Under the pieces are notes generated by a model, which saw only the letters and a program-made list of their open reading frames with translations, did not search any database and was not told the DNA's origin. This document shows positions 1-64,000 of a stretch of 64,000 bases of DNA, piece after piece. Within the stretch, counting starts at the first letter, position 1. The number at the start of each line of letters is the position of its first letter. The translations under genes and the position numbers were made by a program. This stretch comes from a virus: positions 62,001 through 126,000 of IMG/VR virus record IMGVR_UViG_3300037452_000118. One strand, 5' to 3'.

Positions 1-2
1 GC

Positions 3-143
3 AAGGTCGAGCTGCGCCCGGTCCGGGCGCGGAAGCCGATCAACGCCAAGGCGACCGCGCTCTACCTCGCGGTCTGCCGCCCCGGCACGACGCATCAGAT
101 CGCCGGCGACGTCGCGGTTTTTCACGACGAGGACATCGGATAA
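3..143 (+). CDS. C-terminal end of a phage protein, cut by the window edge
   Basis: An open frame enters from the left edge and ends at TAA 141-143, giving about 46 residues. The composition is GC-rich and phage-like, unlike the lower-GC stretch from about 280 to 3160. No domain can be recognised from this tail. It probably belongs to the head gene block that continues at 3976. Confidence 0.6.
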   Translation, partial: KVELRPVRARKPINAKATALYLAVCRPGTTHQIAGDVAVFHDEDIG

Positions 144-182
144 CGGTAGACTTTCGGCGCCGGGGCGGCCACATATCGCGGC

Positions 183-533
183 ATGGCCCCTCAACGTCAC
201 CAGCCAGCAGAAGATCGCCGCGCAATGGCGCGCCGCCTGGGCGCGACGAAGCATACATTCATCGCGTGGCTGTCTTACCAGCGAGGAGCGGCCTACGTAT
301 TGGCCGCTCGATTGGAGTACCACGGCCATGAACCAGGATTACATTGCCATGCGTCGTGCGGCGACCTGGATGAGCTTCCTGCCGGAGTCGTGAAGCCCTT
401 CGGCACCCGACGTGTGCCACAATACGGCACGTTTCACAGGCGAGTAACCTACGAAATGACAGAATCGTCAGCGCTCAGTTTGTCATTCGAATTTTTTGGG
501 GTAAATGCGCCGCCAGAAGGTGCGATGATATGA
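183..533 (+). CDS. Hypothetical protein upstream of the DUF1828 gene
   Basis: 116 residues if started at ATG 183; an alternative in-frame ATG lies at 222. The C-terminal two thirds look like a genuine compact protein (GLHCHASCGD, then an HRR motif, ending in an FEFFGV-type tail). The first 25 codons read better in another frame (NVTSQQKIAAQWRAAW), as if one C were missing in the run near 187 or as if two sequences were joined near 240-280. It ends 4 bases inside the next gene, so the two are probably co-translated. The function is unknown; an antitoxin or partner role for the next gene is only a guess from context. Confidence 0.45.
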   Translation: MAPQRHQPAEDRRAMARRLGATKHTFIAWLSYQRGAAYVLAARLEYHGHEPGLHCHASCGDLDELPAGVVKPFGTRRVPQYGTFHRRVTYEMTESSALSLSFEFFGVNAPPEGAMI

Positions 534-1315
534 ACAAGGAGCAGCTTTGCCACGCTTTCTGCAATGATCTCAAGGTCCAGCAGGTCCCTGCCGGACTCGC
601 CGTCACAACTGCGTTCGCCGCTGCTGACGGCGATCATATTGGCTTTTACATAATCAACGAGGGTGGCCTGTTCCGCATTGAAGACGATGGCGCCACCCTT
701 CCATATTTGGAAGCCAGCGGCGTTGATTTTCGTTCCGGTACGCGAGGCGAGGCCCTAAGCGAACTGCTTGGGGAATATGGCGTTCATATCGATGAGACGA
801 CACAAGAGTTTTATATCGCGCAGTTGAACGAGGAAGAGGTTCCTGCGGCGGCGCTCAAGTTCGTCGCATTTTCATTGCGTGTCCGAGACTTCATGTTGAT
901 GACGGAGTTTCGTGTTGCCACGACATTCCGTGAGGATGCCGCCAAGCTGCTTAAGGAGGCGGTGAGCGGGAAGGCTCGTTTCGAGGAAAACCAAAAGATC
1001 AGCGACAACCTTGCGGACTTTCCTGCAGATTTCGTCCTTCGCGCTCCTCATCGTCCTCCGGTTGGAGTATATCTTGGCATCTCGGATAACCGTATCCTAG
1101 AGGCGCTTTTCATGCACATGCGAGCGCTGCACGAAGTACATGAACCCGTTCAGATCATTGCGTTGCTTGAACGTGGTCGTGGGATCAGCGCGAAGGTAAG
1201 ACAACAAGCAATGAATCGCTTAGACGCAGTGACTGAATTTAGAGGCGATGAAATCGCAGCGGTTCAGCGCATTGCGCGTGCGGCTCTTGGAGAGGCTCCC
1301 CGTGTTGCCCATTGA
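530..1315 (+). CDS. DUF1828/DUF1829 domain protein
   Basis: 261 residues. The N-terminal half matches the DUF1828 pattern (FRIEDDGATLPYLEASGVDF around residues 48-67) and the C-terminal half the DUF1829 pattern. Such two-domain proteins are found in bacterial accessory islands, plasmids and phages; their biochemical role is not established. ATG 530 overlaps the upstream frame by 4 bases, and the next small gene starts inside its 3' end, so the three form a tight operon. The base composition is lower in GC than the flanking phage genes, which suggests a late acquisition, perhaps with the adjacent insertion sequence. Confidence 0.75.
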   Translation: MNKEQLCHAFCNDLKVQQVPAGLAVTTAFAAADGDHIGFYIINEGGLFRIEDDGATLPYLEASGVDFRSGTRGEALSELLGEYGVHIDETTQEFYIAQLNEEEVPAAALKFVAFSLRVRDFMLMTEFRVATTFREDAAKLLKEAVSGKARFEENQKISDNLADFPADFVLRAPHRPPVGVYLGISDNRILEALFMHMRALHEVHEPVQIIALLERGRGISAKVRQQAMNRLDAVTEFRGDEIAAVQRIARAALGEAPRVAH

Positions 1316-1478
1316 TCCCAAAGCAAACCCAGAAGTCGAATTGCGCCCTGACGCTTGGCAACGATTCGAACGCGCCGTTGATGTTGTGGCTAAGTCGCCG
1401 CCGCAACATAAGACGAAGATTGACAAAATACGTGGCAAGCGGAAAGTAACGAAACTAAAGGCATCACCCAAGCGTTGA
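1302..1478 (+). CDS. Small hypothetical protein, third gene of the DUF1828 operon
   Basis: 58 residues from GTG 1302, preceded by a GGAGAGG ribosome site; the frame is open back to ATG 1248. The core (PDAWQRFERAVDVVAKSPPQ) resembles short orphan proteins seen in alphaproteobacterial accessory regions, with a very basic C-terminus. It overlaps the DUF1828 gene by 14 bases. The function is unknown. Confidence 0.6.
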   Translation: MLPIDPKANPEVELRPDAWQRFERAVDVVAKSPPQHKTKIDKIRGKRKVTKLKASPKR

Positions 1479-1562
1479 AATCTGAAGCCCACTCTTTCGG
1501 AGGCCCGTTTCATGGAACGCCCAGACCGACAAAATTCATGTGGCCTGCTCACATCAGACGGA

Positions 1563-2087
1563 TCAGCCTATTTCCCCAATCTCGTGAATAATTCCGGCTT
1601 TCAATGCAGCATCTGGGTCGATCGTGCCGGGGTTGCGAAAGTAGGTTTCAACGTCCTTGGCAGAGAGATTAGTGCGCTCGACAATAATGTCGGTCATAAT
1701 CTTCTCGCCAATCTTCAGCGTCTCTAGCGCATCTTCATAGACAACGCGGTGTGAGGTTCCTTGGAGCGGATAGAATGTTCCGTGGTGGCGGAAATAACTG
1801 TGCTTGCAAGCTCGTCGTTTTTCACCCGCTAAAAATATAATATTTGCGCCCGATGTCACCTCACCGATGTTGTGAGTGGTAACCGGAATTTTTATTGAGC
1901 GCAGAATATTATAGATCGCTATAGATGCTCCAATATCACCTCCAAGGCTGCTGATCGGAATAATTAGTTCCGTGATAGCTTTTGACGGGTCAGCCTGCGG
2001 GACAGCAAGTTGCGAAGCCAATTGGAATACTGAAGCTACGATGGTGTGGTCCAGACTCCCCACGATGTAGAATGAGTATGTGGTCAT
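1563..2087 (-). CDS. ClpP/SDH-superfamily peptidase-like protein, probable insertion-sequence cargo
   Basis: 174 residues. Alignment by eye to ClpP gives the glycine-rich oxyanion segment SSLGGDIG (46-53), a nucleophile Ser79 in GEVTSGA and a histidine (His102) in YFRHHG. The C-terminal ...DPDAALKAGIIHEIGEI resembles the ClpP end that carries the YG(L/I)ID motif. No partner ATPase is nearby. It lies 69 bases downstream of, and on the same strand as, the IS1595 transposase, so it is probably transcribed from the transposase promoter. It is not a typical prohead protease: it is small, solitary and far from the capsid gene. An inactive or repurposed ClpP fold remains possible. Confidence 0.7.
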   Translation of the reverse strand: MTTYSFYIVGSLDHTIVASVFQLASQLAVPQADPSKAITELIIPISSLGGDIGASIAIYNILRSIKIPVTTHNIGEVTSGANIIFLAGEKRRACKHSYFRHHGTFYPLQGTSHRVVYEDALETLKIGEKIMTDIIVERTNLSAKDVETYFRNPGTIDPDAALKAGIIHEIGEIG

Positions 2088-2155
2088 CAGTTTTTCCTAG
2101 CCGATCAATTCATTTTCTCATATTGCGCCAGCGCATAAAGCGCTTCGCCTCGCGC

Positions 2156-3097
2156 TTAAAGCGCGTTCGATTTAGTGATTTTGTGAGGCCGTCGATAAGT
2201 TAGCCTCTTGCCTTTGATGCCGGAGGCCGCTGCTTCGGCGCGCATTAGATCGTTGAAGCCCAAGGCCGTGCGCGTGTTGTAGCGGAAATCAAATTCCGCC
2301 AAATAACGATGAAGGTGCTTTTCAGCGCAATGCTGATAGACGCCTTTCATCCCGCGTTTGAAGATCGAAAAGAAGCCTTCGACCGTGTTGGTTGTCACGT
2401 CGCCGCGTGCGTATTCCTCTTTGCTGTGGTTGACGGTTTGGTGGCTGGCAAAGTCCTTATTGAGATATTTGTATTGCAAGCCCTCGTCCGTCATAACAGC
2501 AGTTTCTCGGGCAACATTGGCGCGGATGATTGGTACCAATGCGAATTTACTGGTCGCGTGAACATGAAAAGATCGCGCGGTACCGTCACGTTCAACCAGC
2601 GACAGCACTACATTTCGGTCCTGAAAGCCCTTGCGACGTTTCTTGGGTGCATTTTCATGGCGACCAATGCCGGTTTCATCGATTTCTACAATCTTGCTAG
2701 TGCCACCCATAGGCGCAAGACCGCCAGTGCGCATGGCTTCGCGTAAACGGTGCATCATGAACCAGCTCGACTTGTATGAAATGCCAAGCGAACGATGCAC
2801 TTGATGGGCGGAAACGCCTTTCTTGGACGCGGTGAGCAGGAATAGCGCGGCAAGCCACTTGGACAAAGGGATTTTGCTGCGCTCGAATACCGTCTTGACC
2901 GTGACCGTGAATTGCTCGCGGCACTGGCTGCACTGGTAGAGGCCCGGACGGTGGGCCTTACCCTGGAGCGCCGTCACGTCATCGCCTGTAGCGCCACAGT
3001 GAGGGCATACAGGACCATTCGGCCAAACCCGTGCCTCCAGCCACTCCCTGGCCTTGGTTTCGTCGGTGAAAATGGGGTTTTGGAGGTTCGCGGTCAT
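2156..3097 (-). CDS. IS1595-family transposase
   Basis: 313 residues. An N-terminal zinc ribbon (C31-C34 and C56-C59) is followed by a helix-turn-helix region and the ISXO2-type catalytic core, with D140 (EIDET), D204 (MTDEG) and the N237/E240 motif (TTNTVEG) in the expected order. The family moves by cut and paste and makes 8-bp target duplications. It differs clearly from the second IS1595 transposase at 46082-47005, so the two elements are independent arrivals, not a recent duplication. Confidence 0.93.
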   Translation of the reverse strand: MTANLQNPIFTDETKAREWLEARVWPNGPVCPHCGATGDDVTALQGKAHRPGLYQCSQCREQFTVTVKTVFERSKIPLSKWLAALFLLTASKKGVSAHQVHRSLGISYKSSWFMMHRLREAMRTGGLAPMGGTSKIVEIDETGIGRHENAPKKRRKGFQDRNVVLSLVERDGTARSFHVHATSKFALVPIIRANVARETAVMTDEGLQYKYLNKDFASHQTVNHSKEEYARGDVTTNTVEGFFSIFKRGMKGVYQHCAEKHLHRYLAEFDFRYNTRTALGFNDLMRAEAAASGIKGKRLTYRRPHKITKSNAL

Positions 3098-3124
3098 AGG
3101 AAAGGCCCTTGTTTATGCGCCTAA

Positions 3125-3151
3125 CCTATATCCTGTGGTCTGCTTTGTCAA
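3125..3151 (-). promoter_or_regulatory. Possible promoter of the first IS1595 transposase
   Basis: On the minus strand a perfect TTGACA (3146-3151) overlaps the terminal repeat and is followed after 15 bases by TATAGG (3125-3130), about 28 bases before the transposase ATG. The spacer is short. The layout mirrors the second element, whose -35 box also sits in its terminal repeat. Confidence 0.4.
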
Positions 3152-3164
3152 GGTTATAATCCCC

Positions 3165-3364
3165 ACCTGACCGGCGAAGCGGAGATCACTCTCCATCAGG
3201 CCGATCCGACGAAGGACTGCCGCATCGACATCGTTCCAGCGGACCGAAAGCGGCAAGAAGATTGGCCCCCAGTTTTTCAATGGGCTTACATCGAGAACGC
3301 CGCCGGCAAAACGGTCGAGCGGCTTCATCTGCTCCCCGTCGACCTGCCGTCGAAGGCCGCATAA
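3165..3364 (+). pseudogene. 3' remnant of a phage gene interrupted by the insertion sequence
   Basis: Directly at the right end of the element an open frame with no start begins LTGEAEITLHQADPTKDCRI and runs about 66 residues to TAA 3362-3364. Its composition and codon use are phage-like, unlike the element. The matching 5' part is not recognisable at the left; the short stretch NVTSQQKIAAQWRAAW near 190-237 is a candidate but cannot be joined with confidence. Confidence 0.6.
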
Positions 3365-3576
3365 AATCCAAGTTTCGGCGGATGTGCCCCGTACCGCCCG
3401 GCGATGTAGGCCGGTGTCGACGCGAACGGCTCGCGAACGAAGGGGGAAGCATCTCATGGCGCTGCGGCGCGTAGGCGCCCGTCAACGAGTATGGACGGCG
3501 CTTTGGCGCTCGCGATGGCGACCTCACGACGCGGGGATGGCGCCCCGCCCGTCCGCCGATTTTTTCCTCCGCCAAA

Positions 3577-3801
3577 TCATCGGCCGATGATGATCGTCAC
3601 CGTGCCGTTGCGGATGACCTGCTCCTGTTGCGGCTGCGGGGGCGGCGCGTAACAGCACCGGCGGTACGCGTTCAGGCAATAGTCCGACGTGGCCGCCTGC
3701 GGGCGCAACGCGCAGTCCCTGGCCCAGACGGCGTATTGCGCCGTCGCCGGCGATGCGGCGAGGGACGCGAGCAGCGCGGCGGCGAGGCAGATGCGGGTCA
3801 T
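3577..3801 (-). CDS. Small secreted cysteine-rich protein
   Basis: 74 residues on the strand opposite to the surrounding head genes. A clear Sec signal peptide (MTRICLAAALLASLAASPATA) is followed by a mature part of about 53 residues with four cysteines, including a CC pair, and a QPQQEQ segment. Reverse orientation inside a late operon suggests a separately expressed accessory gene. The function is unknown. Confidence 0.7.
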   Translation of the reverse strand: MTRICLAAALLASLAASPATAQYAVWARDCALRPQAATSDYCLNAYRRCCYAPPPQPQQEQVIRNGTVTIIIGR

Positions 3802-3975
3802 GTTGGTCGCTCCTTGGGTCAATTTGGGAAAAACTCGTCCGCCGCAGACTGCCACACAGGCCAGGCGAATCAACGGCTTGCATTTTCGGTAGGCGACATC
3901 TTGGGAAAATCCGGGTGAATCGTCCATCCCTCCTGCCATATTGCCAACCCCTGCCCGGACGTTCACATTGCGCCG

Positions 3976-4215
3976 ATGATCGATCCCAAGAAGCTGCAGG
4001 AGGCGCTGGACTCCGCGATGGCCGACAACGTCGGCGGCGAGTTCAGGGGCCTGATCACCAACCTCATCGAGGCGCGCTCGAAGCATCCCTCCCCGGCGGC
4101 GCCGAACGAGCAGCAGTCCATCGTCGTCTTCACCAACGGCGTCCGGATGATCTGGGACGCCTACCTCAAGGCCTCCGACATCGTCGCCGGGATCGCCAAG
4201 CCCCCGGTGGCGTGA
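3976..4215 (+). CDS. Hypothetical small head-region protein
   Basis: 79 residues, probably all-alpha (MIDPKKLQEALDSAMADNVG...). It has no signal peptide or membrane segment. It lies 48 bases before the next small gene in the block leading to the MuF-type head gene. I do not recognise the family. Confidence 0.65.
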   Translation: MIDPKKLQEALDSAMADNVGGEFRGLITNLIEARSKHPSPAAPNEQQSIVVFTNGVRMIWDAYLKASDIVAGIAKPPVA

Positions 4216-4263
4216 CGCGCCGAAGGCCGGTAGGATGACCTTCCCCCAAGGAGGATTCCCCCC

Positions 4264-4571
4264 ATGAGCATCGTCGGCAAGTTCTTCTGCTTCTGCGGCG
4301 AGGAATACCTGCACACCGGGGAGATAGTCGAGCAGCTCGACGCCGCCACGGTGCTGGTGCGGTTCACAAGTGCAAGCACGTTCCGGTCGCCAGCACGGTC
4401 GCGCTGGCGACGTCTTCGATGATCTCGAAGATGGATAAGGATGGCGACTTGAACGCCACGTGGGAGTTCTTCGACACCCGCGCCGACCTCGACGCCTGGA
4501 TGACGTGGCTCGGCATGCCGGACGACGACCGCCACAAGGACGCCGGCGAAGAAGTGCCGAAGCTGAACTGA
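4264..4571 (+). pseudogene. Small phage gene with an apparent one-base deletion near 4367
   Basis: The frame starting at ATG 4264 (MSIVGKFFCFCGEEYLHTGE) reads well to VLVRF, then becomes nonsense and stops at 4447-4449. The sensible continuation (CKHVPVAS..., then DGDLNATWEFFDTRADLDAW, ending EEVPKLN) is in another frame and stops at TGA 4569-4571, just before the MuF gene. One base missing around 4367-4370 would restore a single protein of about 102 residues. This could be a real mutation, an assembly error or, less likely, recoding; no slippery heptamer is seen. An AAGGAGG ribosome site precedes the ATG. Confidence 0.6.
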
Positions 4572-4573
4572 CC

Positions 4574-5371
4574 ATGCGCCGGCGCAAGGGCGAGAAGGTG
4601 CTGCGGCCGGTGTTCGCCAACGCCGGCATCGCGGCGCTCTACCGCAAAAAACTTCGCGCGCTGATCGAGGAGATGCAGGCGTCGTACGCCCACTTCCTCA
4701 AGGCGCAGTACCGCCGAACGCCCCCGATCATGGCGCAGGACGACTCGCCGGCGAAGGAGCTGGAGCGCGAGCTGCGACGGCTCGGCGTCCAATGGCGGAA
4801 GAATTTCGACGCCGCAGCCCCGGCGCTGGCGGCATGGTTCGCGAAAGCGGCCTGGAAGCGCTCCGACGCCGCGCTACGGAAGATTCTGAAAGACGCCGGA
4901 ATTTCCGTGGAATTTCAGATGACCCGCGCGATGCGCGACATCCTCAACGCGACCGTCGCACAAAATGTCTCCCTGATAAAATCCATCGGCAGCGAGTACC
5001 ATACCGAGGTCGAGGGGCTTGTGATGCGTTCAGTAACAGCCGGCCGCGACCTCGGATTCCTGGCTAAAGAACTCCAGCACCGCTTTGGCGTTACGCAGCG
5101 CCGAGCGGCGTTTATCAGCCTTGACCAGAACAACAAGGCGACCTCTGCGCTGATGGCCGCGCGGCAGACGAGCCTCGGCATCGAAGAGGGGACATGGCTT
5201 CACTCTGGGGCCCGCAAACACCCTCGACCCAGCCATGTACGCAACAACGGGAAACGATTTAGTATCCGTGATGGCTGGCCCGATCCAGCGCTGAAAGGCA
5301 AGCGGATATGGCCCGGAACGGAGCCAAACTGCCGCTGTACCTGGAAACCCGTCGTCTTCGGATTTAGCTAA
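4574..5371 (+). CDS. MuF-like head morphogenesis protein (minor capsid)
   Basis: 265 residues. The C-terminal region (HPRPSHVRNNGKRF about 222-235, WPGTEPNCRCTW about 247-258) carries the signature of the Phage_Mu_F head morphogenesis family. Members are minor capsid proteins that enter the prohead with the portal and in some phages are injected. The ATG lies 3 bases after the preceding stop. Its place upstream of protease, cement and capsid genes fits. A portal gene would be expected immediately upstream but is outside or disrupted. Confidence 0.85.
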   Translation: MRRRKGEKVLRPVFANAGIAALYRKKLRALIEEMQASYAHFLKAQYRRTPPIMAQDDSPAKELERELRRLGVQWRKNFDAAAPALAAWFAKAAWKRSDAALRKILKDAGISVEFQMTRAMRDILNATVAQNVSLIKSIGSEYHTEVEGLVMRSVTAGRDLGFLAKELQHRFGVTQRRAAFISLDQNNKATSALMAARQTSLGIEEGTWLHSGARKHPRPSHVRNNGKRFSIRDGWPDPALKGKRIWPGTEPNCRCTWKPVVFGFS

Positions 5372-5439
5372 GTAGGGAAATAGGGGGGGGTTGTTTTTCG
5401 AGTTTGGGCATGGCATATCCCCCAGACAACGAGGAAATC

Positions 5440-5571
5440 ATGCTTTCGATACGCTCATATATCGCGCCAACAGCCGCCGCCCGACCGAGCAATCGGTTCA
5501 GGACGTGGGCGTTGTCGCGCGTGTGTGATTTCCAGACGAAGCCCGAACAAGGGCTAGAGACCAAGGACTAA
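5440..5571 (+). CDS. Possible 43-residue protein before the tRNA cluster
   Basis: ATG 5440 follows a GAGGAA ribosome-site-like sequence and the frame runs to TAA 5569-5571. The product is basic and Ser/Arg-rich, with no recognised motif. It is the only plausible coding stretch in the 429 bases between the MuF gene and the first tRNA. Confidence 0.3.
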   Translation: MLSIRSYIAPTAAARPSNRFRTWALSRVCDFQTKPEQGLETKD

Positions 5572-5800
5572 ACGGCAGGGGCCAATCTCCCTCTGCCGAG
5601 ACAGGCAGAGAGGATCGAGACGGCCCGCAAAGTCCAAGTTAGAAACACCTCCCAAGCGAGCCGATACCTTCCGAACTGCCTGACGACCTCGCAAGAGCGT
5701 CGTGATGTTGCTCATCGTGAACGTCCAGAATTTTGGACGGGTGTTGTGCGACCGCCTCCTAACGGATGCTCAGCGGAACGCCCGTCCGTTTGTCAATTTT
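5572..5800. other. Spacer before the tRNA cluster, nothing recognised
   Basis: No convincing reading frame, hairpin terminator or complete -35/-10 promoter is visible. The promoter for the tRNA cluster could lie here, but I could not support a site. Confidence 0.4.
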
Positions 5801-5875
5801 GCTGGCATAGCTCAGATGTAGAGCAGCTCCCCTGTAAGGAGACGCGCGGAGACTCAAGCCCTCCTGTCAGCACCA
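5801..5875 (+). tRNA. tRNA-Thr(TGT)
   Basis: Acceptor GCTGGCA/TGTCAGC with ACCA. Anticodon loop CCTGTAA on a GCTCC/GGAGA stem, so position 33 is C instead of U. The T loop begins CTC. Confidence 0.75.
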
Positions 5876-5879
5876 TTCG

Positions 5880-5953
5880 GCCCCTGAAGCATTGTGACGA
5901 TGCAGCCGCCCCGTAAGCGGCAGAGCCGTGTTTGATTCACGGCTGGGGCTCCA
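5880..5953 (+). tRNA. tRNA-Thr(CGT)
   Basis: Anticodon loop CCCGTAA on a perfect GCCGC/GCGGC stem, again with C33. Acceptor GCCCCTG/CTGGGGC has one T-T mismatch, discriminator T, CCA encoded. Confidence 0.7.
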
Positions 5954-5954
5954 T

Positions 5955-6030
5955 GCTCTCTTAGCTCATTTGGTAGAGCACCGAGTTGGTATCTCGGAGG
6001 CGGGTGGATCGAAGCCACCAGGGAGCACCA
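5955..6030 (+). tRNA. tRNA-Thr(GGT)
   Basis: Anticodon loop TTGGTAT on CCGAG/CTCGG; acceptor GCTCTCT/AGGGAGC; T loop ATCGAAG (A54); CCA encoded. Confidence 0.85.
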
Positions 6031-6035
6031 TTTTC

Positions 6036-6112
6036 GGCCTCGTAGTCCAACTGGCAGAGACGACGCCCTCAGAAGGCGTGCGTTGGGAGTTCGAATCTCC
6101 CCGAGGCTACCA
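6036..6112 (+). tRNA. tRNA-Leu(CAG) with a short variable loop
   Basis: Anticodon loop CTCAGAA on ACGCC/GGCGT; acceptor GGCCTCG/CGAGGCT; variable loop of only 5 bases (GCGTT), not the long arm usual for leucine tRNAs. Confidence 0.8.
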
Positions 6113-6116
6113 ATTC

Positions 6117-6193
6117 GCTCGCGTATGCAAATCGGTAAAGCAGCGAAGCTCAAACCTTCGTGTTTGGAGATTCGAGTTCTCCCGCGAGCACCA
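6117..6193 (+). tRNA. tRNA-Leu(CAA) with a short variable loop
   Basis: Anticodon loop CTCAAAC on CGAAG/CTTCG; acceptor GCTCGCG/CGCGAGC; 5-base variable loop TGTTT; ACCA end. Confidence 0.8.
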
Positions 6194-6194
6194 T

Positions 6195-6271
6195 GCCGCA
6201 GTAGCCCAATTGGCAGAGGCATCCGGCTTAAACCCGGTTCAGTGCGGGATCGTGGCCCGCTTGCGGCACCA
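6195..6271 (+). tRNA. tRNA-Leu(TAA) with a short variable loop
   Basis: Anticodon loop CTTAAAC on a CCGG stem; acceptor GCCGCAG/TTGCGGC; 5-base variable loop TCAGT; T loop ATCGTGG. Confidence 0.8.
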
Positions 6272-6277
6272 TTTCAC

Positions 6278-6349
6278 GGGCGCTTAGCTCAGAGGAAGAG
6301 CGTCGCGTTTACACCGCGAAGGTCGAGATATCATAATTCTCAGCGCCTA
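6278..6349 (+). tRNA. tRNA-Val(TAC), diverged T arm, no encoded CCA
   Basis: Anticodon loop TTTACAC on TCGCG/CGCGA; acceptor GGGCGCT/AGCGCCT. The T arm is imperfect (loop ATCATAA) and the sequence runs on as CGGG, so CCA must be added after transcription. Confidence 0.65.
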
Positions 6350-6350
6350 C

Positions 6351-6425
6351 GGGCTGTTAGTTCAGCGGCAGAATGCTTGCTCGACACGCAAGAGGTCCGG
6401 TGTTCGATTCACCGACAGCCCACCA
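6351..6425 (+). tRNA. tRNA-Val(GAC)
   Basis: Anticodon loop TCGACAC on CTTGC/GCAAG, with C33. Acceptor GGGCTGT/ACAGCCC, ACCA encoded. It starts one base after the preceding tRNA. Confidence 0.8.
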
Positions 6426-6429
6426 TCAT

Positions 6430-6503
6430 GGTCCTGTATCTCAGTGGCAGAGAACGCGGCCGATAACCGTGAGACGCGGGTTCGATTCCCGACGGGACTA
6501 CCA
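6430..6503 (+). tRNA. tRNA-Ile(GAT)
   Basis: Anticodon loop CCGATAA on CGCGG/CCGTG, with C33. Acceptor GGTCCTG/CGGGACT with G-U pairs, ACCA end. Confidence 0.8.
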
Positions 6504-6550
6504 ACGAAAGGAACTAGGAAAATGCTCTATCCGCTCAAACGCGGGTCTGC

Positions 6551-6625
6551 GGACCCGTGGTGTAATAGGTAGCACACGAGACTTTTAATCTTGGAGCCAG
6601 AGTTCAAATCTCTGCGGGTCTACCA
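6551..6625 (+). tRNA. tRNA-Lys(TTT)
   Basis: Anticodon loop CTTTTAA on CGAGA/TCTTG; acceptor GGACCCG/CGGGTCT; ACCA end. Confidence 0.88.
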
Positions 6626-6631
6626 AATAAC

Positions 6632-6707
6632 GGACGACTAGCTCAATTGGCAGAGCATCCGCCTCTTAAGCGGCAGGTTCGGGGATCGTGGCCCCGGTCG
6701 TCCTCCA
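6632..6707 (+). tRNA. tRNA-Lys(CTT)
   Basis: Anticodon loop CTCTTAA; acceptor GGACGAC/GTCGTCC is perfect; T loop ATCGTGG; TCCA end. Confidence 0.85.
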
Positions 6708-6708
6708 T

Positions 6709-6784
6709 GTGCCAGTACCCCAACGGTAGAGGGATCGCCCTGAGAAGGCGTTCAGTGGGCGTTCGAATCGCCCTTGGCACACCA
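6709..6784 (+). tRNA. tRNA-Leu(GAG) with a short variable loop
   Basis: Anticodon loop CTGAGAA on TCGCC/GGCGT; acceptor GTGCCAG/TTGGCAC; 5-base variable loop TCAGT; ACCA end. Confidence 0.8.
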
Positions 6785-6785
6785 T

Positions 6786-6859
6786 GCGGCTATAGCTCAA
6801 AGGCAGAGCGTTCGGTTGTCAACCGAGGGACCGGGGATCAATACCCCGTAGCCGCGCCA
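6786..6859 (+). tRNA. tRNA-Asp(GTC)
   Basis: Anticodon loop TTGTCAA; acceptor GCGGCTA/TAGCCGC is perfect; discriminator G with CCA; T loop ATCAATA. Confidence 0.88.
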
Positions 6860-6865
6860 ATTCAA

Positions 6866-6942
6866 CAGGGTGTAGCTCAGTCTGGTAGAGCACTTGCTTC
6901 GGAAGCAAGGGGCCGCAGGATCGAAGCCTGCCACCCTGACCA
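6866..6942 (+). tRNA. tRNA-Pro(CGG)
   Basis: Anticodon loop TTCGGAA on CTTGC/GCAAG; acceptor CAGGGTG/CACCCTG; T loop ATCGAAG; ACCA end. Confidence 0.88.
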
Positions 6943-6946
6943 ATTC

Positions 6947-7021
6947 GGCCGTCTAGCTTAACGGCAGAGCCCGCGCCTCATAAGCGCAGTGATGCGAGTT
7001 CGACTCTCGCGGCGGCTACCA
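6947..7021 (+). tRNA. tRNA with CAT anticodon (elongator Met or Ile2)
   Basis: Anticodon loop CTCATAA on CGCGC/GCGCA; acceptor GGCCGTC/GGCGGCT pairs at position 1, so it is not the initiator. Sequence alone does not separate elongator Met from lysidine-modified Ile. Confidence 0.8.
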
Positions 7022-7031
7022 GGAGGCGGCC

Positions 7032-7358
7032 ATGCGCTGCATCGTCAAATACGAGCATCCGAAAAGATTGCTCCGCGTCTACGTGCACGGCGCGCCTCAT
7101 CGGCGCGTCCATCGCGAAGTGCTCAAACGCTACCGCGAGGAATTGTGGAAGGCGGCGCAGGCTGCGGGCATCACGGCGGCGATGACCCATCAAATAACTT
7201 TGTCGGCGACGTTCATCGACCCGACGGGACCGGACTTGGACAACCTCATCACGGCGCTGTTTCAGGCGCTGGACGGCAAATGCGGGAAAGGTCCGACGAT
7301 CTTGAAAGACGACAAACAGATCGTCTACATCGAAAAAACTGGGATCATCTTCCCTTAG
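7032..7358 (+). CDS. RusA-like Holliday junction resolvase inside the tRNA cluster
   Basis: 108 residues. The region GPDLDNLITALFQALDGK followed by LKDDKQIVYIEK matches the RusA pattern, in which acidic residues of the PDxDN and DDxQ motifs bind the catalytic metal. RusA enzymes cut four-way junctions in recombination and packaging. An AGGAGG ribosome site lies just before the ATG. The stop TAG (7356-7358) falls inside the 5' acceptor of the following tRNA-Arg, a 10-base overlap, so the mRNA is lost if that tRNA is matured from the same transcript. Confidence 0.82.
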   Translation: MRCIVKYEHPKRLLRVYVHGAPHRRVHREVLKRYREELWKAAQAAGITAAMTHQITLSATFIDPTGPDLDNLITALFQALDGKCGKGPTILKDDKQIVYIEKTGIIFP

Positions 7359-7425
7359 CTCATTTGGACAGAGCACCCGGTTCCGAACCGGGAGGTACGG
7401 TGTTCGAATCACCGAGGGAAGGCCA
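7349..7425 (+). tRNA. tRNA-Arg(CCG)
   Basis: Anticodon loop TTCCGAA on CCCGG/CCGGG; acceptor CTTCCCT/AGGGAAG; GCCA end. Its first ten bases are also the 3' end of the RusA-like gene. Confidence 0.87.
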
Positions 7426-7429
7426 ACAT

Positions 7430-7514
7430 GGATGGTTTGCCGGCGGCCCGGCGGCGAGTTTTGAAAACTCGTAGCACCGAAAGGTGTGGCGATCGACACG
7501 TCAACCATCCGCCA
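7430..7514 (+). tRNA. tRNA-Ser(TGA)
   Basis: Anticodon loop TTTGAAA on CGAGT/ACTCG; acceptor GGATGGT/ACCATCC; long class II variable arm; GCCA end. Confidence 0.88.
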
Positions 7515-7518
7515 ATAC

Positions 7519-7604
7519 GGAAGGCTAACCGAACAGGGTTCGGCGTCGCCTGGAAAGCGCACGGCTCGGCAACGAGTGGAGATCGTGTCTTCAGCCTTCC
7601 GCCA
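7519..7604 (+). tRNA. tRNA-Ser(GGA)
   Basis: Anticodon loop CTGGAAA; acceptor GGAAGGC/GCCTTCC; long variable arm; GCCA end. Confidence 0.87.
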
Positions 7605-7608
7605 TTAC

Positions 7609-7698
7609 GGAAAGTCAACGCGGCGAGTGCCGCGCGCCCGTTCGAAGCGGGATGGAACGCGCATAGCGTTTGGGGATCAAGACCTCGGCTTTCCGCCA
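7609..7698 (+). tRNA. tRNA-Ser(CGA)
   Basis: Anticodon loop TTCGAAG; acceptor GGAAAGT/GCTTTCC; long variable arm; GCCA end. Confidence 0.85.
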
Positions 7699-7702
7699 TT
7701 GA

Positions 7703-7776
7703 CGCGCGATGGAGGAGGAGTTCCTTGCTAGGCTCATAACCTGGAGACGTCGGTGCAAGTCCGGCTCGCGCAACCA
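7703..7776 (+). tRNA. Initiator-type tRNA-fMet(CAT)
   Basis: Acceptor CGCGCGA/TCGCGCA leaves an unpaired C1-A72, the hallmark that directs formylation of bacterial initiator tRNA. Anticodon loop CTCATAA on CTAGG/CCTGG; only two of the three usual G-C pairs of the initiator anticodon stem are kept. ACCA end. Phage-encoded initiator tRNAs are uncommon. Confidence 0.82.
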
Positions 7777-7781
7777 ACTAA

Positions 7782-7868
7782 GGGCAAGTATGCAAGAGGC
7801 CAAAGCAGCGGCGCTGTAAACGCCGTCCCGAAAGGGTTCGCAGGTTCGAATCCGTGCCTTGCCCACCA
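7782..7868 (+). tRNA. tRNA-Tyr(GTA)
   Basis: Anticodon loop CTGTAAA on CGGCG/CGCCG; acceptor GGGCAAG/CTTGCCC; class II variable arm (TCCCGAAAGGG); ACCA end. Confidence 0.88.
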
Positions 7869-7869
7869 T

Positions 7870-7943
7870 GCGGACAAAGGATTACGGCAGTCTCCCTCGT
7901 TGCCAACGAGGTGGCGGGAGTTCGACTCTCCCTGTCCGTACCA
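7870..7943 (+). tRNA. tRNA-Gly(GCC)
   Basis: Anticodon loop TTGCCAA on CCTCG/CGAGG; acceptor GCGGACA/TGTCCGT; ACCA end. Confidence 0.88.
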
Positions 7944-7945
7944 AC

Positions 7946-8021
7946 GCCCACTAAGCTAATCTGGTGAAAGCGTCTGCCTGAAGAGCAGAAGAGCGTGGCT
8001 CGAAACCACGAGTGGGCACCA
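7946..8021 (+). tRNA. tRNA-Phe(GAA)
   Basis: Anticodon loop CTGAAGA on TCTGC/GCAGA; acceptor GCCCACT/AGTGGGC; T loop CTCGAAA; ACCA end. Confidence 0.88.
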
Positions 8022-8025
8022 ATCT

Positions 8026-8097
8026 GGGCCGGGCGTCGGGACGCAGTGATGCCTTGCAAGCAACGCGTTGGGAGTTCAACTCTCCCTCGGTCCACCA
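8026..8097 (+). tRNA. tRNA-Ala(TGC)
   Basis: Anticodon loop CTTGCAA on an imperfect 4-of-5 stem; acceptor GGGCCGG/TCGGTCC with G-U pairs; ACCA end. It is the only alanine tRNA seen. Confidence 0.78.
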
Positions 8098-8104
8098 ATT
8101 TTAT

Positions 8105-8178
8105 TCCCCTCTCGTTCAACGGTAGGACACCTGACTGTTAATCAGAGAATTGTGGTTCGATTCCACGGAGGGGAGCCA
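8105..8178 (+). tRNA. tRNA-Asn(GTT)
   Basis: Anticodon loop CTGTTAA on CCTGA/TCAGA; acceptor TCCCCTC/GAGGGGA; GCCA end. Confidence 0.88.
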
Positions 8179-8181
8179 ATT

Positions 8182-8256
8182 GCCGCCATCGTCTAGTGGC
8201 TAGGATATTTGGTTCTCAACCAAATGAAGCGGGGTCGGAACCCGCTGGCGGCTCCA
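8182..8256 (+). tRNA. tRNA-Glu(CTC)
   Basis: Anticodon loop TTCTCAA on TTTGG/CCAAA; acceptor GCCGCCA/TGGCGGC; T loop GTCGGAA; TCCA end. Confidence 0.86.
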
Positions 8257-8262
8257 TTTTAC

Positions 8263-8339
8263 GGTGGGCGTAGCTCAATCGGTAGAGCACCAGATTGTGA
8301 ATCTGGTGGCCACGGGTTCGATCCCCGTCGCTCACCCCA
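8263..8339 (+). tRNA. tRNA-His(GTG)
   Basis: Anticodon loop TTGTGAA on CCAGA/TCTGG. The extra G-1 (8263) faces C73, the identity element of histidine tRNA. CCA encoded. Confidence 0.9.
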
Positions 8340-8340
8340 A

Positions 8341-8417
8341 GGTCCCATAGCTCAACTGGACAGAGTGCCAGATTACGAATCTGGGAGATCGGGGTTCGAA
8401 TCCTCGTGGGATCGCCA
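8341..8417 (+). tRNA. tRNA-Arg(ACG)
   Basis: Anticodon loop TTACGAA on CCAGA/TCTGG; acceptor GGTCCCA/TGGGATC; GCCA end. Confidence 0.88.
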
Positions 8418-8422
8418 TTTAA

Positions 8423-8499
8423 CAGGGAGTGGGAAAGTCTGGTAATCCGCTTGCCTTGGAAGCAAGAGATCGCGGGATCGAAGCCCGCCTCCCTGACCA
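8423..8499 (+). tRNA. tRNA-Pro(TGG)
   Basis: Anticodon loop CTTGGAA on CTTGC/GCAAG; acceptor CAGGGAG/CTCCCTG; T loop ATCGAAG; ACCA end. Confidence 0.88.
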
Positions 8500-8502
8500 A
8501 TT

Positions 8503-8576
8503 GCCCCTTTCGCTCAATGGTAGGGCGCTGCGCTCTGAACGCAGATACGGTGGTTCGATTCCATCAAGGGGTGCCA
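8503..8576 (+). tRNA. tRNA-Gln(CTG)
   Basis: Anticodon loop CTCTGAA on CTGCG/CGCAG; acceptor GCCCCTT/AAGGGGT; GCCA end. Confidence 0.88.
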
Positions 8577-8580
8577 TGAT

Positions 8581-8655
8581 GTTGCAGTGCCGAGAGTGGC
8601 TATCGGCCGGTCTGCAAAACCGAGAACGCGAGTTCGATCCTCGCCTGCAACTCCA
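8581..8655 (+). tRNA. tRNA-Cys(GCA)
   Basis: Anticodon loop CTGCAAA on a CGGT/ACCG stem; acceptor GTTGCAG/CTGCAAC; TCCA end (U73, typical of cysteine). Confidence 0.88.
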
Positions 8656-8659
8656 TCTT

Positions 8660-8735
8660 GCGCTCGTAGCTCAGTGGACAGAGCGGCCGGTTTCTACCCG
8701 GTTGGTCCGGGGTTCGAATCCTCGCGAGCGCGCCA
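8660..8735 (+). tRNA. tRNA-Arg(TCT)
   Basis: Anticodon loop TTTCTAC; acceptor GCGCTCG/CGAGCGC; GCCA end. Confidence 0.88.
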
Positions 8736-8736
8736 C

Positions 8737-8813
8737 GGTCACGTAGCTCAATTGGACAGAGCCGCAGTTTCCTAAACTGCCGTGTGGGGGTTCGAGTCCT
8801 CCCGTGATCGCCA
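8737..8813 (+). tRNA. tRNA-Arg(CCT)
   Basis: Anticodon loop TTCCTAA on GCAGT/ACTGC; acceptor GGTCACG/CGTGATC; GCCA end. Confidence 0.88.
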
Positions 8814-8818
8814 TTTTT

Positions 8819-8902
8819 GGAGAGTTAATTCGGCAGGGACCGAACGCGGTTTGCTAAACCGTTGGTGCCGCAAGGCATGGGAATCGTGCTCTCAACTCTC
8901 CG
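8819..8902 (+). tRNA. tRNA-Ser(GCT), no encoded CCA
   Basis: Anticodon loop TTGCTAA on GCGGT/ACCGT; acceptor GGAGAGT/ACTCTCC; long variable arm. The next tRNA begins one base after the discriminator, so there is no room for CCA. Confidence 0.82.
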
Positions 8903-8903
8903 C

Positions 8904-8977
8904 GCGGGTATGGTATATAGGCTGTGCCCAAGGCTTCCAACCTTGTGAACGGAGTTCGAGTCTCCGTGCCCGCACCA
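8904..8977 (+). tRNA. tRNA-Gly(TCC)
   Basis: Anticodon loop CTTCCAA on CAAGG/CCTTG; acceptor GCGGGTA/TGCCCGC; ACCA end. Confidence 0.88.
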
Positions 8978-8983
8978 AATAAC

Positions 8984-9058
8984 GGCCCCTTAGTTTACTG
9001 GCTAGAATCTCCGGCCTTCACCCGGAAGGAAGCGGATCGAAACCGCTAGGGGCTGCCA
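8984..9058 (+). tRNA. tRNA-Glu(TTC)
   Basis: Anticodon loop CCTTCAC on TCCGG/CCGGA, with C33; acceptor GGCCCCT/AGGGGCT; T loop ATCGAAA; GCCA end. Confidence 0.82.
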
Positions 9059-9062
9059 AAAT

Positions 9063-9136
9063 AGCCGGTTCGTTCAACGGTAGGACGTGGGACTTTGAAT
9101 CCCACTATGAGGGTTCGATTCCTTCACCGGCTGCCA
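9063..9136 (+). tRNA. tRNA-Gln(TTG)
   Basis: Anticodon loop CTTTGAA on TGGGA/TCCCA; acceptor AGCCGGT/ACCGGCT; GCCA end. Confidence 0.88.
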
Positions 9137-9137
9137 T

Positions 9138-9211
9138 GGCGGCAGAGCGCTGGGTCTCAGCGGTTCCTCATAAGGACCGTGTGCGCGGATCGTCACCGCG
9201 GGCCGCTACCA
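9138..9211 (+). tRNA. tRNA with CAT anticodon (elongator Met or Ile2)
   Basis: Anticodon loop CTCATAA on GGTTC/GGACC; acceptor GGCGGCA/GGCCGCT with an A-G mismatch at 7-66; T loop ATCGTCA; ACCA end. One of the two non-initiator CAT tRNAs may be the AUA-reading isoleucine tRNA. Confidence 0.75.
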
Positions 9212-9214
9212 AAT

Positions 9215-9289
9215 ACGGGTGTAAGATAACGGTAGTCGGCAGGTCTCCAAAACCTTGCAGTCCGGGTTCAAATCCTGGCACCCGTGCCA
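9215..9289 (+). tRNA. tRNA-Trp(CCA)
   Basis: Anticodon loop CTCCAAA on an AGGT/ACCT stem; acceptor ACGGGTG/CACCCGT; GCCA end. Last tRNA of the cluster. Confidence 0.87.
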
Positions 9290-9376
9290 TTCCTTTCTGG
9301 ACGTTTACTGCCTGCTTCATTTCTGGCGATAGGCTGGTGACGGGAATCGCGGGGCGTGCTAAACGCCTTCCCGGCC

Positions 9377-9607
9377 ATGCAGATCATCCCCAGCGGCTGC
9401 GCGTCCCCCGGCGTCGTCCTCTCGATCGCCGCGCTGGCGCCGTACTCGTTCTGGACGCGCAACGAGATGATAGGGTCGAGCAACGAGGAGATGCTGGCGG
9501 TCATGCTCAACCAGGTGCCCGCGGCGCGGATCGCCGAGATCAACGCCGCGCACGCCGCCGCGCTGAACCGGCTCGCCGGGATGCCGGTCGAGGGGAGGCC
9601 GTCGTGA
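9377..9607 (+). CDS. Hypothetical small head-region protein
   Basis: 76 residues from ATG 9377 (MQIIPSGCASPGVVLSIAAL). A GTG at 9356 is also in frame. The body is alpha-helical and alanine-rich. It ends 4 bases inside the next gene. The family is not recognised; it is possibly an internal head protein, judged only from position. Confidence 0.6.
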   Translation: MQIIPSGCASPGVVLSIAALAPYSFWTRNEMIGSSNEEMLAVMLNQVPAARIAEINAAHAAALNRLAGMPVEGRPS

Positions 9608-9801
9608 GCGCGCTGGTCCCGAAGACGGCGGCGCGGCGCAGGATGCTGATGGGCACCGCGATCTACCACGCCGGCGCCGCCCCGCACCTCTTCGGCACGA
9701 TCCCGCGGGCGGTCGTCGTCCCGGAGGGGACGCCGGAGCGCGTCGTCGAGAGGCTCAGCAAGGCTCAGATCAAGGCGGCGCGGAAAGAGGAGAAGCGGTG
9801 A
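9604..9801 (+). CDS. Hypothetical small basic protein
   Basis: 65 residues from GTG 9604, overlapping the upstream stop by 4 bases and sharing its stop codon with the start of the protease gene. The C-terminus is rich in Lys and Arg (KAQIKAARKEEKR). The function is unknown. Confidence 0.6.
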   Translation: MSALVPKTAARRRMLMGTAIYHAGAAPHLFGTIPRAVVVPEGTPERVVERLSKAQIKAARKEEKR

Positions 9802-11912
9802 TGCAGCCGGCGATGAGCACTTCGGCGAGCAGCGGCTTCCCTGCCGGCGCCAGGCAGGCCGACGACATGACGCCGGAGGGCTGGGCCGGCCTGATCGGCG
9901 GGCTGATGGAGTTCCTGGGCGAGGAGGTCAAGGAGCCGGAGCACGCCGCGGACGCGCAGCCGCACGGCGCCGGCGTCGCCTTCGTAACCCCGGAGGGGCA
10001 CGCTCTGTTCCTGAAGAGGTCGGCCGCAGGGGACCACCCCAACGAATTTTGTTTTCCAGGCGGCGGCGTCGAGCCCGGCGAGAACGCCGTCGAGGCGGCG
10101 CGCCGCGAGGGCGCGGAGGAGACCGGCCACCCGACCGATGGCGAGCTGCAGCCGATCGACCGCCGCAGCACCGCTGGCGTCGACTTCATGACCTTCGCCC
10201 ATCCGGTCGACGAGAAGTTCGAGCCGAAGCTCAACGGCGAGCACACCGAGCACGTCTGGGCGCCGCTCGACTCGCCGCCGTCCCCGCTGCACCCCGGCGT
10301 CGAGGCGACGCTCAAGGGCGCCGACGACTCGATGCCGGTCAAGGGCGGCAAGCAGAGCCCGTTCGACCCCGGCACCGACCCCGAGGTCAGCCTGGACGAC
10401 GAGTACCGCCGCGACGCGAAGGGCGAGTTCGCCAGCGCGGGCGAGGAGTCCGGCTCCGGCACCTCCCGCCGCGAGAGGGAGGACGGGGAGGGCCGCGGCC
10501 GGCGCCTCGACAAGGGCCGCGAGGGCGGCTCCGGCTGGTCCGAGCAGGACCTCGCCGACTACGCCGACGAGAAGCCGGAGGATGTTGCCGCCGCCGACGC
10601 GGCGAAGGAAGCGGAGCACACCGCGACGATCAAGTTCAACGGCGACTTCGACATGGCGGGGCTGCTCAAGCACCTGCACCACCTCGGCGCCATCGGCGCG
10701 TCGCGGGCGGTGGACGCGATAGACGCCGACGACAAGCCGGTCCACTTCGGCTGGGACGGCGACGGCGCCGACAAGATCGTCGAGGCGCAGATCGACGGGA
10801 AGGACGTCCTCGCCGGCGACGAGGCGATCGACGGCATCGAGGTCGATGCTACGCACGACGGCCCGTGGATGTCGTGCATGTCCAAGGACCGGCGCCGGAT
10901 GTACCGCAACAAGAATGTGCCGGCCCAAGCGGACGTCGACGGCAAGTCGGTGCCGGTCGACCCCATCCTGGCCCGCCACGAGAAGGCGGAGGTCGTCGAG
11001 CTTGAGCGGCTGCTCGCGGAGTTCAAGGAGAAGAACGGCCGCGAGCCGGACGAGGAGGAGCGCAAGGCGCTCTACCTCAAGGCCCACAAGGCGAAGGGCA
11101 CGCCGGCGGAACGGGACTTCGTCGAGCAGACCTACGGCCCCGGCTTCTGGACGAAGTGGTCGGCGTGGTGCCGCGGCGAGGAGGCCAAGGTCGAGAAGAT
11201 GCCGGTGACCAACGCGCCGGCCGACGCCGATGTCAAGCCGATCCCGCACGGGCACGGCGACCTCGAGGCCGAGGACGCCGCGTGGGACGCCGCGATCGAC
11301 ATCGCGACGGACTGGGCGCTGCGCATGGCGCTGGACCGCGAATCGGTGCGCTCGATCGACCACGACGGCCGCCTCCACATCGAGGTCGCCAACATCTGCA
11401 AGGCGAACGTCTGCCCGTACAAGGGCGACGAGATCCCGGGATGGGAGGAGCTCGGCCTCGACCCTGACAAGATCTACCGGCTGCTGCGCGACCCCGAGGA
11501 GCTGGAGAAGGCGCTGCCCTCGGCGAACAGCCTCCAGATCCTCAAGCGCCACGTCCCGGTTAACGCGGACGACCACCAGCCGTGGGAGACCGTCGGCGCG
11601 ACGGGGAGCACGGCGACGTGGGTCGCCCCTTGCATCCAGAACAGCCTCGTCATCTGGGCGCAGGACGCCATCGACGACATCGAATCGGACGCGAAGCGCG
11701 AGCTGTCGCCGGGCTACCACTACAGGCCGGACATGACGCCGGGCTCCTACCAGGGCGAGGCGCACGACGGCGTCATGCGCGAGATCAAGTTCAACCACCT
11801 CGCGCTCGTCGAGACCGGCAGGCAGGGCGACGACGTCGTGATCGGCGACACCGACGAGGTGCTGTGGGCGATCGCGGAGCGCGCCATCACGGAATTTTTG
11901 CAGGATGTCTGA
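9801..11912 (+). CDS. NUDIX hydrolase fused to a DUF2213 prohead-protease-like domain
   Basis: About 703 residues. Residues 87-109 form a complete NUDIX box (GGGVEPGE..., REGAEETG), preceded by a fitting beta strand, so the N-terminal 170 residues are probably a nucleotide-diphosphate hydrolase. A charged low-complexity linker (about 195-245) and a middle alpha-rich part follow. From about 513 to 690 the sequence matches the DUF2213 family (NVCPYKGDEIPG, LSPGYHYRPDM, then NHLALVETGR), regarded as the prohead maturation protease of many myophages. ATG 9801 shares its A with the upstream TGA; GTG 9798 is an alternative. The C-terminal part usual for this family is absent here and appears instead as the gene at 12219. 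Confidence 0.85.
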   Translation: MQPAMSTSASSGFPAGARQADDMTPEGWAGLIGGLMEFLGEEVKEPEHAADAQPHGAGVAFVTPEGHALFLKRSAAGDHPNEFCFPGGGVEPGENAVEAARREGAEETGHPTDGELQPIDRRSTAGVDFMTFAHPVDEKFEPKLNGEHTEHVWAPLDSPPSPLHPGVEATLKGADDSMPVKGGKQSPFDPGTDPEVSLDDEYRRDAKGEFASAGEESGSGTSRREREDGEGRGRRLDKGREGGSGWSEQDLADYADEKPEDVAAADAAKEAEHTATIKFNGDFDMAGLLKHLHHLGAIGASRAVDAIDADDKPVHFGWDGDGADKIVEAQIDGKDVLAGDEAIDGIEVDATHDGPWMSCMSKDRRRMYRNKNVPAQADVDGKSVPVDPILARHEKAEVVELERLLAEFKEKNGREPDEEERKALYLKAHKAKGTPAERDFVEQTYGPGFWTKWSAWCRGEEAKVEKMPVTNAPADADVKPIPHGHGDLEAEDAAWDAAIDIATDWALRMALDRESVRSIDHDGRLHIEVANICKANVCPYKGDEIPGWEELGLDPDKIYRLLRDPEELEKALPSANSLQILKRHVPVNADDHQPWETVGATGSTATWVAPCIQNSLVIWAQDAIDDIESDAKRELSPGYHYRPDMTPGSYQGEAHDGVMREIKFNHLALVETGRQGDDVVIGDTDEVLWAIAERAITEFLQDV

Positions 11913-12117
11913 AGTCGTGGTAATCGACGTGAAAACCCTGCGTTTGCGGCTGCAACTGACGCAGGAGCAGTTCGCGTTGCGCTTCGGATTCAACGTCACG
12001 ACCTTGCGCCAATGGGAGCAGGGACGCCGCTGTCCGGACAGAGCAGCTAGGGCCTTCCTCGCCGTCATCGCGCACTCCCCCGAGATCGTGAGCGACGCGC
12101 TCCGCGCGGCATCTTGA
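11905..12117 (+). CDS. XRE-type helix-turn-helix regulator
   Basis: 70 residues. The sequence KTLRLRLQLTQEQFALRFGF followed by TLRQWEQGRR is a textbook XRE/HigA-type helix-turn-helix. It overlaps the protease gene end by 8 bases. A regulator in the middle of a head operon is unusual. It might control the downstream genes through the inverted repeat at 12140-12176, or be an antitoxin relic; no toxin is adjacent. Confidence 0.82.
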   Translation: MSEVVVIDVKTLRLRLQLTQEQFALRFGFNVTTLRQWEQGRRCPDRAARAFLAVIAHSPEIVSDALRAAS

Positions 12118-12139
12118 GCGCCGCCGCCCGCGCTAATGC

Positions 12140-12176
12140 AATGACGCACTATCGAATTTAGAAAAAATGCGTCATT
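12140..12176. promoter_or_regulatory. Perfect 9-bp inverted repeat, candidate operator
   Basis: AATGACGCA (12140-12148) and TGCGTCATT (12168-12176) are separated by 19 AT-rich bases. The site lies 23 bases after the XRE gene and about 43 bases before the next gene, and the intervening AT-rich spacer could hold a promoter. Binding by the XRE protein is inferred from position only. Confidence 0.5.
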
Positions 12177-12181
12177 CATAG

Positions 12182-12200
12182 CCGAAGTCTTTTTCTTCGG
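12182..12200 (+). terminator. Hairpin CCGAAG/CTTCGG with a T-rich loop
   Basis: A 6-bp stem around the loop TCTTTTT. The U run is in the loop rather than after the stem, so termination is doubtful; it may be an RNA-processing or attenuation structure before the scaffold gene. Confidence 0.3.
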
Positions 12201-12218
12201 GATGCAGGACGCCGCCCA

Positions 12219-13334
12219 GTGACCACCAAGCTCGGTGCAGCCCTCCGCGAGAAGTTCGGCGACCCGAAGAAGTTGCTGGAGGCCCTCGGCCTCGACGAGA
12301 GCGTCCTCGACGCGCGCAAAACGGAGAGCCACATGTCGACGAAGCCGACGCGCCTTGCCTACGCGGTCCTCATGAATACCGCCCGCGCCGTCAACCCGCT
12401 CCTGGCCTTCGACGCCCAGGTCGACTACGCGCCGATCGTGGCCGGGCTGACGATGAAGAACTTCAAGGCGCGGAAACCGGAGATCGTCAAGCAGCTCGGC
12501 GCCGCGCTCAAGGGCAAGCTGGCGATCGACGAGGGCGTCACAATGGGCCACGTCGGCAAGATGCTCGACCACATCGAGAAGGAGGGCATGTCGAAGCCCG
12601 AATCGCTCGACGAGTCGGTATCGCCGGAGCAGCACGGCGCGATGGAGGCGGCCGCGCACGGCCACTCCAACCTCGGCATCCCCAAGGACGTCGGCAAGGA
12701 GTTTGCCGACGCCGACAAGGGCAAGACGTTCGACGCCGGCGGCCTGGAGAACCTCAAGGGGTTCCTGAAGTCCAAGGGCGTCAGCGACGAGGACATCGCG
12801 ACGGGCTGCGACATGATGTTCAAGAAGACCGTCGGCGACGCCGAGGCCGGCAAGGAAGACAAGGAAGAGCGCGAGAGCGCCCAGGCCGCCGTCGGCGACG
12901 AGACGCCGGAGGAGAAGGCCGCCCGAGAGAAGAAAGAGGGCGAGGACAAGGCCGCCAAGGACGCCGCCGACAAGGCCGCGCGCGACAACATGGTCACCAA
13001 GGACGAGATGAACAAGTCGATCTCCGCCGCCGTGAGGGCGTCGCGCGAGAACGACCGCCAGACCTTCGCCGCGCTGGAGGACGTCCGCCCCTACGTCGGC
13101 GAGCTCAAGGGCATGACCTTCGACAGCGCCGAGAAGGTCTACAGCCACGCGCTCAAGACGCTCGGCGTCAAGGTCGACGGCGTCCACCCGTCCGCGTTCA
13201 AGACGATCCTCGACCTGCAGCCGAAGCCCGGCGCGAGGCCGGCGCACGTCGCGCAGGACGCCGCGATCGACGCGACGGCGCGCAGCGACTTCAACACGAT
13301 GTTCCCGGGCGCGGCCCGCATCCAGGCGGGCTGA
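12219..13334 (+). CDS. Scaffold-like protein, the missing C-terminal half of a DUF2213 protein
   Basis: 371 residues from GTG 12219; ATG 12333 (MSTKPTRLAYAVL) is an alternative. Residues about 38-110 (NTARAVNPLLAFDAQVDYAP, then GLTMKNFKARKPEIV) resemble the segment that in other DUF2213 proteins follows the protease domain in the same chain. A long charged Lys/Glu/Ala-rich stretch (about 205-270) looks like scaffold coiled coil. It probably fills the prohead and is degraded by the upstream protease. Separation from the protease gene by an XRE gene is a peculiarity of this genome. Confidence 0.7.
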   Translation: MTTKLGAALREKFGDPKKLLEALGLDESVLDARKTESHMSTKPTRLAYAVLMNTARAVNPLLAFDAQVDYAPIVAGLTMKNFKARKPEIVKQLGAALKGKLAIDEGVTMGHVGKMLDHIEKEGMSKPESLDESVSPEQHGAMEAAAHGHSNLGIPKDVGKEFADADKGKTFDAGGLENLKGFLKSKGVSDEDIATGCDMMFKKTVGDAEAGKEDKEERESAQAAVGDETPEEKAAREKKEGEDKAAKDAADKAARDNMVTKDEMNKSISAAVRASRENDRQTFAALEDVRPYVGELKGMTFDSAEKVYSHALKTLGVKVDGVHPSAFKTILDLQPKPGARPAHVAQDAAIDATARSDFNTMFPGAARIQAG

Positions 13335-13343
13335 AAGGCAAAA

Positions 13344-14030
13344 ATGAGCCCCGACGCGAACTTCTACGTCTACGCTTACCTCCGCCCCGACGGGCGCCCC
13401 TGCTACGTCGGCAAGGGGAAGGGCAAGCGTTGGCAGCATCGGGGAAAGTGCGGGCGCAACAAGCATTTCCTGAGCATCCGCGCGCAGGCCAAGGCCGCGG
13501 GCATGGAGATGCCCTGCATCAAACTCGTCGAGGGCTTGACGGACGAGCAGGCCAAGCAGATCGAGCGCGACCTTATCTTGCTCATCGGTCGCGAGGCCAA
13601 CGGCGGTCCGCTCGTCAATCTGACGGACGGCGGGGACGGGGCGTCGGGCTACAAGCCGACCCCGGAAACGTTGGCGAAGCATAGCGCGAACCGAAAGGGC
13701 CGCACTCTTTCGCCGGAGTGGTGCGCCGCGATCAGCGCCGCGATGCCGAAGACCAAAGCCCCAGAACACGTTGCGAGTCAGGCCGCCAGCCAACGCGGCG
13801 GCACCAAAAAAAGCGGCTGGTGGTCTACTGAGGAAGGCCGCGCGAAACAACGAGCCAACAACCCCGGACATACCGGACATCACCACTCGCCGGAGACTAA
13901 GGAAATCATTCGTCGCGCTACCATACGGCAGAACGCGCGCAGAGCGGTGATCACTTCACCCGCTTGGATGATCCAAAACGCGGTCCGGTATCCTCAGCCT
14001 ACGGCTGTTTGCACAGGAGAAATTCGATGA
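13344..14030 (+). CDS. GIY-YIG homing endonuclease
   Basis: 228 residues. The N-terminal GIY-YIG core is visible (FYVYAYL about 6-12, CYVGKGKGKRW about 20-30, with later Arg and Glu catalytic positions), followed by NUMOD3-like DNA-binding repeats (TPETLAKHSANRKG, LSPEWCAAISAA, SPETKEIIRR). It is wedged between the scaffold-like and cement genes and overlaps the latter by 4 bases, as typical of free-standing homing genes. Confidence 0.88.
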   Translation: MSPDANFYVYAYLRPDGRPCYVGKGKGKRWQHRGKCGRNKHFLSIRAQAKAAGMEMPCIKLVEGLTDEQAKQIERDLILLIGREANGGPLVNLTDGGDGASGYKPTPETLAKHSANRKGRTLSPEWCAAISAAMPKTKAPEHVASQAASQRGGTKKSGWWSTEEGRAKQRANNPGHTGHHHSPETKEIIRRATIRQNARRAVITSPAWMIQNAVRYPQPTAVCTGEIR

Positions 14031-15004
14031 GCGGTTCTGGTGGATTCCAGCAGCAGGCGTTCCCCCAACCTTCTATGGCGGTGGCGGGCGACTTCGCCAG
14101 CCAGAACCCGTACTTCACCTACGACGCCGGCCCCGGCGGCCTCGTCGCCGGCGTCGGCGGCCTGACGGTCGGGCGCTTCGCCTGGGCCTACCCGCCGTCG
14201 GACCCCGACGGCACGCCGACGATCGCGCTGAACTCCGGCAGCGGCCCGGTCTCCGGCTTCGTCCACCGCGAGCAGCAGGCGCTCATCACGCCCTACCTCG
14301 CCGTCGCCTCGCAGGTCGTCCCGGTGGGCTACGAGGCCACGCTGTGCACCGGCGGCGACTTCTGGGTGGTCAACGACGGCACCTCGCAGGCGCTCCCGCA
14401 GAGCCCCGGCCAGGCGGCGATGAAGGCCTACGCCAACCTCGCCACCGGCAAGGTCAGTTTCGCGCTGACCGGCGCGCCGACGAACGCGGCGACCTCGACG
14501 GCGTCCTCGATCGCCGCGGCGTCCTCGACGTTCACCGGCTCGATCACCGGCAACGTGCTGACGGTCACCACGGCGCCGACGACGACGCTCCAGCCCGGCG
14601 CGACGATCACCGGCACCGCGGGCACCATCCCGGCGACGACGCAGATCGTCTCGCAGCTCAGCGGCTCCGTCGGCGGCATCGGCACCTACCTTCTCAACAA
14701 CCCGGAGGGCAACTACGCCTCCGGGCCGCTCACGGCGACGTGGGGCATCCTCACCGTCGGCGGCTCCGTCACCGGCACCTTCGCGGTGGGCGAGACGCTG
14801 TCCGGCACCGGCGTGGCGGCGAACACCAACATCACGGCGCTCGGCACCGGCACCGGCGGCGCCGGCACCTACTACGTCAACAACAACGCCGTGGTGGGGT
14901 CGTCCACGATCAACGTCGTCGGCAACGTCGAGACGAAGTGGATCGCGATGTCGAGCGGCCTGCCCGGCGAGCTCGTCAAGATCAGCGATCACGCCCTCGG
15001 GTAA
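14027..15004 (+). CDS. Structural cement / head decoration protein with two inserted beta modules
   Basis: 325 residues from ATG 14027 (AGGAG ribosome site 9 bases upstream). The N-terminal part (MAVAGDFASQNP, then GGLTVGRFAWA and HREQQALITPYLA) resembles the capsid cement protein found next to DUF2184 capsids. Residues about 168-300 consist of two copies of a glycine-rich beta module that also occurs in four other virion proteins of this phage. The final residues (WIAMSSGLPGELVKIS) resume the cement fold. Confidence 0.78.
   Translation: MSGSGGFQQQAFPQPSMAVAGDFASQNPYFTYDAGPGGLVAGVGGLTVGRFAWAYPPSDPDGTPTIALNSGSGPVSGFVHREQQALITPYLAVASQVVPVGYEATLCTGGDFWVVNDGTSQALPQSPGQAAMKAYANLATGKVSFALTGAPTNAATSTASSIAAASSTFTGSITGNVLTVTTAPTTTLQPGATITGTAGTIPATTQIVSQLSGSVGGIGTYLLNNPEGNYASGPLTATWGILTVGGSVTGTFAVGETLSGTGVAANTNITALGTGTGGAGTYYVNNNAVVGSSTINVVGNVETKWIAMSSGLPGELVKISDHALG
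14528..14739 (+). repeat. Beta-module copy 1 (cement protein)
   Basis: Begins FTGSITGNVLTV and runs through IGTYLLNN. The pattern is a GSI-GNVLTV start, then a G-T-I turn, then a GG-GTY-V end. Confidence 0.7.
14740..14923 (+). repeat. Beta-module copy 2 (cement protein)
   Basis: GILTVGGSVTGTFAVGETLS, then GVAANTNITALGTG and GAGTYYVNN. At DNA and protein level it is closest to copy 7 in the sheath gene. Confidence 0.7.
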
Positions 15005-15046
15005 CAGAGCTGATTTGACCCTGGGATCAAAATAGGAGCAACGGCG

Positions 15047-16141
15047 ATGAATTTGCAGGAAGCCCGGACGAAGTTCCAAGAGCACAAGCCGATGCTCGAG
15101 GAGCGGGGCGTCTTCCTCCCCGGCGTCACGATGTACCTGCCGGACGAGTGGAAGAAGGACTGGCGGCTCGCGATGGACGCGCAGCCGACGCTGTCCACGG
15201 ACCCCAGCTCGGGCATCCCGTCGCTGCTGACGACGGTCATCGACCCGAAGGTCATCCGCATCGTCTTCACGCCGCTGAACTTCGCCAAGATCCTCGGCGA
15301 GCAGAAGGCCGGCGACTGGCTCGAGGAGACCCGCATCTTCCCGGTCATCGAGGAGACCGGCGAGGTGTCGAGCTACGGCGACTTCAACAACAACGGCCGC
15401 GCCGGCGTCAACCTGAACTTCCCGAACTTCCAGGCCTACCTCTTCCAGACCTTCGTCCGCTACGGCGAGCGCGAGCTGGAGAGGGCCGGGCTGGCGAAGA
15501 TCAACTACGTCTCCGAGCTCAACGTCTCGGCGTCGGACCTGCTGAACCGGTACCAGAACCTCAGCTACGCCTTCGGCATCAACGGGCTGCAGAGCTACGG
15601 CATCATCAACAACCCGTTCCTGTCGGCCTACATCACCCCGGCCACCAAGGCGAACGGCGGCACGGCGTGGTTCACCGCGGGCGGCGCGCCGAACGCCACG
15701 GCGAACGAGGTCTACAACGACGTCGTCGCGCTGTTCAACAAGCTGATCTCGCTGACCAACGGCACGGTCGAGCTCGACGCCAAGTGCACGCTCGTGATGG
15801 CGCCGATCTCGGCGCTGGCGCTGCGCTTCGCCAACACCTTCGGCGTCTACGTGAAGGACCTCCTCAAGGAGGGCTTCCCGAACATGGAGGTCATGACGGC
15901 GCCGCAGTACGGCCAGAACACCTCGACCAACCCGCAGGGCTACTCCGCGGCCGGCAACGCGATGCAGCTGATCGTCAAGGACATCGCCGGCCAGGAGGTA
16001 GCCTACGCGGCCTTCAACGAGAAGCTCCGCGCCCACAAGATCATCCCGGAGCCGTCCGCCTGGCAGCAGAAGATGACGTCCGGCACCTGGGGGACCATCA
16101 CCAGGATCCCGATGGGCGTCGTCGGGATGCTCGGCATCTGA
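15047..16141 (+). CDS. Major capsid protein, DUF2184 type
   Basis: 364 residues. It matches the DUF2184 major capsid family of myophages (KVIRIVFTPLNFAKILGEQK about 65-84, then ENTSTNPQGYS and a C-terminal KMTSGTWGTITRIP). An AGGAG site precedes ATG 15047 and a rho-independent terminator follows at 16170-16198, consistent with very high expression. It is the most abundant virion protein expected. Confidence 0.88.
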   Translation: MNLQEARTKFQEHKPMLEERGVFLPGVTMYLPDEWKKDWRLAMDAQPTLSTDPSSGIPSLLTTVIDPKVIRIVFTPLNFAKILGEQKAGDWLEETRIFPVIEETGEVSSYGDFNNNGRAGVNLNFPNFQAYLFQTFVRYGERELERAGLAKINYVSELNVSASDLLNRYQNLSYAFGINGLQSYGIINNPFLSAYITPATKANGGTAWFTAGGAPNATANEVYNDVVALFNKLISLTNGTVELDAKCTLVMAPISALALRFANTFGVYVKDLLKEGFPNMEVMTAPQYGQNTSTNPQGYSAAGNAMQLIVKDIAGQEVAYAAFNEKLRAHKIIPEPSAWQQKMTSGTWGTITRIPMGVVGMLGI

Positions 16142-16169
16142 TCTTTTCGACCCGGCCTGCCTGGCTGAG

Positions 16170-16198
16170 GCCGCCCCTGCGAATCGGGGGCGGCTTTT
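16170..16198 (+). terminator. Rho-independent terminator after the capsid gene
   Basis: GCCGCCCC (16170-16177) pairs with GGGGCGGC (16187-16194), a perfect 8-bp GC-rich stem with a 9-base loop, followed by TTTT. It lies 29 bases after the capsid stop codon. Confidence 0.85.
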
Positions 16199-16275
16199 CC
16201 GTTCGCTGGTGACAAAGCCCGCGCGACGGAGTATGGGTGAACCCCAGTGGAAACCCGCGATCCGGAGAATCACCG

Positions 16276-16848
16276 ATGGCGACGCCGAAGAGGAAGCAGC
16301 CGACCCCCGCCGCGAAGTCGGTCATCGACGCCCCCCACGTACCGCCGGCCGCGCGGCCGACCCGCTCCTACGCCGGCGGCAAGGTGACGGTCTGCAGCAA
16401 GCTCCCCTTCGCGCTGGAGCTCCAGCTCTGCGAGCCGACGCAGGTCCAGATGCGCTACAAGCAAGAGGCTTGGTTCGAGCAGGTCTTCGCCAAGACCGGA
16501 CCCGTCGTCGTGATCCAGGGCACCAACTACCCGATCGGCGCGCCGCCGGAGGGCGTTGTGTGGCCGGAGCGGCCGACGATGGCCGGCGGCTACGCGCTGA
16601 CGTTCGGCGTCGACGCCGACTTCTTCGAGGTTTGGCTGGAGCAGAACAAGACGACCGACATGGTCAAGAACAAGATGATCTTCGCCCAGGAGAAGGTCGA
16701 TGACGCCAAGGCCGAGGCGGTCGAGAACAAGTCGCGCGACAGCGGCTTCGGCCCGCTGCGGCCGGACAATGACAAGCGGATGCCGAAGAAGACCCGCGTC
16801 AACCCGATGAGCCGGCCGGCGGAAGACGCGCTGCTCGCCGACGCCTGA
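16276..16848 (+). CDS. Hypothetical head protein
   Basis: 190 residues from ATG 16276 (GGAG 8 bases upstream). A basic N-terminus is followed by a beta-rich domain containing GPVVVIQGTNYPIGAPPEG, and a charged C-terminus. Its place directly after the capsid gene fits a head completion or decoration role. The family is not recognised with certainty. Confidence 0.7.
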   Translation: MATPKRKQPTPAAKSVIDAPHVPPAARPTRSYAGGKVTVCSKLPFALELQLCEPTQVQMRYKQEAWFEQVFAKTGPVVVIQGTNYPIGAPPEGVVWPERPTMAGGYALTFGVDADFFEVWLEQNKTTDMVKNKMIFAQEKVDDAKAEAVENKSRDSGFGPLRPDNDKRMPKKTRVNPMSRPAEDALLADA

Positions 16849-16861
16849 CGGGAGGGGCCAG

Positions 16862-17356
16862 ATGGGTCCCCCGGCCGCGCCGACGGTCACCTTCGACCCC
16901 GCGGCCTTCATCGCCGCTTTCCCGGACTTCGCCGGCTGCTCCGCGCCGCAGCTGCAGGGCTACTTCAACCGGGCGACGCTGCTGTTCGCCAACGCCGGCT
17001 GGACCGGGGCGCTGCCGCAGGCGGCGACGCTCCTCGACCTCCTCACCGCCCACATCGCCTGGCTCAACGCGCCGCGCGACGCCAACGACAACCCGTCCTC
17101 GCAGGGCCAGCCGGCGTCCCCGCTGGTCGGCCGCGTCACCAACGCCAGCGAGGGCTCCGTCTCCGTGCAGGTCGACATGGGCGAGGCCGACGCCGGCAGC
17201 CCGTCGCAGGCATATTTTATGCAGACCAAGTGGGGGGCGGAATTTTGGGCCGCGACCGCCCAATTCCGCACCGCGTTCCCGGTCATCAGGCCCCGCGTCG
17301 CGCCCGGGCTCGCCGGCAGCTACCCGTTCTTCCCGCGCGGCAGGCGCATCTACTGA
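16862..17356 (+). CDS. Head completion / connector protein, DUF4054-like
   Basis: 164 residues. The pattern FDPAAFIAAFPDFAG near the N-terminus, LLDLLTAHIAWLN in the middle and a final YPFFPRGRRIY matches DUF4054-type adaptor proteins that dock on the portal. It follows the capsid block as expected. Confidence 0.75.
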   Translation: MGPPAAPTVTFDPAAFIAAFPDFAGCSAPQLQGYFNRATLLFANAGWTGALPQAATLLDLLTAHIAWLNAPRDANDNPSSQGQPASPLVGRVTNASEGSVSVQVDMGEADAGSPSQAYFMQTKWGAEFWAATAQFRTAFPVIRPRVAPGLAGSYPFFPRGRRIY

Positions 17357-17370
17357 GGGAGGCCGTGGCG

Positions 17371-17568
17371 ATGGCCGAGGCCATGAAGAGTCACCGCTTC
17401 GTGTGCGCGGCCTGCCGCGCCGAGACCGTCGTCAAGAACTCCCTCTACGCGGCGGCGAACGTCGCGGTCGGGGCGCTGGGATGGGGGATCGGGCGCCACC
17501 CGAAGCAGCCCGGCGACTTCTGCCTGCAGTGCCCGAAGTGCTTGGCGCCCGCCGCAGAGGCGGCCTGA
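17371..17568 (+). CDS. Small zinc-ribbon-like protein
   Basis: 65 residues from ATG 17371 behind a GGGAGG site. It has two CxxC pairs (CAAC and CPKC) flanking a glycine/alanine segment that could be a membrane-like helix (AANVAVGALGWGIG). Unknown function; metal binding is inferred from the cysteines. Confidence 0.65.
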   Translation: MAEAMKSHRFVCAACRAETVVKNSLYAAANVAVGALGWGIGRHPKQPGDFCLQCPKCLAPAAEAA

Positions 17569-17605
17569 GATGGCGACGATCAGAAAGCCATGATAAACTC
17601 CGCAG

Positions 17606-18343
17606 ATGATCGCACTCCGCAATCGCGCTGGTATTTATCGGATCCGGATTGATCGTCCCGGATTGCCGCCGAAGTTCTACATCGGCCAAGCCGCCAAGTT
17701 TCGCGTTCGCAAAGCAACTCATTTTCGAGATTTGCGCAAAAATAAGCATTGCAACTCATTTTTGCAGAGAGCTTATTTGAAGTATGGCGAAAATGCTTTC
17801 AGTTTCGAAATTATAATAGTCTGTCCAAAAGACAAAGAAATGCTGAACTTCTATGAACAATTGATTTTGGATACTTATGATGGAGCGATTGTCTACAATA
17901 TTCTTCGAGAATGCGTATATTCCAATCTCGGTCGATCACAGTCGGCGATTACTCGTCAAAAAATTTCAACGAAACTTACAGGACTCAAACGAACAGAAGA
18001 ATATCGCGAAGAGTGCAGAAAGCGCCAGATTGAGCGTATGAGCGACCAATCGAAACGTGATGCTATAGCTGAAAAAGTCCGCAAGATTATGGAAGATCCA
18101 GAACGTAGAGAATCTGCGGCTCAATTGCTGCGTAGCATGCGATCATCGCCAGAGCATATGGATTTTATGAGGTCATTTCTTATTGGTCGCACGGTACCGC
18201 AGGAACAAATTGATCGGGCGCGGGAAACATTCAAGAAAAATTATATTCCAAGGCCGGGACGAAAACTATCCGCAGAAGAAATTGCTCGGCGACAGGCTAC
18301 ACGACTAGCTAATCGTCAAGCACAAGGGATTGACAGGTATTAA
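17606..18343 (+). CDS. GIY-YIG homing endonuclease, AT-rich
   Basis: 245 residues. GIYRIRID and KFYIGQA form the GIY and YIG strands, followed by the YLKYGENAFSFEII and YNILREC segments typical of the family, then helical DNA-binding repeats (RSQSAITRQKISTKLTG). GC content is far below neighbouring genes, which marks recent arrival. It is inserted between two connector genes. Confidence 0.87.
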   Translation: MIALRNRAGIYRIRIDRPGLPPKFYIGQAAKFRVRKATHFRDLRKNKHCNSFLQRAYLKYGENAFSFEIIIVCPKDKEMLNFYEQLILDTYDGAIVYNILRECVYSNLGRSQSAITRQKISTKLTGLKRTEEYREECRKRQIERMSDQSKRDAIAEKVRKIMEDPERRESAAQLLRSMRSSPEHMDFMRSFLIGRTVPQEQIDRARETFKKNYIPRPGRKLSAEEIARRQATRLANRQAQGIDRY

Positions 18344-18345
18344 AG

Positions 18346-18795
18346 ATGGCTAAAATTGTAGGAGGGCAAAAATTGGCCGCGGCGCTGGCCAAAATCTCGA
18401 AGGGCGTGAGCCAGCCGGCGGTGCTCCGGGTCGGATTTTTGGCCGGCGGAACTTATCCTGACGGCACTTCGATCCCGCTTGTCGCCGCTGTCAACGAATT
18501 TGGTGCGCCGTCGCGCGGGCAGCCACCTCGGCCGGCGTTCCGCAATATGGTTGCGGCCAAAAAGGGGGAATGGCCATCGGCTATTGCCGGCCTTTTGAAA
18601 GCCAATGATTACGATGCTGTAAAGACGCTGCAACAGGCTGGCGAGGCCATTGCCGGGCAGCTCAAGCAGTCTATTATACAGATTACCTCTCCTCCTCTGA
18701 AACCGAGTACGATCAAGAGGAAAGGGTTCGACAAGCCTTGGATAGAGACGGGGCACCTCCTTAACTCCGTCGCGTATGAGGTCAAGACAAAATGA
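18346..18795 (+). CDS. Tail completion / neck protein, HK97 gp10-like
   Basis: 149 residues. The NEFGAPSRGQPPRPAFRNMV segment (about 46-65) and the C-terminal KPWIETGHLLNSVAYEV are diagnostic of the gp10-like virion morphogenesis family that seals the head-tail junction. It lies between two homing-gene insertions and overlaps the following one by 4 bases. Confidence 0.85.
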   Translation: MAKIVGGQKLAAALAKISKGVSQPAVLRVGFLAGGTYPDGTSIPLVAAVNEFGAPSRGQPPRPAFRNMVAAKKGEWPSAIAGLLKANDYDAVKTLQQAGEAIAGQLKQSIIQITSPPLKPSTIKRKGFDKPWIETGHLLNSVAYEVKTK

Positions 18796-19481
18796 CATTT
18801 ATTGATCTGACCGGGAAAAAATTTGGTCGCTTGACAGCTATCCGCCGCGTTGAGAATCGAGGTCATCGTCGCCCGCGCCCTCATTGGCTTTTCAGATGCG
18901 ATTGCGGAAATGAGGTAATCCGATCTGCTGAACGCGTCAGAGAAGGGCGCACAAGATCGTGCGGATGCGCGTGGGTAACGCCTCATAAGCATGGTCATAG
19001 TTATGATGAGAATGGCCAACAATCTCGCACCTATAGAGCTTGGGCCAATATGAAAACCCGCGTTAGACCCGGCAAAGAATGGAGTCGATATTACGCTGAC
19101 AAGGGGATTACGGTTTGTGAACGATGGGAAAAAGATTTTCGGGATTTTTTAGCCGACATGGGTGAATGCCCGCCAGGCATGACCCTTGATCGTATTAACA
19201 ACGATGGCAATTATGAGCCTGGAAATTGTCGTTGGGCGACTACTGCTGAACAGAACAGAAATCAAAGTCGCACAAAATTAGTGCCAATGAAGGACGATGA
19301 GATTTGTTTAATGGACGCCTGCATTCGGGCCGGTATAAATTATACGACCGTTCGGAGCCGCATAAATAATGGAATGAGTATAGAAGAGGCGCTGTCAATG
19401 GCGCCTCTTAAACGGACTCGACGCAAACTGTCGCTTGATGTGATGGTTTTAGAACGCGGTTCCGAATGGATGATGTATTGA
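18792..19481 (+). CDS. HNH-type homing endonuclease (GYEPGN subfamily)
   Basis: 229 residues. An N-terminal zinc-binding part (CDCGNE, then CGCAW) is followed by an HNH-like core (LDRINNDGNYEPGNCRWATT, then EQNRNQSR) and a C-terminal helix-turn-helix-like tail. A relative with the same architecture lies at 57679-58335. It is AT-rich. Its start overlaps the preceding stop (ATGA), and it directly precedes a gene without a normal start codon, which may be a consequence of the insertion. Confidence 0.82.
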   Translation: MTFIDLTGKKFGRLTAIRRVENRGHRRPRPHWLFRCDCGNEVIRSAERVREGRTRSCGCAWVTPHKHGHSYDENGQQSRTYRAWANMKTRVRPGKEWSRYYADKGITVCERWEKDFRDFLADMGECPPGMTLDRINNDGNYEPGNCRWATTAEQNRNQSRTKLVPMKDDEICLMDACIRAGINYTTVRSRINNGMSIEEALSMAPLKRTRRKLSLDVMVLERGSEWMMY

Positions 19482-19506
19482 TCTTGGTCGACCGCAGGAG
19501 GCGGAA

Positions 19507-20097
19507 ATCAATCTTCACTCGATCGTAGCCGGCGCCGTAGGCGCCATCAACCCGCGCATCTACGTCGCGGTCCGGGTCAGCGTCGGCCAGACGACGGCCG
19601 CCGACGGCACGCCGCGGCCGGCCTACGCGACGCCGGGGTCGTTCGTCGGGAGCATCGCTGGCAACACGCTCACCGTCTCCTCCGTCGCCTCCGGGGTTCT
19701 CCAGCCTGGCCAAGCCATCTTCGACGGCTCCGGCGCGGTGCTCCCGGGGACGACGATCGTCGGCGTCGGGAGCGGCGGCGGTCCAGGCACCTACGAGGTC
19801 AGCGAGGAGCAGAACGTCCCGTCGACCGCGATGCAGTCGTCGCTGACGCTGCTCGCCCAGGCGCAGGCGCTGAGCACCCGCGACCTCCGCCAGATCGAGA
19901 TGCTGAACCTCCAGGGCACGCTCAAGGCGTTCTACGTCAACGGCGCGCTCGACGGCGGCGTGCGGGTTCAGCTCAAGGGCGGCGACCTGCTCACGCTCCA
20001 GGACGGCAGCGTCTGGCTGGTCACTATCGTGCCGGAACCGTGGGTGATCACCGCAGGCTGGACGAAATTGATCGCCACGCTCCAGACCGGGGCATAG
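19507..20097 (+). CDS. Connector-region protein with one inserted beta module; start codon appears to be ATC
   Basis: About 196 residues. AGGAGG at 19497-19502 is followed 4 bases later by ATC AAT CTT CAC (19507), where related proteins would begin M-N-L-H; no ATG, GTG or TTG lies in frame between the stop at 19471 and position 19738. The C-terminal half (LSTRDLRQIEMLNLQGTLKA, then KGGDLLTLQDGSVWLV) resembles neck proteins of alphaproteobacterial myophages. Either AUC is used as a rare start or the base call or assembly is wrong at 19509. Confidence 0.7.
   Translation: MNLHSIVAGAVGAINPRIYVAVRVSVGQTTAADGTPRPAYATPGSFVGSIAGNTLTVSSVASGVLQPGQAIFDGSGAVLPGTTIVGVGSGGGPGTYEVSEEQNVPSTAMQSSLTLLAQAQALSTRDLRQIEMLNLQGTLKAFYVNGALDGGVRVQLKGGDLLTLQDGSVWLVTIVPEPWVITAGWTKLIATLQTGA
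19637..19839 (+). repeat. Beta-module copy 3 (connector-region protein)
   Basis: SFVGSIAGNTLTVSSVASGV, then LPGTTIVGVG and GPGTYEVSEEQNV. It sits between YATPG and the conserved LAQAQALSTRDL segment, so it looks inserted in a loop. Confidence 0.7.
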
Positions 20098-20161
20098 TGC
20101 GCGTCACGGCGCGATGTAGTAATGATTCCGGCCGTCGACATTTTCGGAAGGGATCGCGCAA

Positions 20162-20545
20162 ATGAAGAAGCTCTCGCTCGCGGTGGCCGCAGTGCTGCCG
20201 CTGCTCTGCTCTGCGGCGGGGTCGCAGACGCCGATGGTCGGCGTCCCGTGGGTGCCGCTGGGCTTCTGCCAGCTCTCGCCGACCGCGGCGACGAAGCTGT
20301 CGGCCTGCAGCATCAACAACGTCGTCGGCATCCCGGCCGGGGCGAACCTAGTCGTGGTCAGGGCGGAGGGCCAGACCGTGCGCTACCGCGACGACGGCAT
20401 CGCGCCGAGCTCCGGCTCCGGGCAGCCGATCCTGACCACCGACCCGCCGTTCGTCTACGAGGGCAACCTGGCGGCGCTCCAGTTCATCCAGGCCAGCAGC
20501 TCGGCGACGCTCGACGCGACGTTCTACAAGATCCCGGCGCAGTGA
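20162..20545 (+). CDS. Small secreted protein of the connector operon
   Basis: 127 residues. A Sec signal peptide (MKKLSLAVAAVLPLLCSAAG) is followed by a beta-rich mature part with two cysteines (about 41 and 54) that could form a disulphide. Export of a protein encoded among connector genes is unexpected. It could act in the periplasm or be a virion part with a membrane-like leader. The family is not recognised. Confidence 0.65.
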   Translation: MKKLSLAVAAVLPLLCSAAGSQTPMVGVPWVPLGFCQLSPTAATKLSACSINNVVGIPAGANLVVVRAEGQTVRYRDDGIAPSSGSGQPILTTDPPFVYEGNLAALQFIQASSSATLDATFYKIPAQ

Positions 20546-21523
20546 ATGGTCGCGATCTCCCCGACGCAGTCGAACGTCCAGCAGGCGCTCATCGCCTTCC
20601 TGGGCGCGGTGCTGCCCGGCCTCCCCGGCCAGCCGCCCGCGGTGTTCGTCGGCTCGATCGCGGGGAACGTCCTCACCGTGGCGCCGCTGCCGGGGAAGGT
20701 GCCGGTCGGCATCCAGGGGACTGTCCAGGTCAACGCGCCGCTGCTCGGGCTCGGCGTCGCGCCCGGAACGACGATCTCGGCGCAGCTCACCGGGGCCGGG
20801 GGCGTCGGCACCTACCAGGTCTCGATCTCCCAGACCGTCGACGCGGCCACGATGTCCACCGGGGTCTCCGCGGTGCCCGGCCAAGTCAACCGGGTGCCGG
20901 AGCCCGTAAACCCGTTTTTCGCGATCGCCACGCCGATCAGGATCGAACGGCTGCGGACCAACGTCGACGCCTCGGCGGACGTCAAGCTGGTGGGGTCGAT
21001 CGCGGGCGGCGTGCTGTCGGTCTCGCAGGTCGTCTCCGGCCAAGTCCAGGCCGGCGCCGCGCTCTTCGGCACCGGCGTGGTGCCGAACACCGCGGTGACC
21101 GGGCTCATCTCGGGCGTCGGCGGCACCGGAACCTACGCGGTCTCGCCCTCGCAGAGCGCGGCGGCGCAGACGATGTCGGCGGGGGCCAAGACGCTGACGC
21201 AGTCGGCGGAGATCACGGTCCAGGTGGATTTTCATTCAAGCGACACGATGGCCGGGGACTTCGCGCAGACCGTCTCGACGTGCCTGCGCGACGAGTTCGG
21301 GGTCAACTTCTTCGCCGGGCTGGCGCCCCCGCTGAACGGGGTCGTGCCGCTCTACGCCGACGACCCCCGGCAGGCCCCCTTCGTTAACGCCGAAGGGCAA
21401 TATGAATATCGGTGGACGCTCGACGTCTGCCTCCAGATTTACCAAACGGTGCAGGTCCCATCACAGTACGCCGACTCCGCGACCGTCGCGGTGGAAGACG
21501 TCAACGCGCTTTACCCGCCCTAG
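20546..21523 (+). CDS. Tail terminator-like protein (LIC_12616 family) with two beta modules
   Basis: 325 residues. Without the two modules, the remainder (ALIAFLGAVLPGLP at the start, QVNRVPEPVNPFFAIATPIR, then SAEITVQVDFHS and YRWTLDVCLQIYQTV) matches the phage neck/tail-terminator family often labelled LIC_12616. It starts directly after the preceding stop. The modules occupy residues about 33-105 and 147-212. Confidence 0.75.
   Translation: MVAISPTQSNVQQALIAFLGAVLPGLPGQPPAVFVGSIAGNVLTVAPLPGKVPVGIQGTVQVNAPLLGLGVAPGTTISAQLTGAGGVGTYQVSISQTVDAATMSTGVSAVPGQVNRVPEPVNPFFAIATPIRIERLRTNVDASADVKLVGSIAGGVLSVSQVVSGQVQAGAALFGTGVVPNTAVTGLISGVGGTGTYAVSPSQSAAAQTMSAGAKTLTQSAEITVQVDFHSSDTMAGDFAQTVSTCLRDEFGVNFFAGLAPPLNGVVPLYADDPRQAPFVNAEGQYEYRWTLDVCLQIYQTVQVPSQYADSATVAVEDVNALYPP
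20642..20860 (+). repeat. Beta-module copy 4 (tail terminator)
   Basis: VFVGSIAGNVLTVAPL, then GVAPGTTISAQLTG and GVGTYQVSISQTV. Confidence 0.7.
20985..21181 (+). repeat. Beta-module copy 5 (tail terminator)
   Basis: LVGSIAGGVLSVSQVVSGQV, then GVVPNTAVTGLISG and GTGTYAVSPSQS. Confidence 0.7.
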
Positions 21524-21603
21524 CATTTGTCGTGCGCCCCGCGCCGTGTTAATTGGTGCGCGGTGCGGTGCGCCGACTCAGGGGCGCCAAGGGAGACTTC
21601 GCG

Positions 21604-23553
21604 ATGTCAACGATCCCGGCAAGCACGATCGTCAGCGTCGTCCCGAGCGTGCTCGCCGCCGGCGGCACCGGCCTGACCGGCACCGGCCTGATGCTCACCC
21701 GCAACACGCGGGTTCCGGTCGGCACCGTCGCGAACTTCGCCAACCAGGCCGCCGTTTCCGCCTTCTTCGGCGCCAGCGACGCGCTCACCGCCGAGGCCGG
21801 GATATACTTCGCCGGCTTCACCGGGGCGTCGATCCAGCCGTCGTCGCTCCTGATGGCGCAGTTTCCCGCGACAGCAGTCGCCGCCTACCTCCGCGGCGGC
21901 AACATCTCCGGCCTGTCGCTGCCCCAGCTCCAGGCCATCAACGGCACGCTGACCGCCGTATTTGAGGGCTACAGCCGCTCCGGCAACGTCAACCTGGCCG
22001 CGGCGACCAGCTTCTCCAACGCCGCCACGCTCATCCAGACCGCGCTGAACTCCGCGCTGCCGAGCGAGGCCAGCGTCACCGGTACGATCGCGGCGCAGAC
22101 CGCCAGCTTCGTCGGCTCCATCGCCGGCAACGTGCTGTCCGTGACGCAGGTCACCGCGGGGCCGATCGTGACCGGCGGCGCGCTCAGCGGCTCCAGCGTC
22201 GCGGCGAACACCACGGTCACCGGCCAGCTTACCGGTACGCCGGGCGGTATCGGAACGTACGCCGTCTCCGTCGCCCAGATCCTCGCCTCCGAGGCGCTCA
22301 CCGAAACCTACGGCCTGCTCAACGTGACCAACGTGGCCTCCGGCGCGCCCGCGATCGGGCAGGCGCTGTCCGGCACCGGGGTCGCCGCGAACACGTCGAT
22401 CGTCGCGCTGGGTACCGGCGTCGGCGGGACGGGGACGTACTACGTCAGCCCGTCGCAGTCCGCTGGCTCCGGGGCGATGACCGGCGCCGCGATCGCGCTC
22501 GCCGTCACCTACGACTCGGTCTCCGGGGCGCTCGTCGTCACCTCCGGCGTCAACGGTCCGGCCTCCACGGCCGCCTTCGCCACCGGCACCGCGGCGGCGC
22601 CGCTGCTGCTGACCTCCGCGACGGGGGCGGTACTGTCGCAGGGCGCGGCCCCGCAGACGCCGGCGGCCTTCATGACGGCGCTGATCGGGCAGAACGTGAA
22701 CTGGGTCAACTTCATGACCCACTTCGACCCCGACGGCGGCTCCGGCAACGCGGTCAAGCAGCAGTTCGCGGCGTGGAAGAACACCGCGCTGGGCGGCAAC
22801 CGCTTCGGCTACTTCTGCTGGGATCCCGACGCCAGCCCTGCGGCGTCGAACCCCGCCGCAGCGAGCCTCGGCCAGATCCTCAAGGCGAACAACGATTCCG
22901 GCACGCTGCTGATCTGGGAGGGCGGCGCCACCGTCGACACCGGGCTCTGCGCCTTCGCGCTCGGGCTCGCGGCGTCGATCAACTACCAGCAGACCAACGG
23001 CCGCACCGACTTCGCCTTCCGCCAGGGCGCCGGCGAGATCGCCAACGTGACCGATATCAACACGGCAACGAACCTGCTCGCCAACGGCTACTGCTTCTAC
23101 GGCGCCTACGGTGCCGCGAACGCCTCGTACGTCTGGTTCCAGAACGGCCAGATCACCGGCCCGTTCGCGTGGGCGGACAGCTACCAGACGCAGGTCTGGC
23201 TCAACAGTTTCTTCCAGACCCAGCTACTGGCGTTGTTCCAAAACTCGCTCTCGGTGCCGTTCACTCAAGCTGGCGTTTCGCTCATCCAACAAGCGTGTCA
23301 GACCGTCATCCAGCAAGGCCTCGCGTTCGGCGCCTTCGCTCCGAATACGCTGACTGCATCGCAAGTCGCGGAGGTCAACAACATGGCCGGCGCAAATATT
23401 GCCGGAACGCTGCAGGCTCAAGGTTATGCTTTGGTCATCAATATCCCCAGCCAGATAGTACAGGCGGCGCGCGGACCTTGGCCGATGCAGTTTTTTTACA
23501 TCGACCGCAATTCGGTGCACTCGCTCGACTTGTCCTCGGTCTTGGTGCAATAG
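21604..23553 (+). CDS. Tail sheath protein, DUF3383 type, with two beta modules
   Basis: 649 residues from ATG 21604. The N-terminal region (TRVPVGTVANFANQAAVSAF, then FGASDALTAEAGIYFAGF) and the C-terminal part (VWFQNGQITGPFAWADSYQT and FYIDRNSVHSLDLSSV) match the DUF3383 family, the contractile sheath of many myophages. Residues about 167-296 are two copies of the glycine-rich module, probably displayed on the outside of the sheath. It is followed at once by the tube gene, the standard sheath-tube order. Confidence 0.85.
   Translation: MSTIPASTIVSVVPSVLAAGGTGLTGTGLMLTRNTRVPVGTVANFANQAAVSAFFGASDALTAEAGIYFAGFTGASIQPSSLLMAQFPATAVAAYLRGGNISGLSLPQLQAINGTLTAVFEGYSRSGNVNLAAATSFSNAATLIQTALNSALPSEASVTGTIAAQTASFVGSIAGNVLSVTQVTAGPIVTGGALSGSSVAANTTVTGQLTGTPGGIGTYAVSVAQILASEALTETYGLLNVTNVASGAPAIGQALSGTGVAANTSIVALGTGVGGTGTYYVSPSQSAGSGAMTGAAIALAVTYDSVSGALVVTSGVNGPASTAAFATGTAAAPLLLTSATGAVLSQGAAPQTPAAFMTALIGQNVNWVNFMTHFDPDGGSGNAVKQQFAAWKNTALGGNRFGYFCWDPDASPAASNPAAASLGQILKANNDSGTLLIWEGGATVDTGLCAFALGLAASINYQQTNGRTDFAFRQGAGEIANVTDINTATNLLANGYCFYGAYGAANASYVWFQNGQITGPFAWADSYQTQVWLNSFFQTQLLALFQNSLSVPFTQAGVSLIQQACQTVIQQGLAFGAFAPNTLTASQVAEVNNMAGANIAGTLQAQGYALVINIPSQIVQAARGPWPMQFFYIDRNSVHSLDLSSVLVQ
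22102..22303 (+). repeat. Beta-module copy 6 (sheath)
   Basis: SFVGSIAGNVLSVTQVTAGP, then VAANTTVTGQLTG and GIGTYAVSVAQI. Confidence 0.7.
22304..22490 (+). repeat. Beta-module copy 7 (sheath)
   Basis: YGLLNVTNVASGAPAIGQAL, then GVAANTSIVALGTG and GTGTYYVSPSQS. It is closest to copy 2 in the cement gene. Confidence 0.7.
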
Positions 23554-23565
23554 GAGCCCGCCGTT

Positions 23566-23994
23566 ATGCTCACAGCCGCCAACGCCGTCATTACATTCTC
23601 GCAGGCAACTTTGTTTCCAGTCCCGCAGCAGCTTCAGGGCTTCGCGGCGGACGACGTTACCGACATGGACAACGCGAAGGTCCTCGAGCACGTCATGGGG
23701 GTCGACGGCGTACTTTCTTTCGGCTTCGTCTACGTTGAGCGGATGCAGAACATAACTTTGCAGGCGGACTCGGCATCGAACTCGTTCTTCGACATCATCA
23801 ACGCCAGCCAAGAGGCGGCGCAGACCGCCTACCCGCTCACCGGGGTCATCATCCTCCCCGCCATCGGGCTGATGTTCAGCTGCATCAACGGCGGCCTTGA
23901 TACCTACAACCCGATGCCGCCGGTGCGTAAGATCATCCAACCGCGCAAGTTCCGCATCGTCTGGAACAAGGTCATCGCGGCGCCTGCGGCCTAG
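23566..23994 (+). CDS. Tail tube protein
   Basis: 142 residues. It is small and beta-rich, with a segment (ITLQADSASNSFFDIINASQ about 65-84) typical of myophage tubes of the DUF3277/KPP10-like type, and lies 12 bases after the sheath gene. It should polymerise inside the sheath. The assignment rests on position and size as well as this segment. Confidence 0.75.
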   Translation: MLTAANAVITFSQATLFPVPQQLQGFAADDVTDMDNAKVLEHVMGVDGVLSFGFVYVERMQNITLQADSASNSFFDIINASQEAAQTAYPLTGVIILPAIGLMFSCINGGLDTYNPMPPVRKIIQPRKFRIVWNKVIAAPAA

Positions 23995-23996
23995 GA

Positions 23997-24220
23997 TGCC
24001 ATCCGTCCCGCTGAAGGACGGTGAGTGCCGGTGGTGCGGCGAGGTACATCCGACGCCCTTCCTCTGCCCCTGGGTCAAGGCGCTGGAGTTCGCGCACGGC
24101 GATGAACGGGTGACACGCGTCGAGTTCTTGACCGCGGCGGACTTCCCGAAGGATGACCAGAAGTCGACGCCGCCGGAACAACCTGATTATCCGCGGCTGA
24201 GGCCGATCGAAGGAGGTTGA
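23997..24220 (+). CDS. Small CxxC/CP zinc-finger-like phage protein
   Basis: 74 residues. The opening CRWCGEVHPTPFLCPWVKAL looks like a small metal site (C-x2-C-x-x-x-H...C), followed by RVTRVEFLTAADF. Short proteins of this type recur in alphaproteobacterial phages. It starts just after the tube stop. The function is unknown. Confidence 0.65.
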
Positions 24221-24222
24221 GC

Positions 24223-24768
24223 GTGCGCAAGGAGAAGATCGTCAAGGCGCCGGACTACTGCGGACGCGATTACGCCGCCGGCAGAATTTACAAACTCAAG
24301 GAATGGCCAGCCGCCCGAGCGGAGAAATGGGGCATTCGCGCCGCGCTCTCGTTCAACAGCAAGGGGACAGTCCAGATCCCGATGTCGTGGGCGGGTATCG
24401 GATGGGAGGGGCTCGCCGTCTTGGGCATCAACGCTTTCCTCGGCGGCGGCATGGACCCTGACGTAGTGATCCCCATCCTCGACGAGCTGCTGGAATGCGT
24501 TACTATCATCCGCGATCCCAAGATACGCGATGCCCAGCATCAAGTTCTCGCTACCCCTCTGGTCAGCGACGACGACATCGAGGAAGTTATCACCCGGGGT
24601 TGGCTGCGCAGCGAAGTTTTCGAGCTCCACTCGGGTTTTTCGCCGGCCGACGCCCTGTCGAAGTGGCTATCGACAGTGGAGCGCCGGCAGGACTCGTCGA
24701 AAGCTACCTCGGATATCCAAACCTCAGCCCCAAAATCGGACTCGCCCTCTCCCGCTGCCCCGAGCTGA
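24223..24768 (+). CDS. Tail assembly chaperone, upstream frame (G-like)
   Basis: 181 residues from GTG 24223, six bases after a perfect AGGAGG (TTG 24217 is an alternative). After residue 139 the downstream frame can be reached by a -1 shift at GGGTTTT (24633-24639). Position between tube and tape-measure genes matches the G/GT chaperone genes of tailed phages. The tail of the unshifted product is Ser/Pro/Lys-rich and low in complexity, as expected of a terminated alternative end. Confidence 0.7.
   Translation: MRKEKIVKAPDYCGRDYAAGRIYKLKEWPAARAEKWGIRAALSFNSKGTVQIPMSWAGIGWEGLAVLGINAFLGGGMDPDVVIPILDELLECVTIIRDPKIRDAQHQVLATPLVSDDDIEEVITRGWLRSEVFELHSGFSPADALSKWLSTVERRQDSSKATSDIQTSAPKSDSPSPAAPS
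24633..24639 (+). promoter_or_regulatory. Candidate -1 ribosomal frameshift heptamer GGGTTTT
   Basis: In the upstream frame it reads G GGT TTT, the X XXY YYZ arrangement. A -1 slip continues F-A-G-R-R-P-V-E-V in the second frame to TAA at 24893 without a stop. The location in a chaperone gene is the classic one. Confidence 0.65.
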
Positions 24769-24893
24769 TAGGGCCGCTTAACGACACGTTGGGGCTGGAG
24801 GACTTGGAAGATATAATCGAGGTCATCATGGTCGACTCGCACAACAAGTCGATCACGGCGGCAGCGATACGGCGCAAGCAAGAGAATCAGTAA
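24639..24893 (+). CDS. Tail assembly chaperone, downstream frame (T-like), by -1 frameshift
   Basis: 84 codons after the slip; the fusion would be about 223 residues. The segment ESYLGYPNLSPKIGLALSRC, then LGLEDLEDIIEVIMVDSHNK, is clearly real protein and in a different frame from the upstream gene. A separate start at GTG 24663 is possible and would give a 76-residue independent protein instead. Confidence 0.65.
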   Translation, partial: FAGRRPVEVAIDSGAPAGLVESYLGYPNLSPKIGLALSRCPELIGPLNDTLGLEDLEDIIEVIMVDSHNKSITAAAIRRKQENQ

Positions 24894-24924
24894 GATTCGG
24901 CAAATACAAAATAGGAGACAACAG

Positions 24925-25137
24925 ATGGGTCCCGGTGAACAACTTACAGTCGCTGATCTGATCAAAGAACTGCAAAAATTTCCGATGGATGGAAAATTAG
25001 AAATGAGGGACATCAGCGTCGTTACCAAGGATGGCGCCGATCGTCCCAAGCTGATCCTCATCGTCCATGACCACGAGATGGACCCGGTTTTCCAATTTAC
25101 GGGGCCGTTTGAGCGCGGTTTCAGGAGCAAGCCATGA
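24925..25137 (+). CDS. Hypothetical protein
   Basis: 70 residues behind an AGGAG site. It is acidic, with a DLIKELQKFPMDGKLEM start and a beta strand LILIVHDHEM. It overlaps the next gene by 4 bases. The function is unknown. Confidence 0.65.
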   Translation: MGPGEQLTVADLIKELQKFPMDGKLEMRDISVVTKDGADRPKLILIVHDHEMDPVFQFTGPFERGFRSKP

Positions 25138-25691
25138 ATCGCAGATCAATCGTCAAGGTGCTGGCCGCCGTCCTTCCCGCCGCCGTAGTTAGCAAGTTTG
25201 CAGCGGCCGAACCGGAAGCATCAACGCCTAACCATATTCGGAAATATGAGATGGAACTGGACAAGCAGCGCGATGGGAAGCTGCCACCAGTTATTTTCAT
25301 GTCGCTACCACTGAATCGCGATGGCAGATGGTATCCGTCATACGAACCGGATACTGTGATGCACATCGAAGTCGCAGCATCAATAAACTGCACGATCGCC
25401 TTCGATACGCCGAGCAAGAGCGGCAAAGGTACCTATCATCAGTATTTTATGTCGGTTCCGCAGATGGTAAAGAACTGGCACGATCCGAATTGGCGCCAAT
25501 ACTATGGTATGCCGCGCTTCAATATCGTCGATAGGGAGCCGGATCAAATTGAAGCCAATCATAAACTTTGGGAAGAATGTGAAGCAGGCGGCATCCCGCT
25601 CAAACAGCGACCGATAGATCTACAGGTTGAGCCGACGATAGCTAACTATCGTGCGCTCGATGAGCGTATTCTAGAGGATATTTTCGGATAG
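25134..25691 (+). CDS. Hypothetical protein with a Tat-like leader
   Basis: 185 residues. The start MNRRSIVKVLAAVLPAAVVS has a twin arginine and a hydrophobic stretch ending AAA, suggesting export by the Tat or Sec route. The mature part is hydrophilic with no recognised motif. It sits between the chaperone and tape measure genes; lower GC than neighbours suggests an accessory gene. Confidence 0.65.
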   Translation: MNRRSIVKVLAAVLPAAVVSKFAAAEPEASTPNHIRKYEMELDKQRDGKLPPVIFMSLPLNRDGRWYPSYEPDTVMHIEVAASINCTIAFDTPSKSGKGTYHQYFMSVPQMVKNWHDPNWRQYYGMPRFNIVDREPDQIEANHKLWEECEAGGIPLKQRPIDLQVEPTIANYRALDERILEDIFG

Positions 25692-25703
25692 GGGTAAAGG
25701 AAC

Positions 25704-27128
25704 GTGGCCGTCCTAGACTCGCTCGTCTTGGAATTTTCTCTCGATCCCAGCAAGTTCGAGCGCGGGCGGGAACAGATTGAGTCGGATGTCAAAAAACTGA
25801 AGGAAGGGACGCAGCGCGACGCCGCAGAAACCGAGGCGTCGACCAAGAAGCTCACCGAAGTTTTCACCGGGCTGAAGCGCGAGTTCCTCGGCTTCCTCGG
25901 CATCGCCGTCGGCGGTGCCGCGGCCCGGCAGTTTTTCGACTTCCTGGTCAATCTCGACGCCTCGACATCTCGTCTGAGCCGTACGCTCGGCATCAATATC
26001 TCAGAATTAAATGCTTGGTCGATGGCGGCCAAACAGTTCGGTGGTACTGGCCAAGAAGTCGCCGGTACCATCCAGAGGCTAGGGCAAGAGATATGGAGTT
26101 TTAGATTCGGCGTCCCCAGCAATCTCCCGGGCCAGCTTAATCAACTCGGAATTGACGCTTTCGACGAAAAACGTAACCCAAAAAGTGGTGTGCAGGTATT
26201 ACGCGATCTAGCTGATTGGGCAGATCGAAACCAAATGCCGATGGCTGGCAAAGCAGCATTTTTGCAGCGCGTAATTGGCCTCGACGAAACGACCATCAAC
26301 ATGATCATCCGCGGCCGCGCGGAGCTGGAAAAGACGCTCGCGACGGTGCGGCAGAGCGAAGCGGAAATGAAGGAGGCCGGTCGCACGGCAGAGGAGTTTC
26401 AGAAAAATTGGGCGACGATTGAATCGGGGGCGATTAACGCAGGGCGCGCTATCGCAGGCCCCTTCATGAGGTCGCTGATTGACGCCGTTGCCAAGTTGAA
26501 AGAATGGACAGGTCTGTTAGACAAAAAAAAAGATCTGTCCTCGTCGTTTCTGCTGGGTGAGGGTTGGGGTACTACTGAGCCTGAAGCGCCATCTGGCAAA
26601 GCCGCGCCGGGGAGAGGAGGATCGAACTGGGGCAATTTCCTCTCTGGCCTGTCCTTTCTCGAATCGTCGCAGACTGGCGGCGGCAACGCTGGCAGCACCG
26701 CGCAAGGATTTTTTCAGTTTCTCAGAGGGACCGCCGCAAGGGCTCGATCTGCCGGTATTGCCGACCCACGATTCGGAAACTATGCGAACCAGGCAGACAG
26801 GACGAAGCGGTACATCGAGAAGTTCTATCCCGGCGCGGCGGCGGCAATCGAAAAGGGGGACTTCAAGTCAGCATCGGCCGCATTGAACAAGGAATGGCCT
26901 AGCCTGCCCGGGGGAAGCCAGCCACAGAGCGCCGCGCGCTATTCGACCTTCGCTCAAGAGCTTCAAGGCGGCGGCCCGCGGCCGCCGGGAGGCGGCGGCG
27001 GAAACATCACCGTGCAAAATATGAACGTCTATTCCAAAGCCGACGACGCGGCCGGGATCAGCCGCGACATCAAGAGCAACCTCGAACGGAATCAGTTCAC
27101 GGCGCAGGTGCCGCAGGGGACGCAGTGA
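25704..27128 (+). CDS. Tape measure protein with an embedded muramidase-like domain
   Basis: 474 residues from GTG 25704. The N-terminus is coiled coil (ERGREQIESDVKKLKEG), followed by a hydrophobic helix (GFLGIAVGGAAA about 66-77). From about 315 to 410 comes a lysozyme-like region (SGLSFLESSQTGGGNAGST, AQGFFQF, then KRYIEKFYPGAA), whose SFLES glutamate is the likely catalytic residue. The family sets tail length and helps cell-wall passage; at about 0.15 nm per residue this one predicts a short tail near 70 nm. Confidence 0.75.
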   Translation: MAVLDSLVLEFSLDPSKFERGREQIESDVKKLKEGTQRDAAETEASTKKLTEVFTGLKREFLGFLGIAVGGAAARQFFDFLVNLDASTSRLSRTLGINISELNAWSMAAKQFGGTGQEVAGTIQRLGQEIWSFRFGVPSNLPGQLNQLGIDAFDEKRNPKSGVQVLRDLADWADRNQMPMAGKAAFLQRVIGLDETTINMIIRGRAELEKTLATVRQSEAEMKEAGRTAEEFQKNWATIESGAINAGRAIAGPFMRSLIDAVAKLKEWTGLLDKKKDLSSSFLLGEGWGTTEPEAPSGKAAPGRGGSNWGNFLSGLSFLESSQTGGGNAGSTAQGFFQFLRGTAARARSAGIADPRFGNYANQADRTKRYIEKFYPGAAAAIEKGDFKSASAALNKEWPSLPGGSQPQSAARYSTFAQELQGGGPRPPGGGGGNITVQNMNVYSKADDAAGISRDIKSNLERNQFTAQVPQGTQ

Positions 27129-27790
27129 TGGCGAACATCGAGCTGCTTGTGGCCGACGCCGCCGACCTGTTCCTCGGCGCCCTGCTGGGACCGTCGTGGG
27201 GCATCTACCAGAACGGGCAAGCCGTCATCCAGCCGGCGAACCAATTCAGCGGACTGGTCACGTCGGCGCTGAGCACGCTATCGGACATCGCCTCCATCAT
27301 CGGGGTTCCCGGCCTTGTTCCGGTCGTCGCGTCGACGGTGTCCTTCGACTTCGCGCAGGACTGGCCGATCTCAAATTATCCGCAGGAACAAGGCGCATTC
27401 CAGAGTTACAACAAGGTAACGTTGCCCTACGACATCAAACTCCGGATGACGTGCCAGGGAGACGAAGCAACTCGCCAGGCCTTTCTGAACACCTGCATCG
27501 CCATCGCGAACGCGCCGGCGCCGACGGTCTTTGATATCCAGACGCCGGAAATCGTCTTCACGAGCTGCAGCGCAACGCACATCAGTTGGCGCCGGGAATC
27601 CGATCATGGTGCCACGCTGATAGTTGTCGAACTCTGGTTCCAGAAAATTGCGGTGACCTCAAGTACGACGTTCGAAAACACCCAGCAGCCCGGAGATGCC
27701 TCGCCTCAATCGCTCGGCAACGGCCAAGCGAAGGCGCCGGGCCAAGACATCAATCAACAGCTCACGGCGGGCACATTGGCGGTCCAATAA
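27128..27790 (+). CDS. Baseplate/tail protein, hypothetical
   Basis: 220 residues; ATG 27128 shares its A with the tape-measure stop. The N-terminal hydrophobic part is followed by a beta-rich region with DWPISNYPQEQGAFQSYNKV, a phrase common in tail proteins that sit between tape measure and baseplate plug in P2/Mu-like myophages. Exact role unknown. Confidence 0.7.
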   Translation: MANIELLVADAADLFLGALLGPSWGIYQNGQAVIQPANQFSGLVTSALSTLSDIASIIGVPGLVPVVASTVSFDFAQDWPISNYPQEQGAFQSYNKVTLPYDIKLRMTCQGDEATRQAFLNTCIAIANAPAPTVFDIQTPEIVFTSCSATHISWRRESDHGATLIVVELWFQKIAVTSSTTFENTQQPGDASPQSLGNGQAKAPGQDINQQLTAGTLAVQ

Positions 27791-28110
27791 TGCTCATAGT
27801 CCCCTTGCAAACGCTGCCTAACCAAACGCTTCAGGTCCAGCTCAACGGCCAAGCCTGCACGCTGAATGTCTTCCAATATGCTTACGGGCTTTTTACCTCG
27901 ATCACGGTAGGGGCGATACCGATCGTCAACAGCGTGATATGCGAGAATTTGGTGCGGCTGGTACGCGACGTGTATCTTGGCTTCGTCGGCGATCTTGTAT
28001 TCGTCGATACGCAGGGCAGCGAAAACCCAAACTATACCGAACTCGGTACGCGATGGCAGCTCGTCTATCTCGACCCCGCTGACCTTGCCGCTCTCAACAT
28101 AGCGGGGTGA
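27790..28110 (+). CDS. Baseplate plug protein (DUF6983-like)
   Basis: 106 residues. VPLQTLPNQTLQVQLNGQAC at the start and LVRLVRDVYLGFVGDLVFVD in the middle are typical of phage baseplate plug proteins. It overlaps the preceding stop by one base and precedes the hub gene, the usual order. Confidence 0.8.
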   Translation: MLIVPLQTLPNQTLQVQLNGQACTLNVFQYAYGLFTSITVGAIPIVNSVICENLVRLVRDVYLGFVGDLVFVDTQGSENPNYTELGTRWQLVYLDPADLAALNIAG

Positions 28111-28111
28111 C

Positions 28112-29131
28112 ATGGTCACCCGCATCACGATCAACAAGGCGTCGCCGGCCGCGGTCCAGCAGCGCAGCCTGTCGAGCTTCACTCAAAAGCTGATCAGCGT
28201 CTCGATTCAACTGGCCGACAATCCCGGTACTAATCAGCCTAATTTCTTCAATCTGCCCGACGGGTCACAGGCATCATCGGCGACCTTTTCCAACCCTACT
28301 ACCGGTCAGCAGTTGCGCACCAGCGTGAGGATTCAAAATTCGGGATCACCATCCTACAGCGCCGCGCAAGTTCGTATCTGGGGGCTGCCGCTATCGGTAG
28401 TGAACCAACTTTCGACGCTGGGTATGCAGCTCAACCTGATCCCGAAAAACAACATCGCGGTGATGGCCGGTGACAGCATTTCCGGACTTTCGACGGTTTT
28501 CACCGGGACCATCCAACAAGCCTACGCCGACTTCAACGCGATGCCGGATACACCGATGTGCTTTGAGTGTCGCTTCGGTCTCGGTCCAGGAACGGCGCTG
28601 GCGAAGCCGGGCAGCTTTCCCGGCTCGCAGAGCGTGGCGAGCATCATGCAGACCTATGCCAAGGCTCTGAGCCTCAATTTCGAGAACAACGGCGTCAACG
28701 GCAACCTTTCAAAGTCATACTTCAAAGGATCGCTGATCGATCAGGTCGCCGCGTGCCGCGACGCCGCCGGCATCGGCGCCGAGTTTGTCGACGGCGGAAC
28801 GACGCTTGCCATCTTTCCAAAGTTTGGTTCCCGCGCGACGCAACCTATCCCGGTTATCTCCGCCCCACTATCAGACGGGACCGGCACGATGATCACTTAT
28901 CCGTCCTACACCCAGCAAGGTATTTTGGTTCACACGCTGTTCGATCCCGCGATCAAGTTCTTCGGACAAGCGCAAGTCCAAAGCAGCCTATACAAGGCGA
29001 GCGGACTCTGGGTAGTGCACAAGCTCGATCTGGCGCTCGATGCCATGCTGCCGAACGGCGAGTGGAAGGCCGATGTCTACTGCTACGCGCCGGGCAACAA
29101 AACCTCGACGCCGATCATGCCGCCGCCATGA
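28112..29131 (+). CDS. Baseplate hub protein
   Basis: 339 residues, mostly beta. It lies between plug and spike genes and overlaps the spike gene by 4 bases. The segments GQQLRTSVRIQNSG, ISGLSTVFTGTIQQAYADFN and GLWVVHKLDLALDAMLPNGE resemble gp27/gpD-like hub subunits of small myophages. The assignment is mainly by context. Confidence 0.7.
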   Translation: MVTRITINKASPAAVQQRSLSSFTQKLISVSIQLADNPGTNQPNFFNLPDGSQASSATFSNPTTGQQLRTSVRIQNSGSPSYSAAQVRIWGLPLSVVNQLSTLGMQLNLIPKNNIAVMAGDSISGLSTVFTGTIQQAYADFNAMPDTPMCFECRFGLGPGTALAKPGSFPGSQSVASIMQTYAKALSLNFENNGVNGNLSKSYFKGSLIDQVAACRDAAGIGAEFVDGGTTLAIFPKFGSRATQPIPVISAPLSDGTGTMITYPSYTQQGILVHTLFDPAIKFFGQAQVQSSLYKASGLWVVHKLDLALDAMLPNGEWKADVYCYAPGNKTSTPIMPPP

Positions 29132-29841
29132 CCCAAACCGCAGACCAAGGCAGCATCGGGGCCAGCCAGCAGGGGCCGAACGACTCCTCGTCGGAGTACA
29201 GCAAGGTCGCCTTCCTGGTCCGCCAGATTCAGGCCCAGCTCGAGATAATGATGCCGGTCGAGGTTGTGACCTTTCATGCCGGCTCCGGCTCGCCGCCGGG
29301 GCCGGGTACCGTCGATGTTCAGCTCCTCGTCAGCCAGCTCGACGGCAACGGCAATGCGGTACCGCACGGCATCGTTTATGGTCTGCCGTATTGGCGACTA
29401 CAGGGCGGTCCCTGGGCCGTGATCCTCGATCCGGCGGCGAACGACTTCGGCTTCATCATCGCGGCATCGCGGGATATCACGTCGGTCCAGGCCAACCCAG
29501 GCATCCAGAACCCGGGATCGCTGCGCAAATACAGCTACAGCGACGGAATTTACCTCGGCGGCATCTTCAACGCCGTCCCGGCGGCGATTCTCTGGCTAAA
29601 GTCTGACGGTACCCTCCAGGTGACCGATGCGCCGGGAAATGTCATAAGCACTTCGGCGGCAGGAATCACGGCGACGCCGGTCAGCGGGGGAGCTTTCATC
29701 GTGAACGGTCCGATCAACGCTACCGGCAAGATCACGGCGCCCGACTTCTCGGACGGCACTGTCATCAGTATCCTGACCCACACGCATGGCGGCGTTCAAA
29801 CCGGTAGCGGTACGACCGGGCCGCCGACGCCGGGGAGCTGA
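29128..29841 (+). CDS. Baseplate spike protein, gpV/Gp138 type
   Basis: 237 residues. An OB-fold N-terminal domain (PVEVVTFHAGSGSPPGPGTV, PYWRLQGGPWAVI) is followed by a beta-helical region and a C-terminal HTHGGVQTGSGTTGPP tip, in which the HxH motif binds iron in membrane-piercing spikes. It forms the trimeric puncturing tip below the hub. Confidence 0.85.
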   Translation: MTQTADQGSIGASQQGPNDSSSEYSKVAFLVRQIQAQLEIMMPVEVVTFHAGSGSPPGPGTVDVQLLVSQLDGNGNAVPHGIVYGLPYWRLQGGPWAVILDPAANDFGFIIAASRDITSVQANPGIQNPGSLRKYSYSDGIYLGGIFNAVPAAILWLKSDGTLQVTDAPGNVISTSAAGITATPVSGGAFIVNGPINATGKITAPDFSDGTVISILTHTHGGVQTGSGTTGPPTPGS

Positions 29842-29847
29842 TGCGCG

Positions 29848-30237
29848 ATGGCAAATGCCTCCCTGCTTTTGGACGCAACATGGGATTTGACGCTCGATAG
29901 CAGCGGGAACATCGCCGTCGTACTGTCGCCGACTTCGCTCGCGCAGGACGCCGCGTCGGCAATCCAAACCTACCTCGGTGAAGTATATCTCGATACCACG
30001 GTCGGCGTGCCGTGGCTGACGCAGGTCCTCGGCGTCAATCCGCCCCCTACGCTGTCGCTGCTGAAGCAGATTTTGGTCACCGCGGCGCTTTCCGCCAACA
30101 CCGAGATCGCATCGGCGCAAGTCTTTTTGACCAGCTTCTCAAACCGTTCCGTTGGGGGCCAGGTCCAAGTGATTAGTACGGCTGGCCAGCTTACCGCGGC
30201 GGACTTTTCCGTGGTGAATCCGCAGGGGGCCGGCTGA
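29848..30237 (+). CDS. Baseplate wedge protein, gpW/gp25-like
   Basis: 129 residues. The order [20 protein letters not shown], then [20 protein letters not shown] and VPW, matches gp25-like wedge proteins. It stands between spike and baseplate J genes, as in P2/Mu-type baseplates. Confidence 0.82.
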
Positions 30238-30238
30238 G

Positions 30239-32128
30239 ATGGCAAACATCGGAACGACGAATGTCCCGGGAATCGTGTGGGGAGCTAATGGCCCGCAGGC
30301 GCCGTCTACCGCGGCTATCCTTGGCGGCGTTCAATCTGACTACAATATAGCCTTCAATATCTCATTCAATTGGAACGGTACGACCCCGCAAGGGCAGTTG
30401 ACGACGACGACCGCTGCACTGCTCGCCAATTACAACCAGGTCCTAATTTACTACGCCTCGCAGGTCGACCCGGCCTTCTCGCAGGGCCGGATGCAGGACG
30501 CCATCCTGCGCATCAACTTCCTCACCCGCAAGCCGGCGCAGTCGACGGTGCTCCAGATTTCCTGCAACGGCGCCGGGGCGTCCATCCCGGCCGGCCCGCT
30601 CGTCTACGGCACCGTCGTCGATTCATCGGGCAACCTCTACCAGTGCACCGGGTCCGGCACGCTGCCCGCGGCCGGCGGCTCGATCGTGCTGTCCTTCGCC
30701 GCGGTCACCCCAGGCCCGATCGCGGTGCCGAGCTCGGTGAAGATATATCAAGCCATCCCTGGGTGGGATTCGGCGGCCGTGATCTCCGGCGTCGTCGGCA
30801 ACAACACGGAAACCTCGCAGCAGGCCGAGCTGAGGCGGCAGCTCTCCGTGGCGGCGAACGCCCGCAATACCAACTCCGCGGTCCTGGGCGCCGTTCTCTC
30901 CGTCCCCGGGGTGCTCGACGCCTACGTCATCGACAACCCGACGAACTCGCCGGCGACGATCGGCGGCTACACCTTGGCGGCGCGCTCGATCTACGTCGCC
31001 GTGACGGGGGGCATCGCGCAGGCAGTCGGCAACGCGATCTGGACGAAGAAGCCGCCTGGCATCCCGATGAACGGCAACACGTCGGTGACGGTGACCGACC
31101 AGAACCCGGCCTACTCGCCGCCCTACCCCTCCTACACGATCACCTTCGAGACGCCGGCGCCGCTGCCGGTCTACTTCGCGGTCAACATCGCCAACAGCGG
31201 CCTCGTGCCGTCGAACGCCGCCGCGCAGGTCCAGACCGCCATCGTCAACGCCTTCAACGGGGCGAACACCGGCTCGAGCTTCACCGGCTCCATATCTGGC
31301 AACGTGCTCAACGTGACGGCCGTGGCGTCGGGGACTATCGTCGTCGGCCAATCGCTCGGCGGGGCCGGCGTCGTCCCCGGCACCACGATCTCGGCGCTGC
31401 TCACCGGGGCCGGGAACGCCGGCACCTACATCGTCAGCACGCCGCAGAACGTCGCCTCGACGGCGATGACTACGGCGCCGACGACGAACTTGACGGTGCC
31501 GCCGAAGGCCAGGATCGGCTCCGTGGTCTACGCCAGCCAGTACGGCGCCGCGGTCGCCGCGCTGGGCTCCTGGGCGGCCGTGAAGTCGATCCTGTGCGGC
31601 TCCGCCAACGACTCCGACGCCGCCTCCGTGGTCGGCTCCATCTCGGGCACCACGCTGACGGTGAGGTCCGTCACGTCCGGCGCGCTCGTCGTCGGGCAGT
31701 GGCTCACCGGGTTCGATTCCAACGGCGCCATCACGCCCGGGACGACGATCGCGGCCTTCAACACCGGGGTCGGCGGCACCGGGACTTACACCGTCAGCAA
31801 CCCGCAGAACCTCGGCGGCGCCATCTTCACGGGGACCAACGGGACCGGGGCCACGCTGACCGCGACCGGGGTCAGCGGCACCGTCGGCGTCGGCGACGTC
31901 ATCTCCGGGATCGGCGTCCCTTCCGGCACCACGATCACCGGCCAACTGTCCGGCACCATCGGCGGCAACGGCGTCTACACGACGTCGGTCCAGACCAGCT
32001 CGTCCGGCGCCACGATCACCTGCGGGATACAGATAACGGCGGTCGCCGCGACCCAGAACTTGGTCGCCGTCGGCATAGCGCAGGAGCCGACGATCGCGCC
32101 TCAGAACATTTCCGTAAGCGTCACATGA
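30239..32128 (+). CDS. Baseplate J/gp47-like protein with three beta modules
   Basis: 629 residues. The first 300 residues match the baseplate J family ([14 protein letters not shown], then [20 protein letters not shown] and [20 protein letters not shown], the last a classic J segment). Residues about 347-411 and 463-597 hold three copies of the glycine-rich module, separated by a conserved J stretch ([20 protein letters not shown]). The starts of neighbouring genes are spaced one base apart or less. Confidence 0.85.
31277..31472 (+). repeat. Beta-module copy 8 (baseplate J)
   Basis: [20 protein letters not shown], then [14 protein letters not shown] and [13 protein letters not shown]. Confidence 0.7.
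31624..31834 (+). repeat. Beta-module copy 9 (baseplate J)
   Basis: [20 protein letters not shown], then [13 protein letters not shown] and [13 protein letters not shown]. Confidence 0.7.
31835..32030 (+). repeat. Beta-module copy 10 (baseplate J), most diverged
   Basis: [20 protein letters not shown], then [13 protein letters not shown] and [11 protein letters not shown]; in tandem with copy 9. Confidence 0.6.
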
Positions 32129-32163
32129 ACGAACTCGCGAACCACGCTACAATGCAAGACCGC

Positions 32164-32183
32164 CGATTCCTTGCAGGGAATCG
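32164..32183 (+). other. Hairpin before the HNH gene
   Basis: CGATTCC (32164-32170) pairs with GGAATCG (32177-32183) around a 6-base loop, within the 89-base gap between the baseplate J stop and the next ATG. No U run follows; it could be an RNA structure damping translation of the inserted endonuclease gene. Confidence 0.4.
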
Positions 32184-32217
32184 ACGGCCTCTAACCTCAA
32201 TCCGAACGGAGCGGACT

Positions 32218-32787
32218 ATGGCTGCACGTGAAGATATTACCGCCGCACTTGTGCGGCAACTGCTCGATTACAATCCACAAACCGGAGAATTAATTTGGAA
32301 AATCCGTACGCCGGATATGTTCTTTAGTTCTGGCAATTGGTCAGCAGAATTGAAGTGCAAGCGCTTCAACGAAACGACCGCAGGGCAGCGCGCCGGATGC
32401 TTCAGTAAGGAAGGCTATTTGCAAGTCAAATTTGGCGGACGCCAATATCGCGCTCACAGGCTGATATGGCTGATCGTATTCGGAGAATTTCCGGCAGAAG
32501 AAATTGATCACCTCAATGGTAAAAGAGATGACAATTCTTTGGCAAATCTTCGTTTGGCCAACCGCTCTGGAAATATGCAAAACAAAGGAAAGGGCGCAAA
32601 TAATACGAGTGGCGTCATCGGCGTATATTGGCATAAACCGAGAAACAAATGGCGCGCCATTATCCGGTATAATGGACGAAGAATTGATTTGGGGCGGTTT
32701 GATCGAATCGAAGATGCTGCCAACGCCTATTTAGAAGCAAAGAAAAAATATCATTCATTTCAGCCGGTCCCGCGGGAGCTTCTCTGA
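32218..32787 (+). CDS. HNH homing endonuclease with AP2-like DNA-binding domain
   Basis: 189 residues. Core HNH motif: HRLIWLIVFGEFPAEEIDHL followed by NGKRDDNSLANLRLA. The C-terminal AP2-type part (SGVIGVYWHKPRNKWRAIIR, then LGRFDRIEDAANAYLEAKKK) binds DNA in this family. It is AT-rich. Its stop overlaps the start of the following DUF2612 gene (TGATG), so it inserted exactly between baseplate genes. Confidence 0.9.
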   Translation: MAAREDITAALVRQLLDYNPQTGELIWKIRTPDMFFSSGNWSAELKCKRFNETTAGQRAGCFSKEGYLQVKFGGRQYRAHRLIWLIVFGEFPAEEIDHLNGKRDDNSLANLRLANRSGNMQNKGKGANNTSGVIGVYWHKPRNKWRAIIRYNGRRIDLGRFDRIEDAANAYLEAKKKYHSFQPVPRELL

Positions 32788-33464
32788 TGCCATATAGCCC
32801 AGGGCCCCCGGTACCCCACCCCAATCCGGTCCCCGGCAGCAACGCCATCGGGACCTTCGTCATCGGCACATCGCCGATCGGGACGATCCCGCCGTTCGAT
32901 TGGCTGCAAACGCTGCTAATGCAGTATGCTAATTCCAAAATTCTTTTCACGCTCTGCAACAACATGGCGCAATACATTGACCCGACGCTAAACCTCGACG
33001 AGTTCTTCGATGTCCTTTGGAATGTGGATACCGCCATCGGAGTGGGTTTAGACAACTGGGGCGCCATCGTCGGCGTCGGCCGCGTTCTGCAGCTGCCCAA
33101 CATTTCCAGTTTTTTCGGTTTCGAGGAATCCGGGACGCCGACGACGCGCACCGGGTTCGGACAGTCGTCGTTCTTCAGCGGCCAGAGCGTCACCGGCAAC
33201 TTCACGCTCACCGACGCCGCGTACCGGCCGCTGGTCCTGACGAAGGCTTTGGCGAACATCTGCGACGGATCGATCCCGGCGGTGAACCAGATCCTCATCA
33301 ACCTTTTCCCCGGCATCGGGAACAGCTATGTTGCCGACGGGCTCGACATGACGGAAACGTACACCTTCTCGGCGCCGCTCTCCGCGCTCCAGCAGGCGAT
33401 CGTGCAGAACTCCGGCGTTCTGCCGCGCACCGTCGGCGTCACCGCCAACGTCTCCTTCCCATGA
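32787..33464 (+). CDS. Tail protein, DUF2612 type
   Basis: 225 residues. The segments SPIGTIPPFDWLQTLLMQYA, LDNWGAIVGVGRVLQLP and YRPLVLTKALANICDGSIPA are characteristic of DUF2612, found after baseplate J in myophages (a gpI/tail-initiator-like role). It fits the end of the baseplate operon. Confidence 0.85.
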   Translation: MPYSPGPPVPHPNPVPGSNAIGTFVIGTSPIGTIPPFDWLQTLLMQYANSKILFTLCNNMAQYIDPTLNLDEFFDVLWNVDTAIGVGLDNWGAIVGVGRVLQLPNISSFFGFEESGTPTTRTGFGQSSFFSGQSVTGNFTLTDAAYRPLVLTKALANICDGSIPAVNQILINLFPGIGNSYVADGLDMTETYTFSAPLSALQQAIVQNSGVLPRTVGVTANVSFP

Positions 33465-33479
33465 CGAGGGGAAAAGAAA

Positions 33480-34649
33480 ATGCAGTCCGCTAACATCCCG
33501 GTGAAAATAACGGTGACGTGGGGAGCCTCCGCCCCCGCCGGCGACATCACCTACCCGATGCCGGTGCCCTCGCAGATTTCCATCACCCCGGGGCGGGCCT
33601 CGTTCACCGACGGTTTCCCGCCGGACAATTTTTTGCCGCCGGGAGGCGGCGGCGTCCCGCCGTTCGGGCAGGACTTCAACGGCATCGTGTCGCAGATCAC
33701 GCGCTGGACGCAGTGGCAGAACGCCGGGGCGCAGATTCTCTACGATCCTTCGTTCTCCTCCGCCGTCGGCGGCTACCCGAAGTGGGCGATGCTCGCCAAC
33801 GCGGCGACGCCCGGCCTGTTCTGGGTCTCCACCGTCGAGAACAACACCAGCGACCCAGATACCGGCGGCGCGAACTGGGCCAACCCAGGCCTTTTCGCCG
33901 GCGGCACCGTGGTCGGCACATGGCCGTCGCTGACCATCACGAACTCGGGGGTGACCGCAGGGACTTACACCAACCCGACCATCACGGTCGGCGCCGACGG
34001 CCGCGTCTCGGCGGTGGCGAGCGGCACGTTCCCGACGTACTCGACGCTGACCAGCGGGACGAGCGCGACGTACACTACCCCGGCCGGGGCGAAGCGGCTC
34101 AAGATCAGGATGGTGGGCGGGGGCGGCGCCGGGGAGAACCCGCCCAGCACGGCCGGCGGCAACGGCGGCCAAACGTCCTTCGGCTCGACCACGGCGAACG
34201 GCGGGGCCGGCGGCGCCTCCAGCATCCCGTCCGCCGGCGGGACCGGCGGCACGACAGGGACCGGGACACAGATCGTTAGGTTCGCGGGCGGCGGCGGCGG
34301 CGGCGGCTGGAACGTCAATGTGGCCGCCGCCAGCACCCAGGCCATCATCGCCGGCGCGGCCGGCGGCGTCAGCCCCTTCGGGGGCGCCGGAGCAAATTCT
34401 GGATACACCGGCAACGGCGTCGCGGCGGCGGCGAACACCGGGTCCGGCGGCAGCGGCGGACCATACGCGGCCAACTCCACTGGATCGTTCACCGGCGCGT
34501 CGGGCGGGGGCGCCGGGGAATACGTCGAGTTCGCCATCAACAACCCAGCGGCGACCTACATCTACACGGTCGGGGCCGGGGGCGCCGCGACCGGAAGCGC
34601 CGGCGCCGGCGCGGCGGGGGTCATCGCGATCGAGGTGTGCTATGAGTAA
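33480..34649 (+). CDS. Tail fibre with a glycine-rich C-terminal tip
   Basis: 389 residues. The N-terminal part (FGQDFNGIVSQITRWTQWQN) attaches to the baseplate in related fibres. From about 195 onward, glycine-rich stretches (such as GGGGAG, GGAGGASSIPSAGGTGG, GGGGGGGW and SGGGAGEY) resemble the poly-glycine type II helix sandwich of gp38-type phage adhesins and the Gly_rich_2 family. The tip is the likely host-receptor contact and the loops between glycine runs the likely variable part. Confidence 0.78.
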   Translation: MQSANIPVKITVTWGASAPAGDITYPMPVPSQISITPGRASFTDGFPPDNFLPPGGGGVPPFGQDFNGIVSQITRWTQWQNAGAQILYDPSFSSAVGGYPKWAMLANAATPGLFWVSTVENNTSDPDTGGANWANPGLFAGGTVVGTWPSLTITNSGVTAGTYTNPTITVGADGRVSAVASGTFPTYSTLTSGTSATYTTPAGAKRLKIRMVGGGGAGENPPSTAGGNGGQTSFGSTTANGGAGGASSIPSAGGTGGTTGTGTQIVRFAGGGGGGGWNVNVAAASTQAIIAGAAGGVSPFGGAGANSGYTGNGVAAAANTGSGGSGGPYAANSTGSFTGASGGGAGEYVEFAINNPAATYIYTVGAGGAATGSAGAGAAGVIAIEVCYE

Positions 34650-34678
34650 GGCCAGAATCCGCGGTACGAGGTGAAGGC

Positions 34679-37600
34679 ATGAACAGGATCGCATCGCTCA
34701 TCTTCGGCATGTTGGCGCTGTTCTTCCTCGCCGCCCCGGCCGCCGCGCAATCTGGATGCCAATATATCGCCCCTGGCGCCATCCTCACGACGGCGCAGTG
34801 GCAGTACTGCTTCCAGCAGAAGGAGGACTTCCTCGGCTTCACGCCGATCAACCCCGCCAACCTCGTCGGCGTCCCGCCGATCACGGTGACGCCGACGGCC
34901 GGCGTCGTCCAGGTCGGGATCAACAACTTCACCGGAGCCAGCTCGCTGCTCAACGGCGCCGCCGGCGTGGTACCTATGCCGCTCGCCGGCCAGCAAAGCT
35001 ACGTTCTCCTCGGCTCGGGTGGGTGGGGAGCGCCTCCGGTCGGCGGTTACGCCAGCGTCGGGGCATATGGAGTCCTCTTCGACGAATACCAATACACCGG
35101 CACCCTCACGGTGGCGGCGTCCGCCAATCCGACCCTCACGCTCGGCGGCGGCGGCGTCGTGGCGGGAAGCTGCAACGCCGGGTCCGGCATCTCCATCCCG
35201 GGAGCGGGATCGACGACCTACAACACCGGCCCGTCGCATCCGACCCCGTTCAACACGACGGTCACGGCCAAGACTGACGCGAACCATCTCGTCATCAGCG
35301 GCACGCCGGGAACGGCGCTGTCCGGCGGCACCGGCACGATCACCTGCGGCACCGACAACACCGTCAATCTTCAAAAGGCATATACGGCCAACAACGGCGT
35401 CTATTATCCGGCGGGACAATCCTTCTACGTCGCCGGCAAGATCACGGTGCCGGGAGGGCGCGCCACCTGGGCGCAGACCGCGTCGCTTCTGGTGAGCGGC
35501 GGCCGCTTCACGTCGTGCAACGTCAACAACGTGTCGTATTTGCTCGATCAGGGCGCGACGATGCAATCGCTTGGGATGGAGGACGAGACCTCGTATCCGA
35601 CCGGCTGCTCGGGATGGGTGATCCCAGAACGCGGTTTCATCGAGTTCGGCGGCGTCGGCCCGGCGCCTTCGACTATCTCCATCGGCTTCACGGTGCGCGG
35701 TCCCGGCCTGATCACCGGGCCATGGTCCGGCACGCCGAGCTTCAGCGATCCCAACTTCCAACAGAATCAAATGGGAGTGACGATCCAGTTCGCCGACCTC
35801 GTCCGCGTCGAGGGCGTCGAGATTTCGCACTTTCAGGGCCAGGGCGCGTTCTTCCAAGGCTATTACGTCTCCGGCGCGGCTCCGGCCGTTTCGGTCCAGT
35901 TCAACTACAACAACATCCACGACATTCGGGGGCCCGACGGGGCCAACTTCAACCTTGCCTGCTCGACGGTGCCGCAAAACGGCTTCGCGATGATCGGCAA
36001 CCATTTCACGAACACTTACACGGCGATCGAGTCGCCGGCCGGCACGGTCCTCGGCAACTGGACCAACACCTCGTACTATTCCGGCATCCTCGACGGCTTC
36101 GGCTGCGGCATCGGCCCGAGCACGAAGATCGCCAACGTCGTCACCGGCGTCCTCGGCATCGGCGACAGCACGCACGGCGTCGGCATCGACGCGCGCTATG
36201 CGCCGCCCAACACGGGTTACGGTGCCTTCATCCCGATGGTCAACGAAACGATCCAGAACAACTTCGTCTCGCAAGCGGCGGGGGACTGCTACGGGACGCT
36301 TGAGATCACGCAGTGGTCGTTCGAGGGCAACACCTGCGATGCCTGGGGCTCGACGGGCGGCTCGTTCACGAACAATCCGGGTTGGGCTTCGCCGGCGACC
36401 CTGTCGAGCGCGACATGGGTGACGACCGGCACGAATACCGGCACCGTTACCTTCACGTTCGCGACCAACTCTGGCATCGTCCCAGGAGATTATTTCAACA
36501 TCACCGGAATGACGACGGTCGGCTACAACGGTTATTTCGTGGCCACCACGGTCGGCTCTGGAGGAACCGTCGTCACCGCGCCGCTCGACGTCGCCAGTCT
36601 GACGTCGCCGGCAACGGTAGGTGCGGGCCATCTTCTCGCTTACACGCCCTACGCCTTCAACATCGAGTACAGCACCTACGGCAACGTCGGCATCAACAAT
36701 CTTGCGGTGAACCCCGGCGGCCAAGCCGGACAGGCATGGTTTGCCAACGCCGCCATCACCGGCAACCAGTTCGCGCCGAACTGCCAGCTCAACACCGGCG
36801 AAGTTTACGTCGGCGCAAGCGGGCAAGCTCCGCTGTGCGCGGCGAACCCGACCCTCGGCTATCCCGGCGCTTACGGTTCGTTGTCCTTCGGCAACATCGG
36901 CGCTTCGATCTTGGAGAACTCCTCCGGACAGCTGGTGATACAGCTTGGGACGAGCAACAAATTGCTCTTCGAGACGAACGGTGCCGCGGAGATTTTCGAC
37001 TTCGGGGTCACGACATCCGGCAAAATCACGATCGCGACGGTGACGGTCGTCACGAACACCATGACGTTCAACACCGGGGATCTGATAATCAACGGTGGAT
37101 CGGCCACGGCGGGAATAGCGACCGTCACATCTGGTGGTGTCGTCAGCAGCGAGGCGGTTGCGACTAATTTTGTCACGTCGCTCGGGAATGCCTCTGCCGA
37201 CACGACCTTGACGATTGCCGGGACCGGAAGCGGTCCCTGGACCGGCGCGGTGACGGTGAAATGCACGGTCGCGTCGTCGTCGCAAGTCGGCTGTTCTGAG
37301 CCGGACAATGTGACGATCAAGATCGCCGGCGGCAACCAATATGCCGCTCAATATCCGACGTCCGGCGATCTCATGTTGTCTGCTGGCAACGGCGCAGTTC
37401 CGACGGCATATGGCGGTACTTCGAGCGCGGGCAACGTCTTGACTGCACTTAGCGCCGCAGGTGCCGGCAGCTTTCTTGCTTATACCAATCTCAATACAGC
37501 CTCGACGCTTGTCGAACGCGATGGAAGCGGCAACTTCTCTGCAGGAACGATCACGGCGTCGTTGACTGGCGGCGCATCGCTTGATCTTCCGCTCACGGCT

Positions 37601-38095
37601 GGCAGCGGTTCTCCACTAACTGGAGGCCTTTACACCATCGCCGGGACGGCGGCGGCTCCCGCGATCCATCTTGGCAGCAACGCGACCGGGCTTTATTCGA
37701 CTGCCGTGGGAAACATCGCCATTTCCGTCAACGGCTCCGTCGCGCTCGACTACAACATCACGACGGCGAGCCTGTGGACGTTTAACAATAATATCAACGT
37801 TCCAGTCAACGACGGCTATTTCATAGGCGGATCAGGCGTCCTGTCGGCTGGGTCGGTGTTCACGACATTGCAAGCCGCGGCGGCCACAACGCCCTCTACC
37901 ATCGTGCTCGGCAGCGCCGTCATTTATGAGCGGACCAATACGTCGGGCGTGCTCTACACGAACAACGGCCTCGGCGGCGGCGACATAGCCAGCGTGGCCA
38001 GCAAGACATGCACGATCAGCACGGCGGGGTTGGCCAGCGCCAATACGGTGCTCACAATCGTCAACGGCAGAATTGTCGGAACAACCGGATGTTGA
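34679..38095 (+). CDS. Large tail spike / fibre with a Sec-like leader
   Basis: 1138 residues. It starts with a convincing signal-peptide-like sequence (MNRIASLIFGMLALFFLAAP, then AAA), then LTTAQWQYCFQQKEDFLGFT, a motif found in fibres of rhizobial prophages. The middle (about 240-700) is rich in short beta strands, with NNI/NNF ladders typical of a right-handed beta helix (pectate-lyase-like), suggesting glycan binding or cleavage. The C-terminal 400 residues are fibre-like repeats. A leader on a virion protein is odd. A GAAGG site precedes ATG 34679. Confidence 0.75.
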   Translation: MNRIASLIFGMLALFFLAAPAAAQSGCQYIAPGAILTTAQWQYCFQQKEDFLGFTPINPANLVGVPPITVTPTAGVVQVGINNFTGASSLLNGAAGVVPMPLAGQQSYVLLGSGGWGAPPVGGYASVGAYGVLFDEYQYTGTLTVAASANPTLTLGGGGVVAGSCNAGSGISIPGAGSTTYNTGPSHPTPFNTTVTAKTDANHLVISGTPGTALSGGTGTITCGTDNTVNLQKAYTANNGVYYPAGQSFYVAGKITVPGGRATWAQTASLLVSGGRFTSCNVNNVSYLLDQGATMQSLGMEDETSYPTGCSGWVIPERGFIEFGGVGPAPSTISIGFTVRGPGLITGPWSGTPSFSDPNFQQNQMGVTIQFADLVRVEGVEISHFQGQGAFFQGYYVSGAAPAVSVQFNYNNIHDIRGPDGANFNLACSTVPQNGFAMIGNHFTNTYTAIESPAGTVLGNWTNTSYYSGILDGFGCGIGPSTKIANVVTGVLGIGDSTHGVGIDARYAPPNTGYGAFIPMVNETIQNNFVSQAAGDCYGTLEITQWSFEGNTCDAWGSTGGSFTNNPGWASPATLSSATWVTTGTNTGTVTFTFATNSGIVPGDYFNITGMTTVGYNGYFVATTVGSGGTVVTAPLDVASLTSPATVGAGHLLAYTPYAFNIEYSTYGNVGINNLAVNPGGQAGQAWFANAAITGNQFAPNCQLNTGEVYVGASGQAPLCAANPTLGYPGAYGSLSFGNIGASILENSSGQLVIQLGTSNKLLFETNGAAEIFDFGVTTSGKITIATVTVVTNTMTFNTGDLIINGGSATAGIATVTSGGVVSSEAVATNFVTSLGNASADTTLTIAGTGSGPWTGAVTVKCTVASSSQVGCSEPDNVTIKIAGGNQYAAQYPTSGDLMLSAGNGAVPTAYGGTSSAGNVLTALSAAGAGSFLAYTNLNTASTLVERDGSGNFSAGTITASLTGGASLDLPLTAGSGSPLTGGLYTIAGTAAAPAIHLGSNATGLYSTAVGNIAISVNGSVALDYNITTASLWTFNNNINVPVNDGYFIGGSGVLSAGSVFTTLQAAAATTPSTIVLGSAVIYERTNTSGVLYTNNGLGGGDIASVASKTCTISTAGLASANTVLTIVNGRIVGTTGC

Positions 38096-38156
38096 GGCAT
38101 CTAGATATTTGACGACGCATAGGATAAACGTCTTTCCGTCAACAGGGAGAAAGTTC

Positions 38157-38639
38157 ATGCGCCTTTCGGTTCTTGCCGCCGTACTTGCCGCCGCACTCGT
38201 CGTTTCCGCTTCGGCTGAGGACGCCCCGAAGCCCAAGCTGACTATCCTGCAATGCCTCACCGTCCTGAAGGGGCTCGCGGCGCTGAACTGCGTCGGCCAG
38301 CAGCTCGACGCCGTTTGCCCGGCGGACGCGAAGCAGTACAAGCTCGGTTCGCTGCGCTTGGTCGTCGCCATGAACACAGCGCGGCTTCAGGACGTGGCGA
38401 ACTCAGTGCAGCGCGCCCGCGACGGCTTCAACGCCGAGCAGCCGATCCCGAAAGATACCGACGGCGTCAACGAGCGTGGCAAAAAAATTCAGGATAACTG
38501 GAACAAGATCATCGACGCCGAGTGCCCGGTCGCGCCTGGCCGCATCAAACTCGATGAGTTGAAAGTCGGAGACGGGCCGGATCAGAACGCGATCCCGCCC
38601 GGCGTCATCGGCGCCTTGGAACCCATCATCGATCCCTGA
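38157..38639 (+). CDS. Exported hypothetical protein
   Basis: 160 residues from ATG 38157 behind GGGAGAAAG. The signal peptide (MRLSVLAAVLAAALVVSASA) is followed by a helical domain with three cysteines (TILQCLTVLKGLAALNCVG and DAECP). It lies right after the spike gene; possibly periplasmic, perhaps a spike chaperone or lysis helper, but this is a guess. Confidence 0.7.
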   Translation: MRLSVLAAVLAAALVVSASAEDAPKPKLTILQCLTVLKGLAALNCVGQQLDAVCPADAKQYKLGSLRLVVAMNTARLQDVANSVQRARDGFNAEQPIPKDTDGVNERGKKIQDNWNKIIDAECPVAPGRIKLDELKVGDGPDQNAIPPGVIGALEPIIDP

Positions 38640-38663
38640 TCTACATATAACGGAGTTTGACGG

Positions 38664-38987
38664 ATGAAGACCACCATCCTCGCAATCATCGCGTTCCTGT
38701 TCACCTCCGCAGCTTTCGCGCAGCCGACAACGCCGCGCTCCGTTCCTATTCCCGGGGCGTGGTGGAACACCCTGGAGAGCGTCAAAGGGAAGTGCGGCCG
38801 CATCGAACTGAGCGAGCCGTTGACGCCGGACAAGGTGAAGAACGAGAACGGCGCCTACTCGATCATGCTCGGCGGCGCCTGGACGGACGTGTCCCCGGAC
38901 GCGGTAGTGAAGGCCGACAACCCCTACAAGAACTCGCTGCTCTGGACGGTCCCGAACACTCAGACTATCCTTTGCTTTCTGCCGTGA
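38664..38987 (+). CDS. Exported hypothetical protein
   Basis: 107 residues. Signal peptide (MKTTILAIIAFLFTSAAFA), then a small domain with two cysteines (about 44 and 104). It follows the previous exported protein by 24 bases. The family is not recognised. Confidence 0.65.
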   Translation: MKTTILAIIAFLFTSAAFAQPTTPRSVPIPGAWWNTLESVKGKCGRIELSEPLTPDKVKNENGAYSIMLGGAWTDVSPDAVVKADNPYKNSLLWTVPNTQTILCFLP

Positions 38988-39005
38988 TCAAGTTGGAGGA
39001 TTGAA

Positions 39006-39230
39006 ATGGTCAAGAGCGAAGCTACAATCATCACCGTCATCGCCCTTTTGCTGGCCGTTATTCTGACGAGTGTGGCACTTCAGGACGAGTCCGGCAACGT
39101 CATCTTTTTCGGCTGCGGCGGATTGGCCGCGTTGGGTGCCCGCGAACTGGTCGAACGGGTCGCGCAAAAACTACGTCTTGCTACAGCGAGATTCGTCCCG
39201 TCCGACCGCGATTATCCCGTGTACGATTGA
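39006..39230 (+). CDS. Small membrane protein, holin or antiholin candidate
   Basis: 74 residues. One strong membrane helix (ATIITVIALLLAVILTSVAL) and a weaker second (VIFFGCGGLAALGA), then a charged tail. Its position just before the endolysin gene suggests a lysis role, but membrane topology alone does not prove it. Confidence 0.6.
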   Translation: MVKSEATIITVIALLLAVILTSVALQDESGNVIFFGCGGLAALGARELVERVAQKLRLATARFVPSDRDYPVYD

Positions 39231-39231
39231 G

Positions 39232-39336
39232 ATGACGGCGGCGTCCGCGCTCGCCATCGCCGGCATCGTCTTCGCCGCCGCCGCAGCCGGGCTCTGGTTC
39301 CTGCGCAAGGTGGGAAAGGTGCCCCGATCAAGATGA
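39232..39336 (+). CDS. 34-residue single-helix membrane protein
   Basis: ATG 39232 lies 1 base after the preceding stop. The product is one hydrophobic helix (ALAIAGIVFAAAAAGLWFL) with a short basic tail (RKVGKVPRSR), a layout seen in pinholin-like or lysis-regulating peptides. It is accepted because of tight spacing and the clear helix. Confidence 0.5.
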   Translation: MTAASALAIAGIVFAAAAAGLWFLRKVGKVPRSR

Positions 39337-39413
39337 CGCGGTGAGGGAGCTGCAACCGTTGTGGTCAACCGAAAATCTGAGAAAGAACAAATACTTTTAG
39401 GGAAACCGTAACT

Positions 39414-40265
39414 ATGCAGCACCCCTTCGAAGTCCTCCGTCCGGAGTACGAGCGCCTCCTCTCCACCGCGAAGGTGACGCGGCCGCAGGTCGTCTCCCGC
39501 GGCGTTGACGAGATCGAGCGGGTGCTGGCGAGCTACGAGGACACCGGGGCCGTCACCAACATCCCGGCGGCCTGGATCGGCCCGACGGACTGCCGCGAGA
39601 GCGACTGCAATCCCCGGTGCGGCATCGGCCAGGGCGATCCCTACAGCCGGGTTTCGGTGCACGTCCCGGCCGGCCACGGTCCCTTCGCCTCGAAGGCGGC
39701 GGCCGACGAGTTCTATCTGCACTACGATCACATCGATGCGGCCCCCGTCGGCGGCGCGTGGTCGCCCGCTTACGCGGTTTTTTGTTGGGAAGCCTGGAAC
39801 GGCTGGGGCCCGCGCAACCACGGCCGGCTCAGCGGCTATCCGTGGTCATGCACCGACGCCTACGACACGCCGGCCTATGGCGGGCATGGCCTCGGCGGCA
39901 AGTATGTGGCCGACGGCGTGTGGGATCCCGGCAAGCTCGACCCGCAGCCCGGCGCCGTCGCGCTCTACATGGAGCTCGTCCGCCGCCACCCCAGCCTGGC
40001 GATCGCCGGGGCGCCTCCGCTCGTCGCCGTCGCCGCCCCGCCGCTGGTGGTGCCGGCGCCGCCGCCGGTCGGCGTGCACGACGGCGAGGCGCTCCAGGTC
40101 GCGCTGAACAAGCTCGGGGCCGATCCCCAGCTCGCCGTCGACGGTTCCTATGGAAGACTGACAACAAGAGCGGTACGATCTTTCCAAGCGAAAACTGGAA
40201 TCACCGTCGATGGACTGGCCGGTCCAGCAACATGGCAGGCAATTAACAAAGCATTGGTATCATGA
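39414..40265 (+). CDS. Endolysin: lysozyme-like domain plus C-terminal peptidoglycan-binding domain
   Basis: 283 residues. The N-terminal catalytic part (AAWIGPTDCRESDCNPRCG, AGHGPFASKAAADEFYLHY, then GGKYVADGVWDPGKLDPQ) matches a lysozyme-like phage family of Rhizobiales. After a Pro/Ala linker (APPLVVPAPPPV) comes a PG_binding_1 repeat (LQVALNKLGADPQLAVDG, then TTRAVRSFQAKTGITVDG). It has no signal peptide, so it needs a holin. Its stop overlaps the start of the inserted HNH gene (ATGA). Confidence 0.85.
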   Translation: MQHPFEVLRPEYERLLSTAKVTRPQVVSRGVDEIERVLASYEDTGAVTNIPAAWIGPTDCRESDCNPRCGIGQGDPYSRVSVHVPAGHGPFASKAAADEFYLHYDHIDAAPVGGAWSPAYAVFCWEAWNGWGPRNHGRLSGYPWSCTDAYDTPAYGGHGLGGKYVADGVWDPGKLDPQPGAVALYMELVRRHPSLAIAGAPPLVAVAAPPLVVPAPPPVGVHDGEALQVALNKLGADPQLAVDGSYGRLTTRAVRSFQAKTGITVDGLAGPATWQAINKALVS

Positions 40266-40816
40266 CGACCCTCGACCACAGCCGCCTGCTAGCATTATTG
40301 TCTTATGATCCCCAAACCGGCATTTTTATTTGGCGTTGTAATAGGCCGGGAGGGGTAAAGGCCGGCGCACAGGCCGGCTATGTTCATAAGAAACTCGGTT
40401 ATGTTCTCATCGGGATCGACGGAGAGGTTTTCCTAGGTCACAGGTTAGCCAGGTTTTATATGACCGGAAGTTGGCCTCCCGAGGAAACAGATCATCGTGA
40501 TCTAAGAAAATCAAACAATAAATTCGACAATTTGAGAGAGGCGACGAGCCTCCAGAATAAAGGCAACAGGACAACTATATGTTCCAATACTTCAGGTGTT
40601 ACAGGCGTTTCGTTTGTTGCTCGATTGAACCGATGGCACGCCTATATCGGGTGTCCGAGAACTAATTTGGGATGGTTCAAGTCATTCGATGAAGCAGTAG
40701 CCGCCCGTCGGCTTGCCGAAATAAACCGCTATGGCGCCTTTGCTCATACAAAGTCTGTCGATGTAGGCCGCGATCAATGCCAGGCTCGCCGCCTGAACGA
40801 GGGAGAGGGAACATGA
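40262..40816 (+). CDS. HNH homing endonuclease with AP2-like domain
   Basis: 184 residues. HNH core: HRLARFYMTGSWPPEETDHR followed by NNKFDNLREAT. AP2-like end: SGVTGVSFVARLNRWHAYIG then FKSFDEAVAARRLAEINRYG. It is related in design to the gene at 32218. It is stitched between endolysin and holin genes by ATGA overlaps on both sides. Confidence 0.9.
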   Translation: MTTLDHSRLLALLSYDPQTGIFIWRCNRPGGVKAGAQAGYVHKKLGYVLIGIDGEVFLGHRLARFYMTGSWPPEETDHRDLRKSNNKFDNLREATSLQNKGNRTTICSNTSGVTGVSFVARLNRWHAYIGCPRTNLGWFKSFDEAVAARRLAEINRYGAFAHTKSVDVGRDQCQARRLNEGEGT

Positions 40817-41487
40817 AGCGTTTCATCGTCGCAGCCGCGGTCGCCGCGCTGCTGCTCGCCGGCCATGCCGGGGCGCAGTTCGCGGAGGCCCAACCCTCGG
40901 CGACAGCGCCGCCAAACCTGCTCGTCACCACCAACCTTCCCGGCACCGTCGCGGCGCCCGGCGCCAAGCCCGACGGCCCGCTCGGCGCGCTCGCGGTGGC
41001 GCCGCCGCCGGCGCAGTCCGGCGGCATCATCAGCCTCGGCCCGATCTTCGGCAACCCGCAGATCGACCAGGCCGCGCAGGACCTCGTCAACGGGCTCATC
41101 CTCGCGGCGATGTCGTGGCTGTTCTGGCTGCTCAAGAACAAGTTCAACATCGACGTCGACCAGGGCCATCGAGATGCCTATACTGCGGCCGCGCAGCGCC
41201 AGGCGTCGTCGCTCGTCGCCGACGGCATGGTCTCGCTGAGCGGCAAGACGATCAACGTGAACGACAAGGCGATGTATCAGGCCGTTCACGCCCTGCAGAT
41301 GGCCGTGCCCGGGGCGCTCAAGAATTTCGGCATCACCGACCCGGAGAAGATCGCTGACCGCATCAAGGACATGATTCCGCAAGTTCCCGCGATCGCCCCG
41401 GCGGTCGCCGCCGCGCACGCCACTAACGGGAATGGAAACGGGATCGCCACGCTCCCCCCTCAGCCCCCGCAGGAGAAACCGTCATGA
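40813..41487 (+). CDS. LLH-type phage holin with an N-terminal leader
   Basis: 224 residues. The signal-like start MKRFIVAAAVAALLLAGHAG is followed by a Pro/Ala-rich stretch, then a membrane helix (LVNGLILAAMSWLFWLLKNK about 96-115) and an amphipathic region with YTAAAQRQASSLVADG, as in LL-H-family holins. It would form the hole releasing the endolysin. Two hydrophobic segments plus a periplasmic linker are unusual for the family, in which one helix is common. Confidence 0.7.
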   Translation: MKRFIVAAAVAALLLAGHAGAQFAEAQPSATAPPNLLVTTNLPGTVAAPGAKPDGPLGALAVAPPPAQSGGIISLGPIFGNPQIDQAAQDLVNGLILAAMSWLFWLLKNKFNIDVDQGHRDAYTAAAQRQASSLVADGMVSLSGKTINVNDKAMYQAVHALQMAVPGALKNFGITDPEKIADRIKDMIPQVPAIAPAVAAAHATNGNGNGIATLPPQPPQEKPS

Positions 41488-41642
41488 ACCCCGCGCTCGC
41501 CGCCGTCCTCGCCAACAACAAGGCCGACGTCCTGGCCATCGTCCAAAAGATCGGATTGGAAGTGATCATCGAGCTGGCGCCGCACTTCGCCGCCATCTTG
41601 GCCACCGCCCAGGCGGCGGCGCAGCCGAAGCCGCCGGCCTAA
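41484..41642 (+). CDS. 52-residue hydrophobic peptide after the holin gene
   Basis: ATG 41484 overlaps the holin stop (ATGA). The product (MNPALAAVLANNKADVLAIV..., IELAPHFAAILATAQ) is one or two amphipathic to hydrophobic helices. Coupling to the holin suggests a holin partner. The function is unknown. Confidence 0.55.
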   Translation: MNPALAAVLANNKADVLAIVQKIGLEVIIELAPHFAAILATAQAAAQPKPPA

Positions 41643-41767
41643 GAGTTGGTGCCGAAATATCACACCAATCAGGAAAGTGGCGGCGCGCCCTCCTGGACCT
41701 AGTGACTCCCCCCTCGGCCCGCGCCACCATGCACGGGTAAATTCATCCATCGTCAGGGGACACCACA

Positions 41768-42580
41768 ATGCGCAAACTTCTCCTCGCCTCAACCGTGCTC
41801 GCCGCGATCGCGGCTGGCCCGGCCCTCGCCGCCGACATGCCGCTGAAAGCTCCGCCGCCGGTGGCCGCGCCGTCCGGCTCCGGCTGGTACGCCGGCATCT
41901 TCACCGAGGCCGACGTCGCCCAGTCGAAGGTTAGCGGCAACAACCTCTTCGCCTCGAGCCTCGTCACCGGCGACCTCACCGCCACCGGCGGCTCGATCGG
42001 CGGCGCCTTCGGCTACATGGGCTATACCGCGAGCTACTGGTACCGCCTGCAAGCCACCGGGGCATGGTCGAACATCTCCGGCACCAACAGCGTCGCGTCG
42101 ACCGCCACGACCTCGGCGTCGTCCGCCTCCGTCGCGAGCCGGTGGGCCGCGACCTTCGAGGCCGACGTCGGCATCGAGTTCCTGCAGGCGCTCTACTCCA
42201 GGCTGCCGACGCTCCCGGCCATCAGCTTCCCGACGTTCGCCCCGATCACCCCTCCGAATACCCTCGGCGTGCCGCGCCAGTACGTCGGCGGCGGGCTGAA
42301 GGTGGCCGGCCTGTCCGGGAACTTCGGCAACGCGAACGGCCAATCGGTCGGCCTCTACCCGTTCATCTCGAGCGGCTTCATCTGGCAGACGGTCAACTCG
42401 GCCGGCAAGTCCGACGGCGGCTCCCTCGACGCCTCCGCCGGGGTCGCGTTCCCGGTCAAAGGCTTCCAGTTCAACAACGTCTTCGCGACCAACGGGCTGC
42501 CGATCACCACCAACGCCGGGATCAACCTCGGCACCCAGTATTGGACCCGGCTGACCTACAACTTCCGGGTCGGCCAGTAA
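41768..42580 (+). CDS. Outer-membrane beta-barrel protein, Omp25/31-like
   Basis: 270 residues. The leader (KLLLASTVLAAIAAGPALAA, then DMPLKAPPP) is the signature start of Rhizobiales outer-membrane proteins. The mature part alternates strands (GWYAGIFTEADVAQ, GGSIGGAFGYMGYTASYWYR, FISSGFIWQTV, TRLTYNFRVGQ), as in 8-stranded barrels. It has its own AGGGG ribosome site after a 125-base gap and a strong hairpin after it. Known phage-encoded outer-membrane proteins alter receptors or exclude superinfection; that role here is inference. It could also be a captured host gene. Confidence 0.78.
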   Translation: MRKLLLASTVLAAIAAGPALAADMPLKAPPPVAAPSGSGWYAGIFTEADVAQSKVSGNNLFASSLVTGDLTATGGSIGGAFGYMGYTASYWYRLQATGAWSNISGTNSVASTATTSASSASVASRWAATFEADVGIEFLQALYSRLPTLPAISFPTFAPITPPNTLGVPRQYVGGGLKVAGLSGNFGNANGQSVGLYPFISSGFIWQTVNSAGKSDGGSLDASAGVAFPVKGFQFNNVFATNGLPITTNAGINLGTQYWTRLTYNFRVGQ

Positions 42581-42629
42581 GCCGACGCGGGGGGTGGACA
42601 TTCGCCCCGAAGCATCTTTTTATTGACCG

Positions 42630-42659
42630 GGCCGCCGCGGAGGATTCCCCGCGGCGGCC
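42630..42659 (+). terminator. Strong hairpin after the outer-membrane protein gene
   Basis: GGCCGCCGCGG (42630-42640) pairs perfectly with CCGCGGCGGCC (42649-42659) around an 8-base loop. It is followed by TTC, not a full T run, so it may end transcription imperfectly or protect the mRNA end. Confidence 0.6.
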
Positions 42660-42688
42660 TTCAAAACGAGGAGAGAGGGGTAAATCAG

Positions 42689-43195
42689 ATGGCCGAGTTT
42701 TCAGACCGCGCCAGGAACATCCAAGACGCAGCGGAGAACATGCTGCAGGCAGTGAGGGCCCAGGTCGGTCCCCTGCTCGCCGAGCTCGACGATGCCGACC
42801 TCAAGTTCGAGGAGCAGGCCAACCTGATCGCGTCGCTGCAAGAAACGGTGAGGATGCAGCAGGCGGAGATAGAGCGCATCTCGACCGACCTCCAGGACAA
42901 GGTCGACCGACGGGACGACGAGATCACCGCCCTGCGCAGCAGGGCCGGCGAGAAGGACAAGAACTTCAGCATCCTCTCCCGCGCGGTCGGCGACATGATG
43001 ACCTCCGCCAAACGCCTCGCCGCGGTCGGCGCGCACGCCTTCAACATCATCAACCGCGACGCCGTGGGCGACAGGATCGTCACGCAGCTCCGCAGCCACC
43101 CGCAGCGGCCGCTGCGGCCGCAGGAGGCGCCGTCCGGCGATGACGGGCGCGTCGACGACGATCCCTACGCCCCGCGCCAGCGGGCGGCGAGATGA
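42689..43195 (+). CDS. Coiled-coil hypothetical protein
   Basis: 168 residues. Long heptad-rich helix (ASLQETVRMQQAEIERISTD, then LQDKVDRRDDEITALRSRAG, about 48-88), without a membrane segment; the C-terminal 30 residues are disordered, Arg/Pro/Asp-rich. The function is unknown. Confidence 0.7.
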   Translation: MAEFSDRARNIQDAAENMLQAVRAQVGPLLAELDDADLKFEEQANLIASLQETVRMQQAEIERISTDLQDKVDRRDDEITALRSRAGEKDKNFSILSRAVGDMMTSAKRLAAVGAHAFNIINRDAVGDRIVTQLRSHPQRPLRPQEAPSGDDGRVDDDPYAPRQRAAR

Positions 43196-43304
43196 CCGAC
43201 GCCGGTGGCGGCCAAGGGGCGGTCCTTGGCCGGCGCACAATTTCGACGATCGTGATATAAACCCGGCCTTCGATTCATCGAATCGGCGAGGGGGCCGTGG
43301 ACCC

Positions 43305-43583
43305 GTGAATTTCAGCATCGTCCTCGCGATCTTGATGTTCTTGACGCCCCCGGCGCAGGCCTACCAGCGGCTCCTGTGGTCCTGGGAGCCGCAGCCGCGG
43401 CACCATCGTCCCCATCCCCCCGTCGCCGACGACAAGGCGGCGGGCAACGCGGACTGCGTCAAGATAAAGGAGGCCATCGGGATCCTGAGCAAGCCGAACC
43501 GCGACGCCGCCCTGAAGGGCTTGACGGCGGCGCAGCGAGGAGTCGTCGCCCGCTGCATGGGATGGCCGACCGATGAGCCTTGA
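43305..43583 (+). CDS. Small exported protein
   Basis: 92 residues from GTG 43305. Signal peptide MNFSIVLAILMFLTPPAQA (first residue from GTG), then a His/Pro-rich segment (PQPRHHRPHPPV) and a helical domain with two cysteines. It overlaps the next gene by 11 bases. There is no lipobox, so it is not a typical outer-membrane spanin. Confidence 0.65.
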   Translation: MNFSIVLAILMFLTPPAQAYQRLLWSWEPQPRHHRPHPPVADDKAAGNADCVKIKEAIGILSKPNRDAALKGLTAAQRGVVARCMGWPTDEP

Positions 43584-43902
43584 GTCTGCGGCCAAGGCTC
43601 CGACGAACGGCGGCGGCATACACGTCAGCATCGCCACGATAGTCGTCATCGCCAGCGCCCTCCTGAACATCGCCACGATGGGGATAGCCCTGTCGTCGGG
43701 GTACGTCAGCTCGAGGACGAAGCTAGAAACGTCCCAAGAGAACATGAGCGCCCGCCTCACCGAGATACAGAACAGGCTGGACGCCCAGAACTCGACGGTC
43801 AACAGCCTTCAGTCGGAGCTGGCCGGGATCAACACGAGCATGGACTTCATCAAGCAAGGCCTCGCCAGGCTGGAGTTGTCGGTCTCGTCGACGAAGCGGT
43901 AG
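43573..43902 (+). CDS. Membrane-anchored coiled-coil protein, inner-spanin-like
   Basis: 109 residues. One N-terminal membrane helix (IATIVVIASALLNIATMGIA) followed by a periplasm-length coiled coil (ENMSARLTEIQNRLDAQNST, then VNSLQSELAGINTSMDFIKQ). This layout fits an inner-membrane spanin, though no lipoprotein partner is obvious. Confidence 0.6.
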   Translation: MSLESAAKAPTNGGGIHVSIATIVVIASALLNIATMGIALSSGYVSSRTKLETSQENMSARLTEIQNRLDAQNSTVNSLQSELAGINTSMDFIKQGLARLELSVSSTKR

Positions 43903-43912
43903 GAGAAGGGAA

Positions 43913-44380
43913 ATGGACGCAACCTACGTTCCCATAATCGTGTCTGGAACCGTGATCGTGGTGACGACGATCATCGCCGTGGCGTTGCTCCGCTTCTTCA
44001 ACAACAGGGAGAACGCGCGGTTGCGGGAGAAGATCGGCATCCTGAGCCTCCCGGTGCAGCAGATGAGCGCCGCATTTCAGATTTCGCTGGTCAGGCAACT
44101 GACCCATTTCCACACGCCCAGATTGGACGCGCTGCTGGCCAAGCTGGGGCCGCCGTTCACGCTGACGGAAAGCGAACAGGGCGAACTGATCGCGGCGCTG
44201 AAGGAGCGCGAGGCGGACATGGGCGCGCTCATCGACGACAGCGAGCGCGAGGCGGCCAAGATGCTGCCGGCCGTCATGCGGCGGGTGGCCGTCGAGATGG
44301 GGCAATCGATGGAGATGTTCGACCTGATCCTCGTTGCTGTCCCAAAGGCTTCCGACGCGATCAGCGGAAAGGCCAGTTAG
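43913..44380 (+). CDS. Membrane protein of the lysis region
   Basis: 155 residues. N-terminal membrane helix (VPIIVSGTVIVVTTIIAVAL) then a cytoplasm- or periplasm-facing helical domain rich in Glu/Arg. It lies 10 bases after the previous gene. The family is not recognised. Confidence 0.65.
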   Translation: MDATYVPIIVSGTVIVVTTIIAVALLRFFNNRENARLREKIGILSLPVQQMSAAFQISLVRQLTHFHTPRLDALLAKLGPPFTLTESEQGELIAALKEREADMGALIDDSEREAAKMLPAVMRRVAVEMGQSMEMFDLILVAVPKASDAISGKAS

Positions 44381-44395
44381 TGGCTATGGTGGCTA

Positions 44396-44593
44396 ATGGC
44401 CGATCCTCTAAAATTCTATTGGCCGCAGCCGCTGACCTGCCCGAAATGCAGAAAGGACACGGTCAGGCTTTCCTACATCGAAGCTGACAATGGCCAAGCG
44501 ATTCTCAACTATGCGTGCCCGACGTGCGACATGGTGAAGGCGGCGGTGATCGACATCACGCCGCCTGAGCGGCCCGAAAGGCAGGGAGGATAG
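44396..44593 (+). CDS. Small zinc-ribbon protein
   Basis: 65 residues with two CxxC knuckles (CPKC about 15-18 and CPTC about 41-44) around a short beta hairpin, a classic zinc ribbon. It could bind nucleic acid or an RNA polymerase part. It sits oddly among membrane proteins. Confidence 0.7.
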   Translation: MADPLKFYWPQPLTCPKCRKDTVRLSYIEADNGQAILNYACPTCDMVKAAVIDITPPERPERQGG

Positions 44594-44596
44594 ATC

Positions 44597-44989
44597 ATGG
44601 GTCAACTGACGGCGTTGATATGGGGGAGCGGGCTGCGGAAGACGCTCACGTCTTTCGTCGCGTTCGTCGCGGCGGCGGCGGGGGCCGTCACCGCGGTCCC
44701 TCCGGCCTGGTCTTCGATGGGGCTGCCGGAGGTCGCGTTCAAGACCTACGTGATGGCCGCCATCCAGGCGAAGATCGACCCGATGCTGCAGACGGAGTCG
44801 AAACTGCTGGTCGCCCAGGCGCAGCAGCAGCAGACTTTGAACCAGATCCTCCTGTCGCAGCTTCAGTCGTCGCTGTACTCCGCCCAGCACGACATGCAGG
44901 TGGCGCCGAGCGACACCGTGAGGCAGCGCATCGACGACCTGCAGAGGCAGATCCAGGCCTTGCAGACCCAGACGGGGAGCTCGCGCTAG
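44597..44989 (+). CDS. Membrane-anchored coiled-coil protein
   Basis: 130 residues. One membrane helix (TLTSFVAFVAAAAGAVTAVP) then a Gln-rich coiled coil (ESKLLVAQAQQQQTLNQILL, SLYSAQHDMQ, IDDLQRQIQALQTQ). The third protein of this layout in 2 kb. It ends 8 bases before the target duplication of the second IS1595 element. Confidence 0.65.
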   Translation: MGQLTALIWGSGLRKTLTSFVAFVAAAAGAVTAVPPAWSSMGLPEVAFKTYVMAAIQAKIDPMLQTESKLLVAQAQQQQTLNQILLSQLQSSLYSAQHDMQVAPSDTVRQRIDDLQRQIQALQTQTGSSR

Positions 44990-44997
44990 GGCGGTAC

Positions 44998-45005
44998 TTT
45001 AGTAT
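44998..45005. repeat. Target-site duplication, left copy (TTTAGTAT)
   Basis: Identical to 47073-47080; together they bracket the element. Confidence 0.92.
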
Positions 45006-45079
45006 GGGAATTATACGCTTTACTCCCGTAGGGCCGATTGAGGGGCAAAACCATGAATAAGTTCCCTACAACCGACGAT

Positions 45080-45523
45080 TCAGCGGTAAGGGCCGTGGCC
45101 CCGGATGCCCACTACGCTATGCCGGGGCGAGCGGATATTCGGCTTCCGTTTCTTGAGTTTTGTTGGCTTGTACTTCGGCCGCTTAGAGTAATTCTTGAAT
45201 TGAAGCGACGACTGAATCGGGGGGAACTGATACTCTCCCGGCTCAAAAGTGCCACCCCGGTCGAATCCGATGATCTCGCCACGTACTGCGTCCGGAGTTT
45301 GGAAGCGGACCCATTGTTCTTTCTTGGTCTTTTTATCCTTATATTTCAGATAGGTTCGCGTAATGTGAACCTTCGCAGCTACAACGCCTTCCATTTCACA
45401 AAAGGCGCGTGCGGCGGCGCACCCGTTCGGATTTTTGTTGTCCCCTCTTTTGACATTCTGAGGCGAGATCGTGACTTTGAGTTTTTTGGTCGCGTCAACT
45501 ACTGGAATGCCGTCGATTTTCAT
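45080..45523 (-). CDS. IS1595 cargo protein 3, hypothetical
   Basis: 147 residues. It reads as a folded basic domain (IDGIPVVDATKKLKVTISPQ, CAAARAFCEMEGVVAAKVHI, RTYLK, then FDRGGTFEPGEYQFPPI), ending in a very basic disordered tail (KRPKYKPTKLKKRKPN). The tail suggests nucleic-acid contact. It overlaps the upstream 44-residue gene by 29 bases. The family has no function known to me. Confidence 0.7.
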   Translation of the reverse strand: MKIDGIPVVDATKKLKVTISPQNVKRGDNKNPNGCAAARAFCEMEGVVAAKVHITRTYLKYKDKKTKKEQWVRFQTPDAVRGEIIGFDRGGTFEPGEYQFPPIQSSLQFKNYSKRPKYKPTKLKKRKPNIRSPRHSVVGIRGHGPYR

Positions 45524-45629
45524 GGCGTTGTCCTTTCCGTCTTCTTCGTAGAGCAGGCTTGCTCCTTGGCTTTGGCCGGTAGGCCAAAACCACCTTCACC
45601 ATCGCGTCGAACGCCTTGGGCGTTTTCAC
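45495..45629 (-). CDS. IS1595 cargo protein 2, 44-residue basic peptide
   Basis: GTG 45629 overlaps the upstream stop as GTGA. The product reads KTPKAFDAMVKVVLAYRPKP followed by a run of Lys/Arg. It is accepted because of translational coupling on both sides and the conserved-looking first half. The function is unknown. Confidence 0.6.
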   Translation of the reverse strand: MKTPKAFDAMVKVVLAYRPKPRSKPALRRRRKGQRHENRRHSSS

Positions 45630-46072
45630 GCGACGGTCTTTTCGGTCTTCGGCCACGTCCGCGCTCCCGCCTCACTGGGAACTGCATAGCCTTCATTCGT
45701 CCACAGGTTCCGCTCCGGTTCTCCGGTACAGACTGCAAACGTCTCATTATCAATTTCCAGCGTAAAAGGATGCCGGGCTTTGCCGTCTGGTCCCACCGTC
45801 TGGTAAACGTCTCCGGGCTTGAGGTCGCGGTATTCTATGAGGACTTCGTTGCCGTCCCGGACGACGCGCGCTACGAGGCGCCTATCATCTGGAGTCGGTT
45901 TCCAAAGATCAGCCACCTCCTCCGGCGAAAACCCTTCCAGAGAGAACGGGCGCCCTTCCAGCGTAGTATCGAACAATCGCGGCAGCTTTACCGTTACCGC
46001 CTGTCTCGACGGCCATATCGAGAAAGCCGCGATAGCCGCACCAAAAAATCCAAGCAAATGTCGTCTGTTCAT
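45626..46072 (-). CDS. IS1595 cargo protein 1, exported (Tat-like leader)
   Basis: 148 residues. Start MNRRHLLGFFGAAIAAFSIW has a twin arginine and a hydrophobic stretch. The mature domain contains RVVRDGNEVLIEYRDLKPGD and VYQTVGPDGKARHPFTLEID, a beta-rich fold. It begins 9 bases after the transposase stop, in one transcript with it. An exported passenger in an insertion sequence is unusual. Confidence 0.7.
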   Translation of the reverse strand: MNRRHLLGFFGAAIAAFSIWPSRQAVTVKLPRLFDTTLEGRPFSLEGFSPEEVADLWKPTPDDRRLVARVVRDGNEVLIEYRDLKPGDVYQTVGPDGKARHPFTLEIDNETFAVCTGEPERNLWTNEGYAVPSEAGARTWPKTEKTVA

Positions 46073-46081
46073 TTAGTCCTC

Positions 46082-47005
46082 CTATGCGATCAGATTTGCG
46101 TAAGTCAGCCGCTTGCCCTTGGTCGCGCCGATCAGGCTTCGCAGCCGCGTCATCGTGTGATTGGCGACGTTGCCCTCGTTGAGCCGGAACGCGAACTCAT
46201 CGACGTAGCGGGCAAGGTGTTTTTTGCTCGCATGGTGATACACGCCCATGAGGCCGCGTTTGAGGACCGCGAAAACGGACTCGATGGAATTGGTGGTCAC
46301 CCCGTCGCGGACGTATTCGCCAGCCGAGTGATTGATGGTCGCGTGATCGAAGAACAAGCCGCCGATGTCCCGGTAAGCGCCGTGCTCGTCGGTGTGCAGC
46401 ATCGTCCCGACTTCGACCGCCTGCACGATCTCGTCAACGATGGTGCCCGCTTCCGTGTCCGGGATGACCTTGGCTTTCGTCCGGCCGCCCTTGCCGCGTT
46501 CCTTCATGCCGAGCACGGCCGTCTTGCCGACCGGGCCGCGCCCCATCCGCAGCTTGTCGCTTTCGTGCTTGTTCGATTCTAGGCCGCCGACGTAGGTCTC
46601 GTCGATCTCGACGATGCCTTGCAGCTTGGTCAGGTCGCCGCCGCAGGCTTCCCGGATGCGGTGAAGCATGAACCAAGCCGACGCCTGCCGGACGCCGATC
46701 TCCTTCGCCAGTTGCAGGCTAGAGATGCCCTTGCGGGCCGTCAGGAGCAGGTACATGGCGTAAAGCCACTTATGGAGCGGAATATGGCTCCGCTCGAAGA
46801 TCGTGCCGGTGCGCACCGTAAAGTCCTCCTGGCACTGGTTGCAGCGGTAAAAGCCGCCCTTCCGCGTCGTGATCCGCTCGCCCAGGCCGCAAACCGGGCA
46901 TGTCGGGCCGGACGGCCAAAGCTGGCCTTCAAGGTACGTCCGGGCCGCTTCCTGGTCCGGGAACATGGCGAACAACTGGAACGTCGAAATGGTGGATTTG
47001 CTCAT
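46082..47005 (-). CDS. IS1595-family transposase (second element)
   Basis: 307 residues. Zinc ribbon with C36/C39 and C55/C58; catalytic D135 (EIDETYVGG), D206 (HTDEHG) and the N239/E242 motif (TTNSIESVF). A GAGGA ribosome site precedes ATG 47005. It belongs to the same family as, but is clearly different in sequence from, the trans-acting candidate at 2156-3097. Confidence 0.95.
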   Translation of the reverse strand: MSKSTISTFQLFAMFPDQEAARTYLEGQLWPSGPTCPVCGLGERITTRKGGFYRCNQCQEDFTVRTGTIFERSHIPLHKWLYAMYLLLTARKGISSLQLAKEIGVRQASAWFMLHRIREACGGDLTKLQGIVEIDETYVGGLESNKHESDKLRMGRGPVGKTAVLGMKERGKGGRTKAKVIPDTEAGTIVDEIVQAVEVGTMLHTDEHGAYRDIGGLFFDHATINHSAGEYVRDGVTTNSIESVFAVLKRGLMGVYHHASKKHLARYVDEFAFRLNEGNVANHTMTRLRSLIGATKGKRLTYANLIA

Positions 47006-47030
47006 GGCTCAGTCCTCAATCTACCCCCGA

Positions 47031-47059
47031 ACTATAGCCCAAAACGCCAAGGGCGTAAA
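47031..47059 (-). promoter_or_regulatory. Promoter of the second IS1595 transposase, -35 in the terminal repeat
   Basis: On the minus strand TTTACG (47054-47059, overlapping the repeat) and TATAGT (47031-47036) are separated by 17 bases. They lie 26 bases upstream of the transposase start. Confidence 0.5.
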
Positions 47060-47072
47060 GCGTATAATTCCC

Positions 47073-47080
47073 TTTAGTAT
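47073..47080. repeat. Target-site duplication, right copy (TTTAGTAT)
   Basis: Identical to 44998-45005. Confidence 0.92.
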
Positions 47081-47114
47081 CGGGCCGCCCGCCGACGTCC
47101 AGACCATCGGATGA

Positions 47115-47592
47115 GTGAGTCCGAGACTAAAATCTGGTAAAACCAATACATTAGTATCGTGCCCGCCGAACGACACCCACGGCTGCACTGAGACGAAGGG
47201 CAACCCGCCGGTCGTGACCGCCAAAGAGGGCGGCGAGGTCGTCCGCAACCGTCAGGTCGATTTTTTCCGTGTCGGTTGCCATATCATGGTCACCGGGCAC
47301 GTCGCGGGCCCGACCGGCGACGTCGAAGATGTCGATCATTTCGACGTCTCAATGTCGCGGCAGGCAGAATGGGTCGCGAATACTGCGGCGAAAAAGCCTA
47401 ACCCATTCAACAAGAGGATGCCGGTGATCGTTCCGGCCGACAAGGTCGGCGTAAAGCACTACGGCAACATTTGCTATTTCAGCGTCGACTACGCGGACAT
47501 GCAACTGGGTTCAGCGGCTCTGGCCTTTCAAGCTCGATCCGATCCGCATCGACGGGCCGATGATGTGCTACCAGGTTGAGCGGCCGAACTAG
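47115..47592 (+). pseudogene. Last rightward phage gene, apparently frameshifted near its 3' end
   Basis: From GTG 47115 the frame reads as real protein (SCPPNDTHGCTETKGNPPVV, EVVRNRQVDFFRVGCHIMVT, VKHYGNICYFSVDYADMQL), then loses sense near 47515. The expected ending (WPFKLDPIRIDGPMMCYQVE, RPN) is in another frame and stops at 47590-47592; the uncorrected frame stops at 47579. The start is uncertain: ATG 47111 is followed by a stop after nine codons. The recent upstream IS insertion may have cut it from its promoter. Function not recognised. Confidence 0.5.
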
Positions 47593-47659
47593 ACCAAATC
47601 CCCTCTCCACGCCAGCCGATACCTGCGTTGAACTTTGAGTTTTTCTGGATACATGCATG

Positions 47660-47878
47660 TCAGGGACTAGTCGAAATGGTCTTATTGCGAAAGGACCAAA
47701 GTGCTAATGAACTGAATGGAGCATCTACCGGGACGAGGCGAGAAAAATAACTGCAACGCTCGACCCATTCGAGCCATACCCATTCGCATTCTATAGTTTT
47801 GACCGGGCGCCATGCAAACCACGGTTGCCATTGGGATTCTGATTTTAGAATTTTCTTTCTACCTTTCCAGCGCATCAT
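47660..47878 (-). CDS. Small early protein
   Basis: 72 residues. The Trp-rich segment SQWQPWFAWRPVKTIECEWV, then WLEWVERC, looks like a short conserved phage or host orphan. It is the last gene of the leftward unit and converges on the late genes. Confidence 0.6.
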   Translation of the reverse strand: MMRWKGRKKILKSESQWQPWFAWRPVKTIECEWVWLEWVERCSYFSRLVPVDAPFSSLALWSFRNKTISTSP

Positions 47879-47890
47879 CGTTTCCTCCGA

Positions 47891-47986
47891 CTATCTCGGC
47901 GTCAGTCGCTTTGCACCGGACAAAATTCTCCCGTCCAGTTTTTGTTTGCGCGTTGGTCCGTCAATGCGCAATCGCAGCATAGCCAT
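47891..47986 (-). CDS. 31-residue basic peptide
   Basis: ATG 47986 overlaps the upstream stop (TGATG). The product is basic (MAMLRLRIDGPTRKQKLDGR...). Coupling supports it; the function is unknown. Confidence 0.45.
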   Translation of the reverse strand: MAMLRLRIDGPTRKQKLDGRILSGAKRLTPR

Positions 47987-48078
47987 CACTCGACCTTCTC
48001 TGTCTGATGCCAATACGACCGGCCCAGGATGACCGTTCCGCACATTTCACATTCATCTGGCGGTGGTGAGTAAGTCAT
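47986..48078 (-). CDS. 30-residue peptide with CxxC and a histidine
   Basis: MTYSPPPDECEMCGTVILGR, then SYWHQTEKVE. The CEMC pair and later His could bind zinc. It starts 2 bases after the upstream stop. Confidence 0.5.
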   Translation of the reverse strand: MTYSPPPDECEMCGTVILGRSYWHQTEKVE

Positions 48079-48080
48079 CG

Positions 48081-48257
48081 CTACTTCGCCTTTGTCTTCT
48101 GCCGCAGCGCCCTCACAATATGCTCGGCATCCGCCCGCTCCAATCTTATGCAGAATGTGGACCGTGACGGGATACGCCCACTGATCCAGGGGCGCTTGCT
48201 GGCGGCATGGATGATGGTGATGAGTTCGGCCGCACATTTGGTCATCGTTAGTGCCAT
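48081..48257 (-). CDS. 58-residue hypothetical protein
   Basis: MALTMTKCAAELITIIHAAS, then RPWISGRIPSRSTFCIRLER and ADAEHIVRALRQKTKAK. Its start overlaps the upstream gene by 10 bases. It is favoured over the alternative 83-residue frame on the same DNA because of its balanced composition and neighbour coupling. Confidence 0.55.
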   Translation of the reverse strand: MALTMTKCAAELITIIHAASKRPWISGRIPSRSTFCIRLERADAEHIVRALRQKTKAK

Positions 48258-48427
48258 CCTCTCAGTTCGCGCCGGACTGCAATGATAGGACGCGGCGGCT
48301 TACGCGGCTTGCGCCCGCAATTATTGTTTTCTCGACCGTTGATGTACCCCTGCACAATACATCGGCATTGCGGCCAGTTAGAACACTTCGCAAAAAGTAG
48401 TTTGGATTTTGCCATGTGGCTGCTCAT
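48248..48427 (-). CDS. 59-residue cysteine-containing protein
   Basis: MSSHMAKSKLLFAKCSNWPQ, then CRCIVQGYINGRENNNCGRK. Four cysteines (C-x5-C-x-C...C) and a basic tail suggest a small metal-binding or nucleic-acid-binding peptide. Confidence 0.55.
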   Translation of the reverse strand: MSSHMAKSKLLFAKCSNWPQCRCIVQGYINGRENNNCGRKPRKPPRPIIAVRRELRGWH

Positions 48428-48433
48428 GGGGGT

Positions 48434-48583
48434 TCAGTCGGTTACGTGTTCATCTTCCCATTCGCAGACAAGCCGCTCGGCAACGAATGACTCAAAGCCG
48501 AGTTTTTCGAGCCGCTGAATGGCGTCGATGTAGCTCAACTCTCTTGCCTTGAACTCGCGCTTAACTACATCTTCACTGTCCAT
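48434..48583 (-). CDS. 49-residue helical protein
   Basis: The start chosen is ATG 48583 behind GGGAGA; the frame opens further to 48631. SYIDAIQRLEKLGFESFVAE, then RLVCEWEDE, is an amphipathic helix pair. Confidence 0.6.
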   Translation of the reverse strand: MDSEDVVKREFKARELSYIDAIQRLEKLGFESFVAERLVCEWEDEHVTD

Positions 48584-48608
48584 CAGAATCTCCCTGCATT
48601 GGACGGGT

Positions 48609-48845
48609 TTAACCGCCTGTTGCTTCGGCAATGATACTCAGAAGTGCATCCTCGGCTTTGGTCCATTGTTGCTCGCCAGCCCATACCTCGTAGCTCAATA
48701 GAGCCGCGCGTAGATGGTGGACCGGGACCTTAGACGCATACTCTAGCGCCCGCACGCCGTCGCATTGGTGGTGCTGGCACATGGCGGCAAAGTGCAACTT
48801 GAGTTGGCCTGGCGTCATCTTATCGACGGTCGGCGACTGGCGCAT
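48609..48845 (-). CDS. 78-residue hypothetical protein
   Basis: LKLHFAAMCQHHQCDGVRAL, then YASKVPVHHLRAALLSYEVW. All helical, no membrane segment. The function is unknown. Confidence 0.6.
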   Translation of the reverse strand: MRQSPTVDKMTPGQLKLHFAAMCQHHQCDGVRALEYASKVPVHHLRAALLSYEVWAGEQQWTKAEDALLSIIAEATGG

Positions 48846-48869
48846 CTTTAGTTCCCGGTTGTTGTGATG

Positions 48870-49115
48870 TTATTGCGTTGCATTTACGATGTGCCTCGCG
48901 TCTTCTGGATATTTATGTCGCGCAGATATTCCAACCAACAGTGCCTCCAAATCGCAGCCCTTTCGAAAGAAAGTTCGCGGAGCAATTAAAACGTCGCATG
49001 GCAGAGGATTTGGCCGAGCCAACTCTACCAGCGCGGCAAATTCTTCTTCTGATAGGCAAAAATTGCCGTCTCCGCTGATTCTGGCACATATCTTGCGGAT
49101 ATTTTCCAATGTCAT
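48870..49115 (-). CDS. 81-residue hypothetical protein
   Basis: MTLENIRKICARISGDGNFC, then LSEEEFAALVELARPNPLPC. Helical; unknown function. Confidence 0.6.
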   Translation of the reverse strand: MTLENIRKICARISGDGNFCLSEEEFAALVELARPNPLPCDVLIAPRTFFRKGCDLEALLVGISARHKYPEDARHIVNATQ

Positions 49116-49132
49116 CGTGACCGCTCCATTGA

Positions 49133-49288
49133 CTACTGATCAGCGCGGCGCTTTGCTAAATCTGGCCGCACGCCCGTTCCCTTACACGCATAACAGACCG
49201 TATTGACCACAGCGTTCACGCCGTAGGACCAAATACGTCCCATGCCGTCGCACAACTCACAAATCGGAGGATGATCTTTTTGATCCAT
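49133..49288 (-). CDS. 51-residue zinc-finger-like protein
   Basis: MDQKDHPPICELCDGMGRIW ... VCYACKGTGVRPDLAKR. Two CxxC pairs with CDGMGR and CKGTG resemble half of a DnaJ-type zinc centre. Confidence 0.6.
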   Translation of the reverse strand: MDQKDHPPICELCDGMGRIWSYGVNAVVNTVCYACKGTGVRPDLAKRRADQ

Positions 49289-49320
49289 TTGTTACCTGCT
49301 TTGGACGGGACAACCGCCAA

Positions 49321-49497
49321 CTACCACCAATCGGCGGCATTATAGAAAACGTGGCCACCTGGTGTAACCGTGACTTCGCAGCCATCACCAGCAACATAGG
49401 TAACGGATTTTTTGAGGCGCTTCGCTTGCTCAATCGCCCGCTGCTCACGCTCCGTATCGGCTCGGTCTTGCATTTGTTCTTTCTCATAAGCGCCCAT
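49321..49497 (-). CDS. 58-residue hypothetical protein
   Basis: MGAYEKEQMQDRADTEREQR, then AKRLKKSVTYVAGDGCEVTV and GGHVFYNAADWW. A charged helix followed by a small beta domain. The frame was chosen over a Ser-rich overlapping one because of its start and composition. Confidence 0.55.
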   Translation of the reverse strand: MGAYEKEQMQDRADTEREQRAIEQAKRLKKSVTYVAGDGCEVTVTPGGHVFYNAADWW

Positions 49498-49525
49498 GTT
49501 CCGAGTCCTGTGTGTTTATTGGCGG

Positions 49526-49690
49526 TCAGTCGGTTGCTTCTAGTAGACGATGTAGCAACGCGAGCCTTAGCATTTGGGCTGCTTCATCCTCTTGTCCTCG
49601 TTCGCGAGATTCAAAAGCCATTTGCTCCAGGACTTCGGCGCAACGCGCGTGGCCAACTGCGTTCCAATCTATTAATCCAGGTTCGCTCAT
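49526..49690 (-). CDS. 54-residue hypothetical protein
   Basis: From ATG 49690: MSEPGLIDWNAVGHARCAEV, then EQMAFESRERGQEDEAAQML. The frame opens upstream to 49825, but that part overlaps the next gene and lacks character. Confidence 0.55.
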   Translation of the reverse strand: MSEPGLIDWNAVGHARCAEVLEQMAFESRERGQEDEAAQMLRLALLHRLLEATD

Positions 49691-49706
49691 GGCGACATAC
49701 GTCCTG

Positions 49707-49919
49707 TTATCGCCTGTTTGCGGAGAATAGGCGCCGTAATCTCCGCACATTCCATCTGCGGCGCTCCCAGCGGGCGACCGCGGCCCAACCCCATTGATCG
49801 AGAGGTCCGAATTGCGCATTGGCATCTTCTAGCTGGCGCCGGTTGAATGGCGGCGGAATAAGGTAGTAGAGCCACGGGCGCGGCGTCCATCTAAGTTCTG
49901 GGATTTCGGTTTCGATCAT
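49707..49919 (-). CDS. 70-residue hypothetical protein
   Basis: MIETEIPELRWTPRPWLYYL, then IPPPFNRRQLEDANAQFG and a basic WERRRW tail. Unknown function. Confidence 0.6.
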   Translation of the reverse strand: MIETEIPELRWTPRPWLYYLIPPPFNRRQLEDANAQFGPLDQWGWAAVARWERRRWNVRRLRRLFSANRR

Positions 49920-49931
49920 TGGCTGGCGTTC

Positions 49932-50117
49932 CTAGTCGCGCCGCTGCGCAAAAGATATAACCAGATCACGCAACCGATCATAAACGCCGCGCGATATGAC
50001 AACGCTATCATTGTCAGGTTTTTGTCGGGTCTTGAGTTTGGAAAGTTCTTTGTGGGCGCGGTGCCCCGCCGGCAGGACACCCACATACTCGTCAAGGGTC
50101 ATTTCTTCCTCAACCAT
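49932..50117 (-). CDS. 61-residue hypothetical protein
   Basis: MVEEEMTLDEYVGVLPAGHR, then VVISRGVYDRLRDLVISFAQ. Helical; unknown function. Confidence 0.6.
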   Translation of the reverse strand: MVEEEMTLDEYVGVLPAGHRAHKELSKLKTRQKPDNDSVVISRGVYDRLRDLVISFAQRRD

Positions 50118-50153
50118 TGGTACAGCTCCATGTTAACCCCGTGCAGTTCTCGA

Positions 50154-50294
50154 TCATGTCTCTGCTTGGTCATCAAGAAACGTGTTGTTGATAATGGCCT
50201 CGGCGCAGTTCTGCACGTCGTCCTCAGACAAACCACTTTCGACGGCATCCTCTAGGAGCTTGAGCAGGGCGTTTTCAAATTCTTCAAGCGTCAT
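50154..50294 (-). CDS. 46-residue acidic protein
   Basis: From ATG 50294: MTLEEFENALLKLLEDAVES, then GLSEDDVQNCAEAIINNTFL. An acidic helical mini-protein of a size and charge seen in phage inhibitors; no target is known. Confidence 0.5.
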   Translation of the reverse strand: MTLEEFENALLKLLEDAVESGLSEDDVQNCAEAIINNTFLDDQAET

Positions 50295-50310
50295 GGCTGT
50301 TAACCCCGTG

Positions 50311-50535
50311 TCAGGCGGTCGCTTTCTGCCGCGTCGGCAGAAACAGCCGTGTGTACCAATCGACGTTCTGCTCAAACGTCCGCTTGCCGCGCTCGCGTAC
50401 CACCTCATCATCGGACGCCATCAGGTCTAGATTGGCGATGAAGACCTTGCACCAATGCTTCTCGCCGGGATCGTCGGTTGTTCTGGCGACGGCCAGAAGT
50501 TCGGCGCGCTTGGTTCGGATTTCGGAGGAGGTCAT
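50311..50535 (-). CDS. 74-residue hypothetical protein
   Basis: MTSSEIRTKRAELLAVARTT, then DDPGEKHWCKVFIANLDLMA and a short basic tail. It lies 13 bases after the DUF5131 gene. Confidence 0.6.
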   Translation of the reverse strand: MTSSEIRTKRAELLAVARTTDDPGEKHWCKVFIANLDLMASDDEVVRERGKRTFEQNVDWYTRLFLPTRQKATA

Positions 50536-50548
50536 TTTCGCGTTGCCA

Positions 50549-52120
50549 TCAACGGTGCTGCGGGACGCGCAGCGGGTTAGGGAACTGGCGCACCATCAGA
50601 TGCGGCGGGATCGGGGCTTTGCCGGCCATTTGTTTCATAAATGCGGCGACGTTTGCCTTGTTGCATTGGCGCAAGATGCTCGCGGCCCACGCCTCCTCCA
50701 TCGGGCGGTGCTTCGGCCCGCTCTCTCCACCAATAATTATCCAACTCAGGTGAGGCTGGATCGGATCGCCGGTCTCGGTATAGCCGAATTTTCCTCCGTG
50801 CCCGCGAACGCCGGTCAGCGCGTTGATGGTTCTGAAGACGGTGTTCTCGTCTGGCGCCGACATCGGGATGTGGCAGAAGTCGATAGGTCCGATCAGGGGC
50901 TCAGCGCTGACGAACCTGATCGCCGCCGGCGTCTTCAAAAGGAGCGGCACGCGCTCGTCGGCTTCCTGCTGGCGCTCTGCGGAAATGCCCAACCATACAT
51001 TAGGCAGTGGCCATATCAAACGTGAGGCCAAGTTCTCCCGGTACAGATCGCCGAAACCGCCCTCGGTTTCATTTGATATTTTTCCGCAATGTCCTTCACC
51101 ATTGCGCCGGCCTTCCGCATCTGCCTCATCAGTAAAACGTCGGCTTCGGTTAAATGCGTCTTCGGATGCTTGCTTCCTTTGGGCCGATTGCGGTTCACGT
51201 TCAAGACTTCGATCGCGTGGCGGCGCTGTTCCGAATAAGTCGCCAGCTCCAGATTGTCCGGGTGGTTGCGCTGTTTGTTCCCGTCCTCGTGCTTGTGATT
51301 GATCGTCAGACCATCCGGTATTGGGCCGTTGAAATAGGTCCAAATGACTCGGTGTGCGCCCGTCACCGTCTTTACGCCGTTGATCGTCGTCGTAATCAAC
51401 AAATAGCCGTCCCGAGTCGGATATTCGGCTCGCACCCGTTTGCAATCTGTCAGCCCCACTCTCTTTTGATAATCGCTCTCCCCCTTCTGACGTGGCTTCC
51501 CGTGTCGCTTCTTGAGCCGCCATATCTGGCCCTCCGCGTCGATTTCCAGTTCGCCGGCCGTTACTAGCGAGAGGATGATCTCTTCCTTGTTCATATCTTG
51601 CCTTATACACTAAAGCGGACACGCGGTCTATCGTTTCGGGCGATGAGCAATAGGCTCTCATACGTTCTGCTCTTTTGCTCAAAACTTGGAACGTGTGCTG
51701 CGGGCACAGCGCCATGACGGCTAAGATTTTATCGATCGCCTCATCGGGCAGGGACTCGTGGAAAATGTCGCTGGTCGAGCTGGCGAATATCTTGGCCGGC
51801 TTGCGCCAGTTCATCGGCAGCGCCAGGCGATCCTCTTGCAGCTCGACCTTGCCGGTCCAACGCGGCTTCCCGTTCTGCATCTCGGCAAAGCCGTGGCCCC
51901 ATTGGTCCTTGAACGTCGGCGGCTTCTTGCCGGAGTTCTTCGGGTCGGCGCGCCATCGGGCCTCGACCTCCGCTGCGGACAAGGAGAACCGCGCCGCCAA
52001 ACCTTCCGCGTAGCAGCCGCCGTGAGGTCCCGGACCGCCGCAGCCGGGCGAGACTCTGGTGCAGCCCCGGATCGGGTTCCAGTCGGACCGGTCGGTCCAC
52101 TCGATTTTGCTCTCAGCCAT
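50549..52120 (-). CDS. DUF5131 (phage Gp37/Gp68 family) protein carrying a nested endonuclease gene
   Basis: 523 residues. The N-terminal 175 residues (SKIEWTDRSDWNPIRGCTRV, then SPGCGGPGPHGGCYAE, KIFASSTSDIFHESLP, HTFQVLSKRAERMRAY) and the C-terminal 155 (LPNVWLGISAERQQEADERV, AAIRFVSAEPLIGPIDF, WIIIGGESGPKHRPM) are classic for this family; the Cys cluster near the N-terminus is a likely Fe-S or metal site. Residues about 176-368 (51016-51594) are a low-complexity Arg/Gln/Ser stretch produced by an HNH gene in another frame. The reading frame stays open across the insert, so a full-length protein with a long disordered loop is possible. Confidence 0.8.
   Translation of the reverse strand: MAESKIEWTDRSDWNPIRGCTRVSPGCGGPGPHGGCYAEGLAARFSLSAAEVEARWRADPKNSGKKPPTFKDQWGHGFAEMQNGKPRWTGKVELQEDRLALPMNWRKPAKIFASSTSDIFHESLPDEAIDKILAVMALCPQHTFQVLSKRAERMRAYCSSPETIDRVSALVYKARYEQGRDHPLASNGRRTGNRRGGPDMAAQEATREATSEGGERLSKESGADRLQTGASRISDSGRLFVDYDDDQRRKDGDGRTPSHLDLFQRPNTGWSDDQSQARGREQTAQPPGQSGAGDLFGTAPPRDRSLEREPQSAQRKQASEDAFNRSRRFTDEADAEGRRNGEGHCGKISNETEGGFGDLYRENLASRLIWPLPNVWLGISAERQQEADERVPLLLKTPAAIRFVSAEPLIGPIDFCHIPMSAPDENTVFRTINALTGVRGHGGKFGYTETGDPIQPHLSWIIIGGESGPKHRPMEEAWAASILRQCNKANVAAFMKQMAGKAPIPPHLMVRQFPNPLRVPQHR
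51016..51594 (-). CDS. HNH homing endonuclease nested inside the DUF5131 gene
   Basis: 192 residues in another frame on the same strand. HNH core: HRVIWTYFNGPIPDGLTINH followed by KHEDGNKQRNHPDNLELATY. The C-terminal NUMOD-like helix-turn-helix (LTEADVLLMRQMRKAGAMVK, then IAEKYQMKPRAVSAICTGR) binds the target. An AAGGCAAGAT stretch precedes the ATG. It sits at the junction between the two halves of the family domain, the typical place of an intron or homing-gene insertion. Confidence 0.88.
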   Translation of the reverse strand: MNKEEIILSLVTAGELEIDAEGQIWRLKKRHGKPRQKGESDYQKRVGLTDCKRVRAEYPTRDGYLLITTTINGVKTVTGAHRVIWTYFNGPIPDGLTINHKHEDGNKQRNHPDNLELATYSEQRRHAIEVLNVNRNRPKGSKHPKTHLTEADVLLMRQMRKAGAMVKDIAEKYQMKPRAVSAICTGRTWPHV

Positions 52121-52391
52121 CTGCGCTCTCGATGATCTTGCGGAGGTCCCCGCAGCGGGGGCAGTTCAGGGTGATCGTCGTCCGGTCGATGCTGACGGTG
52201 CCGGCGCAGCGGTGGGCCGGCCGCTTGTCGGCGCAGTGCGCCCTGACGAGGAGCTCGCGGAGATGGCGGTAGACCTCGGCCACCTTCGGCTCCTCCGCCA
52301 CCGGCATGTGGCAGCAGGTCGCCGGGATCTCGCCGGGGACGGCGTCGACCGGGATGATGCCCTCGCTGGTCGGCTCCTGGCGCTTCTTCAT
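52113..52391 (-). CDS. Hypothetical protein with CxxC
   Basis: 92 residues from ATG 52391, which overlaps the upstream stop (ATGA). HCADKRPAHRCAGTVSIDRT and NCPRCGDLRKIIESADG suggest a small zinc site. Overlaps the DUF5131 start by 8 bases. Confidence 0.65.
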   Translation of the reverse strand: MKKRQEPTSEGIIPVDAVPGEIPATCCHMPVAEEPKVAEVYRHLRELLVRAHCADKRPAHRCAGTVSIDRTTITLNCPRCGDLRKIIESADG

Positions 52392-52930
52392 CGCCCGTTC
52401 CTTATCTTGCGCTTCGGCCATTTCATCGTGCCATGCAGCGGCCTGGAAGGCCACTTCCGTCTGGGGCGCCTAGCCTTGGCGGCGGAATCGGGAGCGCGCT
52501 TGACCTGAGACGGCCTTTTCGGGAATCCAGTTGACCTAGCCGGTGCAAAACCTCGGCGGGACACTTTACTTTTTCGGCCAGAATGTGCGCCACGCTTAAT
52601 TTGATCAACCCCTGAAGCGAGGAACTCATCGTAGAACGCCGCCGCCGCCGCGAAAGGATCGATGCCGGCATTGTCGAAGAACCAGCGCTCACTGGTGCGG
52701 TGGAGCGCGTACATCCCGTTGCGGTGGCAGTCCGCGCAGAGCGGGACGGCCCACCTGTCGCTCGGCTTCTCCTGGCCGGTCTCCCGCTTGCCGCGCGCCG
52801 GGCAGGCGCCGCGGATGTGGGCTGCCTCGACGCGGGGCGGGGCCGAGCAGGCGCAGCAGCGCTGCCCCCGCAGGAAGGCGAGGAAGGCGCGATCCTCGAC
52901 CCGCGGCTCGCGCTGGCGGAGCTCAGGCAT
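52388..52930 (-). CDS. HNH-like nuclease, DUF968/NinG-type pattern
   Basis: 180 residues. RCCACSAPPRVEAAHIRGAC followed by DRWAVPLCADCHRNGMYALH gives a Cys-x2-Cys...AHI...PLC-x2-CH layout typical of phage HNH proteins that act in recombination or as structure-specific nucleases. The C-terminal 75 residues are very basic and disordered (KRPSQVKRAP...). It overlaps genes on both sides. Confidence 0.75.
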   Translation of the reverse strand: MPELRQREPRVEDRAFLAFLRGQRCCACSAPPRVEAAHIRGACPARGKRETGQEKPSDRWAVPLCADCHRNGMYALHRTSERWFFDNAGIDPFAAAAAFYDEFLASGVDQIKRGAHSGRKSKVSRRGFAPARSTGFPKRPSQVKRAPDSAAKARRPRRKWPSRPLHGTMKWPKRKIRNGR

Positions 52931-53402
52931 CTTGCTTTTCCTCGGCCGGCGCGTCGGCGGCGATCAGCAGCAGCTCGATCCACCGGCAGATGCGCTCCGG
53001 GCCAGCCCCGGCGATGCCGTCCCATTGGCCGGGATAGTCCGGCCCGTCGCCTCGGCGCTCGCCGTGGAACGACATTTGGCCAGTGGGGATGTCGCAGTAA
53101 AGAACGTGCTCGAAGCCGATGGCCTTCGCGTCGAAGCCCCAGCCGAACTGGATGCCGAGGCCTTCGCCGTCCGCGATCAGGACGCGGCAGAGGTTGTCCA
53201 TCGACCAAGCCTTCTTGTCGTACGCGGCGTCGCGATAGCCGCGCCCTCGGTACACCTTCGCCCTGGACGACGCTTTCAACGCGCGGAAGAGGTTGAGCGC
53301 TACGACGCCGAGCGGGCCGATCTTCTCCAGCTTGGCGTACAACGCTTTGGTCGCGTCGCCGTTGGAGCCGTTGTAGACGACGGCAATGTCGACGTACTTC
53401 AT
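52923..53402 (-). CDS. Hypothetical protein
   Basis: 159 residues from ATG 53402. YVDIAVVYNGSNGDATKALY, then WSMDNLCRVLIADGEGLGIQ and FGWGFDAKAIGFEHVLYC. A compact alpha/beta domain with no catalytic motif I recognise. It starts 4 bases inside the previous gene. Confidence 0.65.
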   Translation of the reverse strand: MKYVDIAVVYNGSNGDATKALYAKLEKIGPLGVVALNLFRALKASSRAKVYRGRGYRDAAYDKKAWSMDNLCRVLIADGEGLGIQFGWGFDAKAIGFEHVLYCDIPTGQMSFHGERRGDGPDYPGQWDGIAGAGPERICRWIELLLIAADAPAEEKQDA

Positions 53403-53605
53403 CGGCACTTCTCCATCCTGGCCGCGCGGTAGTCGAGGAAGTCGGCGGCGGCGTCCATCTCGCGACGCACCGCGTTGGCGATGATCTCGCCGCTTGAGCC
53501 CAGCATCGGCGGCGCTACAACAATCTTCGCGTAGAACTCGCGGAAGGTCAGCGCGGGATCCTGGCAGGACAGCGACGCGATCAGCAGGGTGACGGCGGGG
53601 TTCAT
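53399..53605 (-). CDS. Hypothetical small protein
   Basis: 68 residues. MNPAVTLLIASLSCQDPALT, then IIANAVRREMDAAADFLDYR. A mildly hydrophobic start and a helical body; ATGA overlaps on both sides. Confidence 0.6.
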   Translation of the reverse strand: MNPAVTLLIASLSCQDPALTFREFYAKIVVAPPMLGSSGEIIANAVRREMDAAADFLDYRAARMEKCR

Positions 53606-53784
53606 TTGTCATCCTCCGCCGACAGCGTCGGGAACTTCGGGAAGTTCTTGAAGTCGGTGATTATCTCGATGGCGAAGAAGATCAGGGGAGTCTCCAGCGT
53701 CAGCATCGGGTCGGGCTCGCGGACCGGCCGTGAGCTGGCCAGCAGCGCGGTGACGGCCAAGGCGGCAGCGGCGAGCGGCCTCAT
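53602..53784 (-). CDS. Small protein with a signal-like start
   Basis: 60 residues. MRPLAAAALAVTALLASSRP may be a signal peptide or anchor; the rest is short and unremarkable. ATGA overlap with the upstream gene. Confidence 0.55.
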   Translation of the reverse strand: MRPLAAAALAVTALLASSRPVREPDPMLTLETPLIFFAIEIITDFKNFPKFPTLSAEDDK

Positions 53785-54140
53785 TTCCTGCGCTCCGGGA
53801 TCTTGATCGTAACCATCCCCGGCTTCGCCTCGTGGACGGCGTCAATCATCTCGCGGCGATCTTCCTCATTGCCGAAGTACATGACCAGCGGCATCAGGTG
53901 CGGCGCGATGCCGTGTTTCTTGGATGCCTCATCGCCGCCAGCGACGGCGTGCTCGAAGCCGATCCTGAACCCGCGCTCCGTCGCGGTGTCGAGCATCTCG
54001 ATGATCGTCCCGAGGATTTCGGCCTCCTCGCCGGCGCCAGACACGGTGCGCTCCATCTGCTTCGCCCGCCGCAGCCCGGATTCGAGCCACCGCCGCGCGG
54101 TCTGTTGCGCGCTGGGGGTCATGACCGGTTTCGCGCTCAT
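53781..54140 (-). CDS. Hypothetical protein
   Basis: 119 residues from ATG 54140. ARRWLESGLRRAKQMERTVS, then ILGTIIEMLDTATERGFRIG and PHLMPLVMYFGNEEDRREMI. All-alpha. ATGA overlap with the ATPase gene. Confidence 0.65.
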   Translation of the reverse strand: MSAKPVMTPSAQQTARRWLESGLRRAKQMERTVSGAGEEAEILGTIIEMLDTATERGFRIGFEHAVAGGDEASKKHGIAPHLMPLVMYFGNEEDRREMIDAVHEAKPGMVTIKIPERRK

Positions 54141-55675
54141 GATTCCACCACGTTGACCTTCATGCCCTCGACGGCCTTGTAGCCGCCGCTGGGCTCCTTC
54201 GTCAGGAACCCCATCGTGGCGAGTTTGTCGCACTCCCGGTAGACGTTGGGCTTCGCGGAGCCGCGGCCGAGGCGTTGGAGCTCGGTGTGCGCCGCCGATC
54301 CGGTGGCGCCGTCGTCGAAGAAGCCGCCGGCGATCAGGCCGGCCAGGCGGCCAGTAAGCGTCTCGTCCGTCATTTGCACCTTCTGGCGCGTGACCTTGAG
54401 CTCAATCTCTGGGACGGCGCGCAGGAGCTGGAGTACGCCGGGATCGGTGACCGCGCGCCGCTTCACCTCGGCGTAGATCGCGTCCATATCGGGATAGAAC
54501 TCGACGGACTCGTCGCCGACCGTTGCCTTGCGCATCTGCTGCGGCGGCGTTGCGTCGGTCACGGGAACCTTCGCGAGCAACCCCTCCAGCCGTTGCACGC
54601 GCGTTTTCAGGATCGCGTTCTCCTCGCGTAGCGCCTTCGCTTCTTTCTCGTTCACTTGCTTCTCCTTCGGTGGCATGACGCCTGATCCGGTTTTCGGTGG
54701 CGCCGGACGCGAGCCGCCGCCTTCTGGTTGATAGCCGCCCTGCACTTTCACAGTCGGCGCCGGCTTCTTGCCCTCCAGCGCGGCCCTCATCTTGGCGACG
54801 AAGGCGGAGATGTCGACGGCCTGGGGGGCCGCCCCCGCCTTCTTCGCCATCTCGCGGCGGTTGGGGTCGAACGAGCACTTCGCCGACACCTTGATCCTGA
54901 CCGGCTTGCCTACCTCGCGGAACCACGCCCAGCACTCCCCGGTGGGGAGGTCGGCGATGCTGTCGGTGATCTCCTTCGGCGGGTTGACGTTGCCGGCCTC
55001 CAGCCACTTCCGCAGCGAGAGCAGCGAGTTCTTGCCGCGCTGCCGGTGGAGGAGGAGGTTGTCGCACAGCTCGAGGACGGCCTTGTTGACCTCCTCGGCG
55101 CGCTGGTTGATCAGCGTCACGCCGACGCCGGCGTTGCCGCCCATGCGCGCCAGCTTCTCGACGGCGGCGTAGGTCTGCCCGTCGTAGACCCGCTGCGGGA
55201 CGAACTCCGCGGCCTCTTCCAGGAAGACGTGACGCAGGCCTCCGCCGTGCTCCTCGTTCTCGTAGAGAATCGTCTCGATCGACGACCGCACGATCTTGCG
55301 CCAATCCCCCTTGGACAGCTTGACGTCGTAGAGGTCGATCACCATCGACACGCCGCTCTGCATCGCGGCGCGGATCATCTTCGGCGCCGACTCCGGGGTC
55401 AGCGGGAGGTCCGGCGCCGCCCCGCCGAGGACGACGACGGGGTAGCCCCTGGAATCCTTCGCGGTGCCGGGCGAGCGCAGGAAGCGCCAGCGCCCGATCG
55501 GGTCGAAGGCGAAGAACGGGATGCCGTGCTCGAACAGCCGCTCCGCGATCATCGTCGCGGTGTAGGTCTTGCCGCTGTCGCGGATGCCGAGGACCGCGTT
55601 GGCGCGGCTGGCGTACTCGACGGCGTCGACGGTAAAGTTCGCCGCCAGCATTATCCTCTTGGAGCTCAAGCTCAT
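54137..55675 (-). CDS. HerA/VirB4-like P-loop ATPase
   Basis: 512 residues from ATG 55675. Walker A is GIRDSGKT (30-37), in the HerA-style context VLGIRDSGKTYTATMIAERL; Walker B is in LRHVFLEEAAEFV (about 137-149), followed by a GNAGVGVTLINQRAEEVNKA sensor region. The C-terminal part has a coiled coil (KEKQVNEKEAKALREENAIL) and a winged-helix-like end (LQRLGRGSAKPNVYRECDKL). HerA-type motors pump or resect DNA; a partner nuclease could be one of the early-region enzymes. It overlaps neighbours by 4 bases. Confidence 0.8.
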   Translation of the reverse strand: MSLSSKRIMLAANFTVDAVEYASRANAVLGIRDSGKTYTATMIAERLFEHGIPFFAFDPIGRWRFLRSPGTAKDSRGYPVVVLGGAAPDLPLTPESAPKMIRAAMQSGVSMVIDLYDVKLSKGDWRKIVRSSIETILYENEEHGGGLRHVFLEEAAEFVPQRVYDGQTYAAVEKLARMGGNAGVGVTLINQRAEEVNKAVLELCDNLLLHRQRGKNSLLSLRKWLEAGNVNPPKEITDSIADLPTGECWAWFREVGKPVRIKVSAKCSFDPNRREMAKKAGAAPQAVDISAFVAKMRAALEGKKPAPTVKVQGGYQPEGGGSRPAPPKTGSGVMPPKEKQVNEKEAKALREENAILKTRVQRLEGLLAKVPVTDATPPQQMRKATVGDESVEFYPDMDAIYAEVKRRAVTDPGVLQLLRAVPEIELKVTRQKVQMTDETLTGRLAGLIAGGFFDDGATGSAAHTELQRLGRGSAKPNVYRECDKLATMGFLTKEPSGGYKAVEGMKVNVVES

Positions 55676-55998
55676 CGTTCGACCTCTGTGAGTTCCGCCT
55701 CGAAGCGCTCCAGGCATTGCCGGATCCTCGGCCACCGCCCGATGACGAACTGCGCGATGGCCTGCATGGAGCCGGCGCTCCAGCCCAGCGCGGTCCTCGA
55801 CGCCGCGGCGTCGGCGAGGAGCCGCTGCAGCCCGGCCAGCGTCTCGCCGGACTCCTCGGGGAAGCGGGCCCGGATGTCGTCGACGATCGACTTGACGACC
55901 TCGACGCTGACCGCAGGCCGGCGCCCCAGGCGGGCGTCGCGGATCAGGTTCTCCAGCGCCTCGACCTGCTGCTCGGCGGTGAACATGCGCAGCGTCAT
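55672..55998 (-). CDS. Hypothetical protein upstream of the ATPase gene
   Basis: 108 residues. MTLRMFTAEQQVEALENLIR, then WPRIRQCLERFEAELTEVER. All-alpha and acidic at the C-terminus; overlaps the ATPase start by 4 bases, so the two products are probably co-produced. Confidence 0.6.
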   Translation of the reverse strand: MTLRMFTAEQQVEALENLIRDARLGRRPAVSVEVVKSIVDDIRARFPEESGETLAGLQRLLADAAASRTALGWSAGSMQAIAQFVIGRWPRIRQCLERFEAELTEVER

Positions 55999-56180
55999 GG
56001 CGATGCCTTTTTGACGTAGTCGGTCCCGGCAATCCATCGCTCAGCTTCTCGATCGGCCGCCTCGGCCGTTTGTTCTGCATTTCGCGCTAAACTGAGGAAG
56101 CGATCACGTTCCTGCCGATAATATCGTGCGCGTTCGATGGCATCTTCAATCTGACCAACGATAAAGGGACCAGCTTTCAT
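55995..56180 (-). CDS. 61-residue helical protein
   Basis: MKAGPFIVGQIEDAIERARY, then RQERDRFLSLARNAEQTAEA. Probably one long helix. ATGA overlaps on both sides. Confidence 0.55.
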   Translation of the reverse strand: MKAGPFIVGQIEDAIERARYYRQERDRFLSLARNAEQTAEAADREAERWIAGTDYVKKASP

Positions 56181-56353
56181 GGCAGTCGCTCCGGGCAACC
56201 GGCGAGCAGCATCGAGCCGCCCATAGTGATCGTCCTGACGCCGTCGCAGCCCGGCAGCCATCCCGCCAGCGCGATCAGCGCGCCGACGTAGATCGCAGCC
56301 GCGGCGGCACAGCCGGCCACCTTGATCCATTCCTTCTGACTCTCAATCGGCAT
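56177..56353 (-). CDS. 58-residue membrane protein
   Basis: From ATG 56353: MPIESQKEWIKVAGCAAAAA, then IYVGALIALAGWLPGCDGVR. One membrane helix and three cysteines. It overlaps the upstream gene by 11 bases. Confidence 0.55.
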   Translation of the reverse strand: MPIESQKEWIKVAGCAAAAAIYVGALIALAGWLPGCDGVRTITMGGSMLLAGCPERLP

Positions 56354-56900
56354 TCATGCCTCCTTCGCGCCAATGCGTCCCCGGCGCGACGCCGGTCATG
56401 CTATCGGCCAGATCAAGGACGTCTTTTTTCGACGCTTCGAACCTGGCCTTTGGCATCGCCGGTACGGCCTGGGATTCGGCTTTCCTGATAATGATCTTCG
56501 TTCCCCGCACGACGATCCGCGCATAAGCATCCTCAGTTCGTACGAATGTCGCCAATGCTTTCGCATGCTTTTCCGAGGCCATGTCGAACTCTTTTTCGGT
56601 AAAGTAGCCACACTCTATAAGGCACCACTTTCTGTAAAACTCCGCAGAAGGCCAGCGCGCTGCGATCTTTTCCGGTAGATTGTCATAGGCTGACTTGAGT
56701 GCTGCAAAAAATTGCCGGTGGCTCGCCATCGAGCGCTCCTCGACAGGCGCCAGCGTGTAATCTTCGCCTTTCTCGTATTGGCGGCCGCAGAGGTTGGCGT
56801 AACGCGGCAACGGCACCATTGCCATGCGGCGCGTCGCGACGCCGTCCTGGTCGACGACGTCCACCTCGCGCCAGACGAAATTGATCGGGTAAATCCTCAT
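56343..56900 (-). CDS. Hypothetical protein, DUF1367-like pattern
   Basis: 185 residues. The segment SMASHRQFFAALKSAYDNLP, then WPSAEFYRKWCLIECGYFTE and MASEKHAKALATFVRTEDAY, resembles the DUF1367 family of phage early proteins. No catalytic motif is evident. Confidence 0.6.
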   Translation of the reverse strand: MRIYPINFVWREVDVVDQDGVATRRMAMVPLPRYANLCGRQYEKGEDYTLAPVEERSMASHRQFFAALKSAYDNLPEKIAARWPSAEFYRKWCLIECGYFTEKEFDMASEKHAKALATFVRTEDAYARIVVRGTKIIIRKAESQAVPAMPKARFEASKKDVLDLADSMTGVAPGTHWREGGMNAD

Positions 56901-56901
56901 C

Positions 56902-57054
56902 TTACCTCCCGAAGACCATCAAGGCGGGGATGTACAGGAGCGCGGCCAGCATCAGGAGCATGACCAAGAAGCTGACCGCAGTCAGCATGAACGCGACGTA
57001 GAAAACCAGCGCAAATACGATGGCGCAGACGCCGAGCGCTTTGAGGATTTTCAC
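56902..57054 (-). CDS. 50-residue membrane protein
   Basis: GTG 57054. MKILKALGVCAIVFALVFYV, then AFMLTAVSFLVMLLMLAALL and YIPALMVFGR: two membrane helices with hardly any loop. It overlaps the exonuclease stop by 4 bases. A membrane micro-protein in the recombination operon is unexpected. Confidence 0.55.
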   Translation of the reverse strand: MKILKALGVCAIVFALVFYVAFMLTAVSFLVMLLMLAALLYIPALMVFGR

Positions 57055-57743
57055 TGGTTTCTCCACTGCGCGACGAGCTGGCGGAGCTCATAGCTGAAGG
57101 CGTCGAGCGCGTCGCGGAGCTTGGCGATGTCGGCATCGACGCGCGTCATCGGGAACTTCAACGCCATTTGTTCCTTGCGGCCGTCGTAGAACAATAGCAG
57201 ATCGACTTCATCGAGGTCGGCGACGAGCATCGTCCCTTGGCATTGCCAGCGATATTCCGTCGGTGGGAGGCCGCGCTTCTTGACCGCCATCAGCAATTCT
57301 GGCCGCATTGTTTTAATTTCGAGAGCCTTGCGTTTGCCGATCAGCCCGTCCGGTGAGGCGCCGATCACGAACTCCTTGGCGGCGATCGACAGCGGCCGCA
57401 CGGTGCGCCGCACAAACCCGACAGGCTCGACGTCGACGAGGTTGGTGCGCTCGTAGTACGCCCGCGCGAGCGGCTCCATCTGATTCCCACGTTCCATAGC
57501 TGGAGAGCGATAGGTTTCGGCAGGTTCGCCTGTAACCTCCTCCCCGGCGAGTTGGTAGAGATATTTTAACCGCATCTTGCCATCGCCCTCGGCAAGAACG
57601 TCAGCAAACCGCGATGCCGTGGGCAGGCCGATTCTGAGTTCATGCCATGCCTCGCTGCCCTGCTCGACGTCGAAAAACTCAATACCGTCGGACGGCATAG
57701 CAGTTTTCTTTTGGCGGCCTCGTCGTTCTGCGACGCTTGTCAT
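57051..57743 (-). CDS. YqaJ-type exonuclease (lambda Exo-like)
   Basis: 230 residues. FDVEQGSEAWHELRIGLPTA (about 24-43) and SPAMERGNQMEPLARAYYER are typical, and the catalytic core FVIGASPDGLIGKRKALEIK supplies the D...ExK metal site, followed by YRWQCQGTMLVADLDEVDLL. It degrades one strand of linear duplex DNA to feed the ERF annealing protein encoded at 58641. Its 5' end overlaps an inserted HNH gene by 65 bases, so translation may begin at the later ATG at 57698 (MPSDGIEFF). Confidence 0.88.
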   Translation of the reverse strand: MTSVAERRGRQKKTAMPSDGIEFFDVEQGSEAWHELRIGLPTASRFADVLAEGDGKMRLKYLYQLAGEEVTGEPAETYRSPAMERGNQMEPLARAYYERTNLVDVEPVGFVRRTVRPLSIAAKEFVIGASPDGLIGKRKALEIKTMRPELLMAVKKRGLPPTEYRWQCQGTMLVADLDEVDLLLFYDGRKEQMALKFPMTRVDADIAKLRDALDAFSYELRQLVAQWRNQ

Positions 57744-58335
57744 AGGAACCCTTTGTCCATCGGTGGATTGTCACATCGCTAACGGAAAAGTAGGCAGCGG
57801 CTTCCTCTGCCGATTCAAATCTGATGCCTTGGATAAACCAAATAAATGAAGACGTTCTATTCCTAGCCTGATCGCTCCACGTTCCCCAACATACGTTGCC
57901 CGGCTCATACCCTTTGGTGCCGTCTTTTCGCTCTAGCGTTGTCCCTTCAGGCCTCGGACCAAGATATTTGTAGAAAGCCTCGAACGATTCGATCCATTCT
58001 TGGCAGATGGAGATTCCTTTGCCGCCCCACCGTGGAAAATCCTTGTGGTCTGGATTGAGGCACCTCGCTTTCATCGCTCCCCACGAAGAGTATTCCGGCG
58101 AGTATTTCATGCCATGCGACTTCGGTGCATTCCAATCGGTCTGGCAGCCGCAATGAGTTTTCTTTTTGCCATCCAGAACGCGCCCGGCAGGAAATAGCGC
58201 AAGCACTCCGCAGTCGCATTTGAAATTGCCGAATATACGCTTGTTAGCGTCCGTCTTTTCAGCGACGCCAATGAAAGTCAGGGAGCCTATCCTCTCCCCG
58301 ATGCGCGATCCATATCTGTTGAGCGCGAGACTCAC
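57679..58335 (-). CDS. HNH-type homing endonuclease (GYEPGN subfamily)
   Basis: 218 residues from GTG 58335. Same architecture as 18792-19481: zinc part (CDCGVLALFPAGRV, CGCQT), SPEYSSWGAMKARCLNPDHK, then LERKDGTKGYEPGNVCWGTW and SDQARNRTS, and a helix-turn-helix tail (FSVSDVTIHRWTKGSY). Lower GC. Inserted just upstream of the exonuclease gene, whose start it overlaps. Confidence 0.82.
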   Translation of the reverse strand: MSLALNRYGSRIGERIGSLTFIGVAEKTDANKRIFGNFKCDCGVLALFPAGRVLDGKKKTHCGCQTDWNAPKSHGMKYSPEYSSWGAMKARCLNPDHKDFPRWGGKGISICQEWIESFEAFYKYLGPRPEGTTLERKDGTKGYEPGNVCWGTWSDQARNRTSSFIWFIQGIRFESAEEAAAYFSVSDVTIHRWTKGSYDKRRRTTRPPKENCYAVRRY

Positions 58336-58339
58336 AGTT

Positions 58340-58675
58340 CTATTCTCCCAAAATCGCTTTCGCCGCATTGATGGCCGTCAATGGATCAATAACGGTACCG
58401 TCAGGACGCTTGCCGTGAACCAAGGCATAAAGAGCCGCCGCCATTTTCAAGCAGCGGTCTTGATAGCGCAGCATGGTTCCCCGGACCTCGTTATGCTTGC
58501 GTTTCCAGTCTTCGTCGTCGCTGATGGGTCTGATTACCTCCGCCGCCTCTTTCAGCGCGGCCGAAACGCGGCCATCTCCCTGCTGATCTGGCAGCGGTTT
58601 GGCGTCGAAAGCCATCTCCAACAATTTACGCGCGCAAGCCTCACACATTGGGCGCCTTCTTGTTTCTCGATCCAT
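58340..58675 (-). CDS. Hypothetical protein
   Basis: 111 residues (or fewer from a later ATG at 58648). An MCEACARKLLEMAFD start with CxxC, then a helical body (DWKRKHNEVRGTMLRYQDRC). Overlaps the ERF gene end by 35 bases. Confidence 0.55.
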   Translation of the reverse strand: MDRETRRRPMCEACARKLLEMAFDAKPLPDQQGDGRVSAALKEAAEVIRPISDDEDWKRKHNEVRGTMLRYQDRCLKMAAALYALVHGKRPDGTVIDPLTAINAAKAILGE

Positions 58676-59612
58676 AATCCGCGCAAGCCTTCATCGCCTC
58701 CGCGAACAGCTTGGCGGGGAGGTCCTTGACGGCGTCGATCTCGTACTTCTGGAGGAACGTCGCCGGCCCGACGCCGCAATCGTTGATGGCCTTGAGCAGC
58801 TCCTTCTCCTGCGAGCCGTTGATCGTCGTCGACTGCTCGTCGACCTGCTCCTCTGGCTTGGCGCCGCGCTTCGGTTTCGGATGGCCGTCACGATCTTTTT
58901 CGTCAGGCGCCTGGCTGATCAGATCGAGCAGCGTGTTCGTGTTGATCCGCTTCCCGTAGGAGATCGAGGAGTTGACGCCCTGGATGTCGTTCTTGCTGCC
59001 AGAGTTTTCGATCTTCAACGGGAGCGTCGCGGTCTTGGTGTGGCGGTAGTCCAGCCCGTGGCTGTAGGATAGCGTCGAGATGACGACGATGCCGACGCCA
59101 TCCTTGCCGGGCTCGGTTGTGTGCTCCAGCGTAAAATCGTGCTTGTGCAGGATCGGCCGCGTAATGATCTGCATGTTGTCGTAGGAGGCATAAGGCGTCG
59201 ACTGGATGACCCTGCCGCCCTTCTCGATCACGATCTTGTTGTCCTTGTTGATGATCGGCAGGTCTTGCTGCAGCGCGTTGTAGGCCTTGTCGTAGTAGAT
59301 TTTGGCGCGCCTCGCGCGGGCTCGCTCCAGCATTGCCTCGACCATCTGCGCCTTCGCCGGATCGTTCTCGACGACGCGCAGGAGCACGGAGACTTCGTCG
59401 GCGCCTTCGTCTGTCAGAGCCCCGCGTCGTTCGGCTTTGGCGACCGCCGTCCCCGGCTTCTTCGGCGCGACTTGGGACTTCGGCGCCGGCGGCCGCTCCG
59501 TCGTCGGGGGCGGGTTGGTGTTCTTCTTCACGCTGCCCTCGTTGATCTCGACGCGCGGCTTCTGCTCCTGCTCGAACAGCGCCGGCTGCTCCTTCGCTTT
59601 GGCTCTCGTCAT
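58641..59612 (-). CDS. ERF-family single-strand annealing protein
   Basis: 323 residues from ATG 59612. After a disordered Pro/Lys N-terminus comes the ERF core (YDKAYNALQQDLPIINKDNK, then SYDNMQIITRPILHKHDFTL, and GIVVISTLSYSHGLDYRHTK). The pattern GSKNDIQGVNSSISYGKRIN followed by TNTLLDLIS is the family signature. With the YqaJ exonuclease it forms a Red-like recombination system. The C-terminal 60 residues may contact the exonuclease or SSB. Confidence 0.88.
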   Translation of the reverse strand: MTRAKAKEQPALFEQEQKPRVEINEGSVKKNTNPPPTTERPPAPKSQVAPKKPGTAVAKAERRGALTDEGADEVSVLLRVVENDPAKAQMVEAMLERARARRAKIYYDKAYNALQQDLPIINKDNKIVIEKGGRVIQSTPYASYDNMQIITRPILHKHDFTLEHTTEPGKDGVGIVVISTLSYSHGLDYRHTKTATLPLKIENSGSKNDIQGVNSSISYGKRINTNTLLDLISQAPDEKDRDGHPKPKRGAKPEEQVDEQSTTINGSQEKELLKAINDCGVGPATFLQKYEIDAVKDLPAKLFAEAMKACADYGSRNKKAPNV

Positions 59613-59959
59613 CTCGATGCTCCTGGTTCGATCTCTTTCCACGCGACAGCCTGGAGGTCGCCGGTCCTGCCGTCCCGCCGCCAGCAATGGATCCTACCGT
59701 GCCGCATCCCGGCGCCGCGCGACACCCCCGCTATCCGCTCGAGCCCGTTGACGGTCTTGACCAGCACCTTGCGGTCGCGCGGGATCGTCTCGATCGAGTT
59801 CCAAGTCTCGTCCGGCGGCGCCCCTTTGCCTTCCCTCAGCGCGACGATCCCCTGCTCGCGGATTTCCCTCAGCCGCCAGAGTAGCCAATCGTCATGTTTG
59901 CCGCTGGTGGCGGAGACGAAGTCCTCGAGGACCTGGCGGATGGTCGGCCTGCGCTTCAT
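59609..59959 (-). CDS. DUF551-like hypothetical protein
   Basis: 116 residues. WNSIETIPRDRKVLVKTVNG (about 53-72) followed by HCWRRDGRTGDLQAVAWKEI matches small DUF551-type proteins common in phage early regions. ATGA overlap with the ERF gene. Confidence 0.65.
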   Translation of the reverse strand: MKRRPTIRQVLEDFVSATSGKHDDWLLWRLREIREQGIVALREGKGAPPDETWNSIETIPRDRKVLVKTVNGLERIAGVSRGAGMRHGRIHCWRRDGRTGDLQAVAWKEIEPGASR

Positions 59960-59962
59960 CCG

Positions 59963-60265
59963 TCAAATCTCTAGTTCAATCATCGGCCATTTGCCGCCGT
60001 CGATCGCCAACTTGGCCGGCATCATCGGGCCGTCTTCGGAAAGTGGGAGCGCCGCGCGATCCATCGCCAGCGCGATCGGCTTGACTTGGGTCGCTTTTAT
60101 AAATCCGACGTGCTGCCCGCGCGCCCAGACCTGGACGGCGAACGGGTCGAACTTGTTGCCGTGCTCGCGGACGAGCGTCAGCGGCTCGCCCTGGGGGAGC
60201 GACGCGACGAGCGCCTCGGTCCCGCGGTGCTTCATGCCGACCAATGCAACAAGCGACTTCGTCAT
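59963..60265 (-). CDS. HIRAN-domain protein
   Basis: 100 residues. VALVGMKHRGTEALVASLPQ, GEPLTLVREHGNKFDPFAVQ, then VWARGQHVGFIKATQVKPIA matches the HIRAN domain, which in HLTF binds 3' DNA ends at stalled forks. As a free-standing phage protein beside ERF and exonuclease genes it may sense DNA ends or damaged forks; this is inferred. Confidence 0.78.
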   Translation of the reverse strand: MTKSLVALVGMKHRGTEALVASLPQGEPLTLVREHGNKFDPFAVQVWARGQHVGFIKATQVKPIALAMDRAALPLSEDGPMMPAKLAIDGGKWPMIELEI

Positions 60266-60633
60266 CGCGGCGCCCTCGGTTTTGGATCGTCGATCACCAT
60301 CCCGCCGGCGGAGCGGATTCCAGTCTCGAAGGCGTTGTCGATCGCCACGGTGAGTTGCTGGAACGCCCGCTGATATTCGGCCTCGGTCAACTTGAGGCGG
60401 AAGGATTCCAGGAGGTGGGCCACCCGATCTCCGGCGGCGACCGAAGCGTCCTCGGCGTACCCCGTGGGGGGATCGAACTCGACCCGCGATCGCGTGGCCC
60501 AGGCAAACTGCTCGAACTCATCGGCGCGCATGGTGAGATCGCCGCACTTGCCGAGCGCGCCCTCGTGCGGGCCAGCAAAAAGGCGGCAGTGGACGTGGCC
60601 GCCCTTCGTCTCATGGTAAAGTCGAAAGATCAT
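60262..60633 (-). CDS. Hypothetical protein
   Basis: 123 residues. MIFRLYHETKGGHVHCRLFA, then GALGKCGDLTMRADEFEQFA: a beta start and helical end (LTEAEYQRAFQQLTVAIDNA). Overlaps both neighbours by 4 bases. Confidence 0.65.
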   Translation of the reverse strand: MIFRLYHETKGGHVHCRLFAGPHEGALGKCGDLTMRADEFEQFAWATRSRVEFDPPTGYAEDASVAAGDRVAHLLESFRLKLTEAEYQRAFQQLTVAIDNAFETGIRSAGGMVIDDPKPRAPR

Positions 60634-60857
60634 ATTTTGCGCTCCCCAATCATCGCGTCGGCCGCCCGGTAGGCTTTATCGGCGATGTCACGATAGGTGG
60701 CGTCGGAAGGAGCGCCGCCCGCGATGTAGCCTTGCATCGCCGCCGCAGCGAAGTAGTCCCGCAGCGTCATGCCGTGGTTATCGTCGTAGGCCTGCGGCCC
60801 TGACGGCGTGGCGTAGCTGGAGGGAAAGGCCGCGCCTCCGTTTTCTTTTTCGCTCAC
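60630..60857 (-). CDS. Small phage protein with TLRDYFAAAAMQG motif
   Basis: 75 residues. The segment GMTLRDYFAAAAMQGYIAGG is a very common phage motif of unknown function. ATGA overlaps on both sides. Confidence 0.75.
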   Translation of the reverse strand: MSEKENGGAAFPSSYATPSGPQAYDDNHGMTLRDYFAAAAMQGYIAGGAPSDATYRDIADKAYRAADAMIGERKI

Positions 60858-61078
60858 AGCTCAATCTCCCCGTTGTTGCGCCAGACCACCTCGTAGACGA
60901 TCTTCGCCAGGACCGTCGGCCAAACGGCGCCGAAGAAGACGACGAAGAAAATCTGGACGACCAGCGGCATGTCGTGGCGCAGCCAGCCGAACGGCTTCGG
61001 CAGGAAGCCGGAGCTCAGCCACAGCACCCCGATGACCCAGTAGAGCGCGAGGCCGTTGGCGACGTCGGGCGGGATCAT
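60854..61078 (-). CDS. Membrane protein
   Basis: 74 residues from ATG 61078. Two membrane helices (ANGLALYWVIGVLWLSSGFL and PLVVQIFFVVFFGAVWPTVL). Its start is coupled to the 30-residue gene upstream (TGATG). Confidence 0.6.
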   Translation of the reverse strand: MIPPDVANGLALYWVIGVLWLSSGFLPKPFGWLRHDMPLVVQIFFVVFFGAVWPTVLAKIVYEVVWRNNGEIEL

Positions 61079-61170
61079 CAGGCGACCTCGAAAAGATGGA
61101 AGATGAGCGCGCCGCCGCGAAGCATGAACGATCCCACGTATTTGCAATCATGCTTATCCGGTTGCCACAC
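61078..61170 (-). CDS. 30-residue hypothetical peptide
   Basis: GTG 61170; MWQPDKHDCKYVGSFMLRGG, then ALIFHLFEVA (first residue from GTG). It fills the gap between two genes and overlaps the next ATG by one base. The balanced composition suggests it is real. Confidence 0.45.
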   Translation of the reverse strand: MWQPDKHDCKYVGSFMLRGGALIFHLFEVA

Positions 61171-61176
61171 ACAGCC

Positions 61177-61512
61177 CTACATCTTGTGTTTGCGTTCGGC
61201 GGGTTGCTCGGCCGCTTCATTGAACGCTCGCCGCGCCTCGGCTTCCTTGTCGATTTTTGTGTAGCCCTCGCGGAAAGCCTTGGCAGGCGAGAACGACTTG
61301 TAGCCGTCGTCGTAAACCACGTAGAAATCGCCAGCGACGGGCGTGTAGCGCGAGAACATTGGGGCGTCGCACATGATGGGGGCGTAGCCAGCGTCGCGGA
61401 ACGTCAATTTGTGGCCGTTTACGGTGGCAATTTCGAGCGCCCAAACTTGCTTGTGCGAACGGTAGCGGGGCATTTCCATGGAGGTGCCAGAGTCATCGTC
61501 GGAAGGGTGCAT
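61177..61512 (-). CDS. Hypothetical protein
   Basis: 111 residues. VWALEIATVNGHKLTFRDAG, then YTPVAGDFYVVYDDGYKSFS, PAKAFREGYTKI: a small beta domain resembling short phage proteins that mark query or damage sites. Unknown function. Confidence 0.65.
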   Translation of the reverse strand: MHPSDDDSGTSMEMPRYRSHKQVWALEIATVNGHKLTFRDAGYAPIMCDAPMFSRYTPVAGDFYVVYDDGYKSFSPAKAFREGYTKIDKEAEARRAFNEAAEQPAERKHKM

Positions 61513-61537
61513 GATCTTCTCCTACATCTAGTGGGTT

Positions 61538-61777
61538 TCAGCGTTTGTGTGTCTTAACCGGATAAGCATGTTTGCAATCGAGATCGACCAGGTGGCCGGT
61601 TCCGCGAAGGCGGAAGCGCCGATCTTCGAGGCGGGCGCGATCGTCGGTTATGACCCGTGCCCAAAGGTATCCCTGCTCGTCCTGGGCTGCGACGAAAAGA
61701 AGCTCGGCATCGCGAGGCATCCTCAGCACAATTTCGTCCGAGATCGGGATCGGGAACTTCCAGACGGCGGCGCTCAC
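61538..61777 (-). CDS. Hypothetical protein, DUF7352-like pattern
   Basis: 79 residues. VWKFPIPISDEIVLRMPRDA, then ELLFVAAQDEQGYLWARVIT, RRFRLRGTGHLVDL, matches a small family widespread in phages and accessory regions. Unknown function. ATGA overlap upstream. Confidence 0.7.
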   Translation of the reverse strand: MSAAVWKFPIPISDEIVLRMPRDAELLFVAAQDEQGYLWARVITDDRARLEDRRFRLRGTGHLVDLDCKHAYPVKTHKR

Positions 61778-62202
61778 ATCAACCTCCCCGGGATCATCTG
61801 GCCGCGCACGAAGTCCTCGACGTCGCGCAGCAGCACCGGCAGCTCGGCGAAGATTCCCATGTGGCCGGCGGTGCCGAGGGCTTGGCGGCAGATCGCGAGT
61901 GCCTGCTCGCGGCTATAGCGCCCGGCTTGGCTGACGCGGTCGAAGTAGCCGCATTGGCCCGGTCCCCACCAACGGCGGTGCTCGTTGGACCAGACGAGAT
62001 AGGGATCGTCCGGGGCATCGACGCACGCCACGGCGGTCGGCGTCTCGACCTCGGCGTTCGCCGCGCGCAGCTCGGCGACGAGCGTCGGGTTCGGCTCGCA
62101 GAGGCCGTGACCGTGCCCAGACGCCAGCATGTTGACGCCGCCCTCGCCGCAGCGGGAGCAGAAGTAGCCTTCCATCAGGTCGCCGTTCGGACGTCGGTGC
62201 AT
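61774..62202 (-). CDS. Hypothetical protein with CxxC
   Basis: 142 residues. Zinc-like start (YFCSRCGEGGVNMLASGHGH, then LCEPNP), middle with YLVWSNEHRRWWGPGQCGYF and a helical C-terminus (REQALAICRQALG). It lies directly after the next gene's stop. Confidence 0.65.
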   Translation of the reverse strand: MHRRPNGDLMEGYFCSRCGEGGVNMLASGHGHGLCEPNPTLVAELRAANAEVETPTAVACVDAPDDPYLVWSNEHRRWWGPGQCGYFDRVSQAGRYSREQALAICRQALGTAGHMGIFAELPVLLRDVEDFVRGQMIPGRLM

Positions 62203-63141
62203 TTACTTCACCACCGACTTCGGCTTGCGGCCGCACTTGCCGCCTTCCATCTGCACGGAGTAATCGTTGCTCTTCGCCCAGGCGCGGTAGGCTTTCTCGA
62301 TCGCGTCGAGCGAGAAGTGCGGCTTGAGCGCGATGAAGTCCAGCTTCGTGCGGTCCTCCACCACGGCGTAGGGCTCCGTCGCCATCGTCGTCATCGTGCC
62401 GTCGTCGCCGCGGGTCCGCATGATGTCGGCGGGCTTCTTCAGCGTATCGACGTGCGCGGCTTCGGCCTGCCCGGCCGCGATCGCGGCTCCGACTTTGGCG
62501 GTGCTGGCCTCGGTGGCAACCTCGGCGGCCTTCTCCTGCTTCTGCTCGACGATCTCCGGCTTGCGGGCGCGGTCGGCCTCCTCCTGCCGGAGGCGTGCCT
62601 CACGCGCCAACTTGTCGGCGGCGTCCTGCTCCTCCTGGGCCTTGCGGGCCGCCTCGGCGGCGATCTTGCGGAGCCGCTCCCGCTCCTGCTCCAGGACCAT
62701 CGTGTCGAACGTCGTCAGCATCTCGCCGAGCACGTCGGCGGCGCCGGCGCGGTTCTTCTTGTCGCGCCGGGCCAGCTTGTCGATCCAGCCGAAAAACCGC
62801 TGGTCGACCGCCTGGCCGCCCCGGAGATATTGATTTTTTTCCTTGGCGTGGATGGCCTCCAGCGCCTTCGCCTCGTCGCGTATCCGCTTGATCAGCGAGG
62901 CGACCTTGCCCTTCTTCTCGGCGTCCTCGATCGGTTTCAGCTCGCCGGTTTCTGGATCGCGCACCAGCGCGGCGGCTTCGCCGAGCAGCGCGACGATGAT
63001 CGTCTCATGCTTGCCGTAGGCCTCGTTGAGGTACCTCGTGACGTCGGCGGCGAAGTCGCCCTCGTAGCCGGCGATCAGCGCGGCGATCGGCGGATTGTTT
63101 CCCCCTATCCTCTCGCGGGGGTCGAGATCGGTGTTGCTCAA
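62203..63141 (-). CDS. Charged coiled-coil early protein
   Basis: 312 residues from TTG 63141, which overlaps the upstream stop (TTGA). Start SNTDLDPRERIGGNNPPIAA, then a helical region and a long charged coiled coil (VLEQERERLRKIAAEAARKA, then QEEQDAADKLAREARLRQEE, about 150-195), ending in a small domain (LDFIALKPHFSLDAIEKAYR). Such proteins are common next to recombination genes in alphaproteobacterial phages; function unknown. Confidence 0.7.
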   Translation of the reverse strand: MSNTDLDPRERIGGNNPPIAALIAGYEGDFAADVTRYLNEAYGKHETIIVALLGEAAALVRDPETGELKPIEDAEKKGKVASLIKRIRDEAKALEAIHAKEKNQYLRGGQAVDQRFFGWIDKLARRDKKNRAGAADVLGEMLTTFDTMVLEQERERLRKIAAEAARKAQEEQDAADKLAREARLRQEEADRARKPEIVEQKQEKAAEVATEASTAKVGAAIAAGQAEAAHVDTLKKPADIMRTRGDDGTMTTMATEPYAVVEDRTKLDFIALKPHFSLDAIEKAYRAWAKSNDYSVQMEGGKCGRKPKSVVK

Positions 63142-63557
63142 AACTGAATCTCCTCTTTGTCTTCGGATGGCGCCGGGGACGGCGCGGGTTCGATCTCGGG
63201 AGCGACCTCCGCGCCGGGCCACGGCAGCAGGTCGTTGCAGTGATAGATTATCAGGCCGCCGTCGATCTCTGGCTCGGCCGCCTTGGGGTCCAGCTTCATC
63301 ACGACGTGCTCGCCGTGAATGCTGGCGGCGACGCCGAAGCAATTCTCGTCTTCCGTCGAGATTATACCTTCGCCCTCTTTCCACTTTCGCAGCGTGACGC
63401 CGATGACGTTGTCGAGCGGTATGGAGAAATCTCGATAGCGGGCGCCGACGGGGAAGACGTGAATGTTCTTGTCCTCAGCGTCGACGTCGTACTTGACCTC
63501 GACCTCGATCGTCAGCACGTCGCCCTCGCGGGGCAGGTATCCTTCAGGAAGTGGCAT
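63138..63557 (-). CDS. Hypothetical protein
   Basis: 139 residues. MPLPEGYLPREGDVLTIEVE, VKYDVDAEDKNIHVFP, then VASIH-like beta strands (CFGVAASIHGEHVVMKLD) and an acidic Pro/Glu tail. Beta-rich single domain of unknown role. Confidence 0.6.
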   Translation of the reverse strand: MPLPEGYLPREGDVLTIEVEVKYDVDAEDKNIHVFPVGARYRDFSIPLDNVIGVTLRKWKEGEGIISTEDENCFGVAASIHGEHVVMKLDPKAAEPEIDGGLIIYHCNDLLPWPGAEVAPEIEPAPSPAPSEDKEEIQF

Positions 63558-63855
63558 CGGGTTCTCCTTTGGCTTTAGCGATGGCGGCGTCGAGAAGATC
63601 GACGACGTCGGTGAAGCTGTTGCGCGGCGCGATGGTGTTGACCATTTCGGCCAGCGCCGCCTCAGCTGCGGCCAGCAACACTGAGGCAGCGCCGATCAGC
63701 GCCGCGTTGGCGCGGCTTTCTTGCGCCCGGTGCTCAATGGGGTTTCGCGAGCAAATAATAAAGCGGTCAGCAAATTCCGGCGCCAAACTCCACACCTCGA
63801 AAGAACCATCCTGGCCTGCCCAAACCCACCACGTTCCCGGCGAATGCGCGCTCAC
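63544..63855 (-). CDS. Hypothetical protein with a small ligand-domain-like start
   Basis: 103 residues from GTG 63855. SAHSPGTWWVWAGQDGSFEV, then RANAALIGAASVLLAAAEAA. The layout (a beta domain, then ANAALI and a helical tail) matches a frequent small phage family. ATGA-type overlap with the upstream gene. Confidence 0.65.
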   Translation of the reverse strand: MSAHSPGTWWVWAGQDGSFEVWSLAPEFADRFIICSRNPIEHRAQESRANAALIGAASVLLAAAEAALAEMVNTIAPRNSFTDVVDLLDAAIAKAKGEPDATS

Positions 63856-64000
63856 AGCGTCGGCCCCTCATATCCGAGCCGCCGCAGCGTCGCGGCCTGC
63901 CAGTCCAGATCGCAGATGTTGGTCCGCGACTCGAACGCGGCGTCGGCCGCCTTCTCGATGGCGGACTGCTCCAGGTCGGTCGGCTCGTCCCGGTCGGGGT
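63852..64000 (-). CDS. C-terminal end of an early protein, cut by the window edge
   Basis: About 48 residues are visible (DEPTDLEQSAIEKAADAAFE, then SRTNICDLDWQAATLRRLGY), stop at 63852-63854. The family is not recognised. Confidence 0.6.
   Translation of the reverse strand, partial: PDRDEPTDLEQSAIEKAADAAFESRTNICDLDWQAATLRRLGYEGPTL

Follow-up and report, generated by a model that had tools for sequence, protein, structure and literature searches.

A small predicted all-beta module inserted ten times in five virion proteins of a contractile-tailed phage

The stretch of DNA analysed in this study, referred to as the window, comprises 64,000 bases (positions 62001-126000) of a virus record of 128,813 bases. 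It encodes structural genes of a contractile-tailed phage, including those for the major head protein (phrog_264), tail completion (phrog_222), the tape measure, the baseplate hub (phrog_196) and the baseplate wedge (phrog_120). Five further structural genes, coding for a cement protein, a connector, the tail terminator, the tail sheath and the baseplate protein J, carry ten copies of a small homologous module (Table 1). The cement gene adjoins the major head protein gene, and the PHROG to which it belongs, phrog_2122, is named “minor head protein”. In the gene identity search, the connector of the window had no family match of its own; its relative in locus L050 is a “head protein” of phrog_1912. 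At the beginning of the connector gene (window 19495-19520), there is no ATG, GTG or TTG where a start is expected, and an ATC lies just behind an AGGAGG; the relative in L091 seems to have a GTG at the corresponding position. The sequence suggests that the ATC at 19507 is the likely start, which would be a rare AUC start. Free-standing genes resembling homing endonucleases lie between the structural genes at 13344-14030, 17606-18343, 18792-19481 and 32200-32787. The last of these has HNH_3 plus AP2, the one at 17606 gave a GIY-YIG match below threshold, and those at 13344-14030 and 18792-19481 were judged by eye only.

Table 1. Module-bearing genes and their modules in the window (bits are leave-one-out profile scores)
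Feature	Coordinates	Strand	Remark
Cement / minor head protein gene, 326 aa	14024..15004	+	phrog_2122, residues 7-166
Module cem1	14525..14737	+	46 bits
Module cem2	14738..14914	+	52 bits; fused directly to cem1, without FxGSIxG start
Connector / head protein gene	19507..20097	+	48% identity to L050 phrog_1912 protein, modules excised
Module conn	19639..19839	+	68 bits
Tail terminator gene, 325 aa	20546..21523	+	PF23961, residues 212-305
Module term1	20642..20857	+	61 bits
Module term2	20984..21178	+	78 bits
Tail sheath gene, 651 codons from 21598	21598..23553	+	PF11863, phrog_205
Sheath insertion, entire, residues 153-300	22054..22497	+	missing in 10/71 complete homologues
Module sheath1	22105..22308	+	71 bits
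Module sheath2	22309..22488	+	64 bits
Baseplate J gene, 629 aa	30239..32128	+	phrog_6, residues 17-351
Module J1	31277..31474	+	80 bits
Module J2	31625..31822	+	60 bits
Module J3	31823..32026	+	29 bits; most divergent, weakest copy

The modules are 59 to 72 residues long and lie between window positions 14525 and 32026, two in the cement protein, one in the connector, two in the tail terminator, two in the sheath and three in J. The profile search gave exactly the number and distribution proposed in the initial annotation of this DNA, and no module beyond these ten was found in the whole 128,813-base record. In a leave-one-out test, a profile was built from nine copies and scored on the tenth, with 2000 shuffles of each copy as the control. 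All ten left-out copies were recovered at 29 to 80 bits (E values from 3.9e-8 to 4.3e-24), far above the best shuffle for each copy (7 to 17 bits). The consensus proposed earlier opens with F-x-G-S-I-x-G; this part does not apply to cem2 and sheath2, each the trailing member of its tandem, which lack the opening. An alignment of all ten modules proved too divergent to serve for a pattern scan.

An AlphaFold2 model of J1 (mde06e4ca102f) was built from 109 natural module copies. The module alone was predicted with a pLDDT of 96.0 and a pTM of 0.83, and it is all strand. In the model of the sheath protein (m3ea740c352f4; pLDDT 87.9 overall and 90-96 through the two modules), the modules are placed between a helix at residues 139-150 and a strand at residues 302-306, and the whole model has matches among solved sheaths, for example the one from Pseudomonas phage E217 (8env/8fvg). 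One long predicted strand, residues 219-249, is common to sheath1 and sheath2, so that the tandem is probably rigid. Using Foldseek, the closest solved fold to J1 was chain 1 (124 aa) of the entry for Arthrobacter phage Bridgette, 8eci (E 3.1e-3, probability 1.00, 25% identity), with TM scores of 0.77 (by query) and 0.47 (by target). This chain, which is read from its length and from PMC13033339 as probably a capsid cement protein, was the sole strong solved match among the 50 best PDB matches of the single module; the weaker ones were mostly chains of ATP-synthase beta, elongation factors and E1 enzymes. When the module profile was compared with PDB sequences, there were chance matches only, and 8eci was absent at E values up to 10. 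Close matches (TM 0.84-0.96) were present among predicted viral structures, both in uncultured phages (HK97 capsid, side tail fibre, tip protein J, P22 gp10-like and pectate-lyase proteins) and in a giant virus (Indivirus collagen-repeat proteins). No chain listed as an Ig domain was among the 50 best PDB fold matches of J1, and no Pfam Ig model matched any module. Judged by Pfam and Foldseek, the predicted fold is not that of an Ig domain.

Relatives of each host gene were fetched from viral contigs. For the sheath, the query was the module-free C-terminal part of the protein, the 80 nearest relatives alone were kept, and 71 complete homologues were obtained; in an earlier locus set, the query had contained modules, hence the module counts were biased. 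Every module in these 71 homologues sits at one common site, with no module in 10 of them, one in 14, two in 36 and three in 11. Such counts vary with the threshold, as the sheaths of L206 and L207, which are 99.8% identical, were counted as having two and three modules, respectively. In module-free sheaths, that of L037 among them, residue 152 is joined directly to residues 301-303. Empty sites were also precise in other host proteins. Both module sites of J are empty in the homologues of L145, L148 and L160 (402-405 aa), where residue 345 is joined to 422 and residue 456 to 597, and the J1 site alone is empty in L092. Cement homologues carry zero to three modules, and in the module-free ones of L128 and L136 (178-179 aa) residue ~159 is joined to 298. 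Terminator homologues carry zero to two modules, the term1 site being without a module in L021, L037, L050, L074 and L092. In the connector of the window and of L091 the module follows AYATPG, and in that of L050 it precedes GAVWLV, some 55 residues further on, even though the window and L050 proteins are 48% identical throughout once the modules are excised. A Nitrospira contig, L174, encodes a J-like protein of phrog_6 with modules at yet other positions.

The suggestion in the initial annotation that the modules are insertions in loops is thus borne out, both by natural module-free homologues of sheath, terminator, cement protein and J and by confident independent folding in the models. It could be argued that each segment belongs integrally to the fold of its own protein, and that the segments are non-homologous and look alike through glycine richness alone, as their composition is indeed biased and rich in glycine. 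However, the profile scores far exceed those of composition-matched shuffles, the isolated module is modelled at a pLDDT of 96, homologues without the module exist at the exact sites, and one connector protein carries it in two different loops. This explanation was ruled out on these grounds; what chance we would still allow it is negligible. The segments are homologous, autonomous, in-frame loop insertions in otherwise recognisable virion proteins.

How did one phage come to carry ten copies? DNA similarity between copies in different genes had been taken to suggest spread by recombination within this genome. Identical codons accounted for 0.58 of the shared residues between genes, versus 0.45 expected from the codon usage of the window structural genes, which would be consistent with a recent spread of all ten copies. 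However, this excess over codon usage vanished when the window copies were compared with cross-protein copies of GC3-matched phages (module GC3 0.92-0.99; window GC3 96%), which gave 0.57-0.64. The protein identity of modules in different host proteins was 0.427 within a genome versus 0.414 between genomes, and all ten window copies were closer to a copy of another phage than to any sister. Recent intragenomic spread was rejected as highly improbable. The DNA similarity between the window copies is due to protein conservation together with the GC3 of 96%. For six of the ten window modules the nearest foreign copy sits in the same host protein, and same-slot modules of different phages share a protein identity of 0.51. 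That the copies are closest to those of other phages, with a codon identity equal to that found with GC3-matched phages, indicates at the sequence level that the window copies are old residents of their slots. Occasional cross-gene transfer is possible in other phages, as cross-gene module pairs with 75-77% identity are present in L159, L097 and L153.

Changes in module content were counted on a tree of sheath sequences from which the modules had been left out. For module presence or absence, the safer measure, at least 6 changes were required, versus an average of 10.6 with shuffled labels, which argues for gain or loss that was repeated yet partly inherited. The number of modules changed 23 times, an upper figure because the counts depend on the threshold. 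By these comparisons, the module has been gained, lost and multiplied at fixed sites over evolution. Evolutionarily speaking, it is dispensable for assembly, and it is kept by most sampled relatives.

At least a dozen virion protein families contain the module. Among other phage groups, the head closure protein Hc3 carries two modules in tandem (63 loci), and a protein of ~325 aa encoded beside Hc3 also carries the module (70 loci). It further occurs in tail fibres and collar fibres of other phages, in a capsid protein of PF25209 (L181), and under a phage portal annotation. When the bacterial genome contigs were searched, the module query gave 29 loci and the sheath query had no match. Prophages of the same family with the module were found in Bosea, Paraburkholderia, Rhodopila and another Acetobacteraceae bacterium. 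A Roseicella GH5 cellulase of 1399 aa (L177, 5163-9359) carries two tandem modules far behind its catalytic domain, and Bacteroidota proteins with the module have T9SS sorting tails and FG-GAP, GEVED or fn3 domains; the cellulase and the T9SS proteins look like cellular secreted proteins. In isolate phages, the consensus module gave no match by tblastn, probably through low-complexity filtering, and native J modules matched six records. No Pfam or NCBIfam model scored above its curated cut-off on the module. PHROG 21413 and PHROG 38233 (tail fibre protein) contain it over about 68 positions. Of the five host proteins, the four other than the connector match these two PHROGs (E values from 2e-26 to 2e-5); the connector of the window has no match to them, and its L050 homologue does. 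Both PHROGs describe whole proteins (595 and 896 positions) in which the module is unnamed, and nowhere in the databases searched (Pfam, NCBIfam, PHROGs and PDB) or in the open-access papers searched was it named as a domain.

Promiscuous domains of virions are believed to adjust the way in which phages adhere to hosts, mucus or surfaces, and the published work found on them concerns mainly Ig-like domains. As described by Fraser et al. (2006), cited here through PMC13033339, phage Ig-like domains are small beta domains in unrelated virion proteins. The initial annotation had compared the module with them, and the comparison is apt for its lifestyle: the module is found in unrelated structural proteins and is missing from relatives, its copy number and position vary between relatives, it is repeated within a particle, and it probably faces outward and may, like Ig-like domains, bind glycans weakly. 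The comparison fails for the fold, which is not Ig. A further difference is that the module copies lie inside their host proteins as in-frame loop insertions, frequently as tandems, and that a single phage has them in five different proteins. The Bridgette chain, the nearest solved fold (25% identity, TM 0.77 over the module), differs in another way, as it is a stand-alone chain of 124 aa and the module is an inserted domain.

We propose that several virion proteins of a myovirus family have acquired, in their loops, one autonomously folding all-beta domain of ~65-70 residues, either as a single copy or as a tandem. Its copies would stand outside on the head, neck, sheath and baseplate and would serve as a surface accessory that is repeated and of low specificity. 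The surface position is inferred from the location of the modules in variable loops. An outward orientation is probable, since insertions of such a size can be accommodated on that side and since additional sheath domains, which are extra beta domains proposed to serve adhesion or stabilisation, lie away from the tube (PMC9230969). The domains described in that paper, which does not mention DUF3383, are mostly Ig-like, unlike the module. A cellulase and secreted proteins resembling adhesins carry the module, which favours a surface-binding accessory role. Together with the precedent of phage Douge, whose head and tail bear Ig-like domains that bind glycans of the host surface (PMC13033339), this also favours weak multivalent binding of surface polysaccharide. 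We place weak multivalent adhesion to polysaccharide, either of the host surface or of the environment, ahead of cementing, and consider the chances that the modules are an adhesive multivalent surface accessory to be about even. The module loops are no more variable than the strands (mean entropy 1.46 vs 1.54 bits), which argues against a diversifying receptor-binding face.

Alternatively, the modules might be structural clamps that, in the manner of capsid cement proteins, lend stability to capsid, sheath and baseplate through contacts with neighbouring subunits. The match to the 8eci chain (TM 0.77 by query) would suit cementing at least as well as adhesion, since capsid cement proteins of Bridgette bridge capsomeres (PMC13033339); one host is itself a minor head protein of phrog_2122, encoded beside the major head protein gene; and extra sheath domains have been proposed as tail cement (PMC9230969). 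However, all four main host proteins have module-free homologues, so the module is not needed for assembly, it also occurs where a clamp would have no lattice to hold, in tail fibres and in enzymes secreted by bacteria, and the role of 8eci chain 1 as cement is read from its length and from PMC13033339. We regard clamping as a possible but less likely role. Another reading is that the modules are near-neutral passengers or form a passive shield; their independent folding and their position in outward loops would make them tolerable. This would agree with zero to three copies at fixed sites and with the lack of a diversifying face, but it does not readily explain why slots and pattern are kept across distant phages (identity 0.51 in the same slot vs 0.41 in other slots), or why 61 of the 71 sampled sheaths retain at least one module, and we consider it rather improbable.

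More broadly, and still as the less probable outcome, this non-Ig promiscuous beta domain might be both a coat of the whole particle and a general extracellular glycan-binding module used by phages, giant viruses and secreted bacterial enzymes. In either case, it is a structurally distinct promiscuous virion domain, outside Pfam and NCBIfam and often present several times per particle. Phages with zero, one, two or three copies at one site are natural experiments, so that the effect of the module on adsorption or stability is directly testable, and the module, being small and modelled with confidence, should lend itself readily to expression and assay.

The homologue of window gene 20162-20545 in L092 (2853-3644) has a module and the window gene has none; this homologue is a sixth host protein within the family. 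In the long fibre protein at 34679-38095, the stretch IVPGDYFNITGMTTVGYNGYFVATTV loosely resembles the module pattern and was not picked up by the module profile. The fibre-like protein at 33480-34649 carries no module in the window, and its homologues in L135, L144 and L153 carry one each.
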